From: Tetradesmus obliquus
Lineage: Eukaryota > Chlorophyta > Chlorophyceae > Sphaeropleales > Scenedesmaceae
Assembly (NCBI GenBank): GCA_030272155.1
Contig: CP126198.1
Location: 4,836,001-4,900,000 of the forward strand
Direction: 5' to 3'
DNA: 64,000 bases
This document shows, one piece after another, positions 1 through 64,000 of the stretch; the stretch's first letter is position 1, and each line of letters begins with the position of its first letter. The position numbers were made by a program, and so were the translations under genes. The notes under the pieces were generated by a model. The model did not search any database. It saw only the letters and a list, made by a program, of their open reading frames with translations, and had not been told where the DNA came from.

Positions 1-319
1 TCAGGCCTGAATCTGTTACTAAGTAGGATTCCGTCGCCCTGGTAACAAAAATAATCTGTTACTTGGCAAGAGTATGATGTACACCTAGTGCTGACACAGC
101 AGGCAAGGACATCTCCAGTAGCACTGCTCTTGGCAAGACCCAGCGGGGGAGGCTAATGATGGCTGCTAGCATAATCTGGCACGTCAAATTTGCCCCAAGA
201 TGGCTTGATTTGTGTATGATTTTTGTCTGCATTGGTTGTTTCAAGGCGATGCCATCAGTGATCTTTGCCCCTGTTGGTCAACAGGCCCACCAACCAACAA
301 ATAAAAAAAAACAGGCCCA

Positions 320-926
320 TCATAGGCCAGCCAAGAACTCGCAGGCATCACCCAACGTACCAGCTGGGCAAATGCACCGGTACCCCACCAGGCTGAAGCT
401 GTCTAGCACACATTTGCCGCCGTTATAACACGGGTCAAAGCTGCACGCATTCAAATACGAATTCAAACCATAGCCCTGCAGCCCGAGCGGAAGCGGCTGA
501 CTGTACAGCGGAGCTGCACCATACCACCCCAAGCTGTTATAGTTGTTGTATGCATTGTACCGTGCAGGCCACTGCCCGTTTGGCGCATAACCTCCAGGGT
601 ATCTAGGATTATTCCCACAGGCGTTACTGCTACCCCATGGTCTGTATGAGGCACCTGCACCTGGATAGCTGCTGTGTGTTTGCACTCGGCTGGGCCAGCC
701 GGCGCGACTGCCGCGGCCCCAACTTGAGGCGCTAGATGGAATCGGCACAGCTGCAGGTGCACTGTGGCCTCCAGCCCAAGGAATGCTGCTGCCGCTGCTG
801 GCGTGGCCTCCAAAACTCCTCTGACCTCCTCCGCCAAAAGATCTGCTGCCGCCGTTACCACCAAAAAATCTGGAGCCGCCGCCGCCGCCGCCACCAAATG
901 ACCTGCCGCCGCCGCCACCAAACGAC
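320..926 (-). CDS. Gly-rich protein with C-terminal EGF-like domain, terminal exon (partial gene)
   Basis: Open frame of about 201 residues ending in TGA at 322-320. The N-terminal half is low complexity, with RSFGGGG-like repeats, then a Ser/Ala/Tyr-rich part (motifs such as YNAYNNYNS). The last 40 residues form an EGF-like module with six cysteines in the order CSFDPC, NGGKC, YRCIC and a final DACE. Such modules are usually extracellular, so a cell-wall or secreted role is inferred. The frame is open up to 1033, but 984-1036 matches a dispersed repeat at 41777, and a good acceptor (tctgcag) lies just before 926. I therefore treat 926 as an exon start with upstream exons not found. Function unknown. 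Confidence 0.5.
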
Positions 927-983
927 CTGCAGATGCGGCAGGCGGCGGCAGAAGCAGCAGACAGGGCAACCATATCACCTGGG

Positions 984-1036
984 TGTAAAGATGGACAGTC
1001 TAGCATGAAAAATGCAAAGCTGCGCACCTTCAAGCA
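984..1036 (+). repeat. dispersed repeat copy, pair of 41777-41829
   Basis: About 53 bases starting gtgtaaagatgg and ending caccttcaagca match 41777-41829 with a few differences. A further shared piece (gtgtgcagt) follows both copies. Two related sequences 40 kb apart in the same orientation suggest a degenerate mobile or intergenic repeat. No coding capacity is seen. Confidence 0.5.
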
Positions 1037-4000
1037 TTGCTTGTCCAGGAGACCTCCCGCCCAAGGTCCCCTGGCGCTCCAAGTGTGCAGTGAGTATCAA
1101 GACATAGCCCTAGCCCAGTCGGAGCTTCAGGACAGACTATGAGTGCGGCTCTCGTTGTCCAGCATTGCTTGAAGGTTGTTGCGTTGAATGGCGTGACAAT
1201 GCATAGTGCGTGCCAGCTGTTGTTATCACCAACTGACAGAAATAGTAATGCTAGCAGCAGCAGTCACAGCCGCTGTCAGGGCCTGCAGCCCTGCTGCAAT
1301 TTCAACTTAAACGCTGCCAGTTGGATATACAAAACCAAAACATCACGCTGGGCAGAGTGCTGAACCAGTGTTTCGATTGCCAACTGCCTTGCAGGCGAGT
1401 GCCAGGAGTGACATGGCACACCAGGCCCCGCAGCGTACTGCTGCGTGTCTCAGCAAGATGAGACCAGCCCAGGTGGCTGCAAGAGAAGACAATGGAGAGT
1501 TTCGATGAGTGATTGAGAGTTATTTTGTGTACTGCCTGCATCAAGATTGGATGCAGCAGTCTTATGTCGAGTGCGGTCTCCAGTGCCTGGTGCTGCTGCT
1601 GCCCTGCGCCCAGCATGTTCCGAGCGAGTTGTGCCCGAAGCTGGTATTTCCCAGCAGTTACAACGGGCTGAGTGCATATTACTATTTGTATCATATTAAA
1701 ACGGCCCCTGCGACAATGTGCCAGCGGAGCATGTTACACCCACGGAAACGAGCTGTCATACGAGGCCATTACATCACCAGGTCGTACCCAACCGGCCTTA
1801 GATTGTACATCATACCATACGGCATGTTGAGAGTTTCCCATTGTATCGGTATGCCAAATCTTGGCTGCCGCGGCTTGCGACATCCGTCCTGCTGTGGCTG
1901 GCTACAGCCCATCACCTTGACTAGCAGTGCTACTGCCTGATTGAAGGCTTGACTAGGCATATGTACCATATACCAGGCCACCATCCCTGCCTGGCCTTTG
2001 CATGTTGATATGAGCATGATTGTAGGTCCTGAAAGGCACTGTTTTGGGGCCCCAGGCCCATAGCAGCAGCCACCAGCTGCCTCCTGTCTGCGGAGACTTT
2101 TTGTCCCCTTGACTAGTGTTATGCACCCCTGCTGCATGCATGCCGACTGCAGAGTTGGGATTAGAGGTCTGCCCGCCAGGCCATTGTATAGTAGCACTTG
2201 CCCATGGCAGCGGCGTTCAGCTGCCTCCTGTTTGCGGAGACTTTCTGTCCCCTTGACTAGTGTTCTGCACCCCTGCTGCATGCATGCCGACTGCGGAGTT
2301 GGGATGAGAGGTCTGCTCGCCAGGCCGTTGTATAGTAGCACTTCGCCGTCAGAGCCTCTCGGGGCCTGCTCAGGCTTGTTACATGTTGACCAGTGGTTAC
2401 ATGGTTTTACACCCCTGGCGCTTTGCCCTGCCAGTGTCTAGGCGGCTGAAATGGGAAATGCGTGGTTTGTTAATTGTATGGTAGTACTTGAGGGCTCGTT
2501 CACGACCCATATATAAAGGGTGCCCTCTTTTTCATTTTCAGTGCAAGTTGACCTGACAACGTATCTTGCGCCGTGATACGTTAATAGAAAAGGTGACAAA
2601 TTGTTGCCCTTCCCATGTCTTTATCCTGCTGCGTCCAGTTTCGCCTGCCACGTACGGTGCCACGCGCACGGCCAGCAGCCCATAGTTAATTAATGTTCTT
2701 ATAAGAACAGCTGACCGCAAGCAGCTGCCTGCTGCAGTCTGCAGGCTAGGCAAACGCCAGCCTGACAGCTACAGCCCATAGCGACCCCATAGCACCACTT
2801 CGATCCCCCTCATAGCGGACGAGGTGCACGCACTCACGCACTGGTAACAAATCACTGTAAAGGCTTTCAGCCAACACGTGAATCAGTTACTGGCAAACCC
2901 ACAGCCTTGAAAGCTCAGCACACAAGTCAGCACTACATCCCTGCGGCCCGCACACACCAAGGGTGTCACAGAGGGAACATTTAGACGTAGTTGCTTGCAG
3001 TTGTGCTGCTTGACCACTCACTGCTGCCTGGGCACGCCTTGTGTGAGTGACCACCCGTTACATACCAACAGGTGCGTACTTCTGCATTTCCCGTCAAGAT
3101 TTGTGTAGTACACAGTTGTACATAGTGCACGGAACCACGCAGCATATGTAGCTTAGCTGCACAGAAGTTCCAAGGGAATCGCCCCTTGGATAGGATGCGG
3201 ATCACTGATGTGCAACTGTGTCACCCTCATCAACTCAGCCAGCCGTGCTCCTCACATCAGAAAAAGAAACATTTGTTTCAACTGGTTGCAATTACTTTGA
3301 CGTTCAGTTTGAACGTTTCTACTGATTCAGTCTGAGATTGCTACCAGCCGCGCTCCTCACCTGCCGCCGCCTGCATGTGCACCGCCACCGCCTCTGCCAC
3401 CCCTCTCTTCTGCTGCTGCTGCTGCTGGCGGTGCACCCGTGGCCGGTATCACCCTGAGATTCAGGCACAGGCGGCTGTGCTGCATGGCTTGCATCAGGCG
3501 TGGGTGTGCCAGGTTTGTCACTGGCAGTAGGTGCTGCCAGCAACGAGCGCTTGCCAGCGGCCTGCGTGTAACCTGCACACACACCGCAGCAAGTTACAAG
3601 TTACAAGTCCTACGCGTCGGAGGCACGCAAGCCTGCTTGAGCCTGTGCTCTTCCGTGCGTAAATTAGAGAAGGACAAAGACAGGAAAACTGGCTAACACC
3701 GCAGCACATGTTTAGCATCAGGTCGAGTCGTGCATGCTGGCCATTCCTGCATGACATGCTGCGGTGTTCTGCTGCGGTGTCTGCCGCAGAGGGTGGGCCA
3801 TTCATTTCAGGTGCAGCTTGAGACAGCTTTTAGCAGGTACAACAAGTTTTAGTAGGATCCAAATTTCCTGCCAGCAGCAGGCCAGTGAGGGCTACCAAAC
3901 ACCTCAACTTCCACTGCCTTTTTAAGGGAGTACTTTGAGGGTCTTACCTTTTTCATAGGCACTGCATTGCCCTGTGCTGATGGTACATGCCAGCAGCAGA

Positions 4001-4547
4001 GCAAGTACTGTCCTTGTTACTACACCTGCTTACAACAATGCAGTCAAGTTCATGCATGTTAGTGCACGGCGCTTGATGGTCACTCAGTCTGACAATTGTG
4101 GGTTACCTGCAGCTGCTGCCATCACGCAGAATTCAGCAACGAGCTCTTGTTGACCCGGTAACAGCTTACCACAGTTTCTCGTGGAGGGCTGCTACTGATA
4201 AAAACAATATCAATCGACTTTTTCCATCAGTGGGGCTTCGGCCACGGCCTTGCTTCGTGCAGCCGGTGCCGGCATAGCGGGCGCATAAACGCGCGAGTTT
4301 CCGGACAGCTGCCGTTTCAGGAGAGCAACGTCTTATCCCACCTAAAAACATAATGCACGTAATATATGGCATTTTCTGGTTCCGTGAACAATAATGCCTG
4401 CCTGAATTCCCGGCAGCGCTCATGGCCAAGGATTGCGGTCAGCGCAGCTCCGGCAGCACACGCCTGTGGACGACGTGCAGCATGGCGATGCCCGCAACAG
4501 CAAAAATGTTGCAGCATGCTGTTTACAAACGATACAGCTTCATGCTA
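1037..4547. other. intergenic stretch without a supported gene
   Basis: Open frames here are short and show no recognised motif. Contents are a two-copy tandem repeat at about 2070-2345, a TATA-like string (catatataaagg) near 2507 followed by a pyrimidine-rich tract, and a gtaacaaa...gttactggcaa motif at 2843-2896 that resembles bases 41-70. None is enough to call a gene. Confidence 0.4.
2070..2345. repeat. two-copy tandem repeat, unit about 135 bp
   Basis: Two adjacent, nearly identical units share agctgcctcctg, ccccttgactagtgtt, gcacccctgctgcatgcatg and the ending gtatagtagcactt. Several substitutions separate the copies, so they are not an exact assembly duplicate. No function seen. Confidence 0.7.
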
Positions 4548-4620
4548 CGCCCGATGTGGGGCTCGAACCCACGACCACAAGGTTAAGAGCCTTGCGCTCT
4601 ACCGACTGAGCTAACCGGGC
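4548..4620 (-). tRNA. trnK-CTT: tRNA-Lys (anticodon CTT)
   Basis: The reverse complement folds as a complete cloverleaf of 73 nt. The acceptor arm GCCCGGT pairs with ATCGGGC and is followed by discriminator G. The D arm contains GCTCAGTCGGTAGAGC, the anticodon loop is CTCTTAA with CTT at positions 34-36, and the T arm contains GGGTTCGAGCCCC. There is no intron and CCA is not encoded, as expected for a nuclear eukaryotic gene. A run of T (complement of 4501-4506) lies about 42 nt downstream and could end Pol III transcription. Confidence 0.96.
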
Positions 4621-4730
4621 CGCCTGAGAAAGGCGGCAGGATCCCGAAAGGGGGGCTGCTCCGAAGCGATGGCAGAGCAGGCCGGGAGAATTTTCGTGGA
4701 ACCTTCCTGCTCGATTCTACTGCTCGCCTG

Positions 4731-5078
4731 GCGCGCTTTTAGTGAAACTTACACACGGGGGCCATTTCTCTGGGGTTGGGCCTCACATGAGTGACGGCCT
4801 GTGCTGAGCTTCCTGCAGTTTTCCTGTGTTTTCGGGTGTTCGTTGCAACGTAGTTGCCTGTGCACACCGTGTAACCCCTCTTCTTCTTCGCGCGCTTTTA
4901 GTGATCTTTTTTTTATGTCAAGTTACACACACAGAGAGACTTTCTGGGGTGAGTCTCCTTGAGTGACAGCCTGTTTTGCTGAGTCATCTGCGACGTTCCA
5001 GATTTTCGGGTGTTTGTTGCAACGTAGTTGCCTGTGCACACCGTGTAACCCCTCTTCTTCTGCGCGCTTTTAGTGATC
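4731..5078. repeat. two-copy tandem repeat beside the tRNA gene
   Basis: Two units of about 160-185 bp, the first starting near 4731 and the second near 4891, share gcgcgcttttagtga, acttacacac or gttacacacac, gttgcaacgtagttgcctg and caccgtgtaacccctcttc. The copies differ by indels. They lie immediately 5' of the tRNA-Lys in its own orientation. Confidence 0.75.
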
Positions 5079-6738
5079 AACCCATGCTTCTCTTGGCTCG
5101 TCCCACACTGCGGCCTGACCACAGCACTGGGAGGCCAACACCAAGCACAGGCATTATTATTATTGATATTATTATTATTACCAAGCACAGGCACGCTGAA
5201 TACCCCAATGCCGGACCCATGAATAGTTCAAATAAGGGTCCCCGCCAGATTGGCAGCAACAAGCAGGCTGATGACAGCGCAAACAAAAGGATTCACCTGC
5301 TCCTGAAATACTTGGCAAGTCCTTGCAACTGCACTTCCACTCGTGCTGCACAGGGTCCACGCATGAGCTGACCCATTCGACCAAAGCAAGGCTGCTGCCC
5401 TGGCAGCAACCACCAACCTCTATTTTTACAGGCACCACTGCCCAAAAGGCAAGCAGCACCAACCAGCATCAAAAAGCAGAGCAGTGCCGCTCCGCAACTT
5501 CAGCAAACAATGCCGATCCGCAGCCAACCGCCACTGGTAGTTTGTGGCACAGACCTGCCATGACGCAGGCGCCCCCTACAAACAACCCACCTGCACGCAT
5601 CAGTGTGTATACATCGCACGTGCAAAACAACCCAGCGAGCTACTGTATCACGAGAATCCCCATCTACCTTCACCCCTGAACAAACCTACGTGGCGTGTGC
5701 AGCAGGTGCACCGCTGGCCTATCAGCTGTCAACCTGTAGCTAGCTTCGGGACGCACGTCCGCGTTGCAAGCACCCCTAGCAAGCACGCGGGAATCAGCCC
5801 AACAATCCTCTCTCACACATACACACTCTCTCGCGCTCAGTTCACAGTTCAAATGCCCACACAGCCGCTGCCCTGGACAATCTATGAAGCATACTACTGT
5901 ACACATGCAGGGCCAGCCCCCCGCCCCGGCCTGGCCTCAACCGATAGGCTGCCCCAGCAGTGCCGCAGCCTCCCGTTGCCAACAAGCAACAATGCCGCCA
6001 GCAAGCAGCAGTACTGCAAAGCGCCAAACACGACTTATGTATACCCCTGGCATTCTGTCCCTGCAGACTATAGCAGCAGCCCTACGCTGCTGGTCGTCGC
6101 TAGGCAGAGCTGCAGTAGCCCAAGTAAGCACAGCAAAACAGGCACCAGGCACCATCCTCATCTAAGAAGACACGAGTGCAAACACCTAGCTCAGCCGTAG
6201 CCTCAAAGTTGCTAGAGTACAGTTGTACCGCAGGCATGGCAGTGCAGCTGGCTGCGTGCGTGCACGGCACTGAGCAGCACCTGCACAACTGCAGCACAGG
6301 TGAATGCCGCGCCTCCGCCAGCACAAGACAGCATCAGGAATGCAACTGCGGAGCTGCATCCTCACGCTGTCCAGCAACTGCCAGCGCAAGCTGGCACACC
6401 ACAAAACGCCATGACCAAACGGAAGCTGAGTACCTACAAACTGCAAACTGCACGTTGCAACACACACCATTGCATGCATTTCATAGTCCAGCAACTGAAG
6501 CGCTGCCTACATAATCACCTGGCAACATGGCAGCCTGCACTGCAGGCTGTACAGCAGCCTGCGCCTGCCAGCACACCTCATCACGGCAGCAACGAGACTC
6601 ACAGGACGACATGCAGCAGCAACGAGCCTGTGATGCACGGAATTGCACCCACACAATGCCACTGCTGGGCATTAACTGTATTGATCTACCTACGCTTGCC
6701 CACAAGAAGCTCGCCGTCTGTCATCCAGCCAAGCGTGC
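5079..6738. other. gene-free stretch, probably 3' flank of the CCDC6-like gene
   Basis: Several overlapping frames of 100-250 codons occur on both strands, but their products are Cys/His/Gln-rich with no recognisable domain and no splice structure. A short att-rich microsatellite lies at 5154-5179. The region follows the stop codon of the minus-strand gene at 6739 and may hold its 3' UTR. Confidence 0.4.
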
Positions 6739-9700
6739 CTAGCTGCCCGCAGCAAGCTTGCCCGCAGGCCCGACCGCTGCCGCGCCCGCGCCAGCACTCA
6801 ATGGCCGGCTGCTGCTGCCGCTGCGCTGCCGCTGCGCCGCAGCCAAGTTTGCAGCCACGCCAGCTGCCCCCAGCTTCGCCAGCAGCTCCCCGCCAGCCAC
6901 GCGGCCTAAGCTGCTGCTGCCAGAAGGCGAAGGCATGGAGCCAGAGGATCCAGCCACGCCTGCTGCAGCGATGGCGATGGGGTGGGCGTGTGAGCCGTGG
7001 TGGCTGCCCAGGCTGCTGGTGCGCATGCTGCCCCAGGACTGCCGGCTGAGCTCGCCGCTGTTGGCCCTGCTGCTGGAGCGGCTGTAGGAGATCCAGTTCC
7101 TGTTGCAGCGCAGGCAGCATGGACAGGCTTAGCATGTGCAGATACTGCACACATAAGATGCAGGATGATTTAGTGGAGGCATAGTGCATGCTGCTGGTCA
7201 TGCAGGCATGGATGGCCTTCAGGCACGCACCACCTGGGCCCAGCATCCCCACAGCGCCCATACACCATAACAAAAGAGCCTGGCAAGCTGCAACAGCCTG
7301 CACGCAGTCTGCATGATGAACGGCCATGCAGCCGTGCAGCTACTCACTCTGGTGGCAGCTCGCTGGGCTGCACGCCCATGTCTCGCAGCCTAAGGCCAAT
7401 GCCTTATCGTAGCAGCTGACACACAACTGAAGAAATGCTGATACATGACACACCCAGCCCACACACTCACTCTGGCGGCAGCTCGCTGGGCTGCAGGCCC
7501 ATGTCTCGCAGCGTGAGCTCAGCACACTAACACAGCAGCTTTTACATGAATCGCAAGGCCGAAACAACACAGAAATATAACAGGGGTAGCACCCTGCACA
7601 AAAGCACACACACTCACTCTGGCGGCAGCTCGCTGGGCTGCAGGCCCATGTCTCGCAGCGTGAGCCCGCGCGCCTCCAGCCGCGACTCCAGCGCCTTGTA
7701 GCAGCAGGTGAGCTGCTCCAGCTGCCGCTGCAGGCGGTTCACGATGCTCTCCTCCTCCATTTCCATCTGGTTCTCCAGCAGCACCTGCGCAGACAAACAT
7801 AGTGCATCACAAGAGCTGTCAGGAGTGAACCACAAAATGAGGGGCAATGCTGTTGCATGGAATGTCACACCCATGTGCTGGAGAGCCAGAGGGAGTTGCA
7901 GGAGGAGGAATGATTAACTCATTCCGCCTCCGGCAACTCCATCTGGCTCTCCAGCACCTGGGTGCGACAGTGCATGCAACAGCATTGCCGCATGCAGGAT
8001 GAGCCGATGATGTGCCGCGTGTTTGTGCATGTGGCATGAGCCACAGCAGGTGCTGAGCGCAGCAGGATGAAAGCAGGATGAAAGCAGAGCAGGTAAGTGG
8101 CTAAAGCCAGCAATGAGGGCGTAGCATTGCTTGGTGAGGCCTGTACAATTGCAGGTGCGCAAGCAGAAGCACCAGCAGCAGCAGCCCCGAAGCACATGTT
8201 GCAGCTGAGCTAACGGTAACATCATCCCAGGGTTAACGTGCCACTGCCCCTACCTTGTCCTTGTTCAGCTTGTCTACTGCTGCTGACAGCTCGCTGGTCT
8301 GGCGCTGCAGGTCTGTGCGCTCGCGCTGCAGCGTGGCCTTCTCTCCTGCAAGCTTCTCCAGCTGCTTCTGCAGCTTGTTCATGATGTACTCCTGCAGCAG
8401 CAGCAGCAGCAGCGGCAGTGGGGGCATCAGCAGCAGAACAAGCAAGGTCAGACTGACCACGGCTCAGACTGCTACACGGCACAATTAACCTGTCGAACAT
8501 GCACCGGCAGGCCACCGCCACTACATGATGGAAAAAAGGCTGTGTGTCAGACCGGTTTCCAAGCACAACTGCCTTGCGCCTGCTGCTGTCCACGGGGACA
8601 CTGCCAGCGCTGCTGCCACTGCGCAAAAATACCACATGCTACTGCAGGCTGCGCACACCGCTGCAAGTCTGTCGGCAGCTGCTGCTGCAGCTCCTGCGGC
8701 TTAACACCGCAGCTGCTCCAGACAGCCAGCCAGGCTCACCTGCTCTGCTTCCAGCTGGTTCTCCAGGTCCACCTTCTCCTTGTGCAGCTTGGCCTTCTCA
8801 TTTGAGAGCTGCTCCAGCTGCAGCAGCACAGCACATTATGCAGGACACCATCTACTGTCAACACCATTCAGGGCATTGTGCAGGTCAAGTCGCCGTGCAG
8901 CAAGATAGATGGCGTGGCTATCATCTATCTCAGCCTCAGCAGCTGCGCACATCCACTGCTGGACCAGGCCCTGCTGAGCTGCTTGCAGGAAGGCATTCCA
9001 TGCAGCACAGGCAGTGCAGGGGGGCTGCCAGTACAAGCCACCTGCTGCCATGTGTTTGCACACAATGCGGCAGGTGCGCATTGTTTCAGCTGATGAAATA
9101 CACGATGCCTGATGTCCTGCGCACCTGCTTGCACAGCTTGTTGACGACATACTCCTGCTCCGTCTCCAGCCTGCTTTCCAAGTCCACCTTTTCTTTTATC
9201 AGCTGCGGCACCATACATCCCATGCAGGCATCAGCAGCACACTGGTCAGGCACAGCAACTTTACTTCACTTTGCAGCACGCCCCAACAGGTGTAAGCAAC
9301 CACGAGAGTAACTGCATACCGTAGTGTGCAAGTGACCTTGAAACACAGAGCTAGACTGCTGCTGCTGCTCGATGCCACAGCGGAGCAGGTGGCTTAGCAG
9401 GTAGCAGATGCTGCCGCTGCTGCTGCCTGTATGAATCTGTTTGAAGCAACAGTAGTGGCTGGTCACCTTCTCTAGCTTCTTCTGCAGTGTGTTGGTGAGG
9501 AACTCCTCTTCCTGCTCCACCTGCACGAAGCAACACGAAAACACAGGCAGTTGAAAGAAGTGCCGCTGAGCCAGCTGTGGCACGTTGCACGGTGTTGCAC
9601 CATAGCTGGGAGACTTGGCTCATTTGGCTGGCAGGTGGATCAACAGCGGAAGCAAGGATACTGCGCTGTTGATACTTTGCTTGTGCATGCTGGTGGTCCG

Positions 9701-10109
9701 ACACTCACCTCTGTTGCCAGCAGCTGCTTCTCCTTCTTCAACTGCTCCAGCCGCTTCATCAACTTATTGGTGATGTATTCCTCTTCTTGCTCCACTTGGG
9801 ATTGCTGCAGACAGCACATGGGCAGTGTTCAGGATGGCCAGACAAGGCATCAGGCAGATGCTGCTTGCTATGTTTGCCGCCTGCTTACCACTGCCATGGC
9901 CTGCTCCCGAGTGCGCTTAAGCTCCTCGGCATATGCTGCAGACACCTTCTTCTCCTTGTCGAGCTGCAGCGGGCAACAGGGCGCAGGATAAGAATCTGCT
10001 AGCACTAAGCAACGGAACTGCCCAGCCAGACACGCACACTCTGCTGGAGTCGACAGGCCTCTTGCACCAACTCCTCGTGGCTCATAGCTGCATAGCTTGC
10101 AGCATTCAT
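6739..10109 (-). CDS. CCDC6-like coiled-coil protein, 9 exons
   Basis: Exons in transcript order: 10109-10038, 9963-9889, 9804-9709, 9520-9467, 9202-9125, 8817-8740, 8391-8254, 7784-7618, 7099-6739. All introns are GT-AG, and the exons sum to 372 residues plus stop. The start MNAASYAAMSHEELVQE is followed by heptad-rich segments with the family hallmark of repeated EQEEEFLTN-type motifs: EQEEEYITNKLMKRL, EQEEEFLTNTLQKKL, TEQEYVVNKLCKQ, EYIMNKLQKQLEKL, EEESIVNRLQRQLEQL. A NWISYSRSSS junction leads to a Ser/Gly/Ala-rich tail. The family forms long coiled-coil scaffolds; the human member is cytosolic and known from RET fusions, and its role in algae is unknown. Most exons are multiples of 3 in phase 0, so segments could be skipped without a frame change. 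The gene is divergent from PEX22, with 0.9 kb between the start codons. Confidence 0.85.
7343..7672 (-). repeat. three copies of the 3' end of CCDC6-like exon 8 with its donor
   Basis: The exon-8 end (LRDMGLQPSELPPE, then donor GTGAGT) around 7612-7665 is copied at about 7467-7520 and 7343-7397 in the following intron. Each copy keeps the GAGTGAGT donor region. The 7343 copy is the most diverged. This is the first example in the window of partial exon copying across a splice site. Confidence 0.8.
7843..7989. repeat. long inverted repeat (about 71-nt arms, 5-nt spacer) carrying an exon-like segment
   Basis: Left arm 7843-7913 and right arm 7919-7989 are near-perfect reverse complements with a few mismatches; the spacer is ttaac. 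Read on the minus strand, one arm carries a piece similar to the start of exon 8 (VLESQMEL against VLLENQMEM). The repeat lies in intron 7 of the CCDC6-like gene. If transcribed it would fold into a hairpin of about 70 bp. Confidence 0.85.
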
Positions 10110-11025
10110 GGTTGCTGCCGTGATATGGGAAGCGAGACAAAGGTCACATGTGCAGGCACACGCTGTCTCGTTGTGGTTAGTCTCGTCAATGTGCAGATCC
10201 GTATCACAATGAGCAACCAGTACATTAGCCGAAAGCGTGAAGGCACAGCGGCATAGATGATGACCTGGCACTCAGGTTGCGGTTCTTGGGCCTTACCAAA
10301 GGGTCTTACGCCGTACATCAGCATGACTGCTGCTTTATAGTTGTTAGCAGATTGTATGGTGATTGTTACAAGCTCTAGTCAGCGCCACACTCACGTTGGG
10401 TTACCGTCTGTGCTCAGATCGCAGCACATTGCCCTGAGCTTCCTGCTGATGCACAATACTTGCTAGACCTTGAAAAAGGTTGGAAAACACTGGGCACAGG
10501 AGCGACGGGCATCTGCTGCAACCTTGTTGGAGCACCTGCACGTCTGGTAAGCGTGACAGCGGACACGCAGCAGCACCGGCATGTGTGAACACGCCTGCTG
10601 TTGGGGATCAACATGCGTACATGATGATATTTGCTGGCTGGCCGCTGTCTGATGCTGCTCAAGCATCTGTGGGAGCTTGCTTTGACAGCAGCGTGCGCAG
10701 GGTGCAACTGCTATGCATGCCATGTCTCAATAAGGTGAAGGGTACCAGCTGCAGTCCCAACGTTCATTCAGGAAGCGCTGCCCGGTACAGTCAACAGCAG
10801 CCAAGGCAGTACTGCAGTTCTGCAACCGTTCGCAGTATGTGCATGCTGTGACGCCCGCATTGCCAACACAGCAGCAGTGTGCTCCCCGTGCCCTCCCATG
10901 CAACAGGTTGCTGTGTTCAGCTGCCTAACCTGCTCTGTGAGCCCAGTCGAAAGGAGCCTGCTGAGGTTGGGCACGGCAGCTGGCCGTCAGCAGCAGCGGA
11001 TCCATACAAAGCAGCACCAGCCAGG
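10110..11025. promoter_or_regulatory. divergent intergenic region between the CCDC6-like gene and PEX22
   Basis: This 916-bp gap separates two start codons pointing away from each other and must hold both promoters and 5' UTRs. Open frames inside it show no family match. No clear TATA box was found, so the boundaries of the promoters are not placed. Confidence 0.45.
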
Positions 11026-12125
11026 ATGCTGCAGGAACTGAAGCGGCTGTTGAGCCTGTACTACAACAAGCTCTACAACTACATATTGACAGCGCCGCCA
11101 GGCAGCCTGCAGCTCACAGGTGTTCTGGGGCTCGCAGCACTCGTCATTGCATACTACCAGCTCCGGCGGGATGATGCGCCAAGCAGCAGCTCAAGCACAG
11201 AGCAGCAGCGCCAACGAGCGCAGCAGGCTGCAGGGCGCTTCGGTACTGGCGTTGGAGCAGCAGCAGCAGCAGCAGGCGGCCGTCTAGCGGCCGGTAGCAG
11301 CGCAGCGGCAGCAGCAGCAGCTAAGGCTGGGGCGGACGCTGCGGGTGGCAGCAGCAGCAGCGGCAGGCAGCAGGAGCTCTTTGGAGATCCTATGTCGTTG
11401 GAGCGGCGAGTGCGCAGCAAGCTTGCAGGAATCCGCAGGGTGACGATCTCCTCGCTCGGGCCCCTGACGGAGGAGTGGAGCTCTACAGACTTGCAGGAAG
11501 GTGCCAACCTGCGCAGTGAAGCAGCAGAGCTGCTGCGGGAGCTGTGTGCATGCGCAGACACGTACATCATCACACAGGTGAGGTACCATTGTCAGTGGTG
11601 GTTGACCGATCCGGGGGCTAACATGTATGGCAGCGCTCGTGTATGTGCTTTTGTTGGGTGCGCTGCATCGACGGCGTTCCTGTGCTTCTGCTGCGTTGCT
11701 TGCATTGCAGGGTTGCTGTGGCGCACTAATGTGGCTGTGCTTCCGTTTCTGTTACATACATCAAGTGCTTGCGATGGCCATGCATCGAACAAACCATATC
11801 TTGTGGCTCTAATGCATCGCAGGTGCAGGATGATGTAGGGCAGGCAGTGGTGACTGGGGCGCTGGAGGCTGCAGGCTTAGTGGGCAGCCAGCCAGGCCAG
11901 CTGAGGCCACACCGGCTGCTGTTCTGCGCCACATTGGACGGCAAGGTGTCCATGGTGCGGCAGATAGAGCCAGACTTACACATTGATGGCTCAGCAAAGA
12001 CGATTGAGGACCTGAAGCGCTTCATGCCGCAGCTGCTGCATATTGTGCAGCCTGGGTCTGCAGCAGCAGCGCAGGGCTCGCCGAATGTCGCCAGCAGCAG
12101 CTCGCTGCGGGCGTTCTTCTCGTAA
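11026..12125 (+). CDS. PEX22: peroxisome biogenesis protein 22 (PEX22-like), 2 exons
   Basis: Exons 11026-11577 and 11823-12125 encode 284 residues. Start MLQELKRLLSLYYNKLYNYI precedes a hydrophobic segment (about residues 26-43, LTGVLGLAALVIAYYQL) that fits the single membrane anchor of PEX22. A Ser/Ala/Gln-rich linker follows. The soluble domain matches plant PEX22: GIRRVTISSLGPLTEEW, LRSEAAELLREL, CADTYIITQ at the splice junction, then RLLFCATLDGKVSMVRQIEP, LHIDGSAKTIEDL and a basic-hydrophobic end. In the family this domain anchors and activates the E2 enzyme PEX4 on the peroxisome, for PEX5 recycling. The frame is open upstream to 10879, so a longer N-terminus is possible, but the anchor fits this Met. 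Confidence 0.88.
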
Positions 12126-13837
12126 GCTGTTTCCTAGGGATGTTCCGCTCAAGAGGTGCAAGCTGGTTGCCATCATTTGCACAGGTCTGGCTAGCAGTTG
12201 TTAGAAAGCTGGCAGAGGACTGCGTGGAACCGCCAGAGTGTGCGTTGCTAGGTTTGCTGTGCCTTGTGAATCGCTTGCATGCTGCTCAACAGTATGTTGC
12301 CACACACGTCCATGGCACATGTGCAAGTGCGTGAACTGAGTGAGGTGTGGCTGGGGCAGCATGGATGCGCTTGCATGTGCGCCTGCACTGGCATTATTGC
12401 ATCTCCTGCAGGCAGTGTTGCGTGGGGGGCATGCACGTTTCAGGAGCAAGGCAGCGTGTTCACAACACGACCAGCAGAACCGTCAGTGCACCCCTGAGGT
12501 GCAGGATTCAGCTGCATCCTGCAGATTGTTGCATGCTTTTCAGATGATAGCCTTCATGCATTTGGGTGCATGTAAGCAGGCTAGTTACATACCTTGTGCA
12601 TGTTTGCGTAGTATCGTTAGGCCCATCAACCAAACCATTCCTCATGGAGCACCACTCCATGGGATGCTGGTTCGCGGCTCGTGCAGCACCTTGTGTAACA
12701 GTAGGCTTTGTGGCATTTGAGAGTGAGCAGCACATCTTGGGACAACTGTGACTTCTCAGTTTCTGTAGGTTAGCTATTGCCGTGTATGTCCAGCTCCCAT
12801 AACCCACACCATTTGTAAAGGGACAATACAGCAGTAGCATGTGAAGCACGCATCATGTTGCATTGTGCTTGTGCTTGTAATGAATGCAATCGGCAACTTT
12901 CTTTATAAGCACGTCTTCCACGAAGAGTTCACATGCAGGAGATCGGACTCAGGCTAGGCTGCCCAGGTTGGTCAGCATTCAAGTACTGCCATAGGGGCAC
13001 TCCAGCTCAAGTAATGCATTTGCATCTCTGCTTAGAACGCACCTATACGGCTGTTCAATCTGGCAGGTGGCCAGCCTTCAAAGCAGAAAGAAAGATTGGC
13101 AACACACTGTGTACTGCTGCAGCTGGGGCACTACCTTCAGCTGTCAAGCGACTTGCACGTCGAAGGTACCAGCACCGATATTGTGTCATAGATCGACATA
13201 CTGTACCCAGCTTTGGTCCACACCTGGCGATCAAAGTGTACTGATGTACATGCAGAAGTCCGCAGAAGTCCGCAAAAGTGTGCCGTCATAACCATGTGAC
13301 TACAAACATAGCTCGAAGTGCCCATTAATGTGTTGAAAATGTTTCTTCGTCTTTCAGACGTAGATCGCGCCTGACAGCAATGCTGTTCCTTCTCAGCTAC
13401 AACATCTCGAGAGTGGAGCAGCACACTCATGCACGGTACCGATGCGTGCCAAAGAGCACTCGAGCTAACCAGAAAAGGCATTTGAAGTACCCAACGTCGA
13501 TGATAGGGCCTCAGCAAGTATGCTGACAAAACATGGCGCCAAATGGGCAAAACCCGCTTCTCGTGACATGCTCACTTGAAGAGGGGCCTTTCACCCATCC
13601 TCGGACCCAGCATTGCATTCTGTATTTGCCACAGTTGATGAAGTTGTCAAAGTTGTTCAAGCGCCTCACTCCTGCTTCAGCCTGTCGTCTCGCGCCTTCC
13701 CGTGACGCAGTTGTGCTGCCTGCTGCTCGATAGCTGCAGCACAGGCCAAGCCAGCCATTTTCAACCCTTTTAGTAGTCCTACTAGCTTGGATGAGGTGCC
13801 AAGTACCTGGCACAGCTTGACAGCGTGCCTGGGAGCC
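12126..13837. other. intergenic region between PEX22 and the MYB gene
   Basis: No gene supported. TGTAA strings, the usual green-algal polyadenylation signal, occur at 12571, 12694, 12813 and 12874, so PEX22 may have a 3' UTR of about 450-750 nt. The 3' part should hold the MYB promoter. A short duplicated gcagaagtcc lies near 13251-13269. Confidence 0.4.
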
Positions 13838-16225
13838 ATGCACTTCAACACAGCTCAGAGTCGCTCGGCCTGGACGGAGCAGGTGAGCTGAACGTCTGAA
13901 GCCAATCATTCAGCTTTAGCATCCTAAATGATGTTCATTTCAGCATTTTTCAGCTACACCGAGAGGCACCCTGAGTCCCTGGCGTGCACGTACGCAACTG
14001 CACCCAGCATGGATGGCACGTGAGCAGCCTGGCAGCTCAAACACCTGTCAAATGTACCTGAACGTTCTTTTTTTGACGCAGGAGGATGAGCTGCTGCGTC
14101 AGGCAGTGGCCAAATTCGGTGACAGAGCATGGGCGACGGTGGCGAATGATGTGCCGGGCAGGAGCAGCAAGAGCTGCAGCGACAGGTTGGCTGCTCGATC
14201 ATTGTTAGGTGTTCAACGCTTTCGGGCGGACTGCGCAGACCCTAATGCCAGCAATCCTTGTGCTGTATAAGCCTCAGGAGCGGTCAGCAAGGTCGTTGAA
14301 CAGCAGAATCGAGATGCTACAGTTTGCAGACAGTAGGCAGGGGTAGCAGATGAGGCTTTGCAGTCAGAACATTGAACAGGTTCGTGGCAGCGTACTCTGC
14401 ATGTGCCCACACTCTGTCATTATTGCTGCAGGTGGCGCAACTTCCTCAGCCCTGACATAGAGCACCCTCGCAAAAGCCCATTCACAGAGTGGGAAGTGGC
14501 AGTTGTAGTTCAGGTGCGGTCACATGCAGTGCAGATGCAGCAGCTTACGGGCAATAACAGTTGCTGGGCCAGTCAACAGCGCCAAAACAGCGCTCTGACA
14601 GCAGCAGTCGAACGACTGTCACAGTGGGAGCAGCAGTGGTTGTGTCAACTGTGGATATTTCTTTGCAGGACACAATCCAAAAGGTCCTGCAGCATAACAG
14701 GCAGCATGTCGAGCTTGCACGTGACACATGCGCTATGCAGCACATACTGTATCTTGGCTGAGTTCTGCTTGCGCTTCCTGCAGGCCCAGCACCGCTATGG
14801 CAACAACTGGAAGGCCATCTCCATGCTGCTGCCTGGTCGCACCAACCGCGCCGTGAAGAACCTGTTCGTGGGCAACCTGAAGTGGGGCGCGCGCCTGCCC
14901 GAGATCAAAAACAGGTGAAGCCTGAGCGCACTGCAGCCAGATGCTCCACTGCCTGGCCATGCACAGAGACAGCATCACACCAGCCGGGCACATGAATGCC
15001 TGGGTCTTTGAAGGTTGGGAGGGTGTGAAGCTGCTTGCAGGAACAGCCGGGCAAGTTTGAACCACGCGGAAACAGCCTTACAGCAGGTTACCGGCTTGCA
15101 GGAACATAGGTTGGAGTCCATGTGGGACGAATAGCACACATGACCGCCCAGTATTTAAACACCAATATGTTGTTTGTACGTGACCCTGTGCTGTTTGACT
15201 CTGCAATACATCCTTGTGATATTTACTCCTGTTGCACACCTGCTGCTGCTGCCCCTCAGGTGGCTGGAGTGCAACATGTCGCTGGAGGAGCTGCTCGAAA
15301 TCAAGCCGGACCACGCCGGGGGGCCCGTCAAGATCCGGAATGGCTCCACCATCCCCGCAGCATCTGGCTCGCCCTCAAGCATCCGCGCAGCCTCCACCTC
15401 GTCTGCCGGCTCTGCATGGGCGTCTGACATCACAGACCAGCCGCTGAGCGGCAGCCCTGCCAGCGCAGGCACGCACCACGGCGGCGACCGGCGCAAGCGC
15501 GGCGACGGCACAGACATGCACATGGGCATGGCTGCAGGCCAGGTCAGTGCTTGGATGAGTCAGTCAACATAGCATGTCACCTGGTTCTGCAGGCTGTATC
15601 TGCAAGCCTGTGCATGCCAAGTCTCAACTGGCGCATGATAAAGAAGCAGGCAACAGTTTCTTGTGTAGTGGTGCTTTGTAACGCTCAGCTGCACAGTCAC
15701 AGACAGGCTGCAATGCTGTCTTGTTTTGTAGTGACCTGTCTGTACTGACCTGGCTAACTTCCTGCCTGCTGCTTGGCAACGCTGCGCCTGCCACAACAAT
15801 ACTCCGCCATCCACAGAGCCCTCCACTGTCAAAGCGGCGCCGCGGAGTGCCCTCCCCTGTGATGCCACCGCACCACCACCACCTGCAGCACGGCGCAGCC
15901 TCCTACTCCCCTACAGTCGTGCCACACCCGGGTGCCCTGGGGCCAGGCGCCAGCGGCTCACCCATGCTAGGCATGCCTGGCCTCGCTGCTGGGGACATGG
16001 CTGGCTTGGTAGGCAGCATGGGCCCTCCAGCGCACAGCCACCACGGCGCACACGGGCTGGGCAACAACGCGGGCATGCTGCTGCAAGGCCATGCGCTGCA
16101 CGTGATGGATGAGGGCTCGCCCGCGCTGGCAGCTGGCGCTTATGGCCGCACACCAGGCGCTGCTTCCCTCGCCCGCAGCATGGCAGGCGCTGGCATCCCA
16201 GGCTTGCCGTCCGTGCTGATGGCTG

Positions 16226-16268
<43 letters not shown>

Positions 16269-18039
16269 CTTGATGGGCCACATGGGCATGGGCTGGCATG
16301 GGGCAATGGCTGCGGCAGCAGCATCAGGCACAAGCGGCAGCAGCTCACCCTTCGCTGCCATGGCACAGCAGCCAATGGCTGGCATGCCCCAGCTCCCAGC
16401 AGCAGCTTTTGAGGCTCAGCATCACCAGGGCAACATGCTAGCAGCCCACCCTGGTGCTGTTGCTCCAAAGTCAGAGCCAATGATGTACGAGGCCGGTGAC
16501 TGCAGCAACATGGGCGGCTATGCTGCTCAGCAGCAGCCTTGGGATGCCATGGCACACCTTCCAGGGCAGCAGCAGCAGATGCACCCGCAGCAGCACCATC
16601 ACATGGACATGCAGCAGCACCACCAGCAGCACCAGCAGCAGCACCACCAGCAGCACCACCAGCAGCACATGCATATGCAGCAGCACCAGCAGCAGCAATC
16701 AGTGTCAGCAGGCGGTGTGCACAGTGCGTCTGCAGCAGCTGGGCTTGCTGCCCTAGGCTTGCCAGGCAGCCCTGGGCTTGCAGGAACCCTCCTGCAGGAC
16801 ATGCGCAGCAATGACAGTGCAATGCTGCAGCAGATGCTGGAGCAGATCTTTGATGCAGATGACGATGTGATGTCGGACCCGCACACAATCAACAAATTCA
16901 TCGAATCGGGAGACACTGGCAGCGGCCAGCAGCAGGAGCAGCAGCAGCAGCATGCCAATCACATGCATGCCAACAGCAACCCAGGCCAGCAGGAGCAGCA
17001 CCAGCAATCACAGCAGTACCAGCAGCAGTCGGCAGGTGGTGCGCCTCCTGCCAGCCTGCAGGCAATGGCAGCTACTGCAGACAGCAGCTTAGCCCCTGCA
17101 AGCCTCATGCGCAGCAGCACCTGGCCCAACTCATGGCCTGAGGGCGCACCTGGGCCTGACGGTGTAGCAGCTGGCACGACTGCGGCAACAGCAGCAGTCC
17201 CGCCTGCAGCGTCAACACCCGCTTCCTTCAGCCACACTCCCAGCCACCACCCGTCTGGGATGCCGCTGCCGCCGCGGTCTGCAAGCGCGACCGGCTCCGG
17301 GCTTGCAGCATTCCCTGGGCCCGAGGGCTGTCAGGCGCCGCCAGCTGGCTGGGCCTGGGGGCCTGTCTCGGCAGGGCACTCGCTGCCTGGGTCAGGGCCG
17401 CCGTCAACTGGTGGAGGCATGCCGCCGCAGCCGCACCTGCACGTGATCTGCCACCAGCTGCAGCAGGAGAACATCAAGCTGATGCAGCGAGTGCACACGC
17501 TGCAGAACCGCCTCAACAGCAGCGGGGAGCAGCTGCCAACGGCGGCTGAGCTCGGCATCTGCCTGCCCGGGGACCAGCAGGCGGCAGAGACGCCAGCAGC
17601 GCCAGCGCCTACTCCTGCAGGCGGCTGCGGTGTTGCATGCGTGCCCACACCTGCGCTGGCGGGTGGCAGCTTGGCCTCCGACCCTGCACCAGGGCAGGCA
17701 GCGGCTCAGCAGGCCATGATGCAGCTGTCGCCAGTGAATGCTGTTGCAGTCAACAGCTCGTACCCAGCTGACAACGACCTCCCGCGGCTGCCGCCTGTGG
17801 CCACGAGGGTGGGTGGCTCTGCTGGCGGTGCCGGCCATGGCGGTTGGGCAACTGGCGGCCTGGACAGCAGGGGTTCAGGGCTTGCGGGGCTGGGCTCTGG
17901 AGGCCTGGGCTTGGGATCTGGCAGCTCAGGACTTGGGGGGCTGAAGGTTGAGCTGCAGGTGTCCCCTGATGGCTCGTTCACGCCTGGGCAGCTTTTGGAA
18001 GGCTGCATGGTGGATGCGCTGATCTCTGATGACCTGTGA
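13838..18039 (+). CDS. R2R3-MYB transcription factor with polyQ-rich C-terminus, 6 exons
   Basis: Exons 13838-13882, 14082-14185, 14432-14513, 14784-14914, 15260-15542, 15817-18039, giving 955 residues. R2 (about residues 9-60) reads SAWTEQEDELLRQAVAKFGD, then AWATVANDVPGRSSKSCSDR and WRNF with the regular Trp spacing. R3 begins PFTEWEVAVVVQAQHRYGNN and continues WKAISMLLPGRTNRAVKN; the third aromatic is Phe (NLFVGNL) instead of Trp. A basic KRRRG stretch at the start of exon 6 is a likely nuclear signal. The rest is His/Gln/Gly/Ala-rich, with a 13-Gln run at 16228-16266, HHQQ repeats, and a conserved-looking coiled segment (HVICHQLQQENIKLMQRV). DNA binding through the two repeats is inferred from the family; targets are unknown. 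Confidence 0.88.
16228..16266 (+). repeat. in-frame CAG run (polyGln, 13 residues) in the MYB gene
   Basis: A pure CAG tract encodes 13 Gln followed by His. Further interrupted CAG/CAC tracts at about 16566-16700 encode Gln/His-rich repeats. Both are likely length-variable between strains. Confidence 0.9.
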
Positions 18040-21000
18040 GAGGATGATACGCACAGGGTTGTCAGCTCCAGCGCCAAATGATGTGGGGCAGCTGCTGGCT
18101 CTTAATCACAAACATGGCTTTGCGAGGGGCGTGATGCTTGCATTGGCAGGAGGCAGGCCAGCGTCTGCCCCCATGAAGCACTGCTGTCTTTCCTCAGCGA
18201 CATTTTGGCTGTACATGTCTGAGCTGTGTATATCAGCTACACTTTTCCGCGCACCTGCCTGCAGCAGTATTGACCAGTACCACTGGCCACTTCATTGGAA
18301 TAACTAACTCGGACAGTCGCAGACATGGCTCCACTGCAGCGCAAGCACTGGTCTTACCTTCCTCATTACTTGTGTGATGCCAGGCCTGGCATGTTATGGC
18401 AACTGGTTGATCTGAGCAGCGGATGCGTCGGCTGTGGTGGTTGTGATTTCTCTGATGGCGTGTTTTGCACAGCATGTGGAGACTTGCGGACTGGCATGCA
18501 GCAAAACAGCATGCAGTGTTATGTTGCAGTGCTGCGCTGCAGATGCGACCTATGCTCTCGGCTGGTGTTGGGGGTGTTCCGTGTGATTTTGGGATTTGCA
18601 CTGCGGCAGGCGGTGCAACAAGCTAGGGGTATCTGGGAGGTGCAGCCACTGTTACTTTGAGGATTCAGGAATGCATTGAGGTGCTGCCGCAGGTGGCGTG
18701 TGGGCCATTTTGGTGACGGCGAGGTTCAGTCTCTCTGCCTTCCAACAAGGCTTGTGGGTGTACATACCGTTATGCCAGAAGACCCTTGTAGCCCTGTCAG
18801 CACAACTTCTTGGCACACTCAACAACGGCAGCCCCTGTGTACATACACATTCCAGGCACTTGTTCTTGCGGACTTTCAATGCACCGCCTGGGCAGGTGTG
18901 TTGGCAACAATGGTGGTTGCCTTGGCTGGTGTGGTGGTGGCAGGCTGAACAGTTTCATGCGTTGTGCAGCGCAGCACCAGCTGTTGGTGAAGTTGGGCTA
19001 CACGCCCTGCCCACTCTGTAGATGTTGCCTCCATCGTTTGTTTGGGTGCAGTCACGCGCACCCTGTACTGAGTGTATATACAGCACACAAACACAGAACA
19101 GGACACTCACCGCTGATGTTGTGCCCATTGGCATGTTTGCAGCACTGGCACACCATCTGAGCGCATGGTGTCGTGGGGGCGGCGCACAGTAGCACATGTG
19201 GCCTGCCGCTGAAAGTGCTGGCTCGCCTGCCTGCTGTAGTGTGGTGTGCAGCTTCACCTGCCATCTGTTGGTGTGCTGCTGTTTCGGGGAACATGTGATG
19301 TGATGCAGCTAAGCACTGGGTGCGGCATCACTAATTACCGGCTGGGTCTGTTTCCTGCGTGTTGATGTTGAATTTGGGTGTTTTTTTGTAGGAGATGCTA
19401 AGCACCACACGCGGCAACGCGCTGTGGACTGCATAATCTGTTTTGCAAGCATGCTGCAACTGCGTTGTTGCAAGCCGGTTGAGCGAGGTTGGGTGTGTGT
19501 GGCTGGAGCTGGAAACAGGCATCTGCTGTCCGCCACTGCTGATCTTGTGGCACTTGCAAGCATGGGGTGAGGTCTGTAAGACCAAGCTGCCGGCAAGGCC
19601 CAGCTGAGCAGGGAGCAAGCATGGCCACACAGGGTACACATGTCGTCTGGGAACCAGAGGGCCAGTTTCAAACACCCTGAGGGCAGCAGGCTGCTGGCTG
19701 CAACAGCCTTCTGGTTATTGCTACAGCAAGCGCATGAGTGCACTTGGAAACACCTGGTTGTGTCAGGCTGCTTCCAGTGCCGTGAGACTGCACGTGTACG
19801 TGCTGTCATGGTGTGCAGCTGTGGCAGTCAGAGGCCTCAAGTGTACGCACTGTGCATGCCTGTGCAGACTAAACACATGAGTTAAAGTGGTTGATCTGTC
19901 ACCTTTGCTAAGGTGCAAAGCACTTTGTGCACATACCATGTGCGCAGCGTGGTTCGGCACTGTTTGCATCCCTTGTATGCAGCAACATGAAGCTGATGGA
20001 AGCAGTACCAAGCCTGGTTGCGAGCAGCGTTCCAGTAGTTTGCCAAGCATACATGTGCAAGTGCTGTTGCTGTGTGCGTGCTTGAGCCATTTGTTCAAGT
20101 GCATCACAGCAATGCATGACTTGTCTGTGCTTCACGGCACTTAGTTTGAGGGCCAGCCAGCGTGTTTTGCTGGTGTCTGCTGCCATGGCATGGCATGCTT
20201 GTGCAGTGGCACCGGTGAAGCATTGTACACAACGTGATGGTAGTTTGGTGAGTGCCGTTGGCGAGATGCCTGTCCCCACAGGTAGCACTGCACTGATGTT
20301 GAGCAGTGCCAACACTGCTCTGGTGTCTGTTTGGAAACGTAGATGGGCTAGGGTGTGTTTGTGACGACTGCCTGGTTTAGCTGCTCTTTTGTGTGCCTTG
20401 TTCCACTATGCTACAAACAGGACCTCTGCTGGCCACTTGTGAGCGCCGCAAACGCATGTTGACGTTGTATCTGGCTAGGTTACTGCTCCTGTAGGCAGAC
20501 TTAGCTGGGCATGGACAGCAGGTGTGACAATGTCCACAATGCTTGGTTGCATAGTTTCACCTCATATACATGGTATGTGTCATGCGGCACACGCTCTTAT
20601 AAATACACTGCTCCACAGGCACTTGTTCGCATATGCGTGCAAACGTGCACTTGTCATCTAATTCATTCCATCAAGCTTAGTTGAACCTACTCAAGGGATG
20701 CATGGGAGTGTAATCTTGCTCGCAAAACTGCTTTGAAGCTGGCTTGAAGCTCAGATGTCTGCGGCGAAAGAGGGGATGGCACAGATAAGCAACCATTGGC
20801 ACCATTGACACCGTAACACATCCTGCCAGGCTGGCATCCAACCGGACAGCTGCAGCATGTGCCCAGGACATAGTGTTGATGCCAGCTTGCATACGTGCGA
20901 TTGCTTATTCACCAGCCAGGTCATGGGAGGCGGGTGTGGTGGGCTAGGCTCAGCAACGTTGGCTGTTGCAGCTACACCCTAACGCAGCTGCACTTGAATA

Positions 21001-21218
21001 TGTGTCACTGACAGGCGTCAGAGGCGTGGACCGCCATCAACTAGAGAATGACCCAAGCGCATTGGCGTCGACGTGATCTACTTTACGTGTCCCCTGCGCG
21101 GCATCAACGGCGTCACTTGCTGGCGAGCTTCGTTGGCCCGCACCTGTGTAGTACGGCCCCTGCAGTCACGCACTATCCGACGTCGTGGATGGTTTTTTGT
21201 TGATACTATCCAGCAGCC
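18040..21218. other. 3.2-kb intergenic region between MYB and NMT
   Basis: Probable MYB 3' UTR, then sequence with no supported gene. Frames up to about 166 codons exist on both strands, but they overlap each other and lack recognisable domains or a consistent splice structure. The last few hundred bases should contain the NMT promoter and 5' UTR. Confidence 0.4.
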
Positions 21219-23345
21219 ATGCCTCCACGCGACGAGCCAGCAGATCAGCCAGGGGATGGCCAGCAGCAGCAGAAGAGCATAGCAGGCCTGCTGGACTCTT
21301 TGGCGCTAGCTCCAGTTGCACAGCCCAGTCGAAAGGACATCAAGGACAAGTATGCTTTCTGGGGGAGCCAACCAGTGATGCAGTTCAGCGACGAGGCCAA
21401 GGTAAGTAATGACACAGCAGAAGCAGTACCGTGTGCTGCAACGAGTGTGCGTCTGCAGCCAGCCCCTTGTGTAGCTGAAGAAGTGGCTATTGTGTGGCAA
21501 CCCCTCCGTTTAAGTGGATATCTGGTTTCAACCCTTAAAGCTTTGCCAGCACCTTCCTCCAAAAGCGAATGATGCATCACATGGAACTTTGTGACGGCAT
21601 GCATGGATTGGGCCAGTCAACCCTTAAAGCTTTGCCAGCACCTTCCTCCAAAAGTGAATGGTGCATCACATGGAACTTTGTGACGGCATGCATGGATTAG
21701 GCCAGTCAAGCAGCTTAGCTGCTTAGCCAGCATCTGCGAAAACAGCATGCCTGCATACGCAAGGAAAACGATGGGCATATGTTGTGTCTTGCAGGATGTT
21801 GAGGACGGACCCATAGATGCGCCAAAGACAGTGGAGGAAGTGCGCAAGGAGCCTTACACGCTGCCCAGCAGGTGAACAGCACATTTTGATCTCCACGGCA
21901 CGCTGAAAAGCCCATCAAGCACGCGTGTGCTGGTGCTAGCAGACAGCACCTTAACGCAGGCACATGCTTTCTGTAAAACAACAGCAGTCAGTGTAGCAGC
22001 TGCAAGGGATGGTGCGCAGCCGACACAGTTCAGCTTGCGCGAGCGTCTGGCAATACATGTGCCATCAGGCTGCCAAACAGCGGCGCTGAGCGCGCATGCA
22101 ATTCAGGTATTTTGCACCTCTGTGCCTTCATTCTTATTGCACTATGCACATGTGGCTGGCTTTCAACGCTGCTGCTGGTGTGCAGCAGCAGATGTTCAAT
22201 TGTGCTCATTTCAATCCAAAGCGCTGATGCCCTGTGCTATGCTCTAAAATAGGCCAACATCACGTGGCTGCTGCTGTTGCTGTGCTGCCTGCAGCTTTGT
22301 GTGGTGTGAGTGCAACATCAACGACCCACACGAAGTGCAGGAGGTGAGCCACAGCTCACCCTGCACATGGCAGCATAATCAAGAGGCTGTTGGTTTGCTG
22401 CTCCTGCTGTTGATAGTCCTGCTAGGCAGTAAATCAGTAGCAGATGCGTGTATGATGCTCCTGCAAGGAGACATGTACAAGCAGATGAGCATTGACCTGG
22501 GCATCCGAGAGCCTTCAGCCAGCTGTTAGTGATGTGGGGTTGGACAGTGGAGTTCCAGAAGATTGCTATGTTCCTGAAGCCTGGCATATGCAAAGCATCA
22601 CCATGTAGGTTAAATTCAGCAGCATCAAGTCCGTTCCCTATTGCGCTGCACAGGTGTACACGCTGCTGCACAATAACTACGTGGAGGATGATGACGCCAT
22701 GTTCAGGTGTGTGTACATGTGTGCGCCTAGCTTGCTTGCAGGACAGGCAGCAGGAGAAGCAGAGCTAGCAGCATGGCGGCAACAGCAGGGCTAGCAGCAT
22801 AGCAGCAGCAGGGCACCAGCAGAGCTAGCAGCAGGACAGCAACAGCAGGGCAAGCAGCAGCTTCAGCAGGGCAGCAGCAGCACCAGCTGCAGCAGCGCTA
22901 GCAGCGCCAGCAGCAGCAGGCACCAGCAGATCTAGCAGCATGGCAAGCAGCAGGACAGGCAGCAGCTTCAGCAGGGCAGCAGCAGCACCAGCGGTCACAC
23001 CATCAGCAGCATGGCAGCGTCAGTGCAGCCGTTGTTGTAGGGCGTCGCACTTTCTGTGCACGGGCTGGGCACAGCCAGGAAGGACATCTAGGTCCCTGCA
23101 GCTGGCGCACAGCAGCTGCGTCACCAGCACCCTGCGTTGTGCCTGGCTGCTGCTGTGCAGTTTTAACCACAGCCCCGAGTTCTGCCAGTGGGCTCATAGC
23201 AGACGCATACCAGCATCTGGTGTTACCGTTTGCTGCTGCTGCTGCTGCTGCTCCTGCTGCTGCTGCTGCTGTGCAGGTTCAACTACAGCGCCGAGTTCCT
23301 GTAGTGGGCACATAGCAGCCGCATTTGAGCATCTGGTGTAAACGT

Positions 23346-23385
<40 letters not shown>

Positions 23386-26300
23386 GCAGGTTCAACTACA
23401 GTCCGGAGTTCCTGCAGTGGGCGCTGCAGCCGCCCGGCTACCAGCGCGACTGGCACGTGGGCGTGCGCGTGAAGGGCAGCAACAAGCTGGTGGCTTTCAT
23501 CAGCGGCATCCCTGCCAGCATACGGGTCAGATTTTATAATGTGATTCCGTATGTAGTGTAGAGTACATTCAATTGATTGAGTACAGCTGATGGTCAAGAT
23601 CTTGGTGCAATGGATTGTGTACGGTAGCAGCTGGTGGCCTTCATCAGTGGCATACCAGCCAGCATACGGGTGAGCCGGTTGTGCTTTGAGTGCAGTAAAG
23701 CTGGTGGTCAAGTTCTTTGTGCAGTTTATTGTGTTCAGCAACAAGCTGGCGGCCTTCATCAGCGGCATCCCTGCCAGCATACGGGTGAGATTACTATTAT
23801 GCGATTCAGTATGTAGTGCAGAGTACATTGATTGACTGAGTACAGCTGATGGTCATGTTCTTGGTGCAGTGGATTGTGTACATTAGCAGCTGGTGGCCTT
23901 CATCAGCGGCATCCCAGCCAGCATACGGGTGAGCCAGTTGTGCTTTTGAGTGCAGTAAAGCTGGTGGTCAAGTTCTTTGTGCAGTGTATTGTGGTCAGTA
24001 GCAGCTGGTGGCCTTCATCAGCGGCATACCAGCCAGCATACGGGTGAGCGGCATGTAGTATAGAATACAGTGAATAGTGTCTAGTACATGGTTGCGCTAC
24101 ACTAAGTAAGTTGTGTACAGTAGCAGCTGGTGGCCTTCATTAGCGGCATCCCAACCAGCATACGGGTGAGCTGGCATGCAGTACAGCTGATGCTCAAGTT
24201 CTTGGTGTGGGGTATCGTGTTCAGTAGCAGCTGGTGGCCTTCATCAGCGGCATATGGGTGAGCAGCTATGCAGCAGTTTCCTAGCAGCTGCGGCAGCTGT
24301 GAGGCTGTGGCACTTGAAGGCAGTTGTTGTGGCTATGCTCTTTCTGCTGAGCAGAGGTCATCTTAAGATGGTCTCGGCACGAGACCAGGGCAACAGAGAC
24401 AGCAGCAGGTGCACTTGTTGCCTGAGGTTTTGCAACCGGCTACAGCAAGGCGCGAGGGCTACGGCCCAACTTCTACTGCTGCAAGTGACTCTGCTGCTGC
24501 TGCCGCTGCCGCTGCCGCCCCTGCTGCAGGCCAACGGCAAGCCTGTGCCTGCCGTTGAGATCAACTTCCTGTGCGTGCTCAAGAAGCTGCGCAGCAAGCG
24601 GCTGGCGCCAGTACTCATCAAGGTGGGTGACAGCTGGCAGCAGCAGCAGCAGCAGCAGCAAAGACTGCAAGCAGCGCAGGTGTCAGCATTAGCAAGCGGC
24701 TGGCGCCAGTGCTCGGCAAGGTGGGCGACAGCTGGCAGCAGCAACAGCCACAGCAGCAGCTACTGCAAGCAGCCCAGATATGAGCATCAGCAAGCGGCTG
24801 GCGCCAGTGCTCATCAAGGTGGGTGACAGCTGGCACAGCTGGCAGCAGCAGCAGCAGCAGTGAGTGCGAGCCAAACTCTTCCTTGTATCACCTTACATTT
24901 TCCTGGTGTCTTCCTTGTAACTTGTTCTCACGTTGGGTTTGCTTGTGTCTGGCCTCGCAGGAGATCACGCGGCGCGTGAACCTGCGTGGCATCTGGCAGG
25001 CGGCTTACACGGCGGGCGTGGTGCTGCCGCGGCCGGTGTGCGGCTGCCGCTACTGGCACCGCAGCCTCAACCCCAAGAAGCTCATCGAAGTGCGCTTCAG
25101 CAGCCTGCAGGTGCGGCAATGTGTCAGGTGGCGCGGCCATTTCACAGGTGCCAGCTGAGTGACAGGAACTTGCAGAACAATTGCAGCTGCTTTCAAATCT
25201 CGTCTTCTGGATCTGTGATGTGTCACGCTTGTGTTGCCTGCAGCCGCGCATGACCATGGCGCCGGCGCGCACCATCAAGCTGTACCGCCCGCATGCACGA
25301 GACGGCTGACCCTCATCGTTGTTGGTAAAATTTCTGCTGACTATGATCGTTGGGTTGCTGCCTGCAGCCGCGCATGACCATGGCCCGCACCATCAAGCTG
25401 CACCAGCTGCAAGCATGCGGCTGCTGATTTCCTTCTCTCAATTCAAACTTTCTGCTGATTCCTGTGGGTTGCTGCCTGAAGCCGCGCATGACCATGGCGC
25501 GCACCATCAAGCTGTACAGGCTGCCCGCAAGCACAACCACGCCGGGGCTGCGGCCCATGGAGGCCCGCGACACGGCAGCGGTAACAGAGCTGCTCAACGG
25601 CCACCTGGCGCAGTTCAAGCTCACGCAGCACTTCTCAGAAGATGAGGTTGCGCACTGGTGAGCGCTAGGCCTTTTGATGGTCAAAAGTGGCAAACTTGAC
25701 AGATATTACCAGGGCGCGCAGAGTGTGTATGTGTGACGTCAGCTGGTGACCAAGTCAGGTGCTGATTGTATCTGCAGAGTTGCATTGTACGTGCCGGGTT
25801 GGTGCAGCGTAAAGCTCCCAGCGCAACCAGGGTGCTGGCAGTTGCGCTGCTCAATGGCCACCTGGCGCAGTTCAAGCTCACGCAGCACTTCTCCGAGGAT
25901 GAGGTGGCGCACTGGTGAGCGAGCGCAGCATTGGCGGGATGTTGACTGATTTTGTGACTGATGTGTGATAGGTTTTGCGAGTGTGTGATTTGGCGTACGA
26001 TCTGTGTCTCTGGTGTGACGTCAGCCGATCATGCAGCAACAGTCTGGTGCAGCCGGCGCTGCTCGGTAAGGCTGGCGTCTCCAACTGTTGAGCAACGCCT
26101 CGTCTCTGCTGTTCATGTGTGTGCATTTTGCCGCAGGTTCCTGCCGCAGCCTCTGGTGGTTGACACATATGTAGTGGACAGCCAGCTGGCACAGCAGCAG
26201 CAGCAGCAGCAGTCGTCAGAAGCGCAGCAGCTGCCCGCAGGAGCAGCAGACGCAGCAGCACCCAGCAGCAGCAGCAGCAGCAGCAACGGCGCAGGCAGCA

Positions 26301-27068
26301 GCAGCAGCAGCAGCAGCATTGTCAGCGTGGTAAGCTTCTACACGCTGCCGTCATCTGTGCTGGGCCATGAGGAGCACAATGAGCTGCGGGCAGCCTACAT
26401 GTTCTACACAGGTGAGCCGGCAGCCAGGCAGACAGCTGCACAATGTTGACAGAGAGGTCGCATGGTGCATGCAAGTATCCTGATCATAATCGACCGGAGT
26501 GATGTGTGAGGCAACCGGGATCAGAGGGGAAGGAGCTGCTGCTGCTGCTGCTGCTGCTTCTGCTGCTGCATTGCGTCTTACTGGGCAAGAGCTGCCATTG
26601 TTTGCAGTGGCATTCGAACTGCAAACGGGTGTTGACCGCAAGTGCTGCTCGCTTGGCTCAGGTACTACTGGTAGGCCGTGCTGCATCTGGACCAATGCAG
26701 CAGTTCATGTGGTCAACGTGTGCGTATGTTACTTCCTTTCTGCTGTGGCACACAGCCATGCCGAGCATGCACGCTGCTATGACAGTCCCGCCGCCACTGC
26801 CTGTCTCTGTGCCTCTCGTCGGCTCCCCTTCTGCACTCCCGCAGTGCCCGGCCCCACGCCGCTGACTCAGCTGATGCAGGACGCGCTCACCCTGGCTGCT
26901 GGCAAGGGCTATGACGTGTTCAATGCACTGGACCTGATGGACAATGCCAGCTTCCTGAAGGAGCTGAAGTTTGGCATTGGGGATGGCGCGCTGCAGTACT
27001 ACCTGTACAACTGGCGCATGGCTAACACGCCGCTGCAGCCCAAGGAGCTGGGGCTGATCCTGCTGTGA
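21219..27068 (+). CDS. NMT1: glycylpeptide N-tetradecanoyltransferase (N-myristoyltransferase), 10 exons
   Basis: Exons 21219-21401, 21795-21871, 22295-22343, 22654-22706, 23390-23525, 24530-24622, 24961-25110, 25482-25657, 26137-26411, 26845-27068, giving 471 residues. Family blocks in order: [168 protein letters not shown], ending GLILL. NMTs transfer myristate from myristoyl-CoA to N-terminal Gly of proteins in the cytosol; the C-terminal carboxylate takes part in catalysis, and a short Leu end is kept here. Oddities: a Gln/Ser-rich insert of about 45 residues in exon 9, Leu where the family signature has His (NFLCVLKK), and arrays of partial exon copies in introns 4, 5, 6, 7 and 8. Confidence 0.95.
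21528..21709 (+). repeat. two-copy tandem repeat (89 bp) in NMT intron 1
   Basis: The units begin at 21528 and 21617 (tcaacccttaaagctttgcc) and differ at only a few positions. They lie wholly within the intron. Confidence 0.9.
22740..23420 (+). repeat. NMT intron 4: CAG-rich repeats and copies of the start of exon 5
   Basis: Bases 22740-23030 consist of degenerate agcagcag / gctagcagcat / cttcagcagggc repeats. They are followed by three copies of the exon-5 5' end ([11 protein letters not shown]), at about 23159, 23277 and the true exon at 23390. The first two are preceded or followed by CTG runs (23231-23270 and 23348-23384). The 23277 copy has a good gtgcag acceptor but an in-frame TAG after the Phe-Leu codons, so it cannot replace exon 5. 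Confidence 0.8.
23483..24258 (+). repeat. array of 7 copies of the 3' end of NMT exon 5
   Basis: The true end ([13 protein letters not shown], then GT) at 23487-23525 is repeated at 23631-23669, 23746-23784, 23890-23928, 24005-24043, 24127-24165 and 24231-24257. Nearly all are preceded by an AG acceptor (usually gtagcag) and followed by GGGTGAG donors. Five copies are exactly 39 nt and the last is 27 nt, all phase 0 like the exon-5 boundary. The spacers are also repetitive (gagtgcagtaaagctggtgg). Confidence 0.9.
24697..24818 (+). repeat. two downstream copies of the 3' end of NMT exon 6 (24-nt cassettes)
   Basis: The end of exon 6 (RLAPVLIK, donor GTGGGT) at 24599-24622 recurs at 24697-24720 and 24795-24818. 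Each copy follows AAG and is followed by a GTGGG donor. Both are 24 nt and phase 0. The repeat unit also includes the gacagctggcagcagcag tail. Confidence 0.85.
25244..25914 (+). repeat. copies of both ends of NMT exon 8
   Basis: The exon-8 start ([11 protein letters not shown]) occurs at 25244, 25368 and 25482. The first two follow canonical cctgcag acceptors, while the copy that continues into the full exon follows cctgaag. The exon-8 3' end ([21 protein letters not shown] plus GTGAGC donor) is copied at about 25840-25914 downstream of the true end at 25657. Confidence 0.8.
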
Positions 27069-28186
27069 TTCGAATGTGTTGCAGATGGGAGTGTTGACCG
27101 AGAGGGTAAAGTTGGTAGCATGCAAGCAGGATGTGTGCGGCGATGGGTACAGCAGGGGCGGGTGGTCCTGCTGTGTGATGGTGAGGTTGATAGCGTCCTG
27201 CAAGTGCTGCTGGGTGGTGCGGGGAGCAGCGGCTCTCTTGCTGGCAGTCAGCCAGCAGTCAGCAGCCGAAAGCGGCTGCATCTCATCCTCTGTGTGCAGA
27301 TGCATCCTGTAAATATCCGGATGGCCGCCACCATTGCAGCGATGGTCACTGCAGCTTGCTGTGTGTAGGACCCGCAGGCAGTGCAAGTGTTGCCAGGTCT
27401 AGGTGCTGTCGGAGTTCACAGGCGTCCAAACAGCTGCTGGGTGCAGTCGGAGCACCTTCCGAACGTACAGTAGTATCTTCCAGTTCGCCTTGTGTTCAGC
27501 ATGCTTGTGCAGGGCGCTGTGATGAGTGTGTACTGGTCGTACTGCAGCTTCAACTGTGCTCTCGGAGTGGACTACTGTGTCAACAGCACTGCCAGCTGTT
27601 TCAGGAATCTCTTAGCAGTCAAGCGAGCATTTGTGGCATACTTGGCTCTGCTTCAAGCAGATTCATCATCAGCCAACCATCGCAGCTGAGTGGGTCGTCA
27701 TGGTGACAAGCTCAGCGAGCTGAATTCAGATTTTAAAAGACAAACAAAGTTGCCGAATCATCAGCGAAAAAGTAAAATACCCGCTTTCCCACTTTTCCTG
27801 ATATTGAGCCAGCCTCGGACCGGAGATTACATCCCTCATCAGCGAAGCTTGCACCGGCAATGCATTTCAGTAACAATTGCTTGCAAACAACTTAGGAAGC
27901 ATGAAGCCCCTTTGTCACGTTGTGGTGTTGAGTGTTTGTGTGGGCTGACGACGAGTCATTGATTTCTCACTGCAGCAGCACACGCTTGCACTTTCCGTTT
28001 GGTGATTTGGTGTTAGATCGAAACAATTGCTGTGCCTGAAAGCTTCGGCATACACACCGAATCAGTCAAGCCTTGATACTGGTGCATGGGCAAGCAGGTC
28101 TTCGCAGCACATCTAGAGAAGAAGAAACGCAGACTGGTAGCTGGCCTCCCTTGAGAGCCAGTGCCGTGGCGGTGGCCAACGGGGCC
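27069..28186. other. intergenic region between NMT and OGT
   Basis: NMT 3' UTR and OGT promoter/5' UTR. A TGTAA string at 27308-27312 is the only candidate poly(A) signal near the NMT stop. Bases 27700-28070 are clearly more AT-rich than the neighbouring exons. No gene is supported. Confidence 0.4.
27308..27312 (+). terminator. candidate green-algal poly(A) signal for NMT
   Basis: TGTAA lies about 240 nt after the NMT stop codon. TGTAA is the common polyadenylation signal of chlorophyte algae; its use here is inferred only from position. Confidence 0.3.
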
Positions 28187-31100
28187 ATGCTCTGCGTTGC
28201 TCAGCCCGCAGCGGCGCAGGCGATGTTTCCGCTGCTGGGATTTATCAAGGAGGAGCAGGTGTGCTGCTGTTTCCAGTCTGGAAGCTTCGCTGAAGGGTGC
28301 TCTCTTGCCTCACGCTGCTTGCTCACACCCTCGGCGCCCGATCTGCAGGCATCTGGGCCTTCAGTGGTGCATTCCAGCTATCAAGCAATGAATATTGCGG
28401 CCGCAGCAGCATCGGCGGGGCTGTCGCAGCAGCGGATCCATTTGGAGCAGTCTCAGCTGTATGCTGGCCTGCAAGCAGTCAGTCTTGCACCAGCCTCGCA
28501 AGGTGAAGCCCGCACCTGTTGATAAATTGCTATGCAGCACACATCAGGAGTTGCCTAGGACTGTGTGGGCAGTGCAGCGGCTGGCAGTGGGGAATGCTGT
28601 GCAGGTCGCTGCTGCTGTGGCATGCCTGCAGCACCATCCACGTGCCATCCACGTGCACGTTGCAGGATGCTTGTGAAGAGCATGAATAGCTAGCAACTGC
28701 CGGATGTAAGACTGCGTAGTCACGCAGGAGCACAGCCTGCGCTGCAGCCTGTCAGCGTGCACCATGCGCTTTCCTGCAGCTTCTGGATCACCAGCGGGCT
28801 TACGCAGCGCAAATGCACACGCGGGGCCCAGCTAGTGCCTCGTATTTGCAGCACTGCTTGTTTTCAGTGCAGTGCAGGCATCAGCAAAGCGTAGTGTGCA
28901 CTGCTTGGACAGGTGACACACCTGCAGGGTGCAATCCGCAGCACAGCACACCTGGCCGTACCCGCATGCCACGCAGCAGCTGTTGTTGGCTGCAGCACAC
29001 ACGCATGCATGTCCAAGGGTTTCGCCGGACTGCAGTTCTCTAACTAGTGCACGCATTGCTGCTGCTGTGTTCGCTGCTGCTGCCGTTTACTGCAGCTGCA
29101 GAGCTGGCAGCAGCACCCAACCTTGAGCTGCTGCTGAAAGAGGCAACAGAGGCGTACAGGGCAGGAGACTACAACAGGGCGCTTGCACTGTGCCAGCCGG
29201 TGCGTGCATTACTGGAAGCAGTAGCAGCAGCGGCGGCAGCAGCAGGCTTGGCGTGCGCAGCAGCAGGAGCGGCTGGTTGGGAGCAGCAGCAGGCTGCAGC
29301 AGGATGCATGCGAGCTGCTGCTGATCGTTGCAAAGCGGCAGTAGCAATTGCAGCAGCGGATGACTTGACAGCATGTCCTACGACATGAGAGAATTCAATG
29401 GGGTCAACTGGAGATAGGGCGGCAGCAGCAATAAAATTTGAATTGGCAAAATGAAATGGAGGCTTTCAGGCGGCAGCAGCAGCAAGGGCATCTCCAGTCA
29501 GCGGCAGAACACGGTCAGTGGCAGGAACACGAGAGTGCGCAATGCAGCTAACAGCGGGTTCAACAGTAGTAGTAACAGATGAGCTGCTGGGTGCGCATGA
29601 CGCCTCTGCTGCTGCTGCTGCTGTTGTGTTGCGCGATTGCAGGTGTCTGCTGCGCTGCCCAACCGTGCAGACGTGCTGCTGCTGATGGGCGCTATCTGCT
29701 ACCAGCTCAAGGACTACCAGCAGTGCATTGCCTACAACGACAGGTGCGGATACCGTGATGCAGTGCTGCTGCTGCTGCCGCCGCTGGACATGCCACATCA
29801 AGAGTTGCGGCTGCGAACGACAAGTAGCGTGCTGGATGAGTATGCCGGTTATGGCTTCTGCTGTTGCTGCTGGATATGCGACATCAAGATGCATTGCTGT
29901 GAACACCAGCGTGCTAAGCTCATATCCTGTGTGTATCGCTGCTGCCGCTGCTGCCAATCTGCAGGTGCATTCTGATCGACCCCAACCTGGCGGAGGCGCA
30001 TGCCAGCCATATCGCAGCACCCAACACTGTGCTAAATTAGCATGTTTCGCTGCTGCTGCTGTTGATGCTGCTGCTGCTGCTGCTGCTGCTGCTGTCTCAT
30101 CACCACCAGGTGCATTCTGATCGACCCCAACCTGGCCGAGGCGCACGCCAACCTGGCCAACGCACTGCAGCAGCTGGGCAACATTGACATGGCTGTTGTC
30201 TACTACCAGTCAGCGCTGCGGCTGAAGCCCTTCTTCACAGATGCTTACAACAACATGGCGTCTGCGCTGGTGGCCAAGGGCTTGATTCCAGAGGCAATGG
30301 ATTGCTACATGCAGGCGCTGAGGGTGAACCCGCGCCTGGTGGACGTGCACAACAACTTGGGAGACCTGTGGCGCGCACAGGTGGGTTTGCAGATGGCTTG
30401 TGACTGTTTAGGTGTGGATTCCTTGTTGGTGCTGAGGGTGAACCCGCGCCTGGTGGACGTGCACAACAACCTGGGCGACCTCTGGCGTGCACAGGTGTGT
30501 GTTGGTGTTGTTGCAGCTGCAGCGCAGTAGTGCACGCACAGCGCAGGCATGCAGCGCACTCGTACACATTACACCTGCATGCACTGACCGTTGTGTCGCA
30601 TTTGCATCCTGCCGCATTGCCGGGCGTGCTGGGGCCGTGATTTACCTTGGTTCAAACACTGCTTTTCTGTTGTTGCCTGCAGGGCGTGCTGGGCCGTGCT
30701 GCTGCGCAGCAGTGCTACCTTGAGGCGCTGCGCCTGGACATGCTGTACGCGCCAGCCTGGCGGGGCCTGGGCGACCTGCTGCGGGAGAGCGGGGAGCTGG
30801 TGCAGGTGCGGGGTGGGATGCGTTGAGTTTCTATGTTCTTCCATGTTGAATGATTTTTGTTTGCGCCTTGTACAACACGCCTTTGTGCCGACTACCTTTG
30901 GCGACGCCTCAACCGCATTGCTTCATCGATATCAATTTCCCGAACATATGCATCACGCCTTATGCCTACTTGAATGATGCTGTCCTGCAGGCGCTGTCCT
31001 GCTACCAAGAAGCCGTGCGTCTGCGGCCCCGCTACGGCGACGCCTTCACCGGCATGGGCGTTGTCTTGAAGGAGCTGCAGCGGCGGCCGGAGGCGGAGGC

Positions 31101-34100
31101 GTGCTTTGAGGCCGTGGTGCGGCTGCGGCCGGGCTGCGCGCTGGCACTCGGCAACCTGGCAGGTGCGTGCGGGCATGTTGGGCACGTTAAAACGCATCGA
31201 AGCCGTTTCTTGTCTGGTTGCCATGGCAGCGGTGTGCCGCGCCGTCAGCGGTGTTGGTTGCTGTCACCTTAATCTTGCATGCAGCCACTGGCCCTGTGGG
31301 GTCGGCTGTTGCTGCAAGAAATGCGTGAAACACGACGCCCTGGCTGATGGATTGCTGTGCTGTTCCCTCTTGTTTCTGTCTGCAGGCATGATGTACGAGC
31401 AGGGCAAGCTGGATGCAGCCATCAGCATGTACCACAAGGCCCTCACCATCGAGCCAAGCTTCCCGGAGGCTTACAACAACCTCGGCAATGCGCTGCGCGA
31501 GGCCGGCCGCTACGACGAAGCCATCGCCTGCTACAGCGCATGCATCCAGCTGCAGTACAGCAAGGCACTACAGCAGGCGCAGCTGCAGCATCTGCCGATG
31601 CAGCCGGATATGGCAGCAGCACTCGCAGCAGCAGGCAGCGGTGTAACAGTCAGCATTCAGGGGCTTCCCGGATTAGCTGCGCCAGGCAGCAACAGCACGA
31701 TTGTGTCTGTTACAGCAGCCGGGGGTGGCAGCAGCGGACTCATGTCTGGGCTTGCGGCAGTTGTGGCGAGCCGCCCGCCGGCACTGCTGCTGCCGCCGGC
31801 TGTTGCGCAGCGCGTGAGCGTGGCGTATAACAACCTTGGAGGCATTTTGAAGATGATGGGTCAGGCCATGGCTGCGATTGCATGCTATGAACAAGTCGTG
31901 CTGCTGCAACCAGACTCACCAGAGGGCCACACCAATCTGGCCAGTGCATACAAAGATGCAGCGCGGCATGATGTGGCGATCCAGAGCTACCGCCGGGCCC
32001 TCACGCTTCGCCCGGACTTCCCAGAGGCCTTTGCAAACTACGTGCACAGCCTGCAGTGCGTCTGCGACTGGGGAGAGCGCCCGGCGCTGTTTGCGCGCCT
32101 CGAGGCGGAAGTGCGGCGCGATTTGGGCGCAGGACGCCTCCCGAGCGTACAGCCCTTCCATGCAATGGCCTATCCGTTTTCGGCGGAGCTTGCGCTGGCT
32201 ATCAGCATGCGGTATGCAGAGCATTGCAGCCTTGCTGCTTCGAGGCTGGGTTTGCCGGCGCTGCCGCACCCGCCTGCGGTGCCGCTGGCGCCCGGGCAGC
32301 GGCTGCGCGTTGCGTATGTGAGCAGCGATTTCGGCAACCACCCGCTGAGCCATTTGATGGGCAGCGTGTTTGGCCTACACGACCGCAGCAAGGTGAGTTT
32401 TCTTTTCTGTTTGTGGTATTGCTTGCTTCAGGGATCAATGCTTTTGTTGCGCGGTGGTGTCAACAGGTGACTGCTTTGTATGCATTCCAATGCTTTGCGC
32501 CTCCCTTTTCATCTTCACTAGCCCATCTGCTCATCTGCTTTGTTCCCTCTTGTGCCTGCCTGCTGTGCCTTCTACCGCCAGGTGGAGGTGCTCTGCTACG
32601 CGCTGTCCCCAAGCGATGGCAGCGAGTGGCGGCTGCGCATCGAGGCAGAAGCCGAGCACTTCCTAGACGCCTCAGCCCGGTCTGTTGCTGACATCTTGTC
32701 CTGCTGTTTCCGCCCTGCTGCCTGTCTGTCTCATACGCAGGTGGAGGTGTTCTGCTATGCTCTCAGCCCCAGCGACGGCAGCGAGTGGCGCCTGCGCATC
32801 GAGGCAGAAGCCGAGCACTTCCTGGACGCCTCAGCCTGGTCTGTGGCTGACATCGCTCGCCGCATCAGCGCGGACGGCATCCACGTGGCAGTCAATCTGA
32901 ACGGCTACACCAAGGGCGCGAGGAATGAGATCTTTGCGCTGCGGCCTGCGCCGGTGCAGGCCAGTTACATGGGCTTCCCCGCAACCACAGGTGAGTAAAG
33001 CAAATCAGTGCGTGCAGCTGCTGTTGCGCCTTGATTTCCGCAGCCAGGGTTTGGGTTCTAGCAGCGTGGTGGCGTGTGGTCATCATCATGCACAGCGGGC
33101 CTACCTGTTTGGTGCAGGTGTATACACATGTGTGGCTGGCTGGCTTTGTCATGCTTTACACAGCTGAAACAGTGGTGTTTCTTTCAAAAGCATTAGGCAT
33201 TGGCTGACTGAATGAATGTGCACATTCGCTGCTGCTGCCTTGCATTTCACATCCACAGGCGCGCCGTTCCTGCCGTACCTCATCACGGACAAGGTGGTGG
33301 CGCCGCCTCAGCTGGCGCACTGCTACAGTGAGAAGCTGGCGCTCATGCCCAACTGCTACTTTGTCAACGACTACAAGCGCTGCCACAGGTGCGGCTGTGT
33401 GTTGTGTTTTGGTCGTCTGTCAGGCGGTGGCTGTCCCTTTCTGGACATGAAACACTGCATGCCCGGTAGCACACGTATAACCTACCTATGTTCTGATTTG
33501 TAAGACCAGCAGTACCATCGGCTCCGCCCAGCACCACTTACCGTCAAGCTATGTGCAGCCAGCTATGAACACGTGCCTGCGGCAACCAAACTCATTGACC
33601 TGCGCTGCCCCTGTGCTGCACATCTGCAGGGTTGTGCTCAACAAGGCGCTTCTGCCCAGGAGGAGTGAGTCTGGGCTCCCCGAGGACAAGGTTGTCTTCT
33701 CCTGCATCAACTTCGTAACCAAAGTAATTGCTGCTGCTGCTGCTGCTGCTGCTGCTGTGCTGCTGATGCAATTCTTCAGGGACGTGCTGAACAAGGCGCT
33801 GCTGCCCAGGAGGAGTGAGTTTGGCCTGCCCGAAGACAAGGTCATCTTCTCCTGCAGCAACCAGCTGTACAAGTACGATCCCGACACCTTCACCACCTGG
33901 TGCAACATCCTCAAGCGCGTGCCAGACAGGTGAGCAGTGAGGAGGAGAGTGATAGATGTGGCAATGAAGGTGTGCGTGTATTTTTGGCAGTGACCTCATT
34001 ACTGTGTAACCTTCACCACATGGTGCAACATCCTGAAGCGCATGCCCGACAGGGAAGAACGCGTGTGCCTCCCTCTCTGCTCGCATGCATAGCAGCTTCA

Positions 34101-36357
34101 CTGCTGTGTGGCAGTGACACCGACACCTTCACCACATGGTGCAACATCCTCAAGCGCGTGCCAGACAGGTGGGGATGAATGCTTGCAGGTCATTTTGTTT
34201 GTGCAGTAGCTCCGCTGCTGTATGGCAGTGACCCCGACACCTTCACCACATGGTGCAACATCCTCGAGCGCGTGCCAGACAGGTGAGAACGCGTGTGCCT
34301 CCCTAACTGCTTGCATGCATAGCAGCTTCACTGCTGTGTGGCGGTGACCCTGACACCTTCACCACATGGTGCAACATCCTCAAGCGCGTGCCAGACAGGT
34401 AAGGATGCTTGGATGGCCAGGTATCCAAACAGTCACAGTTGTAGCTGGGCTGCTGTTTGGCTGCAACTGTACACCTTCACCACCTGCCAGACAGGTCCGC
34501 AGTGAGGGAGTATCACAGAATTTCTTGTGGTGATAAAGGTGTTGATGTATGTGTGGCGGTGACCCTGACACCTTCACCACATGGTGCAACATCCTCAAGC
34601 GCGTGCCAGACAGGTGGGGATGTGTGTGCTAATGAACGTGGCATACTACACCATACTGGGTTTCATACTGGGTTTTAGCTTCCAACAATGTCCTCAAGCA
34701 TGCACCCGTTAGGTAGGAATGGATGCTTCGATGCTGCGGTGCGCTTGCAGCTTGTTGTCTCAAAGGTGTGCCCGACAGGAGATAATATGTGTCCCTCTTC
34801 CCACTTGCTTGCATACATACAGCTGCATTTGCGTCTGTACGTACCCTGTACAGCCGCGCATGCAGCTACTTGTATACAAGCAACCATTTGGGTCTGTACG
34901 TACCCCGTACAGCCGCGCATGCAGCTATTTGTATTCAAGCAAGTGGGAAGGGACGCGTATTTCCCCCTTTCCCAGCTGAATAGTTTCTCCATTTTCTCGC
35001 CGTGCTACTTCTGCCGTTGCACGGTAAGACGCTGGGGCATGCTGCTTTTGCGCTTTGGACCTTTTCTGGTGGCCCCCGCAGCTGCTGCCGCTGCTGCCCT
35101 ACAGCAACAGTATCAACCAAACAACAAGCTGAATTGACATAGCATCCAACTCTCCCATCATGTTTCTTGCGCCCCGCAGCGTGCTGTGGCTGCTGCGCTT
35201 CCCGCCTACAGCAACACCAACACACCAATCACACAACAACAACTAATTCACTCAAAAACTGCCCACCGTGTTTCTTGCGCCCCGCAGCGTGCTGTGGCTG
35301 CTGCGCTTCCCGGCTACAGCAACACCAACACACCAATCACACAACAACAACTAATTCACTGAAAAACTGCCCACCGTGTTTCGTGCGCCCCGCAGCGTGC
35401 TGTGGCTGCTGCGCTTCCCGCCTACAACAACACCAACACACCAATCACACAACAACAACTAATTCACTCAAAAACTGCCCACCGTGTTTCTTGCGCCCCG
35501 CGGCGTGCTGTGGCTGCTGCGCTTCCCGCTCCACAGCAATACCAACACACCAATTACACAACAAATAACGATTTGAACTGTTCAACGTGTTTCTTGCGCC
35601 TCGCAGCGTGCTGTGGCTGCTGCGGTTCCCGCCCTACGGCGAGTCCAACATCCGGCTGTCAGCCGCGCAGCTGGGCGTGGACCCCTCTCGCATCATCTTC
35701 ACTGACGTGGCGCACAAGGACGTGCACATCCGGCGCAGCGGCCTGGCAGACGTGTTTCTGGACACGCCGCTGTGCAACGCACACACCACGGGCTGTGATG
35801 TGCTGTGGGGCGGGTGCCCGATGGTGACGCTGCCGATGGAGCGCATGGCGAGCAGGGTGGCTGCTAGTTTGGCGTATGCTTCAGGCTTGGGGCCGGAGAT
35901 GGTAAGAGCCTTTTCTTTTATATCCATTTCTCATTGCACAGCACAGGACGTGGATGATTAGCTGCTAGTGAGCGCCAGCGCTGCTGTATTGTAGTAGGAG
36001 ATTAATAGCAGACACGAGCACAGCTCACAGCCCAATATCAATTGCGCGGACTGCCGATTGCATCTGTGGCGGTGCCCCCTGGGCAGCCCCTTCTTGTCTC
36101 TAACTCCAAGCATTCTGCTGCAAATTGCTGTGATCATGCAGGTCGTGTCCAGCCAAGCAGAGTACGAGGAGCGCGCCGTGCTGCTGGGCAGCAACCGGCC
36201 GCTGCGCGAGAGCCTGCGTGCACGGCTGGAGTCCACGCGGCTGTCCTGCCCGCTGTTTGACACTGAGGGCTGGGTGCGCAACTTGGAGAAGGTGCTGTTC
36301 AGGATGTGGGACATTCACCTGGAAGGCAAGGGGCCGCGCAGCTTCGAGGTGCAGTGA
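28187..36357 (+). CDS. OGT/SEC: UDP-GlcNAc:protein O-GlcNAc transferase (SEC/OGT type, GT41), 13 exons
   Basis: Exons 28187-28258, 28349-28502, 29096-29199, 29643-29743, 30110-30380, 30683-30805, 30991-31162, 31386-32392, 32741-32990, 33259-33388, 33780-33929, 35607-35901, 36142-36357, giving 1014 residues. The N-terminal half is a run of TPRs ([59 protein letters not shown]). A low-complexity Ala/Gln/Gly insert of about 85 residues interrupts them near residues 390-475. The catalytic half has [67 protein letters not shown] (the UDP-binding Lys), [22 protein letters not shown] and [16 protein letters not shown]. The linker between the two catalytic lobes is short, as in plant SEC and unlike the long insert of animal OGT. 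It O-GlcNAcylates Ser/Thr of nuclear and cytosolic proteins. The first two exons are the least certain. Confidence 0.92.
29963..30494 (+). repeat. copies of both ends of OGT exon 5
   Basis: The exon-5 start ([13 protein letters not shown]) is copied upstream at about 29963-30010 after a ctgcag acceptor, then diverges. The exon-5 3' end ([20 protein letters not shown] plus donor) is copied at about 30432-30494 downstream of the true end at 30380. A CTG run fills 30046-30094. Confidence 0.85.
32582..32740 (+). repeat. upstream in-frame copy of the start of OGT exon 9
   Basis: The copy follows a good acceptor (ctaccgccag) and encodes [20 protein letters not shown] and onward, almost identical to exon 9 at 32741. 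The 159 nt from this acceptor to the true one are fully open and in frame, so use of the upstream acceptor would add 53 residues, with the segment VEV...VADI present twice. Confidence 0.88.
33630..33779 (+). repeat. upstream in-frame copy of the start of OGT exon 11
   Basis: After acceptor catctgcag, the copy encodes [20 protein letters not shown], matching exon 11 ([20 protein letters not shown]). The 150 nt up to the true acceptor are open and in frame, including a CTG tract read as polyAla (33728-33757). Use of this acceptor would insert 50 residues between the two catalytic lobes. Confidence 0.88.
34012..34613 (+). repeat. five copies of the 3' end of OGT exon 11
   Basis: The exon end [15 protein letters not shown] (true end 33929) recurs with ends at about 34053, 34168, 34282, 34398 and 34613. 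The copies at 34115-34168 and 34229-34282 have an ag acceptor (ggcag) and a GT donor. They are 54 nt and match the phase-2 boundary, so they could be spliced in. In the last two the acceptor reads gcgg, and the first is followed by GGAAGA instead of a donor. An extra short fragment lies near 34470-34496. Confidence 0.85.
34781..34945 (+). repeat. two-copy tandem repeat (about 68 bp) in OGT intron 11
   Basis: The unit contains gtctgtacgtacc, gtacagccgcgcatgcagct and a ttgtatacaagcaa-like end, and is present twice. Only intronic sequence is involved. Confidence 0.8.
35163..35606 (+). repeat. array of four 108-bp copies of the start of OGT exon 12
   Basis: The acceptor plus exon start (ccccgcag, then [10 protein letters not shown]) occurs at 35180, 35288, 35396 and 35504 before the true exon at 35607. 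The first four are exactly 108 bp apart. Each is followed by the same aacaccaacacaccaatc / aactaattcact spacer. The fourth copy has cgcgg in place of the cgcag acceptor. In the exon frame each copy reaches a stop in the spacer, so only the last acceptor gives a full protein. Confidence 0.92.
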
Positions 36358-36464
36358 GCACTTCCGCGCTGCAGCAGGAGTTTGGTGCAGGCTGTTTGTC
36401 TGTCCGGCTGCAGCTGCCTGCGCAGCTCTTTGAGATGTCGTATAGCAGAGGCAGCGCCTCACTG

Positions 36465-36880
36465 CTGCCGCGGCTGGAGTCCACGCGGCTGTCCTGCCCG
36501 CTGTTTGACACGGAGGGCTGGGTGCGCAACTTGGAGAAGGTGCTGTTCCGCATGTGGGACATTCACCTGGAAGGTCAGGGGCCCCGCAGCTTCGAGGTGC
36601 AGTGATGCGCAGCAGTGAGGCGCAAAGGTGCAGTGGGGTGCAGCATTGATGCGCAGCAATCGGATGTAGCAGATGCTGCTTTTGTGCTGCAGCCACGACC
36701 CATGCAGCTTCGAGGTGCAGTGAGGCGCAGCACTGCAGCGCAGCTGTTGGGTGTAGCGGATGCTGCAGCCACGGCCTGCTGCAAACTGCAGTGAGCAGGG
36801 CCGGTTGTCTGGTTGCTGCTGCGGCAGGGGCTGGATTGGGGCGGTGCTGTTCCGCATGTGGGACATACACCTGGCACCTG
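36465..36880 (+). repeat. duplicated terminal exon segment of OGT plus remnants
   Basis: Bases 36465-36605 repeat 36226-36357 almost exactly, coding [20 protein letters not shown] and onward to SFEVQ and stop. Further shortened pieces follow at about 36695-36722 (SFEVQ stop region) and 36840-36872 ([10 protein letters not shown] region). They lie 3' of the functional stop codon. Confidence 0.9.
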
Positions 36881-37570
36881 GCATCTTTTGGCAGTGGGCA
36901 GAGTAGTTGGTGTACTGCTTGGGACGCGAGCTGCAGGGGCAGCATGTGCAGGGTTTGTGGTTTTGGGGGGCCACTTTGATGCTAGCCAGGGCTCAACTGC
37001 TGCAGATTGCAGTGGTACAGGCCTCAGAGAGGTGGGTGGGTGTTGATACGCTAAGGCATTCTGTGGCGGTGGCATTGTGCATTACCCGGCGAATAGTACT
37101 ATTATGGCATGATTACTGCGGGTAGGGTGCGAGGACTAGCAGCACTGATGCATTTGGGTGGTGGCGGCTTCTCGCACTGCTGCATCAGGTTTGCCTTTGA
37201 GCTGTGAGCATGCGAAGATAGTTATAGTTGCTGCTGCGCACTTTGGCGCAATTGTGGAGGCACTTCATGGTTTGTGTCAGAGATGTTTCTGCAGCTGCCG
37301 GTGGTGTTGCGGCATGCTGCAGAGACCAGCAGCAAGGTCCAGGTTGGAATATATGCGCGAGCTTGACTAGTGCTGCTGCTGCTGTTGTTGGTGTGGCTGT
37401 AGCAGGCAGCAGCCAGGGGTGCCTCTGAAACAGCCGCTGCTGTTGCGCGGCGCTGGGGCGCTGCTGCTGCTGCTGCTGCTTGCTGGGTGCATGGGATTCC
37501 ACAGGTGTCTGTACTGCTTTCCGAGGGCGTGAGCTGCTGTGCTATGTGCGCTAGCATGCCGCGCGGTTGG

Positions 37571-37651
37571 TATTATATGCATGGCATGGCATCTGTTGTG
37601 TTGGTGACAGGCTCAGGACTGTCACCAACACAACATGCCATGCATATAATA
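37571..37651. repeat. imperfect inverted repeat / hairpin
   Basis: Left arm 37571-37610 (tattatatgcatggcatggc, atctgttgtgttggtgacag) and right arm 37619-37651 pair almost fully, apart from a bulge of about 7 nt in the left arm. The loop is gctcagga. The size and shape resemble a small-RNA precursor or a MITE relic. Confidence 0.85.
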
Positions 37652-38804
37652 CAAGACACTTTGGCATGGCTGCATGCGTGTGTGAAATCTGCACTGCACA
37701 TGTGCAGTGTGTGCCGCCGCCGTTGCCGCTGTTTGGTTGCCTTGCAAAGCTGCTGCAGCAGCAGCAACGCCCTGTGCGCTGCGTTGCAAGCTGCTGCTGC
37801 CGCTGCTGCTGCTGCTGCTGATGGATGTTGGGGTGGCGCAGCAGCATTTGGCAGCAGGCAGGGTGGTGTGGTTTAGGAGATGCAGGCAAGGCTGCAGGCT
37901 TGCAATCTGGTCTGCTTGGGAAAGTGAGAGGTGGCGGTTGGGATGGGAGAGGCCCACCGTAGATGGTGCTGCTGGGGGCGGTAGTAGGCTGGATCGGGCT
38001 GTTTTGAGCTGCATTTGTGGTGTCAGTGCTTGATACGGATGCATGATTCCAATGCGTGGTGTGTCGTCGAGAGGGAAAAACGTGTGTGCGGCATCTGTGA
38101 GCGATGGCGGCCAGAAAAGGCGGCGTGAGGCCTGCCGTGTTTTGGGAGTATACTAGGGCACTGTTTCAGAGGAGGAGGATGAGACCCACGTACGCAGCTA
38201 TAGCTGTACTGCTCCCTCTGTCATTTGAGGTGTTGTGTGCCCAAGGGCATTGGCTGCGGTGTGCTGCATTTGCGCGTGTTGCATGCGCTGCAGGGTTCGT
38301 GCAACACTGCAGCAGCAAAGCACGGCTTGCAGTGCAATGCACATGCTCCTGCTGTTCTCTTGCAGGCACAACCTGCGGCTAGCAGGGGGTGTGCAGGCAC
38401 TGGGAGGCAAGGCAAGCCCCCCCTGCATGCAAGCGCTAGGTGCAGCCTGTTGCTGTTCGGTGTTTACAGTTCACGGGCCGTGACCAGGCTCTTTCTGCAG
38501 TGGCTAGTATTCTGTGCATGCGTGCGCCAGCAGCAGCAGCTGACTCACAGCTGAAGAAGTTGGGAGGAGGGAGGGAGCAGGGCAGTCAGCAGGCTTGCCG
38601 GCTGCAGCTGCTGCTGGTGGGCTGGCTGCTGTTGCTGCTGGCTGCTGCTGGCGGGCTTGCTGCTGCTGACTTGTTTGGGTGGGGCTATGGTTGTTAGGGC
38701 TGGGCTGCGGCTGTGCAGCAGCTGTTTAATGCACTACTACTTGCCGGGATGGCAGGTGTCCGTGAGGCTGCTAACACGCAACTGCTGGATGATGGTGAAC
38801 AGCA

Positions 38805-38838
38805 GCAGCAGCTGTCGTTCGCGAACGACAGCTGCTGC
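38805..38838. repeat. perfect 34-bp palindrome
   Basis: Each half is 17 nt, centred between 38821 and 38822 (core gtcgttcgcgaacgac), flanked by CAG/CTG-rich DNA. Confidence 0.9.
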
Positions 38839-41776
38839 GGCTGCTGCTGCTGGCAGCAGCCGCTCTTTCGCATCTGTTAGAGGCAGCGTAGGTGTGCTGG
38901 CTGGTGCAGCAGCAGCAGCAGCACAGCTGCGCCTGCATACATGCATTCCACTGCTTGCTGCAATTGCATGGTGCAACGTCGTTGCTCAAGGCAGATACTT
39001 CAGAACTGCATGCGTGCTTGTTGCTCCTGGTGCATCTGCAGTGATGCTGCCTGTGTGTAAGTCTGTGTTGCATTGCTAGAGTCGCCAAACCCCCTGCACT
39101 GTTTGGCTGTGTGGGGCGCCCAGGTATGCCCTGTTTGTGTTATGTCACTATGTCACTTTTCATGTTACGTGTCAGTGCGGATGGCGCACAGGCCTGCTGG
39201 TATGACTGGCATGAACCCACTGTGTTGGTCCGGCCTTTGTTCGAATGTAGTGGACTGCTTTTGACACAACTGAAAAAGGGCGGGAGCCGTGGCACTCTCA
39301 CAACCCGAGTTTTAATAGGGTTGGCCCGGCCACACTGCAACACTCTCATCTAGACGTATCGCACAGCATTGTTGGCAGAGTGGGCAATCCTTTTGCGTGC
39401 AGGTTGCCTATCTACTTAGACGGCTGTGGAATGTGTTGTGTTGCTTGATAGGGAGCACTGGCGTTTCAGACATTGCTGGCTTGGGTGTTGTCAATGCATG
39501 CAGTGGGGGATTGCAGCTCTGCTTCTGCTGCTGCTGCTTTGGCTGAAGGTGCCTGGCCACCGCGCTGCTGCTGCTGCTTGTGCTGCCACAGCAGCTTCAG
39601 ACAGCAGCAGCCGTGCGCAATCTGACTGTGCGGCAGCCTTGCCGCATTGCAACCTTGCCGCAATCCATGGCTCAAAACTGCTTCTGACCTGCTTTGCCTC
39701 GTATGCATTGCCTCGTTGAAGGTTTGTGTGCAAACTATTAGCACAGCAGGCTGTGTTACATCGCTCGCGCATCTGGTGCGACCTGTGGCTTGCTGGCTGT
39801 ACTGCACAGAGCATACTGCAGAGGCTGCTGCCGACTAAACTCAGAGCTGTAATGAGCAGCCTGGCAGTAGCAGTGGGGCCTCATGTGCTTTTGCTGCAAG
39901 CATGCGCCTGGCAAGACTTTGTGCTAGCGTATCCCACAGGGATGTTGCACTGCTCGTGCATCATATGTCTTGCTAACAGGTCAGCCGACTCGTGTGTCTG
40001 CAGCTGCCAGGTGTGGCAGCCGACTGTGCTCAGGGAATGCATGCGGTGTTGCCGTGTTGCTCAGCTTGCACTGCGCCCACATACTATTCGGATTGTTAGC
40101 ACACCTGCCTAGCTGGGGTATTATTGCTCTTGGGCTCTTTGGTAGTTTGTGATAGGCAGATTGAGCGCACCCTAGCTGGGCGTGGGTGCCAGACACGCTG
40201 TGCAGATTGCTATGCTGCATTGCATGTGTGCGCACACCTTCTGCTGTCTCTTATGTTGCCAGCGCTGTCACTTGACGGACTCTAGGTGACGCCCCGCACG
40301 CACTTTAAGCGCAGGCCGACAGGCTGTCAGCTGCAGGCGCCAGCGTTGCTTGCTGCTGTGCATACATGTGTGAAGGGGTGCATGGCGCTACTGGTGTGAT
40401 GCACAGTATTGCCGTGCACGTAGCAACAGGGTGTGGTGCTACTTTGAGACGCTTTGGTGCTGCTGCGTGTTGGTGTTGGGATGTTGCTGCTGGGGAGGCA
40501 TGTCGATACTATGCATATTATACATAGGCTGTTTGTTGCAGAGGCTGTCCTTTAACAGCAGCAATGTTTTGGGCTAGCCAGTGCGCAATGCAGTGCTCAT
40601 GCCATCTAGGTATGCGACCGACAGCATGCATGACGTGGCGCGCGCTGTGCTCTGTACTGCTCGGGGGCAGGTGGGAGCGGGGGCGTTTCGTCTTGCACAG
40701 TTCAGCGAATGAACGAAGAGTTTGCCGATGGAGTGCTGGCTTGCCTGCTTGCGCGAGGGTTGTATGGATCAGAATGCCTGCACGTGTCTTTGTCTGACTG
40801 GAGATGTGACTAGCATGATGTGCGCCAGAGCAGCCTGATTGTTCGGCTTGATTTGGAACCTGGATGTGCTTGGCTGCAGCAGCAGGGCTGGCCTGAGCAC
40901 CCGTCAGTGCGCACAGGGCAAGTGGTTCCACTGCTAGTAAAAGCTGTCCTTGGCTGTCCGTACGGTGCGACTGAGATGCTGCAAGCAGCAGCAGTCTTTC
41001 TGTAGCTCAGCAGGGGCAGCCTCATGCTCTTTGGCTACAGCAGTTGTGCCCGCTTGCAGCTTTAGGGTGCAGACTTGCATGCTGGCTGCACAACGTGGAG
41101 TGCTGTGTTATGTGTGGCCGTCCTGGCTCCTCTGTGTTGGTGGGTTTCACGCGTGTGCGGCAGCCTAGATGCCTGTGTATGCATGCTTTGCTCTTGTACC
41201 GTCGCGCACACGCATATATAGGAAGCGCTGTGTTGAATAGGGACGATCCTGTAAGTGCTGGAAGTGCCACATGGGCAGACGGCGTGTGCCGATGCGCGAG
41301 GAAGCTTGTATTATGCAACCTATACATCTGGTAGCCGCCATTTCAGGCGTTGACTTTTGGTGCCGCGCGCATCCTTGTAGGTTCAAAGGAGCGCTGGCTT
41401 TCTGTCTGTCACATTTGTGCACATGTGTTGCGTCCAGTGTGCATTTTTGGGCTGTTGCTTCTGGTGTATATCCTGCGGCCCGATGTTCCCGTGCTAGTGG
41501 TTGTCTGCTGATGCTGCTGCAGTGCTGATCTGCATGCTCCTGAAGAGTGATGTGTCTGAGGGTCAGCGAGTGGCTGTTGCAAGGGTTTTGGGCAACCAAT
41601 GCATGTGAGATGTGCGTGACACCTGCTGCCTCGCGCCTAAGCAGGAAACGGCGCTGTTGTCTGCTGATTGTTTGATGGGCGAGGGGGTTGCTCTGCTAAA
41701 TTAGGCGCGTTTGGATGACACGGGGCTGTCCCCGTCATGTAACCCTGCTGGTATGAACGTATCAGGTCGCAACTGA

Positions 41777-41829
41777 GTGTAAAGATGGACATTGTAGCAT
41801 GGAAAAGCAAAGCTGCACACCTTCAAGCA
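41777..41829 (+). repeat. dispersed repeat copy, pair of 984-1036
   Basis: Direct-orientation match to 984-1036, sharing gtgtaaagatgga, tagcatg, aaagctgc and caccttcaagca. See that entry. Confidence 0.5.
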
Positions 41830-42153
41830 AAGAGTGTGCAGTATGATATCATTGCTATGCTTGTGTTACCAGCACTATCAGTTTCAAGCCAGCAACTTTC
41901 GCTGATAAGCTCAAATGTCACTGACATTCCCTGAGGGCTGCACAGATCTGCTGCCCTCTAGAGGGCTATTCCAAACCCAAGGTCCGCTGGGGCTGCCAGT
42001 CCTATATAGTATATACAGCTGTAGCAGCAAGCGCTCGCAGCTCGTGCATCGCGGCATAGCACGCTGTGTTGCCTTGCTGTACAGCAGCAACACATGTGGT
42101 GACCAATGGTCCTTGGGCACTGGGTGCTTTGTGCCCTTGACTTTCAAAAAGCG

Positions 42154-42245
42154 TTATGACACGCTCCAGTGCGCCCCTTGCATGTCGCCTGGCACCTGGC
42201 GGTGCTTGGGTGCTGGCCGGGCCTCGTGCACTGCTGCAACTGCCA
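42154..42245 (-). repeat. complete second copy of the PITHD1 terminal exon
   Basis: Just downstream of the stop at 42266, the coding part of exon 6 is repeated: VHEARPAPKHRQVPGDMQGA, then HWSVS and stop, against VYEARPVPKDHQVPGDMQGS in the gene. The copy is still open in the right frame. A shorter third piece lies at about 42098-42153. Confidence 0.9.
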
Positions 42246-42265
42246 CCTTTAAAATTCAAAAGGCG

Positions 42266-44288
42266 TTATGACACGCTCCAATGTGAGCCCTGCATGTCCC
42301 CTGGTACTTGGTGGTCCTTGGGTACAGGGCGGGCCTCATACACTGCCTCCACTGCCCGCCGCTGGCGCTGCAGTGCACGCAACAACAACAGGAATGGAAA
42401 TAAGACGCAATCCAGCACAACCCGGTGGCAATCATTGCCATCGCCGTGGCCATCATTAAATGATGGCATAATGTCGCTGCTGCTGTTGCAAGCTGCATGT
42501 GACTGAATGCAGCGGCTGCTGCAGGCAAATGTGCAACACACTGCAATTGGTGCCTGCTGCCGCACCTCAGAGTACTCCCCCTTGAGCCCCACAAAGTGGA
42601 TTTCGCACTGCTCTGCCCCAAAAGTTCCAGGAAAGTGCAGGTCCAGCGAGTGCACGCCGCTGAACTTGGCAACCCTGCAGGCGCAACAGAACCAAAATAT
42701 TTGTGTTACATAACACACTCGAGCACGGTGCAGCTTGACTGCGTGTGGTTGCAGGACACCACATGCTGAACTTGGCGCCCCTGCAGATGCAGCACCACCA
42801 GACACAACTCATGCAGGCAAGGTGCAGCTTCACTGTGGCATGCGGTTGCACAGCATAGATTGAGCTTGGAAACCCTGCAGACACAGCGTCACCAAACATT
42901 ACATGTTTTGGCACGATGCAGCTGGACTGCGGCATGCAGTTGCAGCACAGCACAGGCTGAACTAGGACCCTCAATTCCGCCAAGTTGCCATCCTGCACTA
43001 TGTATATACATATACAGGGTAGTATATAACAACCCTAAAGATGCAGCAGCACCACCACAGCAAGCCTCGCTGCCTGGGCTACTCCAGGCGAAGGCGATCC
43101 CTACGCATCAAAATCGCCGTCCCAAAACAAGAGATAATGAAAGGTAAAACATGCCAAACAGCACAAAACCACAAGCTGTAGACTTGTTTTGCTCACTGTG
43201 TGGGGTACTCCAGGCTGCCGTCGTTGTCCTGCTGCAGGTCCCACTCCTGCAGGGGGGCCATGCTGGAGATGCTGGCAAAGTCCAGGTCATCGCGGTTGAT
43301 GAAGCTGCAGGGCATGCACGGATGTCGTACTGAGGGAGAGCTTCCAGCTGAAAAGAACAGCGCGACTCAGGAATAAGGAAGGACACAAGTCAGGCTGGGA
43401 ACATCATGCATTTGCTTTTGACAATTTGACGCGCATTTGCTGCCGTGTTCTGTGGCGGATGTGTGGCATGCGCGATGTGTGGCACACTGCTGCTGCCTCC
43501 GCTTTTAATACACAAATTTCAAAGCTGGCAGGGCTGCTGCTCACGCGCGCATCTTGCTGGGTGCTGAGCCTCCGCTGCCGCCTATGACGCAGATTGCCTT
43601 CAGCTTCACTGCCCCGTCAAACCTGCAACACAGCAACAGGTGCAGCACAGCAGCACGTCAGGCATGCACAATGACGACCTGGGCAAGCGCTCTTACACTG
43701 GAGTTTGGCATGCGCAGCCGTGAAACATTGCAGAAGGAGATGCACATAGCTGCTGCAATTGACCGCATGTGGGTCGGTAGATAGCCAGGCTGATTGTGCA
43801 CTGCTGTGCTTGCAGCAGCACTACTGCTGGCAGAAGCAGTACAAACAAGCATACATGCATTGCCGCAACTCTACATCCACGCGGACTCAAGCCCTTACTC
43901 TCCTTAATCGACAAGCTGCTGTAAATTTGCGCTAATCGCAACCACAGTCTCTCACGGGATGTGCAGCAGCAACTCGGCATCGTCAGGGTCACTCCGCAGC
44001 GGGTTGTCTGTTGCCTGCGTCCTCTGCGCCCAGGCTTTGAATACGTTCTTGCAGGAGCCATCCACGTCTTCGTTTAAGCACCTGATCTGCGGACACGGAA
44101 GCACGGCAGTGCCAGGGTTGTGCAGCAGCAGTAGTGCACAGGCAAGCAAATCTAGTGCATGGCCAATTGCTCTCCAGTCACTTGCTTACGTGCAGCTGGT
44201 CTATGTGCTTGTAAAGCGAGTAGGCTGGACCGCAGTCAGCTGCTTCACAGTCGTGATCATGTGAGCAACATGCTCCTGTTGGCGGCAT
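42266..44288 (-). CDS. PITHD1: PITH domain-containing protein (PITHD1 orthologue), 6 exons
   Basis: Exons in transcript order: 44288-44190, 44086-43956, 43622-43545, 43304-43197, 42674-42566, 42367-42266, giving 208 residues, close to human PITHD1 (211). Start MPPTGACCSHDHDCEAAD resembles the His/Cys-rich family N-terminus. Then come AYSLYKHIDQLHIRCLNED, VFKAW, DDAELLLHIPF, VKLKAICVIGG, APSKMRAFINRDDLDF, LQEWDL, LEYPTQVAKFSGV, LDLHFPGTFGAEQCEIHFVG, LKGEYSE and VYEARPVPKDH. The PITH domain is a beta-sandwich that in other proteins is fused to thioredoxin and binds the proteasome; a proteasome-linked cytosolic role is inferred. Divergent from URM1. Confidence 0.93.
42769..42975 (-). repeat. partial copies of the start of PITHD1 exon 5
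   Basis: The acceptor plus exon start (ctgcag, then VAKFS region) at 42674 is echoed at about 42769-42790, 42862-42882 and 42955-42970 in the upstream intron, with tgcagctt...gcatgcggttgca spacers repeated between them. Confidence 0.7.
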
Positions 44289-45027
44289 GATTTGACAGAG
44301 AGGACTGCAGCAGGTGGTGCTGGTGCTGGTGCTGGTACTGGTACTGGCACAGCCGGTGCTTATGCTGGCGTTGTGAAGGTAATCAGCCACGTGTTAATCT
44401 CGTCAAGTCAGGTTTGTGCTTGTCTCCTGTTGCGCAAGCATACCATGCGCTGGCGGAGCAGGGTTTGCTGGACAGCCTGAAACCCTTGAACTGCCAGGAC
44501 CTAACTTGCCAGTCCTTCTACAGCTGGTGCCAAGACAGCAATAAAAAAATGTCACCAACAATGCCGACTGTGCATGCGTGCTACAGTCGTAAGCCATAAC
44601 ATGGCATTGCTTGATCCAGCAATGGCGGTACTTTGTCCGGCTCGGTAGTGTCCGGTGGTCCGTCTCAGGAGTAAGTTATCTTAGTGCAGGTCAAACCTCC
44701 TCAGGACCCCTTTCAAGCACACTCGCCAAATTTTTGGACACTACCGAGTAAAAATTGTAGCTAAGAAGCTCAAAATCATTGAAACCATTTAATATTGAAG
44801 GCAATACCTTCCAAAACCCCAAGCAGAAAGCTTGGACAATTGTGACAGCTTGGCCATGCCACATAGCCTGTACTAGACGTACTGCTCAGCAAAAACGAAG
44901 ACGTTGTTACTGGCAAAGTATTTTACACAGTTGCAGTGGTCTGTCGCGCCACGATAGTCACCACAGCTGCAACGAGTCGCACTTGAGTCGTTCGCCCATC
45001 AGAAAAACAGCATCATTCCGTCGCTAT
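44289..45027. promoter_or_regulatory. divergent intergenic region between PITHD1 and URM1
   Basis: A gap of 739 bp separates two start codons that face away from each other, so both promoters lie here. Bases 44630-45010 are AT-richer than the surroundings. A small element with terminal inverted repeats sits at 44641-44748. Confidence 0.5.
44641..44748. mobile_element. candidate MITE-like element with 13-bp terminal inverted repeats
   Basis: ctcggtagtgtcc at 44641-44653 and ggacactaccgag at 44736-44748 are perfect inverted repeats bounding 108 bp of non-coding sequence. No clear target-site duplication is visible, so mobility is unproved. It lies in the URM1-PITHD1 promoter region. Confidence 0.45.
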
Positions 45028-45288
45028 ATGAAACTCAAGATAGAATTCAGGTGCCTCGTGGTCGAGAACCGTGGCGCAATAAGCGAATAGAGGATGGGTG
45101 CTGTCACTGCTGCTGCTGCTGCTGCTGGTGCTGAATCTGTGCATCTTGTGGCTGCTGCTGCAGTGGCGGGCTGGAGCTGCTCTTCGGCAACCAAAAGGAG
45201 TACGCAGTAGACGTCCCATGCAGTGAGCAGGTGGGCAGTGTGTCTGCAAAAACAGTACCTGCTACTGCCGCTCCTCCTACTTGACGCA

Positions 45289-45319
<31 letters not shown>

Positions 45320-46479
45320 ATGCTGATGCTGCTGCTGCTGATGCTGATGCTGCTGCTGCTGCTCCATGGCATGCCGCATCCCTTCCAGAATCGAGGCAGC
45401 TGAGCAGAACCAACAACACTGAGTGTGTATTGCCTGAAATCATGCATGCTGCTTTTTGCTCGACTCTAGCTGCACTCCTGTGATTTATCACGTGCTCCAT
45501 TTCTTCTTCTGAGTGACCCTGCGTGCATCTGCAATGTATGCCTTCCTGCAACTGCTGCACACCTCAGCAGCTGACAGTAGGAAAGCTGCTGCCATGGACG
45601 CGAGACCAGCTGCTGAAAGATAGGCCTGAGCTCTTCATGAAGGGCGACTCAGTGTGAGCAAATACGTGCCAGCAGGGCACAGTTATACAATCAAACCAGC
45701 ATGCCATAAGCACACATGCAGCCACGAGATTGCAGAACAGCAGTTGCCCAATGATGGCTCACTGCCCAAAGCAAACTGCACAGCACAGCAAGATACTGCA
45801 AAAGGTTGCTGTATGTGTTTTCTTGGTGAACAGCCTGCGTTGCACGGCCGTCTGCACGCAAGTGGACTAGCGTGTCAAAGCGTGTGCAGCAACAGCGCAG
45901 CGCATCAACACAGCCCAACATCACCATGCATAGTCACAGCAGGCCATGTGTCAACACAGCACAGCACAACGGCACCCTGCCACACATCAAAACAGCACAG
46001 CAGAGCGCAGCACAGCACAGCACAGCTCAGCACAGCACAGCTCAGCACAGCACAGCACAGCACAGCACAGCACAGCACAGCACAGCACAGCACAGCACAG
46101 CACAGCACAGCACAGCACAGCACAGCAAAACACAGCACAGCACAGCACAGCAAAACACATCACTACAGCACAGCCCTGTGCTGACATGCCGCCATGCTGC
46201 TGCCCTTGCAGGCGGCCAGGCATCTTGGTGCTGATCAATGACTGCGACTGGGAGCTCAGGTGTGGTGGTGTGAAGGCAGCAGCAGCAGCAGCAGTTGTAC
46301 TTGATCAGTTGCACGAAGATGCGTGACCGCATTCGCGGGCAGCAGCGCGGCAGCTGACTGGCAGCGTTGGTGGTGGTGATGCTGTTGACGTGATTCTCCC
46401 GATGCTTTGGTGCCGGCAATTTTGCCGCTGTGATGCTTTATATAGGCCTTGACTCAGCAACATTTTCGTGCTGCTGCTG

Positions 46480-46534
<55 letters not shown>

Positions 46535-46606
46535 AGCGGCACGCTGGATGCAGAGCTGCAGGAGGGCGACAAAGTGCTGTTCATTTCCACGCTGCACGGC
46601 GGTTGA
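45028..46606 (+). CDS. URM1: ubiquitin-related modifier 1 (URM1), 5 exons
   Basis: Exons 45028-45050, 45164-45230, 45568-45653, 46212-46259, 46537-46606, giving 97 residues against about 99-101 in other eukaryotes. Sequence blocks: [92 protein letters not shown]. The C-terminal Gly-Gly is the site thiocarboxylated by the MOCS3/UBA4 enzyme. URM1 acts as a sulfur carrier for 2-thiolation of wobble uridine in cytosolic tRNAs and as a protein modifier. Introns hold a CTG tract (45292-45362), a CACAG array and a second CTG tract just before exon 5. The exon-2 donor and exon-3 acceptor (45568 or 45571) are the least fixed points. Confidence 0.95.
46004..46155 (+). repeat. (CACAG)n pentanucleotide microsatellite in URM1 intron 3
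   Basis: About 28 copies of agcac/cacag with a few variants (agctc, aaaac). It lies immediately upstream of the acceptor of exon 4. Frames through it give repeated AQHST or VLCCA peptides that are not genes. Confidence 0.95.
46467..46536 (+). repeat. (CTG)n tract abutting the URM1 exon 5 acceptor
   Basis: About 22 CTG units, with one CTC, run directly into the ctgctgcag acceptor of the last exon. The repeat itself supplies the acceptor. Confidence 0.9.
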
Positions 46607-48632
46607 GCAGCGTGCTACGGCTATGTTATTGCTGTGGCTTGATTAGTGATGGTTTGATGATGATGACGGCGGCTGAGCAGCAGCTGCACGCAACATTGGC
46701 AGCTGCATTTACTCAGATCGGCGGCAGCAGCACTGTCCCCATTGTGGCACATCTGCAGCCTGTTGGACTTGAGAAATCTTGTTGCGCAGCATTGCAGTGC
46801 TGACAGCGCCTGCATATCTAGCTAGATATAAGGGTTGGCTTTCTATTATTAGCTGGCTGATGTGTGTCGGGCATGGACTGGGTGTTGTGCCTGCAGAAGC
46901 AACCCCACGCAGTGAACATGCAGCAGTGGCCAGGTCAACATATGTGGGGCGGCTGTTGCGTACTTGCTGAAAGGAGTGTTGACGGTCGCTCTTGGTTGAA
47001 GGGTGCTGACAATGCACGCCCTGACGCGCAAACACACACGTTGCATCAACCATCAAGGATGCAGAGAGTTGGGGCGTGCTGTCACAGAACGGTTCTGTCA
47101 GGGACCGCTGTCATGTCGTGAGATTAAATGCCGCCGGCGTGATTCCCCTTGGTGCCGTTGCAGCAGGGTACTGCGTACGCCCACACACTCAGTGCGACCA
47201 CATGCGCAAGGCCAGCAGTTGTGTGCCTTGCTGTTTGCAGCTTTTACGGCAGCGTCATCGCTGTCAATGTGGTGACCACTATGTTGCATGGCCGTGCTGT
47301 TTTTATGCCACAGCATTGCATGTGGCCCAATCAACATTCCGTATCCTGCTGGCATCACGGGTGTGCTGCGAGGACAGCAGCTGCAGTTGCAGCAATTGTG
47401 TGGCTGCCCGTTGCAAAATTCATCAGAGGCGCCCCAAGCCGTGAGTTTGAGCCTCAAACGTGGTCACAGTGCGCCCTCAATGGTGGTCACAGTGCGCCCT
47501 CAATGATGTGGTCACAGTGCGCCCTCAATGATGTGGTCACAGTGCGCCCTCAATGATGTGGTCACAGTGCGCCCTCAATGATGTGGTCACAGCATGCGGC
47601 GTGCTGGCTGGCTTGTGTTGTCACCCACCGGCGGCTTTGTTGCCGTTTGCCGGATTGAATTGTGACATTGTTACACGCCAATTGAGTGACAGCCGGCTGC
47701 AGCCTGCTACTTGGTGTTGCAAGCAGTGCAACAAAGCATTGCAAGCCGGCTAGAAAGCTGCTGATTGCTGGCTTGTTTGGCAACCTGCAATTCCTTGTAA
47801 CCTGGCGGTGACTCATGATGCTCACTGCTGACAGGCATGCCCCGTCATGCGGGTTTGAAGCCCACTAATTTGCATGAGCCATGCTACAGCTCAGCCAAGT
47901 TTGGTGCCCCGCACCCATCATGCCATGATGGGTGGCCCATCTCATATCCATTATCTAGTTGAAGGCACAACTGGCGAGTACAGGCAGCTGGTTGTTGATA
48001 AGGGGAAAGCATCAACATGATTGACGTTACATTTGGTAGGCACAAGTACACTGGTAGCCAGAAGAAGTATCACAGTGCCATTGCCAATGAAGCACGGGAC
48101 AACACCAGCTACTGCCAATAGGTGCAGCAAAGCACCACATCACACAGCCTGCTGTGACACCCTTCTGATGAAGACCAGTCGACAGACAACTTCACCCTTG
48201 CTAGTTGCTAGAATGCAGTCCGTTCTTGCTCTTCTGCACCTTGCGCAGAGGATCAAAAGGCAGCCAAAAACAAAGCCGTCATGGTGTATCCTTGCAGTGC
48301 ACGCACACCTATCAGCCGAAACAGACAGGCACGGCACCGACTGGCAAGGTGAGCGCCATGCTTGATCCTATCAATACGGCAGCATACGATGTGCTGCACT
48401 GCTCAAACCAAAGGCAGCACAGTTGCTAGGCACTGCGTAATGTTGACTGCTGCGCAGCAGCCCCAGTGACACTCCAGCCGCACGCCGCAAGCCCACAGCT
48501 GCTGCTGTTGCCTTTGAAAGCGCAGGCACTGCTGCAGTGCTTGGCCAAGCAGCCTTGGCTCCACGCATGGCTGCCGCAGCAGCTGTGTCGCATGCAGCTG
48601 CAGCAGCTTGGAAGCAGAGCACAGTGCGCTGA
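46607..48632. other. intergenic region between URM1 and the V-ATPase subunit c gene (convergent)
   Basis: Both flanking genes end here. Apart from a minisatellite at 47459-47592 no supported feature is present; frames are short and without domains. A small palindrome (ccatcatgccatgatgg) lies near 47926-47942. Confidence 0.4.
47459..47592. repeat. 25-bp minisatellite, about 5-6 copies
   Basis: The unit gtggtcacagtgcgccctca plus atgat is repeated head to tail. The first interval lacks a few bases and the last copy is incomplete. The units are otherwise nearly identical, indicating recent expansion. Confidence 0.95.
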
Positions 48633-50256
48633 TTATGCTGCAGCGGCGCTGCCAGCCTTGGAAGACAGAATGATGCCGACTGCACAGCAGAAGACAGCAG
48701 CAGCACATGCATAAAAGATGTCAGCGAGACTGCGCTCCTGCAGTATAGAGTAGGAGTGCTGCCATGCTGCATGCATGAGGTGCACGCGGTGCTTACACAC
48801 ATACAGGCACAGCTATGCTGCATGCAAAAAGAGCAACAGGTGCGCTGCAAAAAAACACCAACAGCCGGCTCAAGTTATTGTAAGTGCACAGCATACTGGG
48901 AATGCTGAAGAGCTGGGTGAAGAGCTGAGTCTGGCAGGCATTGCAGCAATGACCTCAATACTCAGCTTTTCACCTAGCTCTGCGCATACACAGCACACAC
49001 CAGCACATAGCACAACCGCATGCGTGGCAGGCGGGCGTGTTCTGTTGCTGCTGTGTGCGGTAGTGCTGCCCGCTGTAAAGCAGCACCCTGGCCACTCACC
49101 AATCAGGCCGTACAGCGCCAGAGCCTCAGCGAAAATGAGAATCAGGATCATACCCACGAACAGCTTGGGTTGCTGTGCGTTCGCCCTGCAGCAGCAACAG
49201 CGGCAGCAGCAGTCCCTCTGGGTCAATACCTGACGCATGGCTGCTTGCAGGAAACATGCACGGCACTGCACGCACACCTGCAGACCCCATGCACTACAAA
49301 AAACACACTATTCAAGAACCAGTACATGCACAGCTCAACACACAAGCAACTGGAGTCGAGCAGAAGCCAGAGCAAAAGCAGCAGCCAACAGCAGCACCCA
49401 CCTCACGCCAGCATCACCCACGATGCCGATAGCCATGCCAGCAGCCAGGCCAGCCAAGCCGCACGACAGGCCGGAGGCCAGGTGTGCGAAGCCGTCAAAC
49501 AGGGTGTACTTGCCGGGGGTGACTGCAGGAAGCAGGCCATGCGCAGCGCGGCAGTGTTTGGCATGCGTGTTGTGACCGCTACGAAGCAGCACCTTGCAAC
49601 AGGAGCAGCAATGGGCTGCTGCAGTCTAGAAGTGCTAGCAGCAACTGACGGGTTTCGTTGTGACGCTGAAATGCCCAAGGTGATGCCCTGGCCGAGTTCA
49701 GGGGGCATGCTTTACTAGTGGTAAGCCTGCTGCTGCTGTGCTCAACCTCCCCTCATCAACTGCTGCAGCATGGCCAGTCCTGCTGCTACAAGTGCCAGGG
49801 AGGCAAGAGTGGCTGAACATACCTCCCGTGCTGATGATCACAGCAATGATCAGGCCGTAGATGCCCAGCACTCCCGCCATGACCACGGGCACGATAGACT
49901 TCATCACCAGCTCTGGCCTCATCACGCCCATGGAGGCGATGCCCACGCCTGACTTTGCTGTGCCATACGCTGCGCCCATGCCTGCACAGCACCGCGGAAC
50001 CAGCGCGCCGGTCAGCAACAAGCGTGGCGAAGACAACCAAGATCTCTTTCCCCCAGGCTTCGCAACTCCCAGCAGGCATCTAGCTGCGTGCGACCACTGC
50101 CACGTATGGACAATATATTAAGCTTCCAGCTACGTGGCCAACTTTGCCGTGCTGCTTACATGAGAAGACCAGGGCTGATGCTGCACCGATGAAACCAAAG
50201 AAGGGTGCCGTGTCCTGAGAGGACTCCGACGCCTGAAGAAGCATACGTCCGTCCAT
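48633..50256 (-). CDS. VMA3: V-type proton ATPase 16-kDa proteolipid subunit c, 5 exons
   Basis: Exons in transcript order: 50256-50160, 49981-49823, 49522-49402, 49185-49100, 48679-48633, giving 169 residues against about 165 in the family. After [20 protein letters not shown] the protein follows the family closely: [120 protein letters not shown], ending [11 protein letters not shown]. Four transmembrane helices are expected. The proton-carrying Glu is Glu146, in [10 protein letters not shown]. It forms the rotating c-ring of the vacuolar H+-ATPase. Small last exon (47 nt). Divergent from the beta-mannosidase gene. Confidence 0.96.
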
Positions 50257-51427
50257 GATGAAAGCTAGTTGTAAGGAGCTTTTTCAGGCGCTCAGCAAGC
50301 AGTTGTGATGGGCGGGGCTACGCTTGGACCAGTTTCCTGTGGGCACGACGCAAAGATCAGCAAACTAGCGTATGTGGAGCGCCTATGACAGCAGCTTGCT
50401 CTTGCTGCTGATCTGCTGCTGCAAGCAGGCAGAACGCGCCGTGTCAGTGACAGGGTGTAAAAGCCCTAAGGCTAAGCCAAGTCAAATTTCCTGATCTGGC
50501 GGCTTACCAGCTACACTGAACACGTTAACCGATTGATATTGTGACTACGTCTTCATGTAGAAAGATGCTGCTGCTGGTGCTACTGGCACTGCTCAGCAGT
50601 GCTGGCGTGTGAAAAGGCATACTTATGCTACTGATGCCACGCACAACCGCCAAACAAACACGATTGTGTTATCACATTCTTATAGGTGTTGTATAGGTTT
50701 GGCAGTTCTGAGTGTCTGTCAGGCTACTACCTCAGTGGGCCCTTGAAGGCAAGGCTTGTCTGTGACCAGCAGCTTGTTTACAACTTGCGTAGGATAGTGA
50801 TGTGCAAAAGGGGCAAAAGTGAGTCAGCACGCATCCCACAATGTTTGCAAGCTCAGAACCTGCTGCTTCTCACGGCAGCACAGCCAGCATGACAGCACCA
50901 CCAGCCTGGCAGGTGCTGTTGATATTGGCATGACATGCACATCGCTGCTACATGGAGGCAGCGCAAAGGTCCAGCTTTATGCGAACGGTGAGGGTGGTAG
51001 TTTGTCGTAACAGCGGGTTATGGGTTGTAGGAACGAGAAGTGTAAGTGCAGCAGACGTCACCCCAAGGAGGAAAGTACTGCGCGAGGCAGTACACCGACA
51101 ATGACTGCTTTAGGCTGCATAACAGCCACTTAGCAAAGCTAAATACAATAATGTGAGGATCGAGCTTCCAATATCGTGTAAGCACAACCCAACATCCTCC
51201 CACGGTCAAGTCTGGTTACAATTCGGTTCGGCTTGTTCTGCCATAAAGAACCACCAACGGGAAACTCAGGCCACTCAGAAGTGTTTGTCCCGGTTCGTTC
51301 ACCATTGCAGATACAGATCGTGTTTATTGCTTGGTTGATTGCCCGCAACGGTATTGTGCCGCCCGCTGGCACGTGAAATCAGCGACTCAGACACCGCCAG
51401 AGCATTGATTTCCGTTATTTCAACAAC
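50257..51427. promoter_or_regulatory. divergent intergenic region between V-ATPase subunit c and beta-mannosidase
   Basis: This 1.17-kb gap separates divergent start codons and holds both promoters and 5' UTRs. It is AT-richer than the genes. No gene or clear TATA box was identified. Confidence 0.4.
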
Positions 51428-54400
51428 ATGGCGCGGGGGCTGCTGCTTGGCAGCCTGCTGGCGACCCTGCTGATCGCAACAGTCAAGGCGGAGGCAGTAC
51501 TCAACCTGGATGGCATGCCCTGGACACTAACAAACGGCAACGGGTCAATCTCGCTGACTACAAACATTCCGGCTTATCCGCTGGAGGTGCTGCGCTCTAA
51601 TGGGGTCATTGGCGATCCTCTGTACAGGTACACCAACCACCACTTTTGACTGCACGCAATAGAGAAGCACGCCCATAGCCACGAGCGCACCCCTACCGTG
51701 CAGCGGTTTGTTTCTGCTGTAATGCGGTTCTTTGCGTGTCAATGCGCTGTCAGCCACCACCAAGTTGACAGCAGTGACAGCACTTTGCGTGGTGCACTGC
51801 ATGTGGGCTATTGTGCTGCTGCTGCTGCTGCGTCTGCTCCTGCTGCTGCGTATCTGTTGTAACATCAAAATAATTGTATAGCCACTAGCCATTAGCCAGG
51901 ACAGCTCTTCATGCTTGCTTGTAAGCGCACACAGGTACCCATGTGCCACGCCACGGCACCACCATGCATCCTCAACCGCCAACCGACACTCACACTGCTG
52001 CTGCCGCTGCTGCTGCTGCTGCTGCTGCTGCCACAGGTACGGCGAGCAGGACAGCCGCTGGGTGGCCTTCCAAGAGTGGACCTTCAGCGTGACCTTCTCA
52101 GCTGAAGATGCAGCCAAGCTGGCAGCACAGGAGCAGGCTGTGCTGTACCTAGGAGGTGTCGATACCTTTGGCACCATCTCCGTCAACGGCCAGACAGTGC
52201 TGCAGACCAACAACTTTCACAGGTGATGATAATGCGACGGAATCAGCATGGCGCATAGCGTGTGCTTGTGGCCTAGACACATGAGCAGTATCATGTACGC
52301 ACAGTTTTGGAGCTGACACAGCAAGCATGAAGCTTTTAGTTGCAGTGCCGCTGGCCTCAATCTTTGCCTGTGCACCCCTGAACACCACCCCGCTGCTGCT
52401 ATCCATCCTGTCTCCAACTGTCCTGCAGGCACTGGACTGTGCCTAGAGAGTCTTTCCTGGACGCTTGCTTGCAGTGTGAACTCCTATCTTGCCTGTACAT
52501 GAACCTCCCTGCTGCTGTGCTTGCATCTTACGTGTGGTGTAAATGTAAACCTCTGCTTGCAGGCACTGGACGGTGCCCATCAAGTCTTTCCTGGATGCCT
52601 CAGGGCCCAACACCCTCACCATCAGCATCGCCCCTGCCTACAACACCACGCTTGAAGAGCAGGCCAAGTACCCCTACTTCATCCCAACACTCTACGTGAG
52701 CGCAGCAGCAGCAGCAACAGCAGCAATGCGGTTCAATTGCGGCAACAGGGTGTACCAACAGCTGGTGTGCATTTATGCATGCATGCGCCTACTGGATGTC
52801 TGGTGCAGGATGATTTACCATGGACTGACTGCCACGCTGCAGCAGCAAACAGCAGTGTGAGCGGTAGCGTGGCGGGCCCATGTCTGAGCCCTTGTGGCAC
52901 TAGATGCCCAATGTTCATACAGCCGGTGTTCAACAACCTGACCTGCAAGCACAGCTGACCGCAACCGTCCACAGCAGCCACGGCTTTATGAGACATAGCC
53001 TGTCTGCCACAAACTTGCTCCCAAAGTGCAAAAGTCATGCTGCACTGTAGCCCAAACCTTATAGCACATTTGCTGCTGCTGCTGCATGCAGAATACCGGC
53101 TCCATCGGCGCCTACAACTTTGCCAGGAAGCCCGCTTTCGACTTTGGCTGGTGCGTGCTGCACAGCACAGTTCAGCTGAATGGCAGCCAGCACAGAGCAG
53201 AACTCAGTTCGCACCAAGTGCCATGCAGCACAGCCCGGCCCAGCTGTCCTGCAGCTACCTCGAAGCAGCTTTTCCTGCAGCCAGCTAAAAAGTCCTGCAG
53301 CACCGCCTGCATTAGCTGCCCTGCAGCCAGCTGCGAGCAGCTTTCTTGCAGCCAGCTGCGAGCAACAGTCAATGGCCAGCAGCTAAGACAAAATGGCAGC
53401 TGTGCTTTGTTGTCCGGTAAGTCGCCGCAGCCTGCAGGGGATTGCCAAGCAGCCGTGGCAGTTGCATGTGCTACGGTGAGGCTGCCAAAATAGGGTTCAA
53501 GCGCTCAGCATACAGCAGCGTCTGACCGTCCTCTTGCTGCTGCTGCTGCTGCTGCTGTTGCTGCTGCCACCTACCCGGCAACTGCTGGTGGCCACTGCCA
53601 CCTCTTTTCCTTGCTGCCTGGCGCCAATAGGGACTGGTGAGTGTGTCTGTAATCACAGCCGCATGCATGCCTTGGCAGCTGCCCTGCCTGTTTGGAGCCA
53701 GCTCCATTGTTTGCTGCACGCAAACCCCTTGTGTTCCTGCAAAAAGCGTCCATGTGTGCATTCTTTCCCTAGCTCTTGCCGAGTGATGTGCCTTGCAAAG
53801 CATTCTGCGTGTTTGTGTGTGTTGCTCCTTGCCTGCAGGGGGCCTGCCTTTGCTGCCTCAGGCATCCACGGCACCGTCAAGATCATCGCCTTCAGCAAGC
53901 CCACACTGGCAGGTAAGCTTCATCATATTTCCATGTAAGCTACAGGCAGGTAGGCTTGAGCACAGCAGCAGTGTCCAGGCAGAGTGTGCCGTTCCTGCAA
54001 GCTGTAGCTTTGAAAGAGCATTGCCTTCAGCAAGCCCACCCTGGCAGGTGAGCAACACTCATAGAGTCAAATATACCTAAGTGTTTCTGCTTTTGCATCA
54101 GAGCAGACTCGACTGTTCCTGCAAGAAGTAGCTTGTGGGCAATTGCACACGTCTTCGCCTTGAGTAAGCCCACGCTGGCAGGCAGGGCGCGGCACAGCAG
54201 CAGCAGCGGCCAGAGCAGAGGGTGCTGTTCCTGCAGGCTGTGTCATCTTCCTGTAAATCTCCTTATGAATGTTGGCAAGTGTCCAACGCAGAAGTATGAT
54301 CCGCGCCTCTGCTCTGCCTCCCCTTTGCAGGCGCCTACCTTGCGCAGAGCCACGATGACGAGTTCTTCACCCTCAAGGTGACCAGCCAGTTCCTGACACC

Positions 54401-57400
54401 CGACTCTGGCGGCTACGGCACGCTGCGCCTGGCACTACCAGAGCTGAACGTCACAGTGGAGCAGGAAGTGGAGTTCCTGGCTGGGCGTCAGAACTCTGCA
54501 GGTGGGTCTGCAGTACCTAGTGTCTAAGTTTGGGTGGCTTAGGATGGGTGACTGGGGTGCGGCTGGCATTGCAGCAGAAATCGGGCTGGTGCGTATAAAG
54601 CACAATACTAAGGTTTTAGATATGCACTGCAATTGGGCGGCTACGGCACGCTGCGCCTGGCACTACCAGAGCTGAATATTACAGTGCAGCAAGAAGTGGA
54701 GTTCCTGGCTGGGCGCCAGAACTCTGCAGGTGGGTCTGCAGTACCTAGTGTCTAAGTTTGAGTGGCTTAGGATGGGTGACTGGGGTGCGGCTGGCATTGC
54801 AGCAGAAATCGGGCTGGTGCGTATAAAGCACAATACTAAGGTTTTAGATATGCACTGCAATTGGGCGGCTACGGCACGCTGCGCCTGGCACTACCAGAGC
54901 TGAATTTTACAGTGCAGCAAGAAGTGGAGTTCCTGGCTGGGCGCCAGAACTCTGCAGGTGGGTGTACAGCATCTGGGTTTGGGTGGCTTAGGGTGGGTTA
55001 CTGGGGTGCGGCTGGCATTGCGGCAGAACTCAGCAGGCGGCCTGGTGCGTATCAAGCACATTATTAGGTTTGGGATGAGAATTGGAATTGGGCGGCTACG
55101 GCACGCTGCGCCTGGCACTACCAGAGCTGAACATCACTGTTGAGCAAGAAGTGGAGTTCCTTGCGGGGCGGCAAAACTCTGCAGGTGGGCTGACTGGTGT
55201 GTTGAAGCCTGGTGGTAGGTCGATTGCTGTGAGGCTGTCGAACATGTCCACCATGCTGCTGCCTGCCTGTGTGTTGCCAGCCGCTGAGCCGACGTGTTTG
55301 AGGATGCCACCAGCATCCAGTTGCCGTGGTCTGACCTAAATGCGCTGCTGCTGCCTGCCTGTCTGCTGCTGCTGCCGCTGCTGTGCAGACCTGTTTGAGG
55401 CAGCCACGTCCATCCAGGTGCCCCGCGCTGACGTGGAGCTGTGGTGGCCGGCTGGCGGCAACTACGGCAGCCACAAGTGAGTGGCAACAGCTGATCTACA
55501 TCATTGTCTGTACTTGCTTCTTTGCGTCGCAGCACCCTTGCACTTGGTCAGCAAGTTGCAGAGCAAAACATAAGTTTAAGATGCCGGCGGCAATCACGGC
55601 AGCCACAAGTGCGTGGGGACAGGTAGAGGGGACAGCCAAGCCACATCATGTACAGTAGTGAAAAAGTATCAAGTACAACGTGACAATCGATGTTGGGCCA
55701 TTTCGATTCTAGTGCGGCACCTTGGCCCATGCCTCACACCTGCCACTTTAGGAACCGCTGTCGAACCTAACCCTATCACGCCTGCCTCATTCCCTGCTGC
55801 TGCTGCAGGCTGTACAATGTGACAATCGAGTTCGAGCCGCTCGGTTCCTGGTGCGGCACCTTGGCCCAAGGCACACCCCGGCCCCGCAGGCCCAGCACCG
55901 GCTACAGCTTCCTTGATCAGCTGCTGGGCATGCCAGGGGCCCCTGGTGCTGCTTCTGGCGTTGACTTCAACCTGGATGTGCAGGACGGCCTGCGCGCTTC
56001 ATTGAACATCGGCGACCTGTTTGACTTCAACATCCAGGTAAGCAGGTTGCTTTCTGTTTGTGACAGTTTGAAGGAATTGCGGTTTTGGGGTTTGGATTTA
56101 GGGTTTGGGTTTGAGCCAATCACAGGCCCAGCACTGGCTACAGCTTCCTTGATCAGCTGCTGGGCATGCCAGGGTTCCCTGGTGCTGCCTCGGGCGTTGA
56201 CTTCAACCTGGATGTGCAGGACGGCCTGCGCGCATCACTCAACATCGGCGACCTGTTTGACTTCAACATGCAGGTAAGAGATGTGTCTCTGTTTGTAACT
56301 GTTCGATTGAATTGAGGTTTTGGGTTTGGGTTTAGGGTTTGGGGTGTTGCCAAGCGCAGGCCCAGCACTGGCTACAGCTTCCTTGATCAGCTGCTTGGCA
56401 TGCCAGGGTCCCCTGGTGCCGCTTCGGGCGTTGACTTCAACCTGGATGTGCAGGACGGCCTGCGCGCTTCATTGAACACCGGCGACCTCTTCGACTTTAA
56501 CATCCAGGTAAGCAGGTGTATGTTTGTAGTTTTGATAACACTTGAGGTTCTAGGGTTTGGTTGTAAGGTTTGGGAACTGGCTACAGCTTCCTTGATCAGC
56601 TGCTGGGCATGCCAGGGGCCCCTGGTGCTGCCTCAGGGGTTGACTTCAACCTGGATGTGCAGGACGACGGCCTGCGCGCATCTCTGAACATCGGCGACCT
56701 GTTCGACTTTAACATCCAGGTAAGCAGGTGTCATTTTTGGACACATTGAAGTGAGTTTTGGGGTTTGGATTTAGGGTTTGGGTTTGAGCCAAGCGCAGGC
56801 CCAGCACTGGCTACAGCTTCCTTGATCAGCTGCTGGGCATGCCAGGGGCCCCTGGTGCTGCCTCAGGGGTTGACTTCAACCTGGATGTGCAGGACGGCCT
56901 GCGCGCTTCATTGAACATCGGCGACCTGTTTGACTTCAACATCCAGGTCAGTGACGTCTGGCTTTCTGGGCGTAGTTGGGATCTCATGGTGAAGTTCGCG
57001 GTGAAGTGTGGTAGCGCACTGAAAGATCGCGATTAGATTTGCAGCTTGATGACCTGGCATCCATGTTCCACAGCTGTCTGGCTCACATATGGCTGTACAT
57101 GTACATCTGCCTCCTATGCTGCTGCTACACCCTGTCGCAGATCGGCCAGGGTGCTAACGGCCGCCCCGGCGCAGCTGGCAGCAGCAACGCTGGCGCAGAC
57201 AGCAGCAGCAGCAGCAGCGGCACTGCTGGTGCCGTGGCCAGCAGCGCGGAGTGCAGCTACGTGAAGAAGCGCATCGGCTTCAGGACTGTGGAGCTGGTGA
57301 CTGACCCTCTCGACAAGGCGGTGCAGGTGGGCTGTCTGGATTTTTTCTGGCTTGTGTGGGGGGTGCGTTTGGTCACAACAGATGAGGCTACGTGGGAAAG

Positions 57401-60400
57401 CGTCTTGGTTTCAGGATTGTAGAGCAACCAGAACCCCTAGGCCACCTCTATGCACTTTCCGCTGCTGCTGCTGCAGGACCTGTTTGGTGACAAGCCCGGG
57501 TTCAACTTCAGCGAGAACCCCAAGATCATCGACAGCATCCTGTTCAAGCAGGAGGGCTGGCAGTGGGCGCTGAGCGACAACGGCCAGTGGAAGCGCTTCG
57601 AGGGCAACAACTCAGCGGTGCGAGCAAGGGTTCAGCAGCTGCTTGCTAAGACTTGAGTGGTTGTCCGTTGAGCTTGAGTGGATGTGACTAGGCTCTGAGT
57701 GAGATGCGCCCATCTCCCTCAAGGGGACCAACAGTCATCCCCCTCAGCATCCTGCACCGTCCTGTTGACTTGACCACACATTCTTGTTGCTGCTGCTGCT
57801 GATGCTGCTGCTGCCGCACAGGTGGCTGGCGCCGTGCAGGAGAGCTACTATTTCAAGGTCAACGGCATGCCCATCTTCCTCAAGGGAGCAAACGTCATCC
57901 CCCTGAGCATCCTGCACCGTCCTGTTAACATCACACCAAATTGTTGTTGCTGCTGCTGCTGCCGCACCAGGTGGCTGGCGCTGTCCAGGAGAGCTACTAC
58001 TTCAAGGTTAACGGCGTGCCCATCTTCCTCAAGGGAGCCAACGTCATCCCCCTGAGCATCCTGCCCTCTAATGTGACGGCTGAGCTCACGCAGTCCATCC
58101 TGAGCGCTGCAGTAGAATCACACCAGAACCTGCTGCGTGTTTGGGGCGGCGGCTCCTACCATGTGAGTGTTTTTTGTCTGCACTTTGTTATTGTTTGTTG
58201 GTGGCAGAACCTTGTGACGGCTGAGCTCACGCAGTCCATCCTGAGCGCTGCCGTGGAGTCGCACCAGAATCTGCTGCGTGTGTGGGGCGGCGGCAGCTAC
58301 CACGTGAGTGAGCTTGTGTGCACTCTGTTAGTGTTTGTTGGTGTCAGAACCTTGTGACGGCTGAGCTCACGCAGTCCATCCTGAGCGCTGCAGTGGAATC
58401 ACACCAGAACCTGCTGCGCGTGTGGGGCGGCAGCTCCTACCACATGAGTTGCTGGCTACATCACCAGAGACTGTTGCTGGCGGCACCTTGCGTCATCCGC
58501 TATTGTCGGTCAGATGGGATAGGGCATGGCTTGCGTGCTTGCAGGAAAATTTTAAGCGAAATATATCGACATCTGATGCTCCCAGCCAGTGTTGATGCCG
58601 ACACTTCAAGTCTGGCTGCTGCTGCTGCTCACCACCGCAGAGCCAGGAGTTTTACGATTTCTGCGATGAGCACGGCATCATGGTGTGGCAGGACGCCATG
58701 TTCAGTGCATCTGAAGTCAGGTTGTTGCTGCTGCTGCTGCTGCTGCTGCTGTGTTGACAACCGCAGAGCCAGGAGTTTTACGACTTCTGCGATGAGCACG
58801 GCATCATGGTGTGGCAGGACGCCATGCTCACTGCATCTGAAATCAGGTTGCTGCTGCTGCTGCTGTGTTGACAACCGCAGAGCCAGGAGTTTTACGACTT
58901 CTGTGACGAGCACGGCATCATGGTCTGGCAGGACGCCATGTTTGGCGGCTCCCACTACCCGCGCAACCCGGAGTGGCTCGCAAACATCGAGGAGGAGATC
59001 ACGCAGCAGGTTAGTAACATATTGTTGGTAACATGTTGTTACTGGCTACTACTCCGTACTCCCAGCCAGGGTGCTTGGCGATTTGCATGAAGCCATCTTA
59101 CAGCATCAAACCTGCGTCACAAAGTATTGTTTTACGGCACCTAAACCTTGTGTCATATGACATGTTATGTCATGTAACAGGCTGAGCGTCTGAGCTGGCA
59201 CCCCAGCATCCTGGCGTGGTGTGGCAACAACGAGCTGGAGCTGAGCTACGAGTAGGCCAACAGCACATCTGCCATCGTATGTTATTGACATGTTATTTGT
59301 GTTATGTAACAGGCTGAGCGTCTGAGCTGGCACCCAAGCATCCTGGCGTGGTGTGGCAACAACGAGCTGGAGCTGAGCTACGAGTGGGCCAACAGCACAT
59401 CTGCCATCGTATGTTATTGACATGTTATTTGTGTTATGTAACAGGCTGAGCGTTTGAGCTGGCACCCAAGCATCCTGGCGTGGTGTGGCAACAACGAGCT
59501 GGAGCTGAGCTACGAGTGGGCCAACAACACCTTTATCCGCTCCAACCGCAACATGTTTGTGAACGACTACATGGCTAACATCAAGACGCTGCGCCGCGCC
59601 ATCAAGAAGGTGAGCAGGGCAGCTTTGGTTTGTTTAAAACACCGAACTGCGTTGCGTTGGTTGGGCTTGTGGTGTCGGGGTGGTGCAGAGGCTGTGGTGC
59701 CGCGTGTTTGCCAGTCTGCACTTTGCATGCACGCCACCCACCAGCGCACAAACTGCTTACGCATCTGCTGTGCCACATGTCAACACAACGATCCGCCCGC
59801 AGGTCAACCCCTCCAACATCTTCATCAGCAGCAGTCCAACCAAGGGCACCATTGTCGATGATGATGAGGAGTTCTTGCTGCGCTGGGGCTGGATCGGCGA
59901 CACTCGCTACGGCTCCGTGCACCACTACGACTACATGAGCGACTGCGAGAACTTCAGGAGCTACCCCACCGCGAAGTTCGTCACCGAGTTTGGTGAGTTC
60001 TAGTAAGGCCATGTGAACTTCAGCGTGCACTCAACTCAGGCCGCAGAGCAATACTCTTGAATGCATATGCACTTGTGCGTTCTCTTGTTGGGGTCTTATT
60101 ATGCGGCTCCGGCATTGGCAGCTGTTACTCTTGCAGGTTGATTCAACTACCTGCATCTAGACCTGACGTCCTGCCAATGACGACAACCGCTTTTTTGAGG
60201 GCTTTCACCAAACTGAGCTCGTGCTATCTGTACATGGTGCTGCTGCCACACCGCAGGCTGGCAGTCTTATCCCATGCCTGAGACGTATGCTGCAGCCATG
60301 CAGCCAGAGGTTGATTGGGGCGTCGGCAACCCCATGAACGAGTTCCGCAACCGCCGCACAGATGTCACGCCACAGTTCCTGTACCAGTACGGCCTGCATT

Positions 60401-62557
60401 TCAAACTGCCCAAGGACTGGAACCCCGAGGTGCGTTGTATTATGTGGTATTTTGTTGTTTTTTTCAACACATCTTGGTTCCGTTGTATAACAGCGCCATT
60501 TATGTGACTTCCAATGTGGTCAGCTTAGACTTCACCTTGCAGAGCACGATTTAGCATGCCGACCTCGAACGAGGTGTAGGCCGACATCATGTACACGTTA
60601 GTGACATGTTACTTGCGTGTGTTACTTTTGCAGGACCCCCAGGAGCGCATGAAGCGCTTCCGCAGCTACCTGTGGATCGGCCACATGCAGCACGCCCGCT
60701 GCTACGAGACCTCACTCAACTTCTGGAGGCGCCTGCGCAGCCACGCCACGTGAGTGAGCTGTTGGTAACATGTTAATGACATTTTTTTTACTACAGGCTG
60801 TTGTGATGCGTCAGGTGGTGTGTTACATCTGGCGCCTGCGCAGCCACGCCGCGTGAGTAGGCTGTTATCAACATGTTACACAGTCACGCTTGACAGGAGG
60901 AGTTTGGGTATGTGATGCTTCTGGAAAGGTTTGCGCAGCCACCTTACGCTTGTCAGCTGACAAATCTCTGCTCTCTGCACGCTGCATGTGGAGCGATGCT
61001 TGTCTGCACTGCGCTGCACTGCACTGCGGTGTGTAGCTCATCAGGTTGTTTCATGTGCTGCTGCTGCTGCTGCCCTGCAGGAGCCTGACCATGGGTGTGA
61101 TGTACTGGCAGCTGAACGACATCTGGCAGGGAGCCTCATGGAGCAGCCTGGACTACGCAGGTGAGGGCACTGTGAAGGCGTTGTTTGTTTCGTTGGTTGT
61201 TACTGCAGCACAGCTCGCAATTGTGCCGCTGTTACAGTGTTTGTGCAAGCAGCATGTGCATATCTTGCCATGGTGATCCGACACTGCTTGTGTCGTTTTG
61301 CATGAGTCATCAATGAAGCAGGCAGTGCGCTGCATGCACCAGCCCCACCTGATTTGCAGTGTATGTTGCAGATCTCAAACTGCTGCCATCACTGGCACCT
61401 CCGCTGAGTCTCTTTGACTTTGCTGCCGTTTTGTGCCACACGCAGGCCGCTGGAAGCCCGTGCACTATGCCGTCAAGCGCGCCTACGCCCCCATTGTCAT
61501 CCAGGCCATCCTTGACCAGTCAACCGTTGACATCTTCATTGTCAGCGATCTGGTCAACGCCACGTCAGCAAATGTACAGCTCACCCTTGTGTCACTCAAT
61601 GACGCAGCCGCCAGCTGCTCCGCCGCCACCGTGAACTCCCAGCGCGTGGCAAAGTTCAGCGTGGAAGTTCCCGGTCTGTTCGCGTCCAAGGTGAAGTCGA
61701 TCCCAGTGGCTGATCTGCTGGCAATGCGCCCGGGATGCACAGCAACCACTTGCTTCCTTACCGCCACTGCTACTGCCGAGGGAGCGGCATCAACAGAAGC
61801 GCAGCTGTGGCTAGTTCCATTCAAGGCCATCGAGTTTTCAGACCCTGAACTTCGTATTGAATCAGCAGAGCAGGTGTCACCCGGTACCGTGGAAATCAAA
61901 GTGACAGCTCAGCGGCCTGCTGCGCTGGTGCTAGTGAGCGAGCTGGCTCCACTGTCAGGTCATTACAATGACAACGCATTCTCCATCAATCCCTGCGAGC
62001 CCCGCGTGCTTTCCTTCACATCTCATAAGGGCGAGATTGCACCAGCTGATTTGAAGGAGGGTGCATTCTATGTCGAGTCATTGTTCAACCACAGCAGCTG
62101 GTCAGATCTGCCAGTTTCTGGCGCTGCTGCTGGCAGCAGCCCCAACACTAACACTGGAGCAGCAGCTGGCACCACACCCGCAGCAGCAGCAGCAGCAGGG
62201 AGCAACCCGCTGCCGCCGGTGGTGCACGGGTCCATTGCTCAGATGGTGGCAGCAGTAGAGAGGGAGGAGGAGTCACCAGAAGAGGCAAAGGGCGCTGCTG
62301 CTGCTGCCGCTGCTACTGCTGCTGCGCCGCCTCACCCGGTTGAGCATCGTGTGTTTGTGGCACCTGGCCAGACGCTTGAGCAGGTCAAGCAGCAGCAGCC
62401 AGCCGCCACAACTGCAGGGACGCCAGCAACAGCAGCAGCTGTAGAGACACCAGCTGCAACAGCAGCAGCTGGCACGCCAGCAGCAGCAGCAGAGAAGCCT
62501 GCTGGCGCTGCAGCTGATACTGAGAAGCCCCAAGCCCCTGTGGAGACGCAGACCTAA
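51428..62557 (+). CDS. secreted or vacuolar beta-mannosidase (GH2), 18 exons
   Basis: Exons 51428-51627, 52037-52222, 52563-52695, 53092-53150, 53839-53912, 54331-54501, 55389-55476, 55809-56037, 57141-57326, 57477-57617, 57971-58162, 58881-59009, 59445-59609, 59803-59992, 60257-60429, 60634-60749, 61081-61160, 61446-62557, giving 1207 residues. A signal peptide ([20 protein letters not shown]) precedes the sugar-binding domain ([25 protein letters not shown]-like [12 protein letters not shown]), the sandwich domain ([12 protein letters not shown]), and the barrel ([101 protein letters not shown]). By family alignment the acid/base is about Glu614 (NNELE) and the nucleophile about Glu713 (TEFGWQ). 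It removes terminal beta-mannose from glycans. Exon 9 adds a Ser/Gly linker, and a tail of about 150 residues is Ala/Pro/Thr-rich. Longer than animal enzymes (about 880 residues). Confidence 0.93.
52429..52480 (+). repeat. upstream copy of the start of beta-mannosidase exon 3
   Basis: ctgcag followed by [12 protein letters not shown] resembles the true exon start at 52563 ([12 protein letters not shown]). The copy diverges after about 40 nt. Confidence 0.8.
54004..54182 (+). repeat. copies of the end of beta-mannosidase exon 5
   Basis: The exon-5 3' end (AFSKPTLAG plus donor, true end 53912) recurs at about 54020-54047 with GTGAGC, and at 54152-54182 with ggcaggcagg in place of the donor. 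Confidence 0.75.
54624..55188 (+). repeat. three downstream copies of the 3' part of beta-mannosidase exon 6
   Basis: The exon-6 segment [20 protein letters not shown] to GRQNSAG plus GTGGG donor (true end 54501) is repeated, ending at about 54729, 54957 and 55185. The first two copies are separated by 228 bp of almost identical spacer (gtgactggggtgcggctggc, aagcacaatactaaggtttt); the last is more diverged. Confidence 0.92.
56126..56946 (+). repeat. four downstream copies of the 3' part of beta-mannosidase exon 8
   Basis: The segment [20 protein letters not shown] to DLFDFNIQ plus GTAAG or GTCAG donor (true end 56037) recurs with ends at about 56273, 56507, 56719 and 56946. The spacers share ggtttgggtttagggtttgg. 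Most copies begin after a cgcag or cacag acceptor, but copy length from that acceptor is not a multiple of 3 (148 nt for the first). The third copy lacks the first few bases and has an extra codon (DVQDDG). Confidence 0.92.
57720..58443 (+). repeat. copies of both ends of beta-mannosidase exon 11
   Basis: Upstream, the start [15 protein letters not shown] is copied at 57822 with its own acceptor, and a still shorter piece (cagtcatccccct...) at 57725-57770. Downstream, the end [20 protein letters not shown] to GGGSYH is copied at 58208-58303 (acceptor gtggcag, donor GTGAGT, 96 nt, in frame) and at 58348-58443, where the donor position reads ATGAGT. Confidence 0.9.
58641..58880 (+). repeat. two upstream copies of the start of beta-mannosidase exon 12
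   Basis: accgcag followed by [20 protein letters not shown] is present at 58641 and 58767 before the true exon at 58881. The spacings are 126 and 114 nt. Each copy ends after about 70 nt in gcatctgaa, then a CTG run, and read-through meets a stop (TGTTGA). Confidence 0.92.
59181..59408 (+). repeat. two complete cassette-like copies of the start of beta-mannosidase exon 13
   Basis: Copies at 59181-59276 and 59313-59408 each have a gtaacag acceptor, 96 nt in phase 0 and a GTATGT donor; the true exon starts at 59445. The period is exactly 132 bp. They carry the catalytic motif [12 protein letters not shown]. The first copy has TAG in place of the Trp codon after SYE; the second is fully open. 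Confidence 0.92.
60829..60853 (+). repeat. fragment copy of the end of beta-mannosidase exon 16
   Basis: WRLRSHA plus a gtgag donor, true end 60749, is repeated about 105 bp downstream as a short fragment. Confidence 0.7.
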
Positions 62558-63732
62558 GGCGCTTTCAAAATCCCATCGCGGTACTGGTTACGTCTGCGCA
62601 AGTGATCATGCGTGTGCAACAGCGTACATGCACGGTGGCGCATGGCTGCATATGATCGCATGTGCTTTCATCTGCTGCGTGCAGAAACCATAAAACAAGG
62701 AATGCTGTTGACTATGTGTAGTTTTTTGTGCACCACACGTTGTAGCCGTGTTGGCCTGATGAGCAGGCTGCAACAGCTGACGACTATGCACCTGCTGAGG
62801 CAGCATGGCTGAGACCTGCAACTGCCTCACCGAGCCAGTCATTGATTTGTGTTTATGTGTGTGGGTTCAACATGACGTTTAGATCAGGCAGGAAACCCAA
62901 CCCACATGTGTATGGGCATTAGGTACTATTTTTGGAGTCGACTTGCTGATGTGTGATGCTGGCGTAGTTTGATCTCCGCTGGTGTGTGCAGCTAGAGCGG
63001 TACATAGTTTGCAGTCACAGGCAGTGCTGATGAACTGCTCTGCCATTGTATGGCAGACATGGGGCACCACTCGTCAGTGGAGCTGTGCCATAGAGGGGCG
63101 AGGCTGTGTGATTGATGCGGTACAACGCATACAGCAAGCGGTCCTGCAGCTGATGCGGCTACATACATTGCAACCAGCAGCAGTAATTATGTTGCCATGT
63201 GCAGGTGCACCACTGTTCTGCGCCAGTGAGTGAAGCGGCAGTCACATCAGAAAGGGACTATTAGTGGTAGGCAAAGTGGCAGCATCTATACAGCACTGTA
63301 GTAAGTTCCTGGGACGGTGGCATGATGTAGGAGGCAACTAGCTGTTGCTACAGCGCTGGCTGCAGCTGAGCACTGTGTACTATTGGCTTTGTCGGGAGTT
63401 ACTGCAACGTGAGATGCGCATGCGATGGTAACTATACAATGACGGGAGTCACGCTCTGTGTTGTCGTTAGTTGGCTACCACTGCTGGGCAGCAGCGCACA
63501 CTGCTCAGTACCGTACTTGAAGTGCCACTTCAGTGACTAGCCCATGCCATTGTGTCCCAAAATTTGAGGGGTGGCTTGGAGATGACAGGCATCAACCTGA
63601 TGCAGCCTGACACTATTGCATAAATGCAAGAGGCTAGCGGAGCGCTCCTAAAGGTGCCTACACGACATGTTCTCTGCTTTGAAATCTGTTACCACAACAT
63701 GCTGGGCAAAGGATCTGGCCTCGCCTCAACCA
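62558..63732. other. intergenic region after the beta-mannosidase gene
   Basis: Probable 3' UTRs of the two convergent genes. Short frames only, with no domains and no notable repeats. Confidence 0.4.
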
Positions 63733-63999
63733 TCACGGTTCAATGATCGCACAAGACTGCTGCGAGTTTGACAGCAGATCTGCAGGTCTGGATTCAGGCT
63801 GAGCGCGTGACACATATTCAGGCTCTTCAGAATGTGCAGCCTGCTTGCACAGCCCTCCCACCAGACCAGCTGCTGGGGCGCCACCCTGCTGCAGCTGCAG
63901 CAGAGCCGATGCAACAGCTGCTGTGTTTGCCCACGCAACCAAAACACAACCCAAAAAAGCTGCTGCCAACACCCTCACACCACCACCAAAAAGAGCCAT
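63733..63999 (-). CDS. possible small secreted protein, or first exon of a gene, at the window edge
   Basis: An open frame of 88 residues starts MALFGGGVRVLAAAFLGCVL and continues VAWANTAAVASALLQLQQGG, a good signal peptide with a cleavage site after WANT or AVASA. The mature part is short, polar and ends in IIEP. There is no family match I recognise, and a single Cys in the mature part. It may be a complete small protein, or exon 1 of a spliced gene whose donor I could not identify. The promoter lies outside the window. Confidence 0.4.
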   Translation of the reverse strand: MALFGGGVRVLAAAFLGCVLVAWANTAAVASALLQLQQGGAPAAGLVGGLCKQAAHSEEPEYVSRAQPESRPADLLSNSQQSCAIIEP

Positions 64000-64000
64000 C

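Follow-up and report, generated by a model that had tools for sequence, protein, structure and literature searches.

Local copies of exon ends and their splice sites in introns of the alga Tetradesmus obliquus

Genes and tandem copies of the window

The window, a stretch of 64,000 nucleotides from contig 8 of Tetradesmus obliquus (bases 4836001-4900000), carries a CCDC6-like gene and genes for NMT, OGT, PITHD1 and beta-mannosidase. Family membership was confirmed in PDB and Pfam for OGT and in Pfam for NMT, PITH and the beta-mannosidase Ig domains; the CCDC6-like identity is weak (a DUF2046 match below the Pfam cut-off). The initial annotation had described, in the introns of these genes, extra and mutually diverged copies of the adjoining exon ends together with their splice sites. 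The genes it named do carry clusters found by self-alignment of the window, and the copies differ from each other (Table 1).

Table 1. Tandem copies in the window, with positions counted from its first base
Position	Strand	Feature	Remarks
2056-2343	.	144-bp tandem duplication, intron-only, in a weakly scored predicted gene	counter-example to junction copies
4769-5078	.	Tandem duplication outside predicted genes	counter-example; lag 174
7342-7667	-	CCDC6-like exon end + donor, three copies	self-BLAST lags 123 and 270; minus-strand reading
21528-21735	+	NMT intron 1, tandem duplication entirely intronic	counter-example; lag 89, 90.8%; classed intron-only
23146-23433	+	NMT exon start + acceptor, about 2.4 copies	stop codon in one copy
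23477-24254	+	NMT exon end (13-residue peptide) + donor, seven copies	last copy truncated
24592-24871	+	NMT exon end + donor, three copies	lags 98, 196
25232-25534	+	NMT exon start + acceptor, three copies	lags 124, 238
25589-25921	+	NMT exon end + donor, two copies	four synonymous differences; intron flanks not recognisably alike
29938-30153	+	OGT exon start + acceptor, two copies	
30314-30500	+	OGT exon end + donor, two copies	
32579-32854	+	OGT exon start + acceptor, two copies	period 159, a multiple of three; codon differences 9 synonymous, 2 non-synonymous
33614-33861	+	OGT exon start + acceptor, two copies	
33877-34629	+	OGT exon end + donor, about six copies	counted by eye
34808-34942	+	OGT intron, intron-only tandem duplication	counter-example; lag 61
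35074-35650	+	OGT exon start + acceptor, about 4.5 copies or more	
36223-36605	+	Copy of the OGT last exon including its in-frame stop codon; that end lacks a splice junction	95.6% identical over 135 nt
42143-42356	-	PITHD1 last exon copied through stop codon into 3' flank	lag 112; from gene model and sequence
42640-42880	-	Decayed acceptor copies upstream of a PITHD1 exon start	approximate limits; by eye only
47452-47592	.	25-bp minisatellite	counted intron-only; 98% matches over 47460-47592
53879-54063	+	Beta-mannosidase exon end + donor, two copies	
54408-55189	+	Beta-mannosidase exon end + donor, four copies	inner spacers alike, terminal flank not
55254-55422	+	Beta-mannosidase exon start + acceptor, two copies	
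55673-55883	+	Beta-mannosidase exon start, two copies	stop codon in one
55885-56957	+	Beta-mannosidase exon end + donor, five copies	copy 5 mosaic-like (copies 4 + 1)
57708-58064	+	Beta-mannosidase exon start + acceptor, three copies	
58072-58449	+	Beta-mannosidase exon end + donor, three copies	GT lost in third; best match with codon differences 14 synonymous, 1 non-synonymous
58615-58942	+	Beta-mannosidase exon start + acceptor, three copies	
59158-59530	+	Beta-mannosidase exon start + acceptor, three copies	in-frame TAG in first (by eye)
60728-60878	+	Beta-mannosidase exon end + donor, two copies	

The fifth copy of the five-copy beta-mannosidase array (56799-56946) differs from copy 1 at four sites, none of them beyond base 70, and from copy 4 at five sites, all after base 107, plus an extra codon. 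Such a mosaic is a sign of recombination between copies. A Ser/Ala-rich coding stretch of trinucleotide repeats in the same gene (57169-57222) has about 40 other matches in the genome. In the stop-codon copies, homology ends by eye at the stop in OGT and about 11 nt beyond it in PITHD1. The OGT exon was taken as the last one by eye, and the Pfam Glyco_transf_41 match reaches 542 of 543. Both last-exon copies (OGT 36223-36605 and PITHD1 42143-42356) are possible alternative last exons. Other repeats of the window are an ACAGC pentamer array of 37 units (45992-46174), a dispersed 60-bp pair, 88.5% identical and about 41 kb apart (976-1036 and 41770-41829), and near-palindromic inverted self-matches at 7843-7989, 34784-34961, 37570-37652 and 38800-38843, which are the only inverted matches listed.

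Alongside the window we sampled four 50-kb blocks on contigs 1, 3, 5 and 11, regions never seen in the initial annotation, so that 264 kb of the 104.66-Mb genome (17 contigs, 56% G+C) were covered. Gene models came from a self-trained ab initio gene finder built in-house, which returned 46 genes, 416 exons and 370 introns (median intron 239); some of its frames look wrong and in places it called spare copies as exons. Local direct-repeat clusters, defined as self-BLAST matches within 1.5 kb, numbered 29 in the window and 19, 10, 19 and 30 in the blocks on contigs 1, 3, 5 and 11, respectively, a total of 107. The habit, described earlier as genome-wide-looking, recurs in all five regions, the four previously unread blocks included. 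One example is an MLO-family gene of block 4 (L022:2400-4950, 42.4-43.95 kb of the block), in which exon-end copies lie on both sides of one exon and a copy encodes nearly the same peptide with conservative changes; together with a neighbouring large gene it is the most array-rich of that block. The MLO and COX15 families were also checked in Pfam or PDB.

Excess of copies at exon ends

Copies were scored in 36-nt windows as local direct matches of at least 31/36, after low-complexity windows had been dropped from the counts and from the profile below. In the four unread blocks, counting exons of 36 nt or longer, a direct copy lies near 29/271 exon ends vs 2/262 intron flanks (p = 1.9e-7); the same test within the window gave 30/151 vs 11/134 (p = 0.004). 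Classified by position, copies were found for 39/209 windows at the donor end of exons, 35/213 at the acceptor start and 21/631 in the exon middle, and for 11/268 post-donor, 16/208 pre-acceptor, 65/1296 mid-intron and 51/1550 intergenic windows. Repeats were not removed from these figures by position, in which pre-acceptor windows are copied in 7.7% of cases, so that they stand at half the rate of exons instead of one tenth. After de-duplication, by which repeated windows within about 600 bp were dropped (as they also were in the two tests on the unread blocks and on the window), exons of at least 100 nt gave 21/133 vs 2/132 on the donor side and 21/136 vs 2/102 on the acceptor side.

The edge of this excess is sharp. 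For exons of at least 240 nt the copy rate peaks at 14% between 12 and 24 nt inside the exon, is 1/79 (1.3%) at +12 and 0/75 at +24 on the intron side, and rises again to 5-10% at +84 to +108, which is the site of the copy. Orientation is direct throughout, and inverted copies of exon-end windows were absent at a threshold of at least 27/36 from all sampled regions. The copies are also placed consistently, on the intron side in 41/46 cases; among one-sided cases (n = 37) the donor-type copies lie downstream in 22/22 and the acceptor-type upstream in 13/15.

At the protein level, 14-residue exon-end peptides (501 kept of 556, 55 being dropped) recur in the flanking intron at 48/501 junctions at a score fraction of at least 0.4; the rate is 0.2% for other introns and 0.4% for the antisense strand. 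A hidden reserve of copies recognisable as peptide only was considered and disfavoured, the peptide matches being mostly alike in DNA too. At a threshold of 29/36, one or more intron-side copies accompany 55 of the 345 testable junctions. The contrast previously drawn between array-rich and array-free genes is not significant: the 93 arrays in 352 introns of the 32 modelled genes with at least three introns are not over-dispersed (p = 0.28), and array-free genes match the expectation from their intron number.

Clusters away from splice junctions

That the copied units always include a splice junction, as had been claimed, does not hold, since up to 27 of the 107 clusters are intron-only or intergenic. 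By class there are 62 junction clusters (70 with exon/intron pairs), 12 intron-only, 15 intergenic, 15 exon-only (or 7) and 3 at gene ends, and random placement of period-length units on the collapsed sequence expects 31.4, 24.1, 25.7, 22.2 and 3.6, respectively. The 27 are an upper bound because a few look like junction copies in missed genes, for example those at 19096 in block 1 and at 20152 in block 4. Median minimum lags are 129 for junction, 98.5 for intron-only and 119 for intergenic clusters, and range from 98 to 134 bp across classes when exon clusters are included. Of 29 gene ends tested, two are copied on the stop side (29/36 or better). The edge that the copies have in common is the end of the coding sequence.

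Plain neutral tandem duplication, with exonic units purged, faster decay in introns and nothing more, would account for the tolerance of junction-spanning units and for part of the bias. We disfavour it as improbable, because the ratio of junction to intron-only clusters is 70:12 (0.85), vs 0.72 expected with a twofold detection advantage (p = 0.004), and because a simulation of duplication, purging and decay, run for the donor side with simple rates, yields an exon-end to intron-start ratio of 1.36, whereas 42:4 was observed, counted on both sides. As the exon bias is not reproduced by the simulation, a border-specific copying mechanism remains a live rival.

Splice sites and codons of the copies

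The splice dinucleotides are mostly kept in the copies (GT in 41/50 donor copies, AG in 35/40 acceptor copies), and in 11 intron copies all 14 residues are identical. Both observations, together with the synonymous bias described below, are what would be seen if the copies were in use, as alternative or mutually exclusive partial exons or as alternative last exons of nearly the same peptide, with selection keeping both; judged by eye, in-frame joining would be possible for the OGT copy at 33614 and for both last-exon copies (OGT, PITHD1). We nevertheless consider use of the copies an unlikely explanation, given that the period is a multiple of three in just 29/76 pairs, that 29/76 contain a stop or frameshift, and that the opposite splice site is no commoner at the inner boundary of the copies than in controls. 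Tested on the one-sided matches alone (37 kept), such a site scores above 4 in 14% of donor-type copies (n = 22; control positions, 33%) and in 8% of acceptor-type copies (n = 13; control positions, 16%). Nine predicted internal exons of at least 60 nt lie wholly within a copied unit, and 2/370 introns fit a gain by tandem duplication (an intron as long as the period, with equivalent offsets of its two sites). Because the inner boundary is unenriched and so few introns fit, the copies are generally neither alternative exons nor new introns, although single cases may be. Alternative mini-exons were accordingly disfavoured as a general reading and intron gains of the Rogers type as an account of the bulk, although a few introns may belong to that kind.

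Differences between copies fall preferentially on third codon positions. In 76 clusters, mismatches at positions 1, 2 and 3 number 184, 157 and 394, a third-position share of 0.54 vs 0.44 expected when one copy is functional and the other free; the fit puts the free fraction at 0.29 (likelihood ratio 25.9). Pairs with both copies modelled as exons are counted here, and pairs with short exon parts were left out of these and of the period counts. In the 64 window-based pairs, from which near-duplicates were removed and some of which are modelled as exons, the counts are 45, 36 and 114 (ratio 15.9, significant). For the 31 copies not modelled as exons they are 23, 20 and 48 (ratio 2.6, bias not significant; fitted dead fraction 0.30, interval 0.15-0.56). 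These 31 divide into 22 copies at least 32/36 alike, with 8, 3 and 29 mismatches (about 72% third), and nine that are 29-31/36 alike, with 15, 17 and 19 and no third-position bias; thus, the more alike the copies, the more synonymous their differences. Saturation of silent sites was disfavoured (expected mismatch at saturation 0.516).

Likeness limited to exons, with synonymous differences, is also the expectation for two haplotypes, and pieces of the other haplotype could have been left in the consensus where the haplotypes stop aligning. A related strain has been described as likely diploid with alternate haplotype contigs, in a work that also mentions a haplotype of S. obliquus UTEX 3031 (PMC7955037). 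Such an assembly artefact seems to us a remote explanation, however, as 45/107 clusters hold more than one match pair, arrays reach five to seven copies, the copies are mosaic and partly decayed, the 264 kb contain no N, and the four contigs checked for length are 5.2-11.1 Mb long.

Flanks and spacers

In two-copy arrays, intron-flank homology on the same diagonal has a median of 16.5 vs 12 on the donor side (p = 0.003) and 27.5 vs 12 on the acceptor side (p = 1e-4); among 18 pairs on each side, 28% (donor) and 50% (acceptor) lie above the 95% point of the controls. Residual homology of this kind hints that the units at first reached deeper into the intron. Some arrays are homologous over the full period. 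On the donor side flank similarity does not rise with exon identity, so the likeness of the exons cannot serve to date the unit. In arrays of at least three copies, inner spacers exceed the random 95% point more often than the terminal flank does (63% vs 35%, p = 3e-4), an asymmetry present on the donor side (58% vs 16%) and absent on the acceptor side (62% vs 59%). On 58 match sides without full-period homology, the homology runs a median of 6.5 nt past the junction (matches with identity below 85% or lag above 350 left out), and pairs of high identity (at least 92%) with unrelated-looking spacers exist.

A template switch or repair-mediated duplication that places an exon end and a few splice-site bases about 100 bp into the flanking intron would produce the sharp edge directly, and equally the short homology past the junction and the highly alike pairs with unrelated-looking spacers; the copying might stop at the coding border because, for instance, diverged chromosome copies cease to be homologous there. 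Against such one-sided copying, to which we give a smaller though appreciable probability, stand the residual flank homology of part of the pairs and the lack of inverted copies, some of which free templated insertion should give. Two spacers searched against the whole genome also had no source elsewhere, and one of them holds a further decayed copy. Among 45 spacers compared with the 264 kb, few matches were found, largely repeat-like. Dispersed introner-like or transposon spacers were therefore disfavoured, the searched spacers being local. Paralogues elsewhere were likewise disfavoured as a source for three arrays, which in genome searches matched nowhere else, one repeat-rich stretch aside.

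Origin of the copies

Over one-sided copying we tentatively prefer, with confidence that falls short of even, duplication of units born with an intron part, followed by exchange limited to the exon part. Short direct tandem duplications, with units mostly of about 110-150 bp, would arise throughout the genome, and those in coding exons would mostly be lost to selection. A unit spanning a boundary would be tolerated because an intact reading path remains; the spare copy would have its own splice site, would sit inside the intron or behind the stop codon, and is probably hidden by splicing. Its intron-derived part would drift until unrecognisable, and its exon-derived part would be kept alike by repeated gene conversion or unequal crossing-over with the functional coding sequence, and possibly also with the other, diverged chromosome copy of a probably diploid alga. 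With the intron part decaying and the exon part preserved, today's remnant would be trimmed to the coding boundary. Unequal exchange would enlarge some pairs to arrays of up to seven.

Some observations strain this preferred history. Exchange with decay of dead copies predicts about 44% of differences at third positions, vs the roughly 72% of the most similar unpredicted copies, an excess calling for diverged functional alleles as partners in the exchange, or else for some use of the copies. Neither of the two main readings accounts fully for the synonymous bias unless a template both functional and diverged took part, for instance the other chromosome copy. In many cases the intron flanks are unalignable from about +7, and silent divergence between copies is near 0.1-0.2; the two agree poorly, unless exchange is much younger than the duplication. 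Arrays lacking flank homology would look the same under copying of the exon end only.

The earlier proposal of one shared process by which introns grow gains support from the similar periods, direct orientation and local placement that recur across the sampled blocks. As for its further suggestion that this process is aimed at exon-intron borders, the exon bias is real, and targeting of the border itself is not shown, in view of the intron-only and intergenic arrays, the stop-codon copies and the residual flank homology. A bolder combination, which we regard as rather unlikely, is that introns, at about one in six junctions, act as local stores of alternative exon-end versions of functional quality. 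One-sided copying that stops at the coding border would have supplied these versions, and exchange would link them to the working exon and to the other chromosome copy.

If the account given here is true, it amounts to a genome-scale and directly countable route of intron growth (55/345 testable junctions), the mechanism of which is testable by comparing two haplotypes or strains. It also cautions that, in genomes of this sort, spare copies will be taken for exons by ab initio gene prediction.

Comparison with known systems

Tandem exon duplication and mutually exclusive exons also place extra exon-like copies with similar peptides in introns, as is the case here; most of the present copies, in contrast, are one-sided fragments with no splice-site enrichment on the inner side. 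Concerted evolution of tandem repeats gives mosaic copies in which the coding part is alike and the non-coding part diverged. A mosaic copy and the same division between coding and non-coding parts are seen here, but the units are parts of single exons, and such units would number tens of thousands if the sampled density holds across the genome (an extrapolation).

At the level of titles and abstract openings, and with most subscription journals outside the scope of the search, we found no description of exon-end copies filling introns genome-wide. A second T. obliquus assembly (GCA_030272055.1) has 17 contigs and 100.30 Mb (PMC12571836), and the words 'intron', 'exon' and 'tandem' are absent from the main text of that report. 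The nearest known kinds are tandem-duplication intron gain and repair-mediated local duplication. In the former, exon sequence is duplicated and splicing hides it, as for ATP2A1 and the potato RdRp (PMC4974935, in the part available); PMC3488318, likewise available in part, also treats it. In both, a short stretch of exon is duplicated in tandem and splicing would remove the harm; they differ in that the introns here pre-exist and grow, with 2/370 fitting the pattern of gain. Repair-mediated duplications by capture of proximal DNA have been described with a discussion of homologous-chromosome templates (Pace et al., 2009, PMC2671141), in a work whose accessible part sets tandem duplications aside. 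They share with the present copies the local copying of nearby sequence; the copies in T. obliquus differ in having direct orientation only, a typical spacing of 110-150 bp and a concentration at coding borders.
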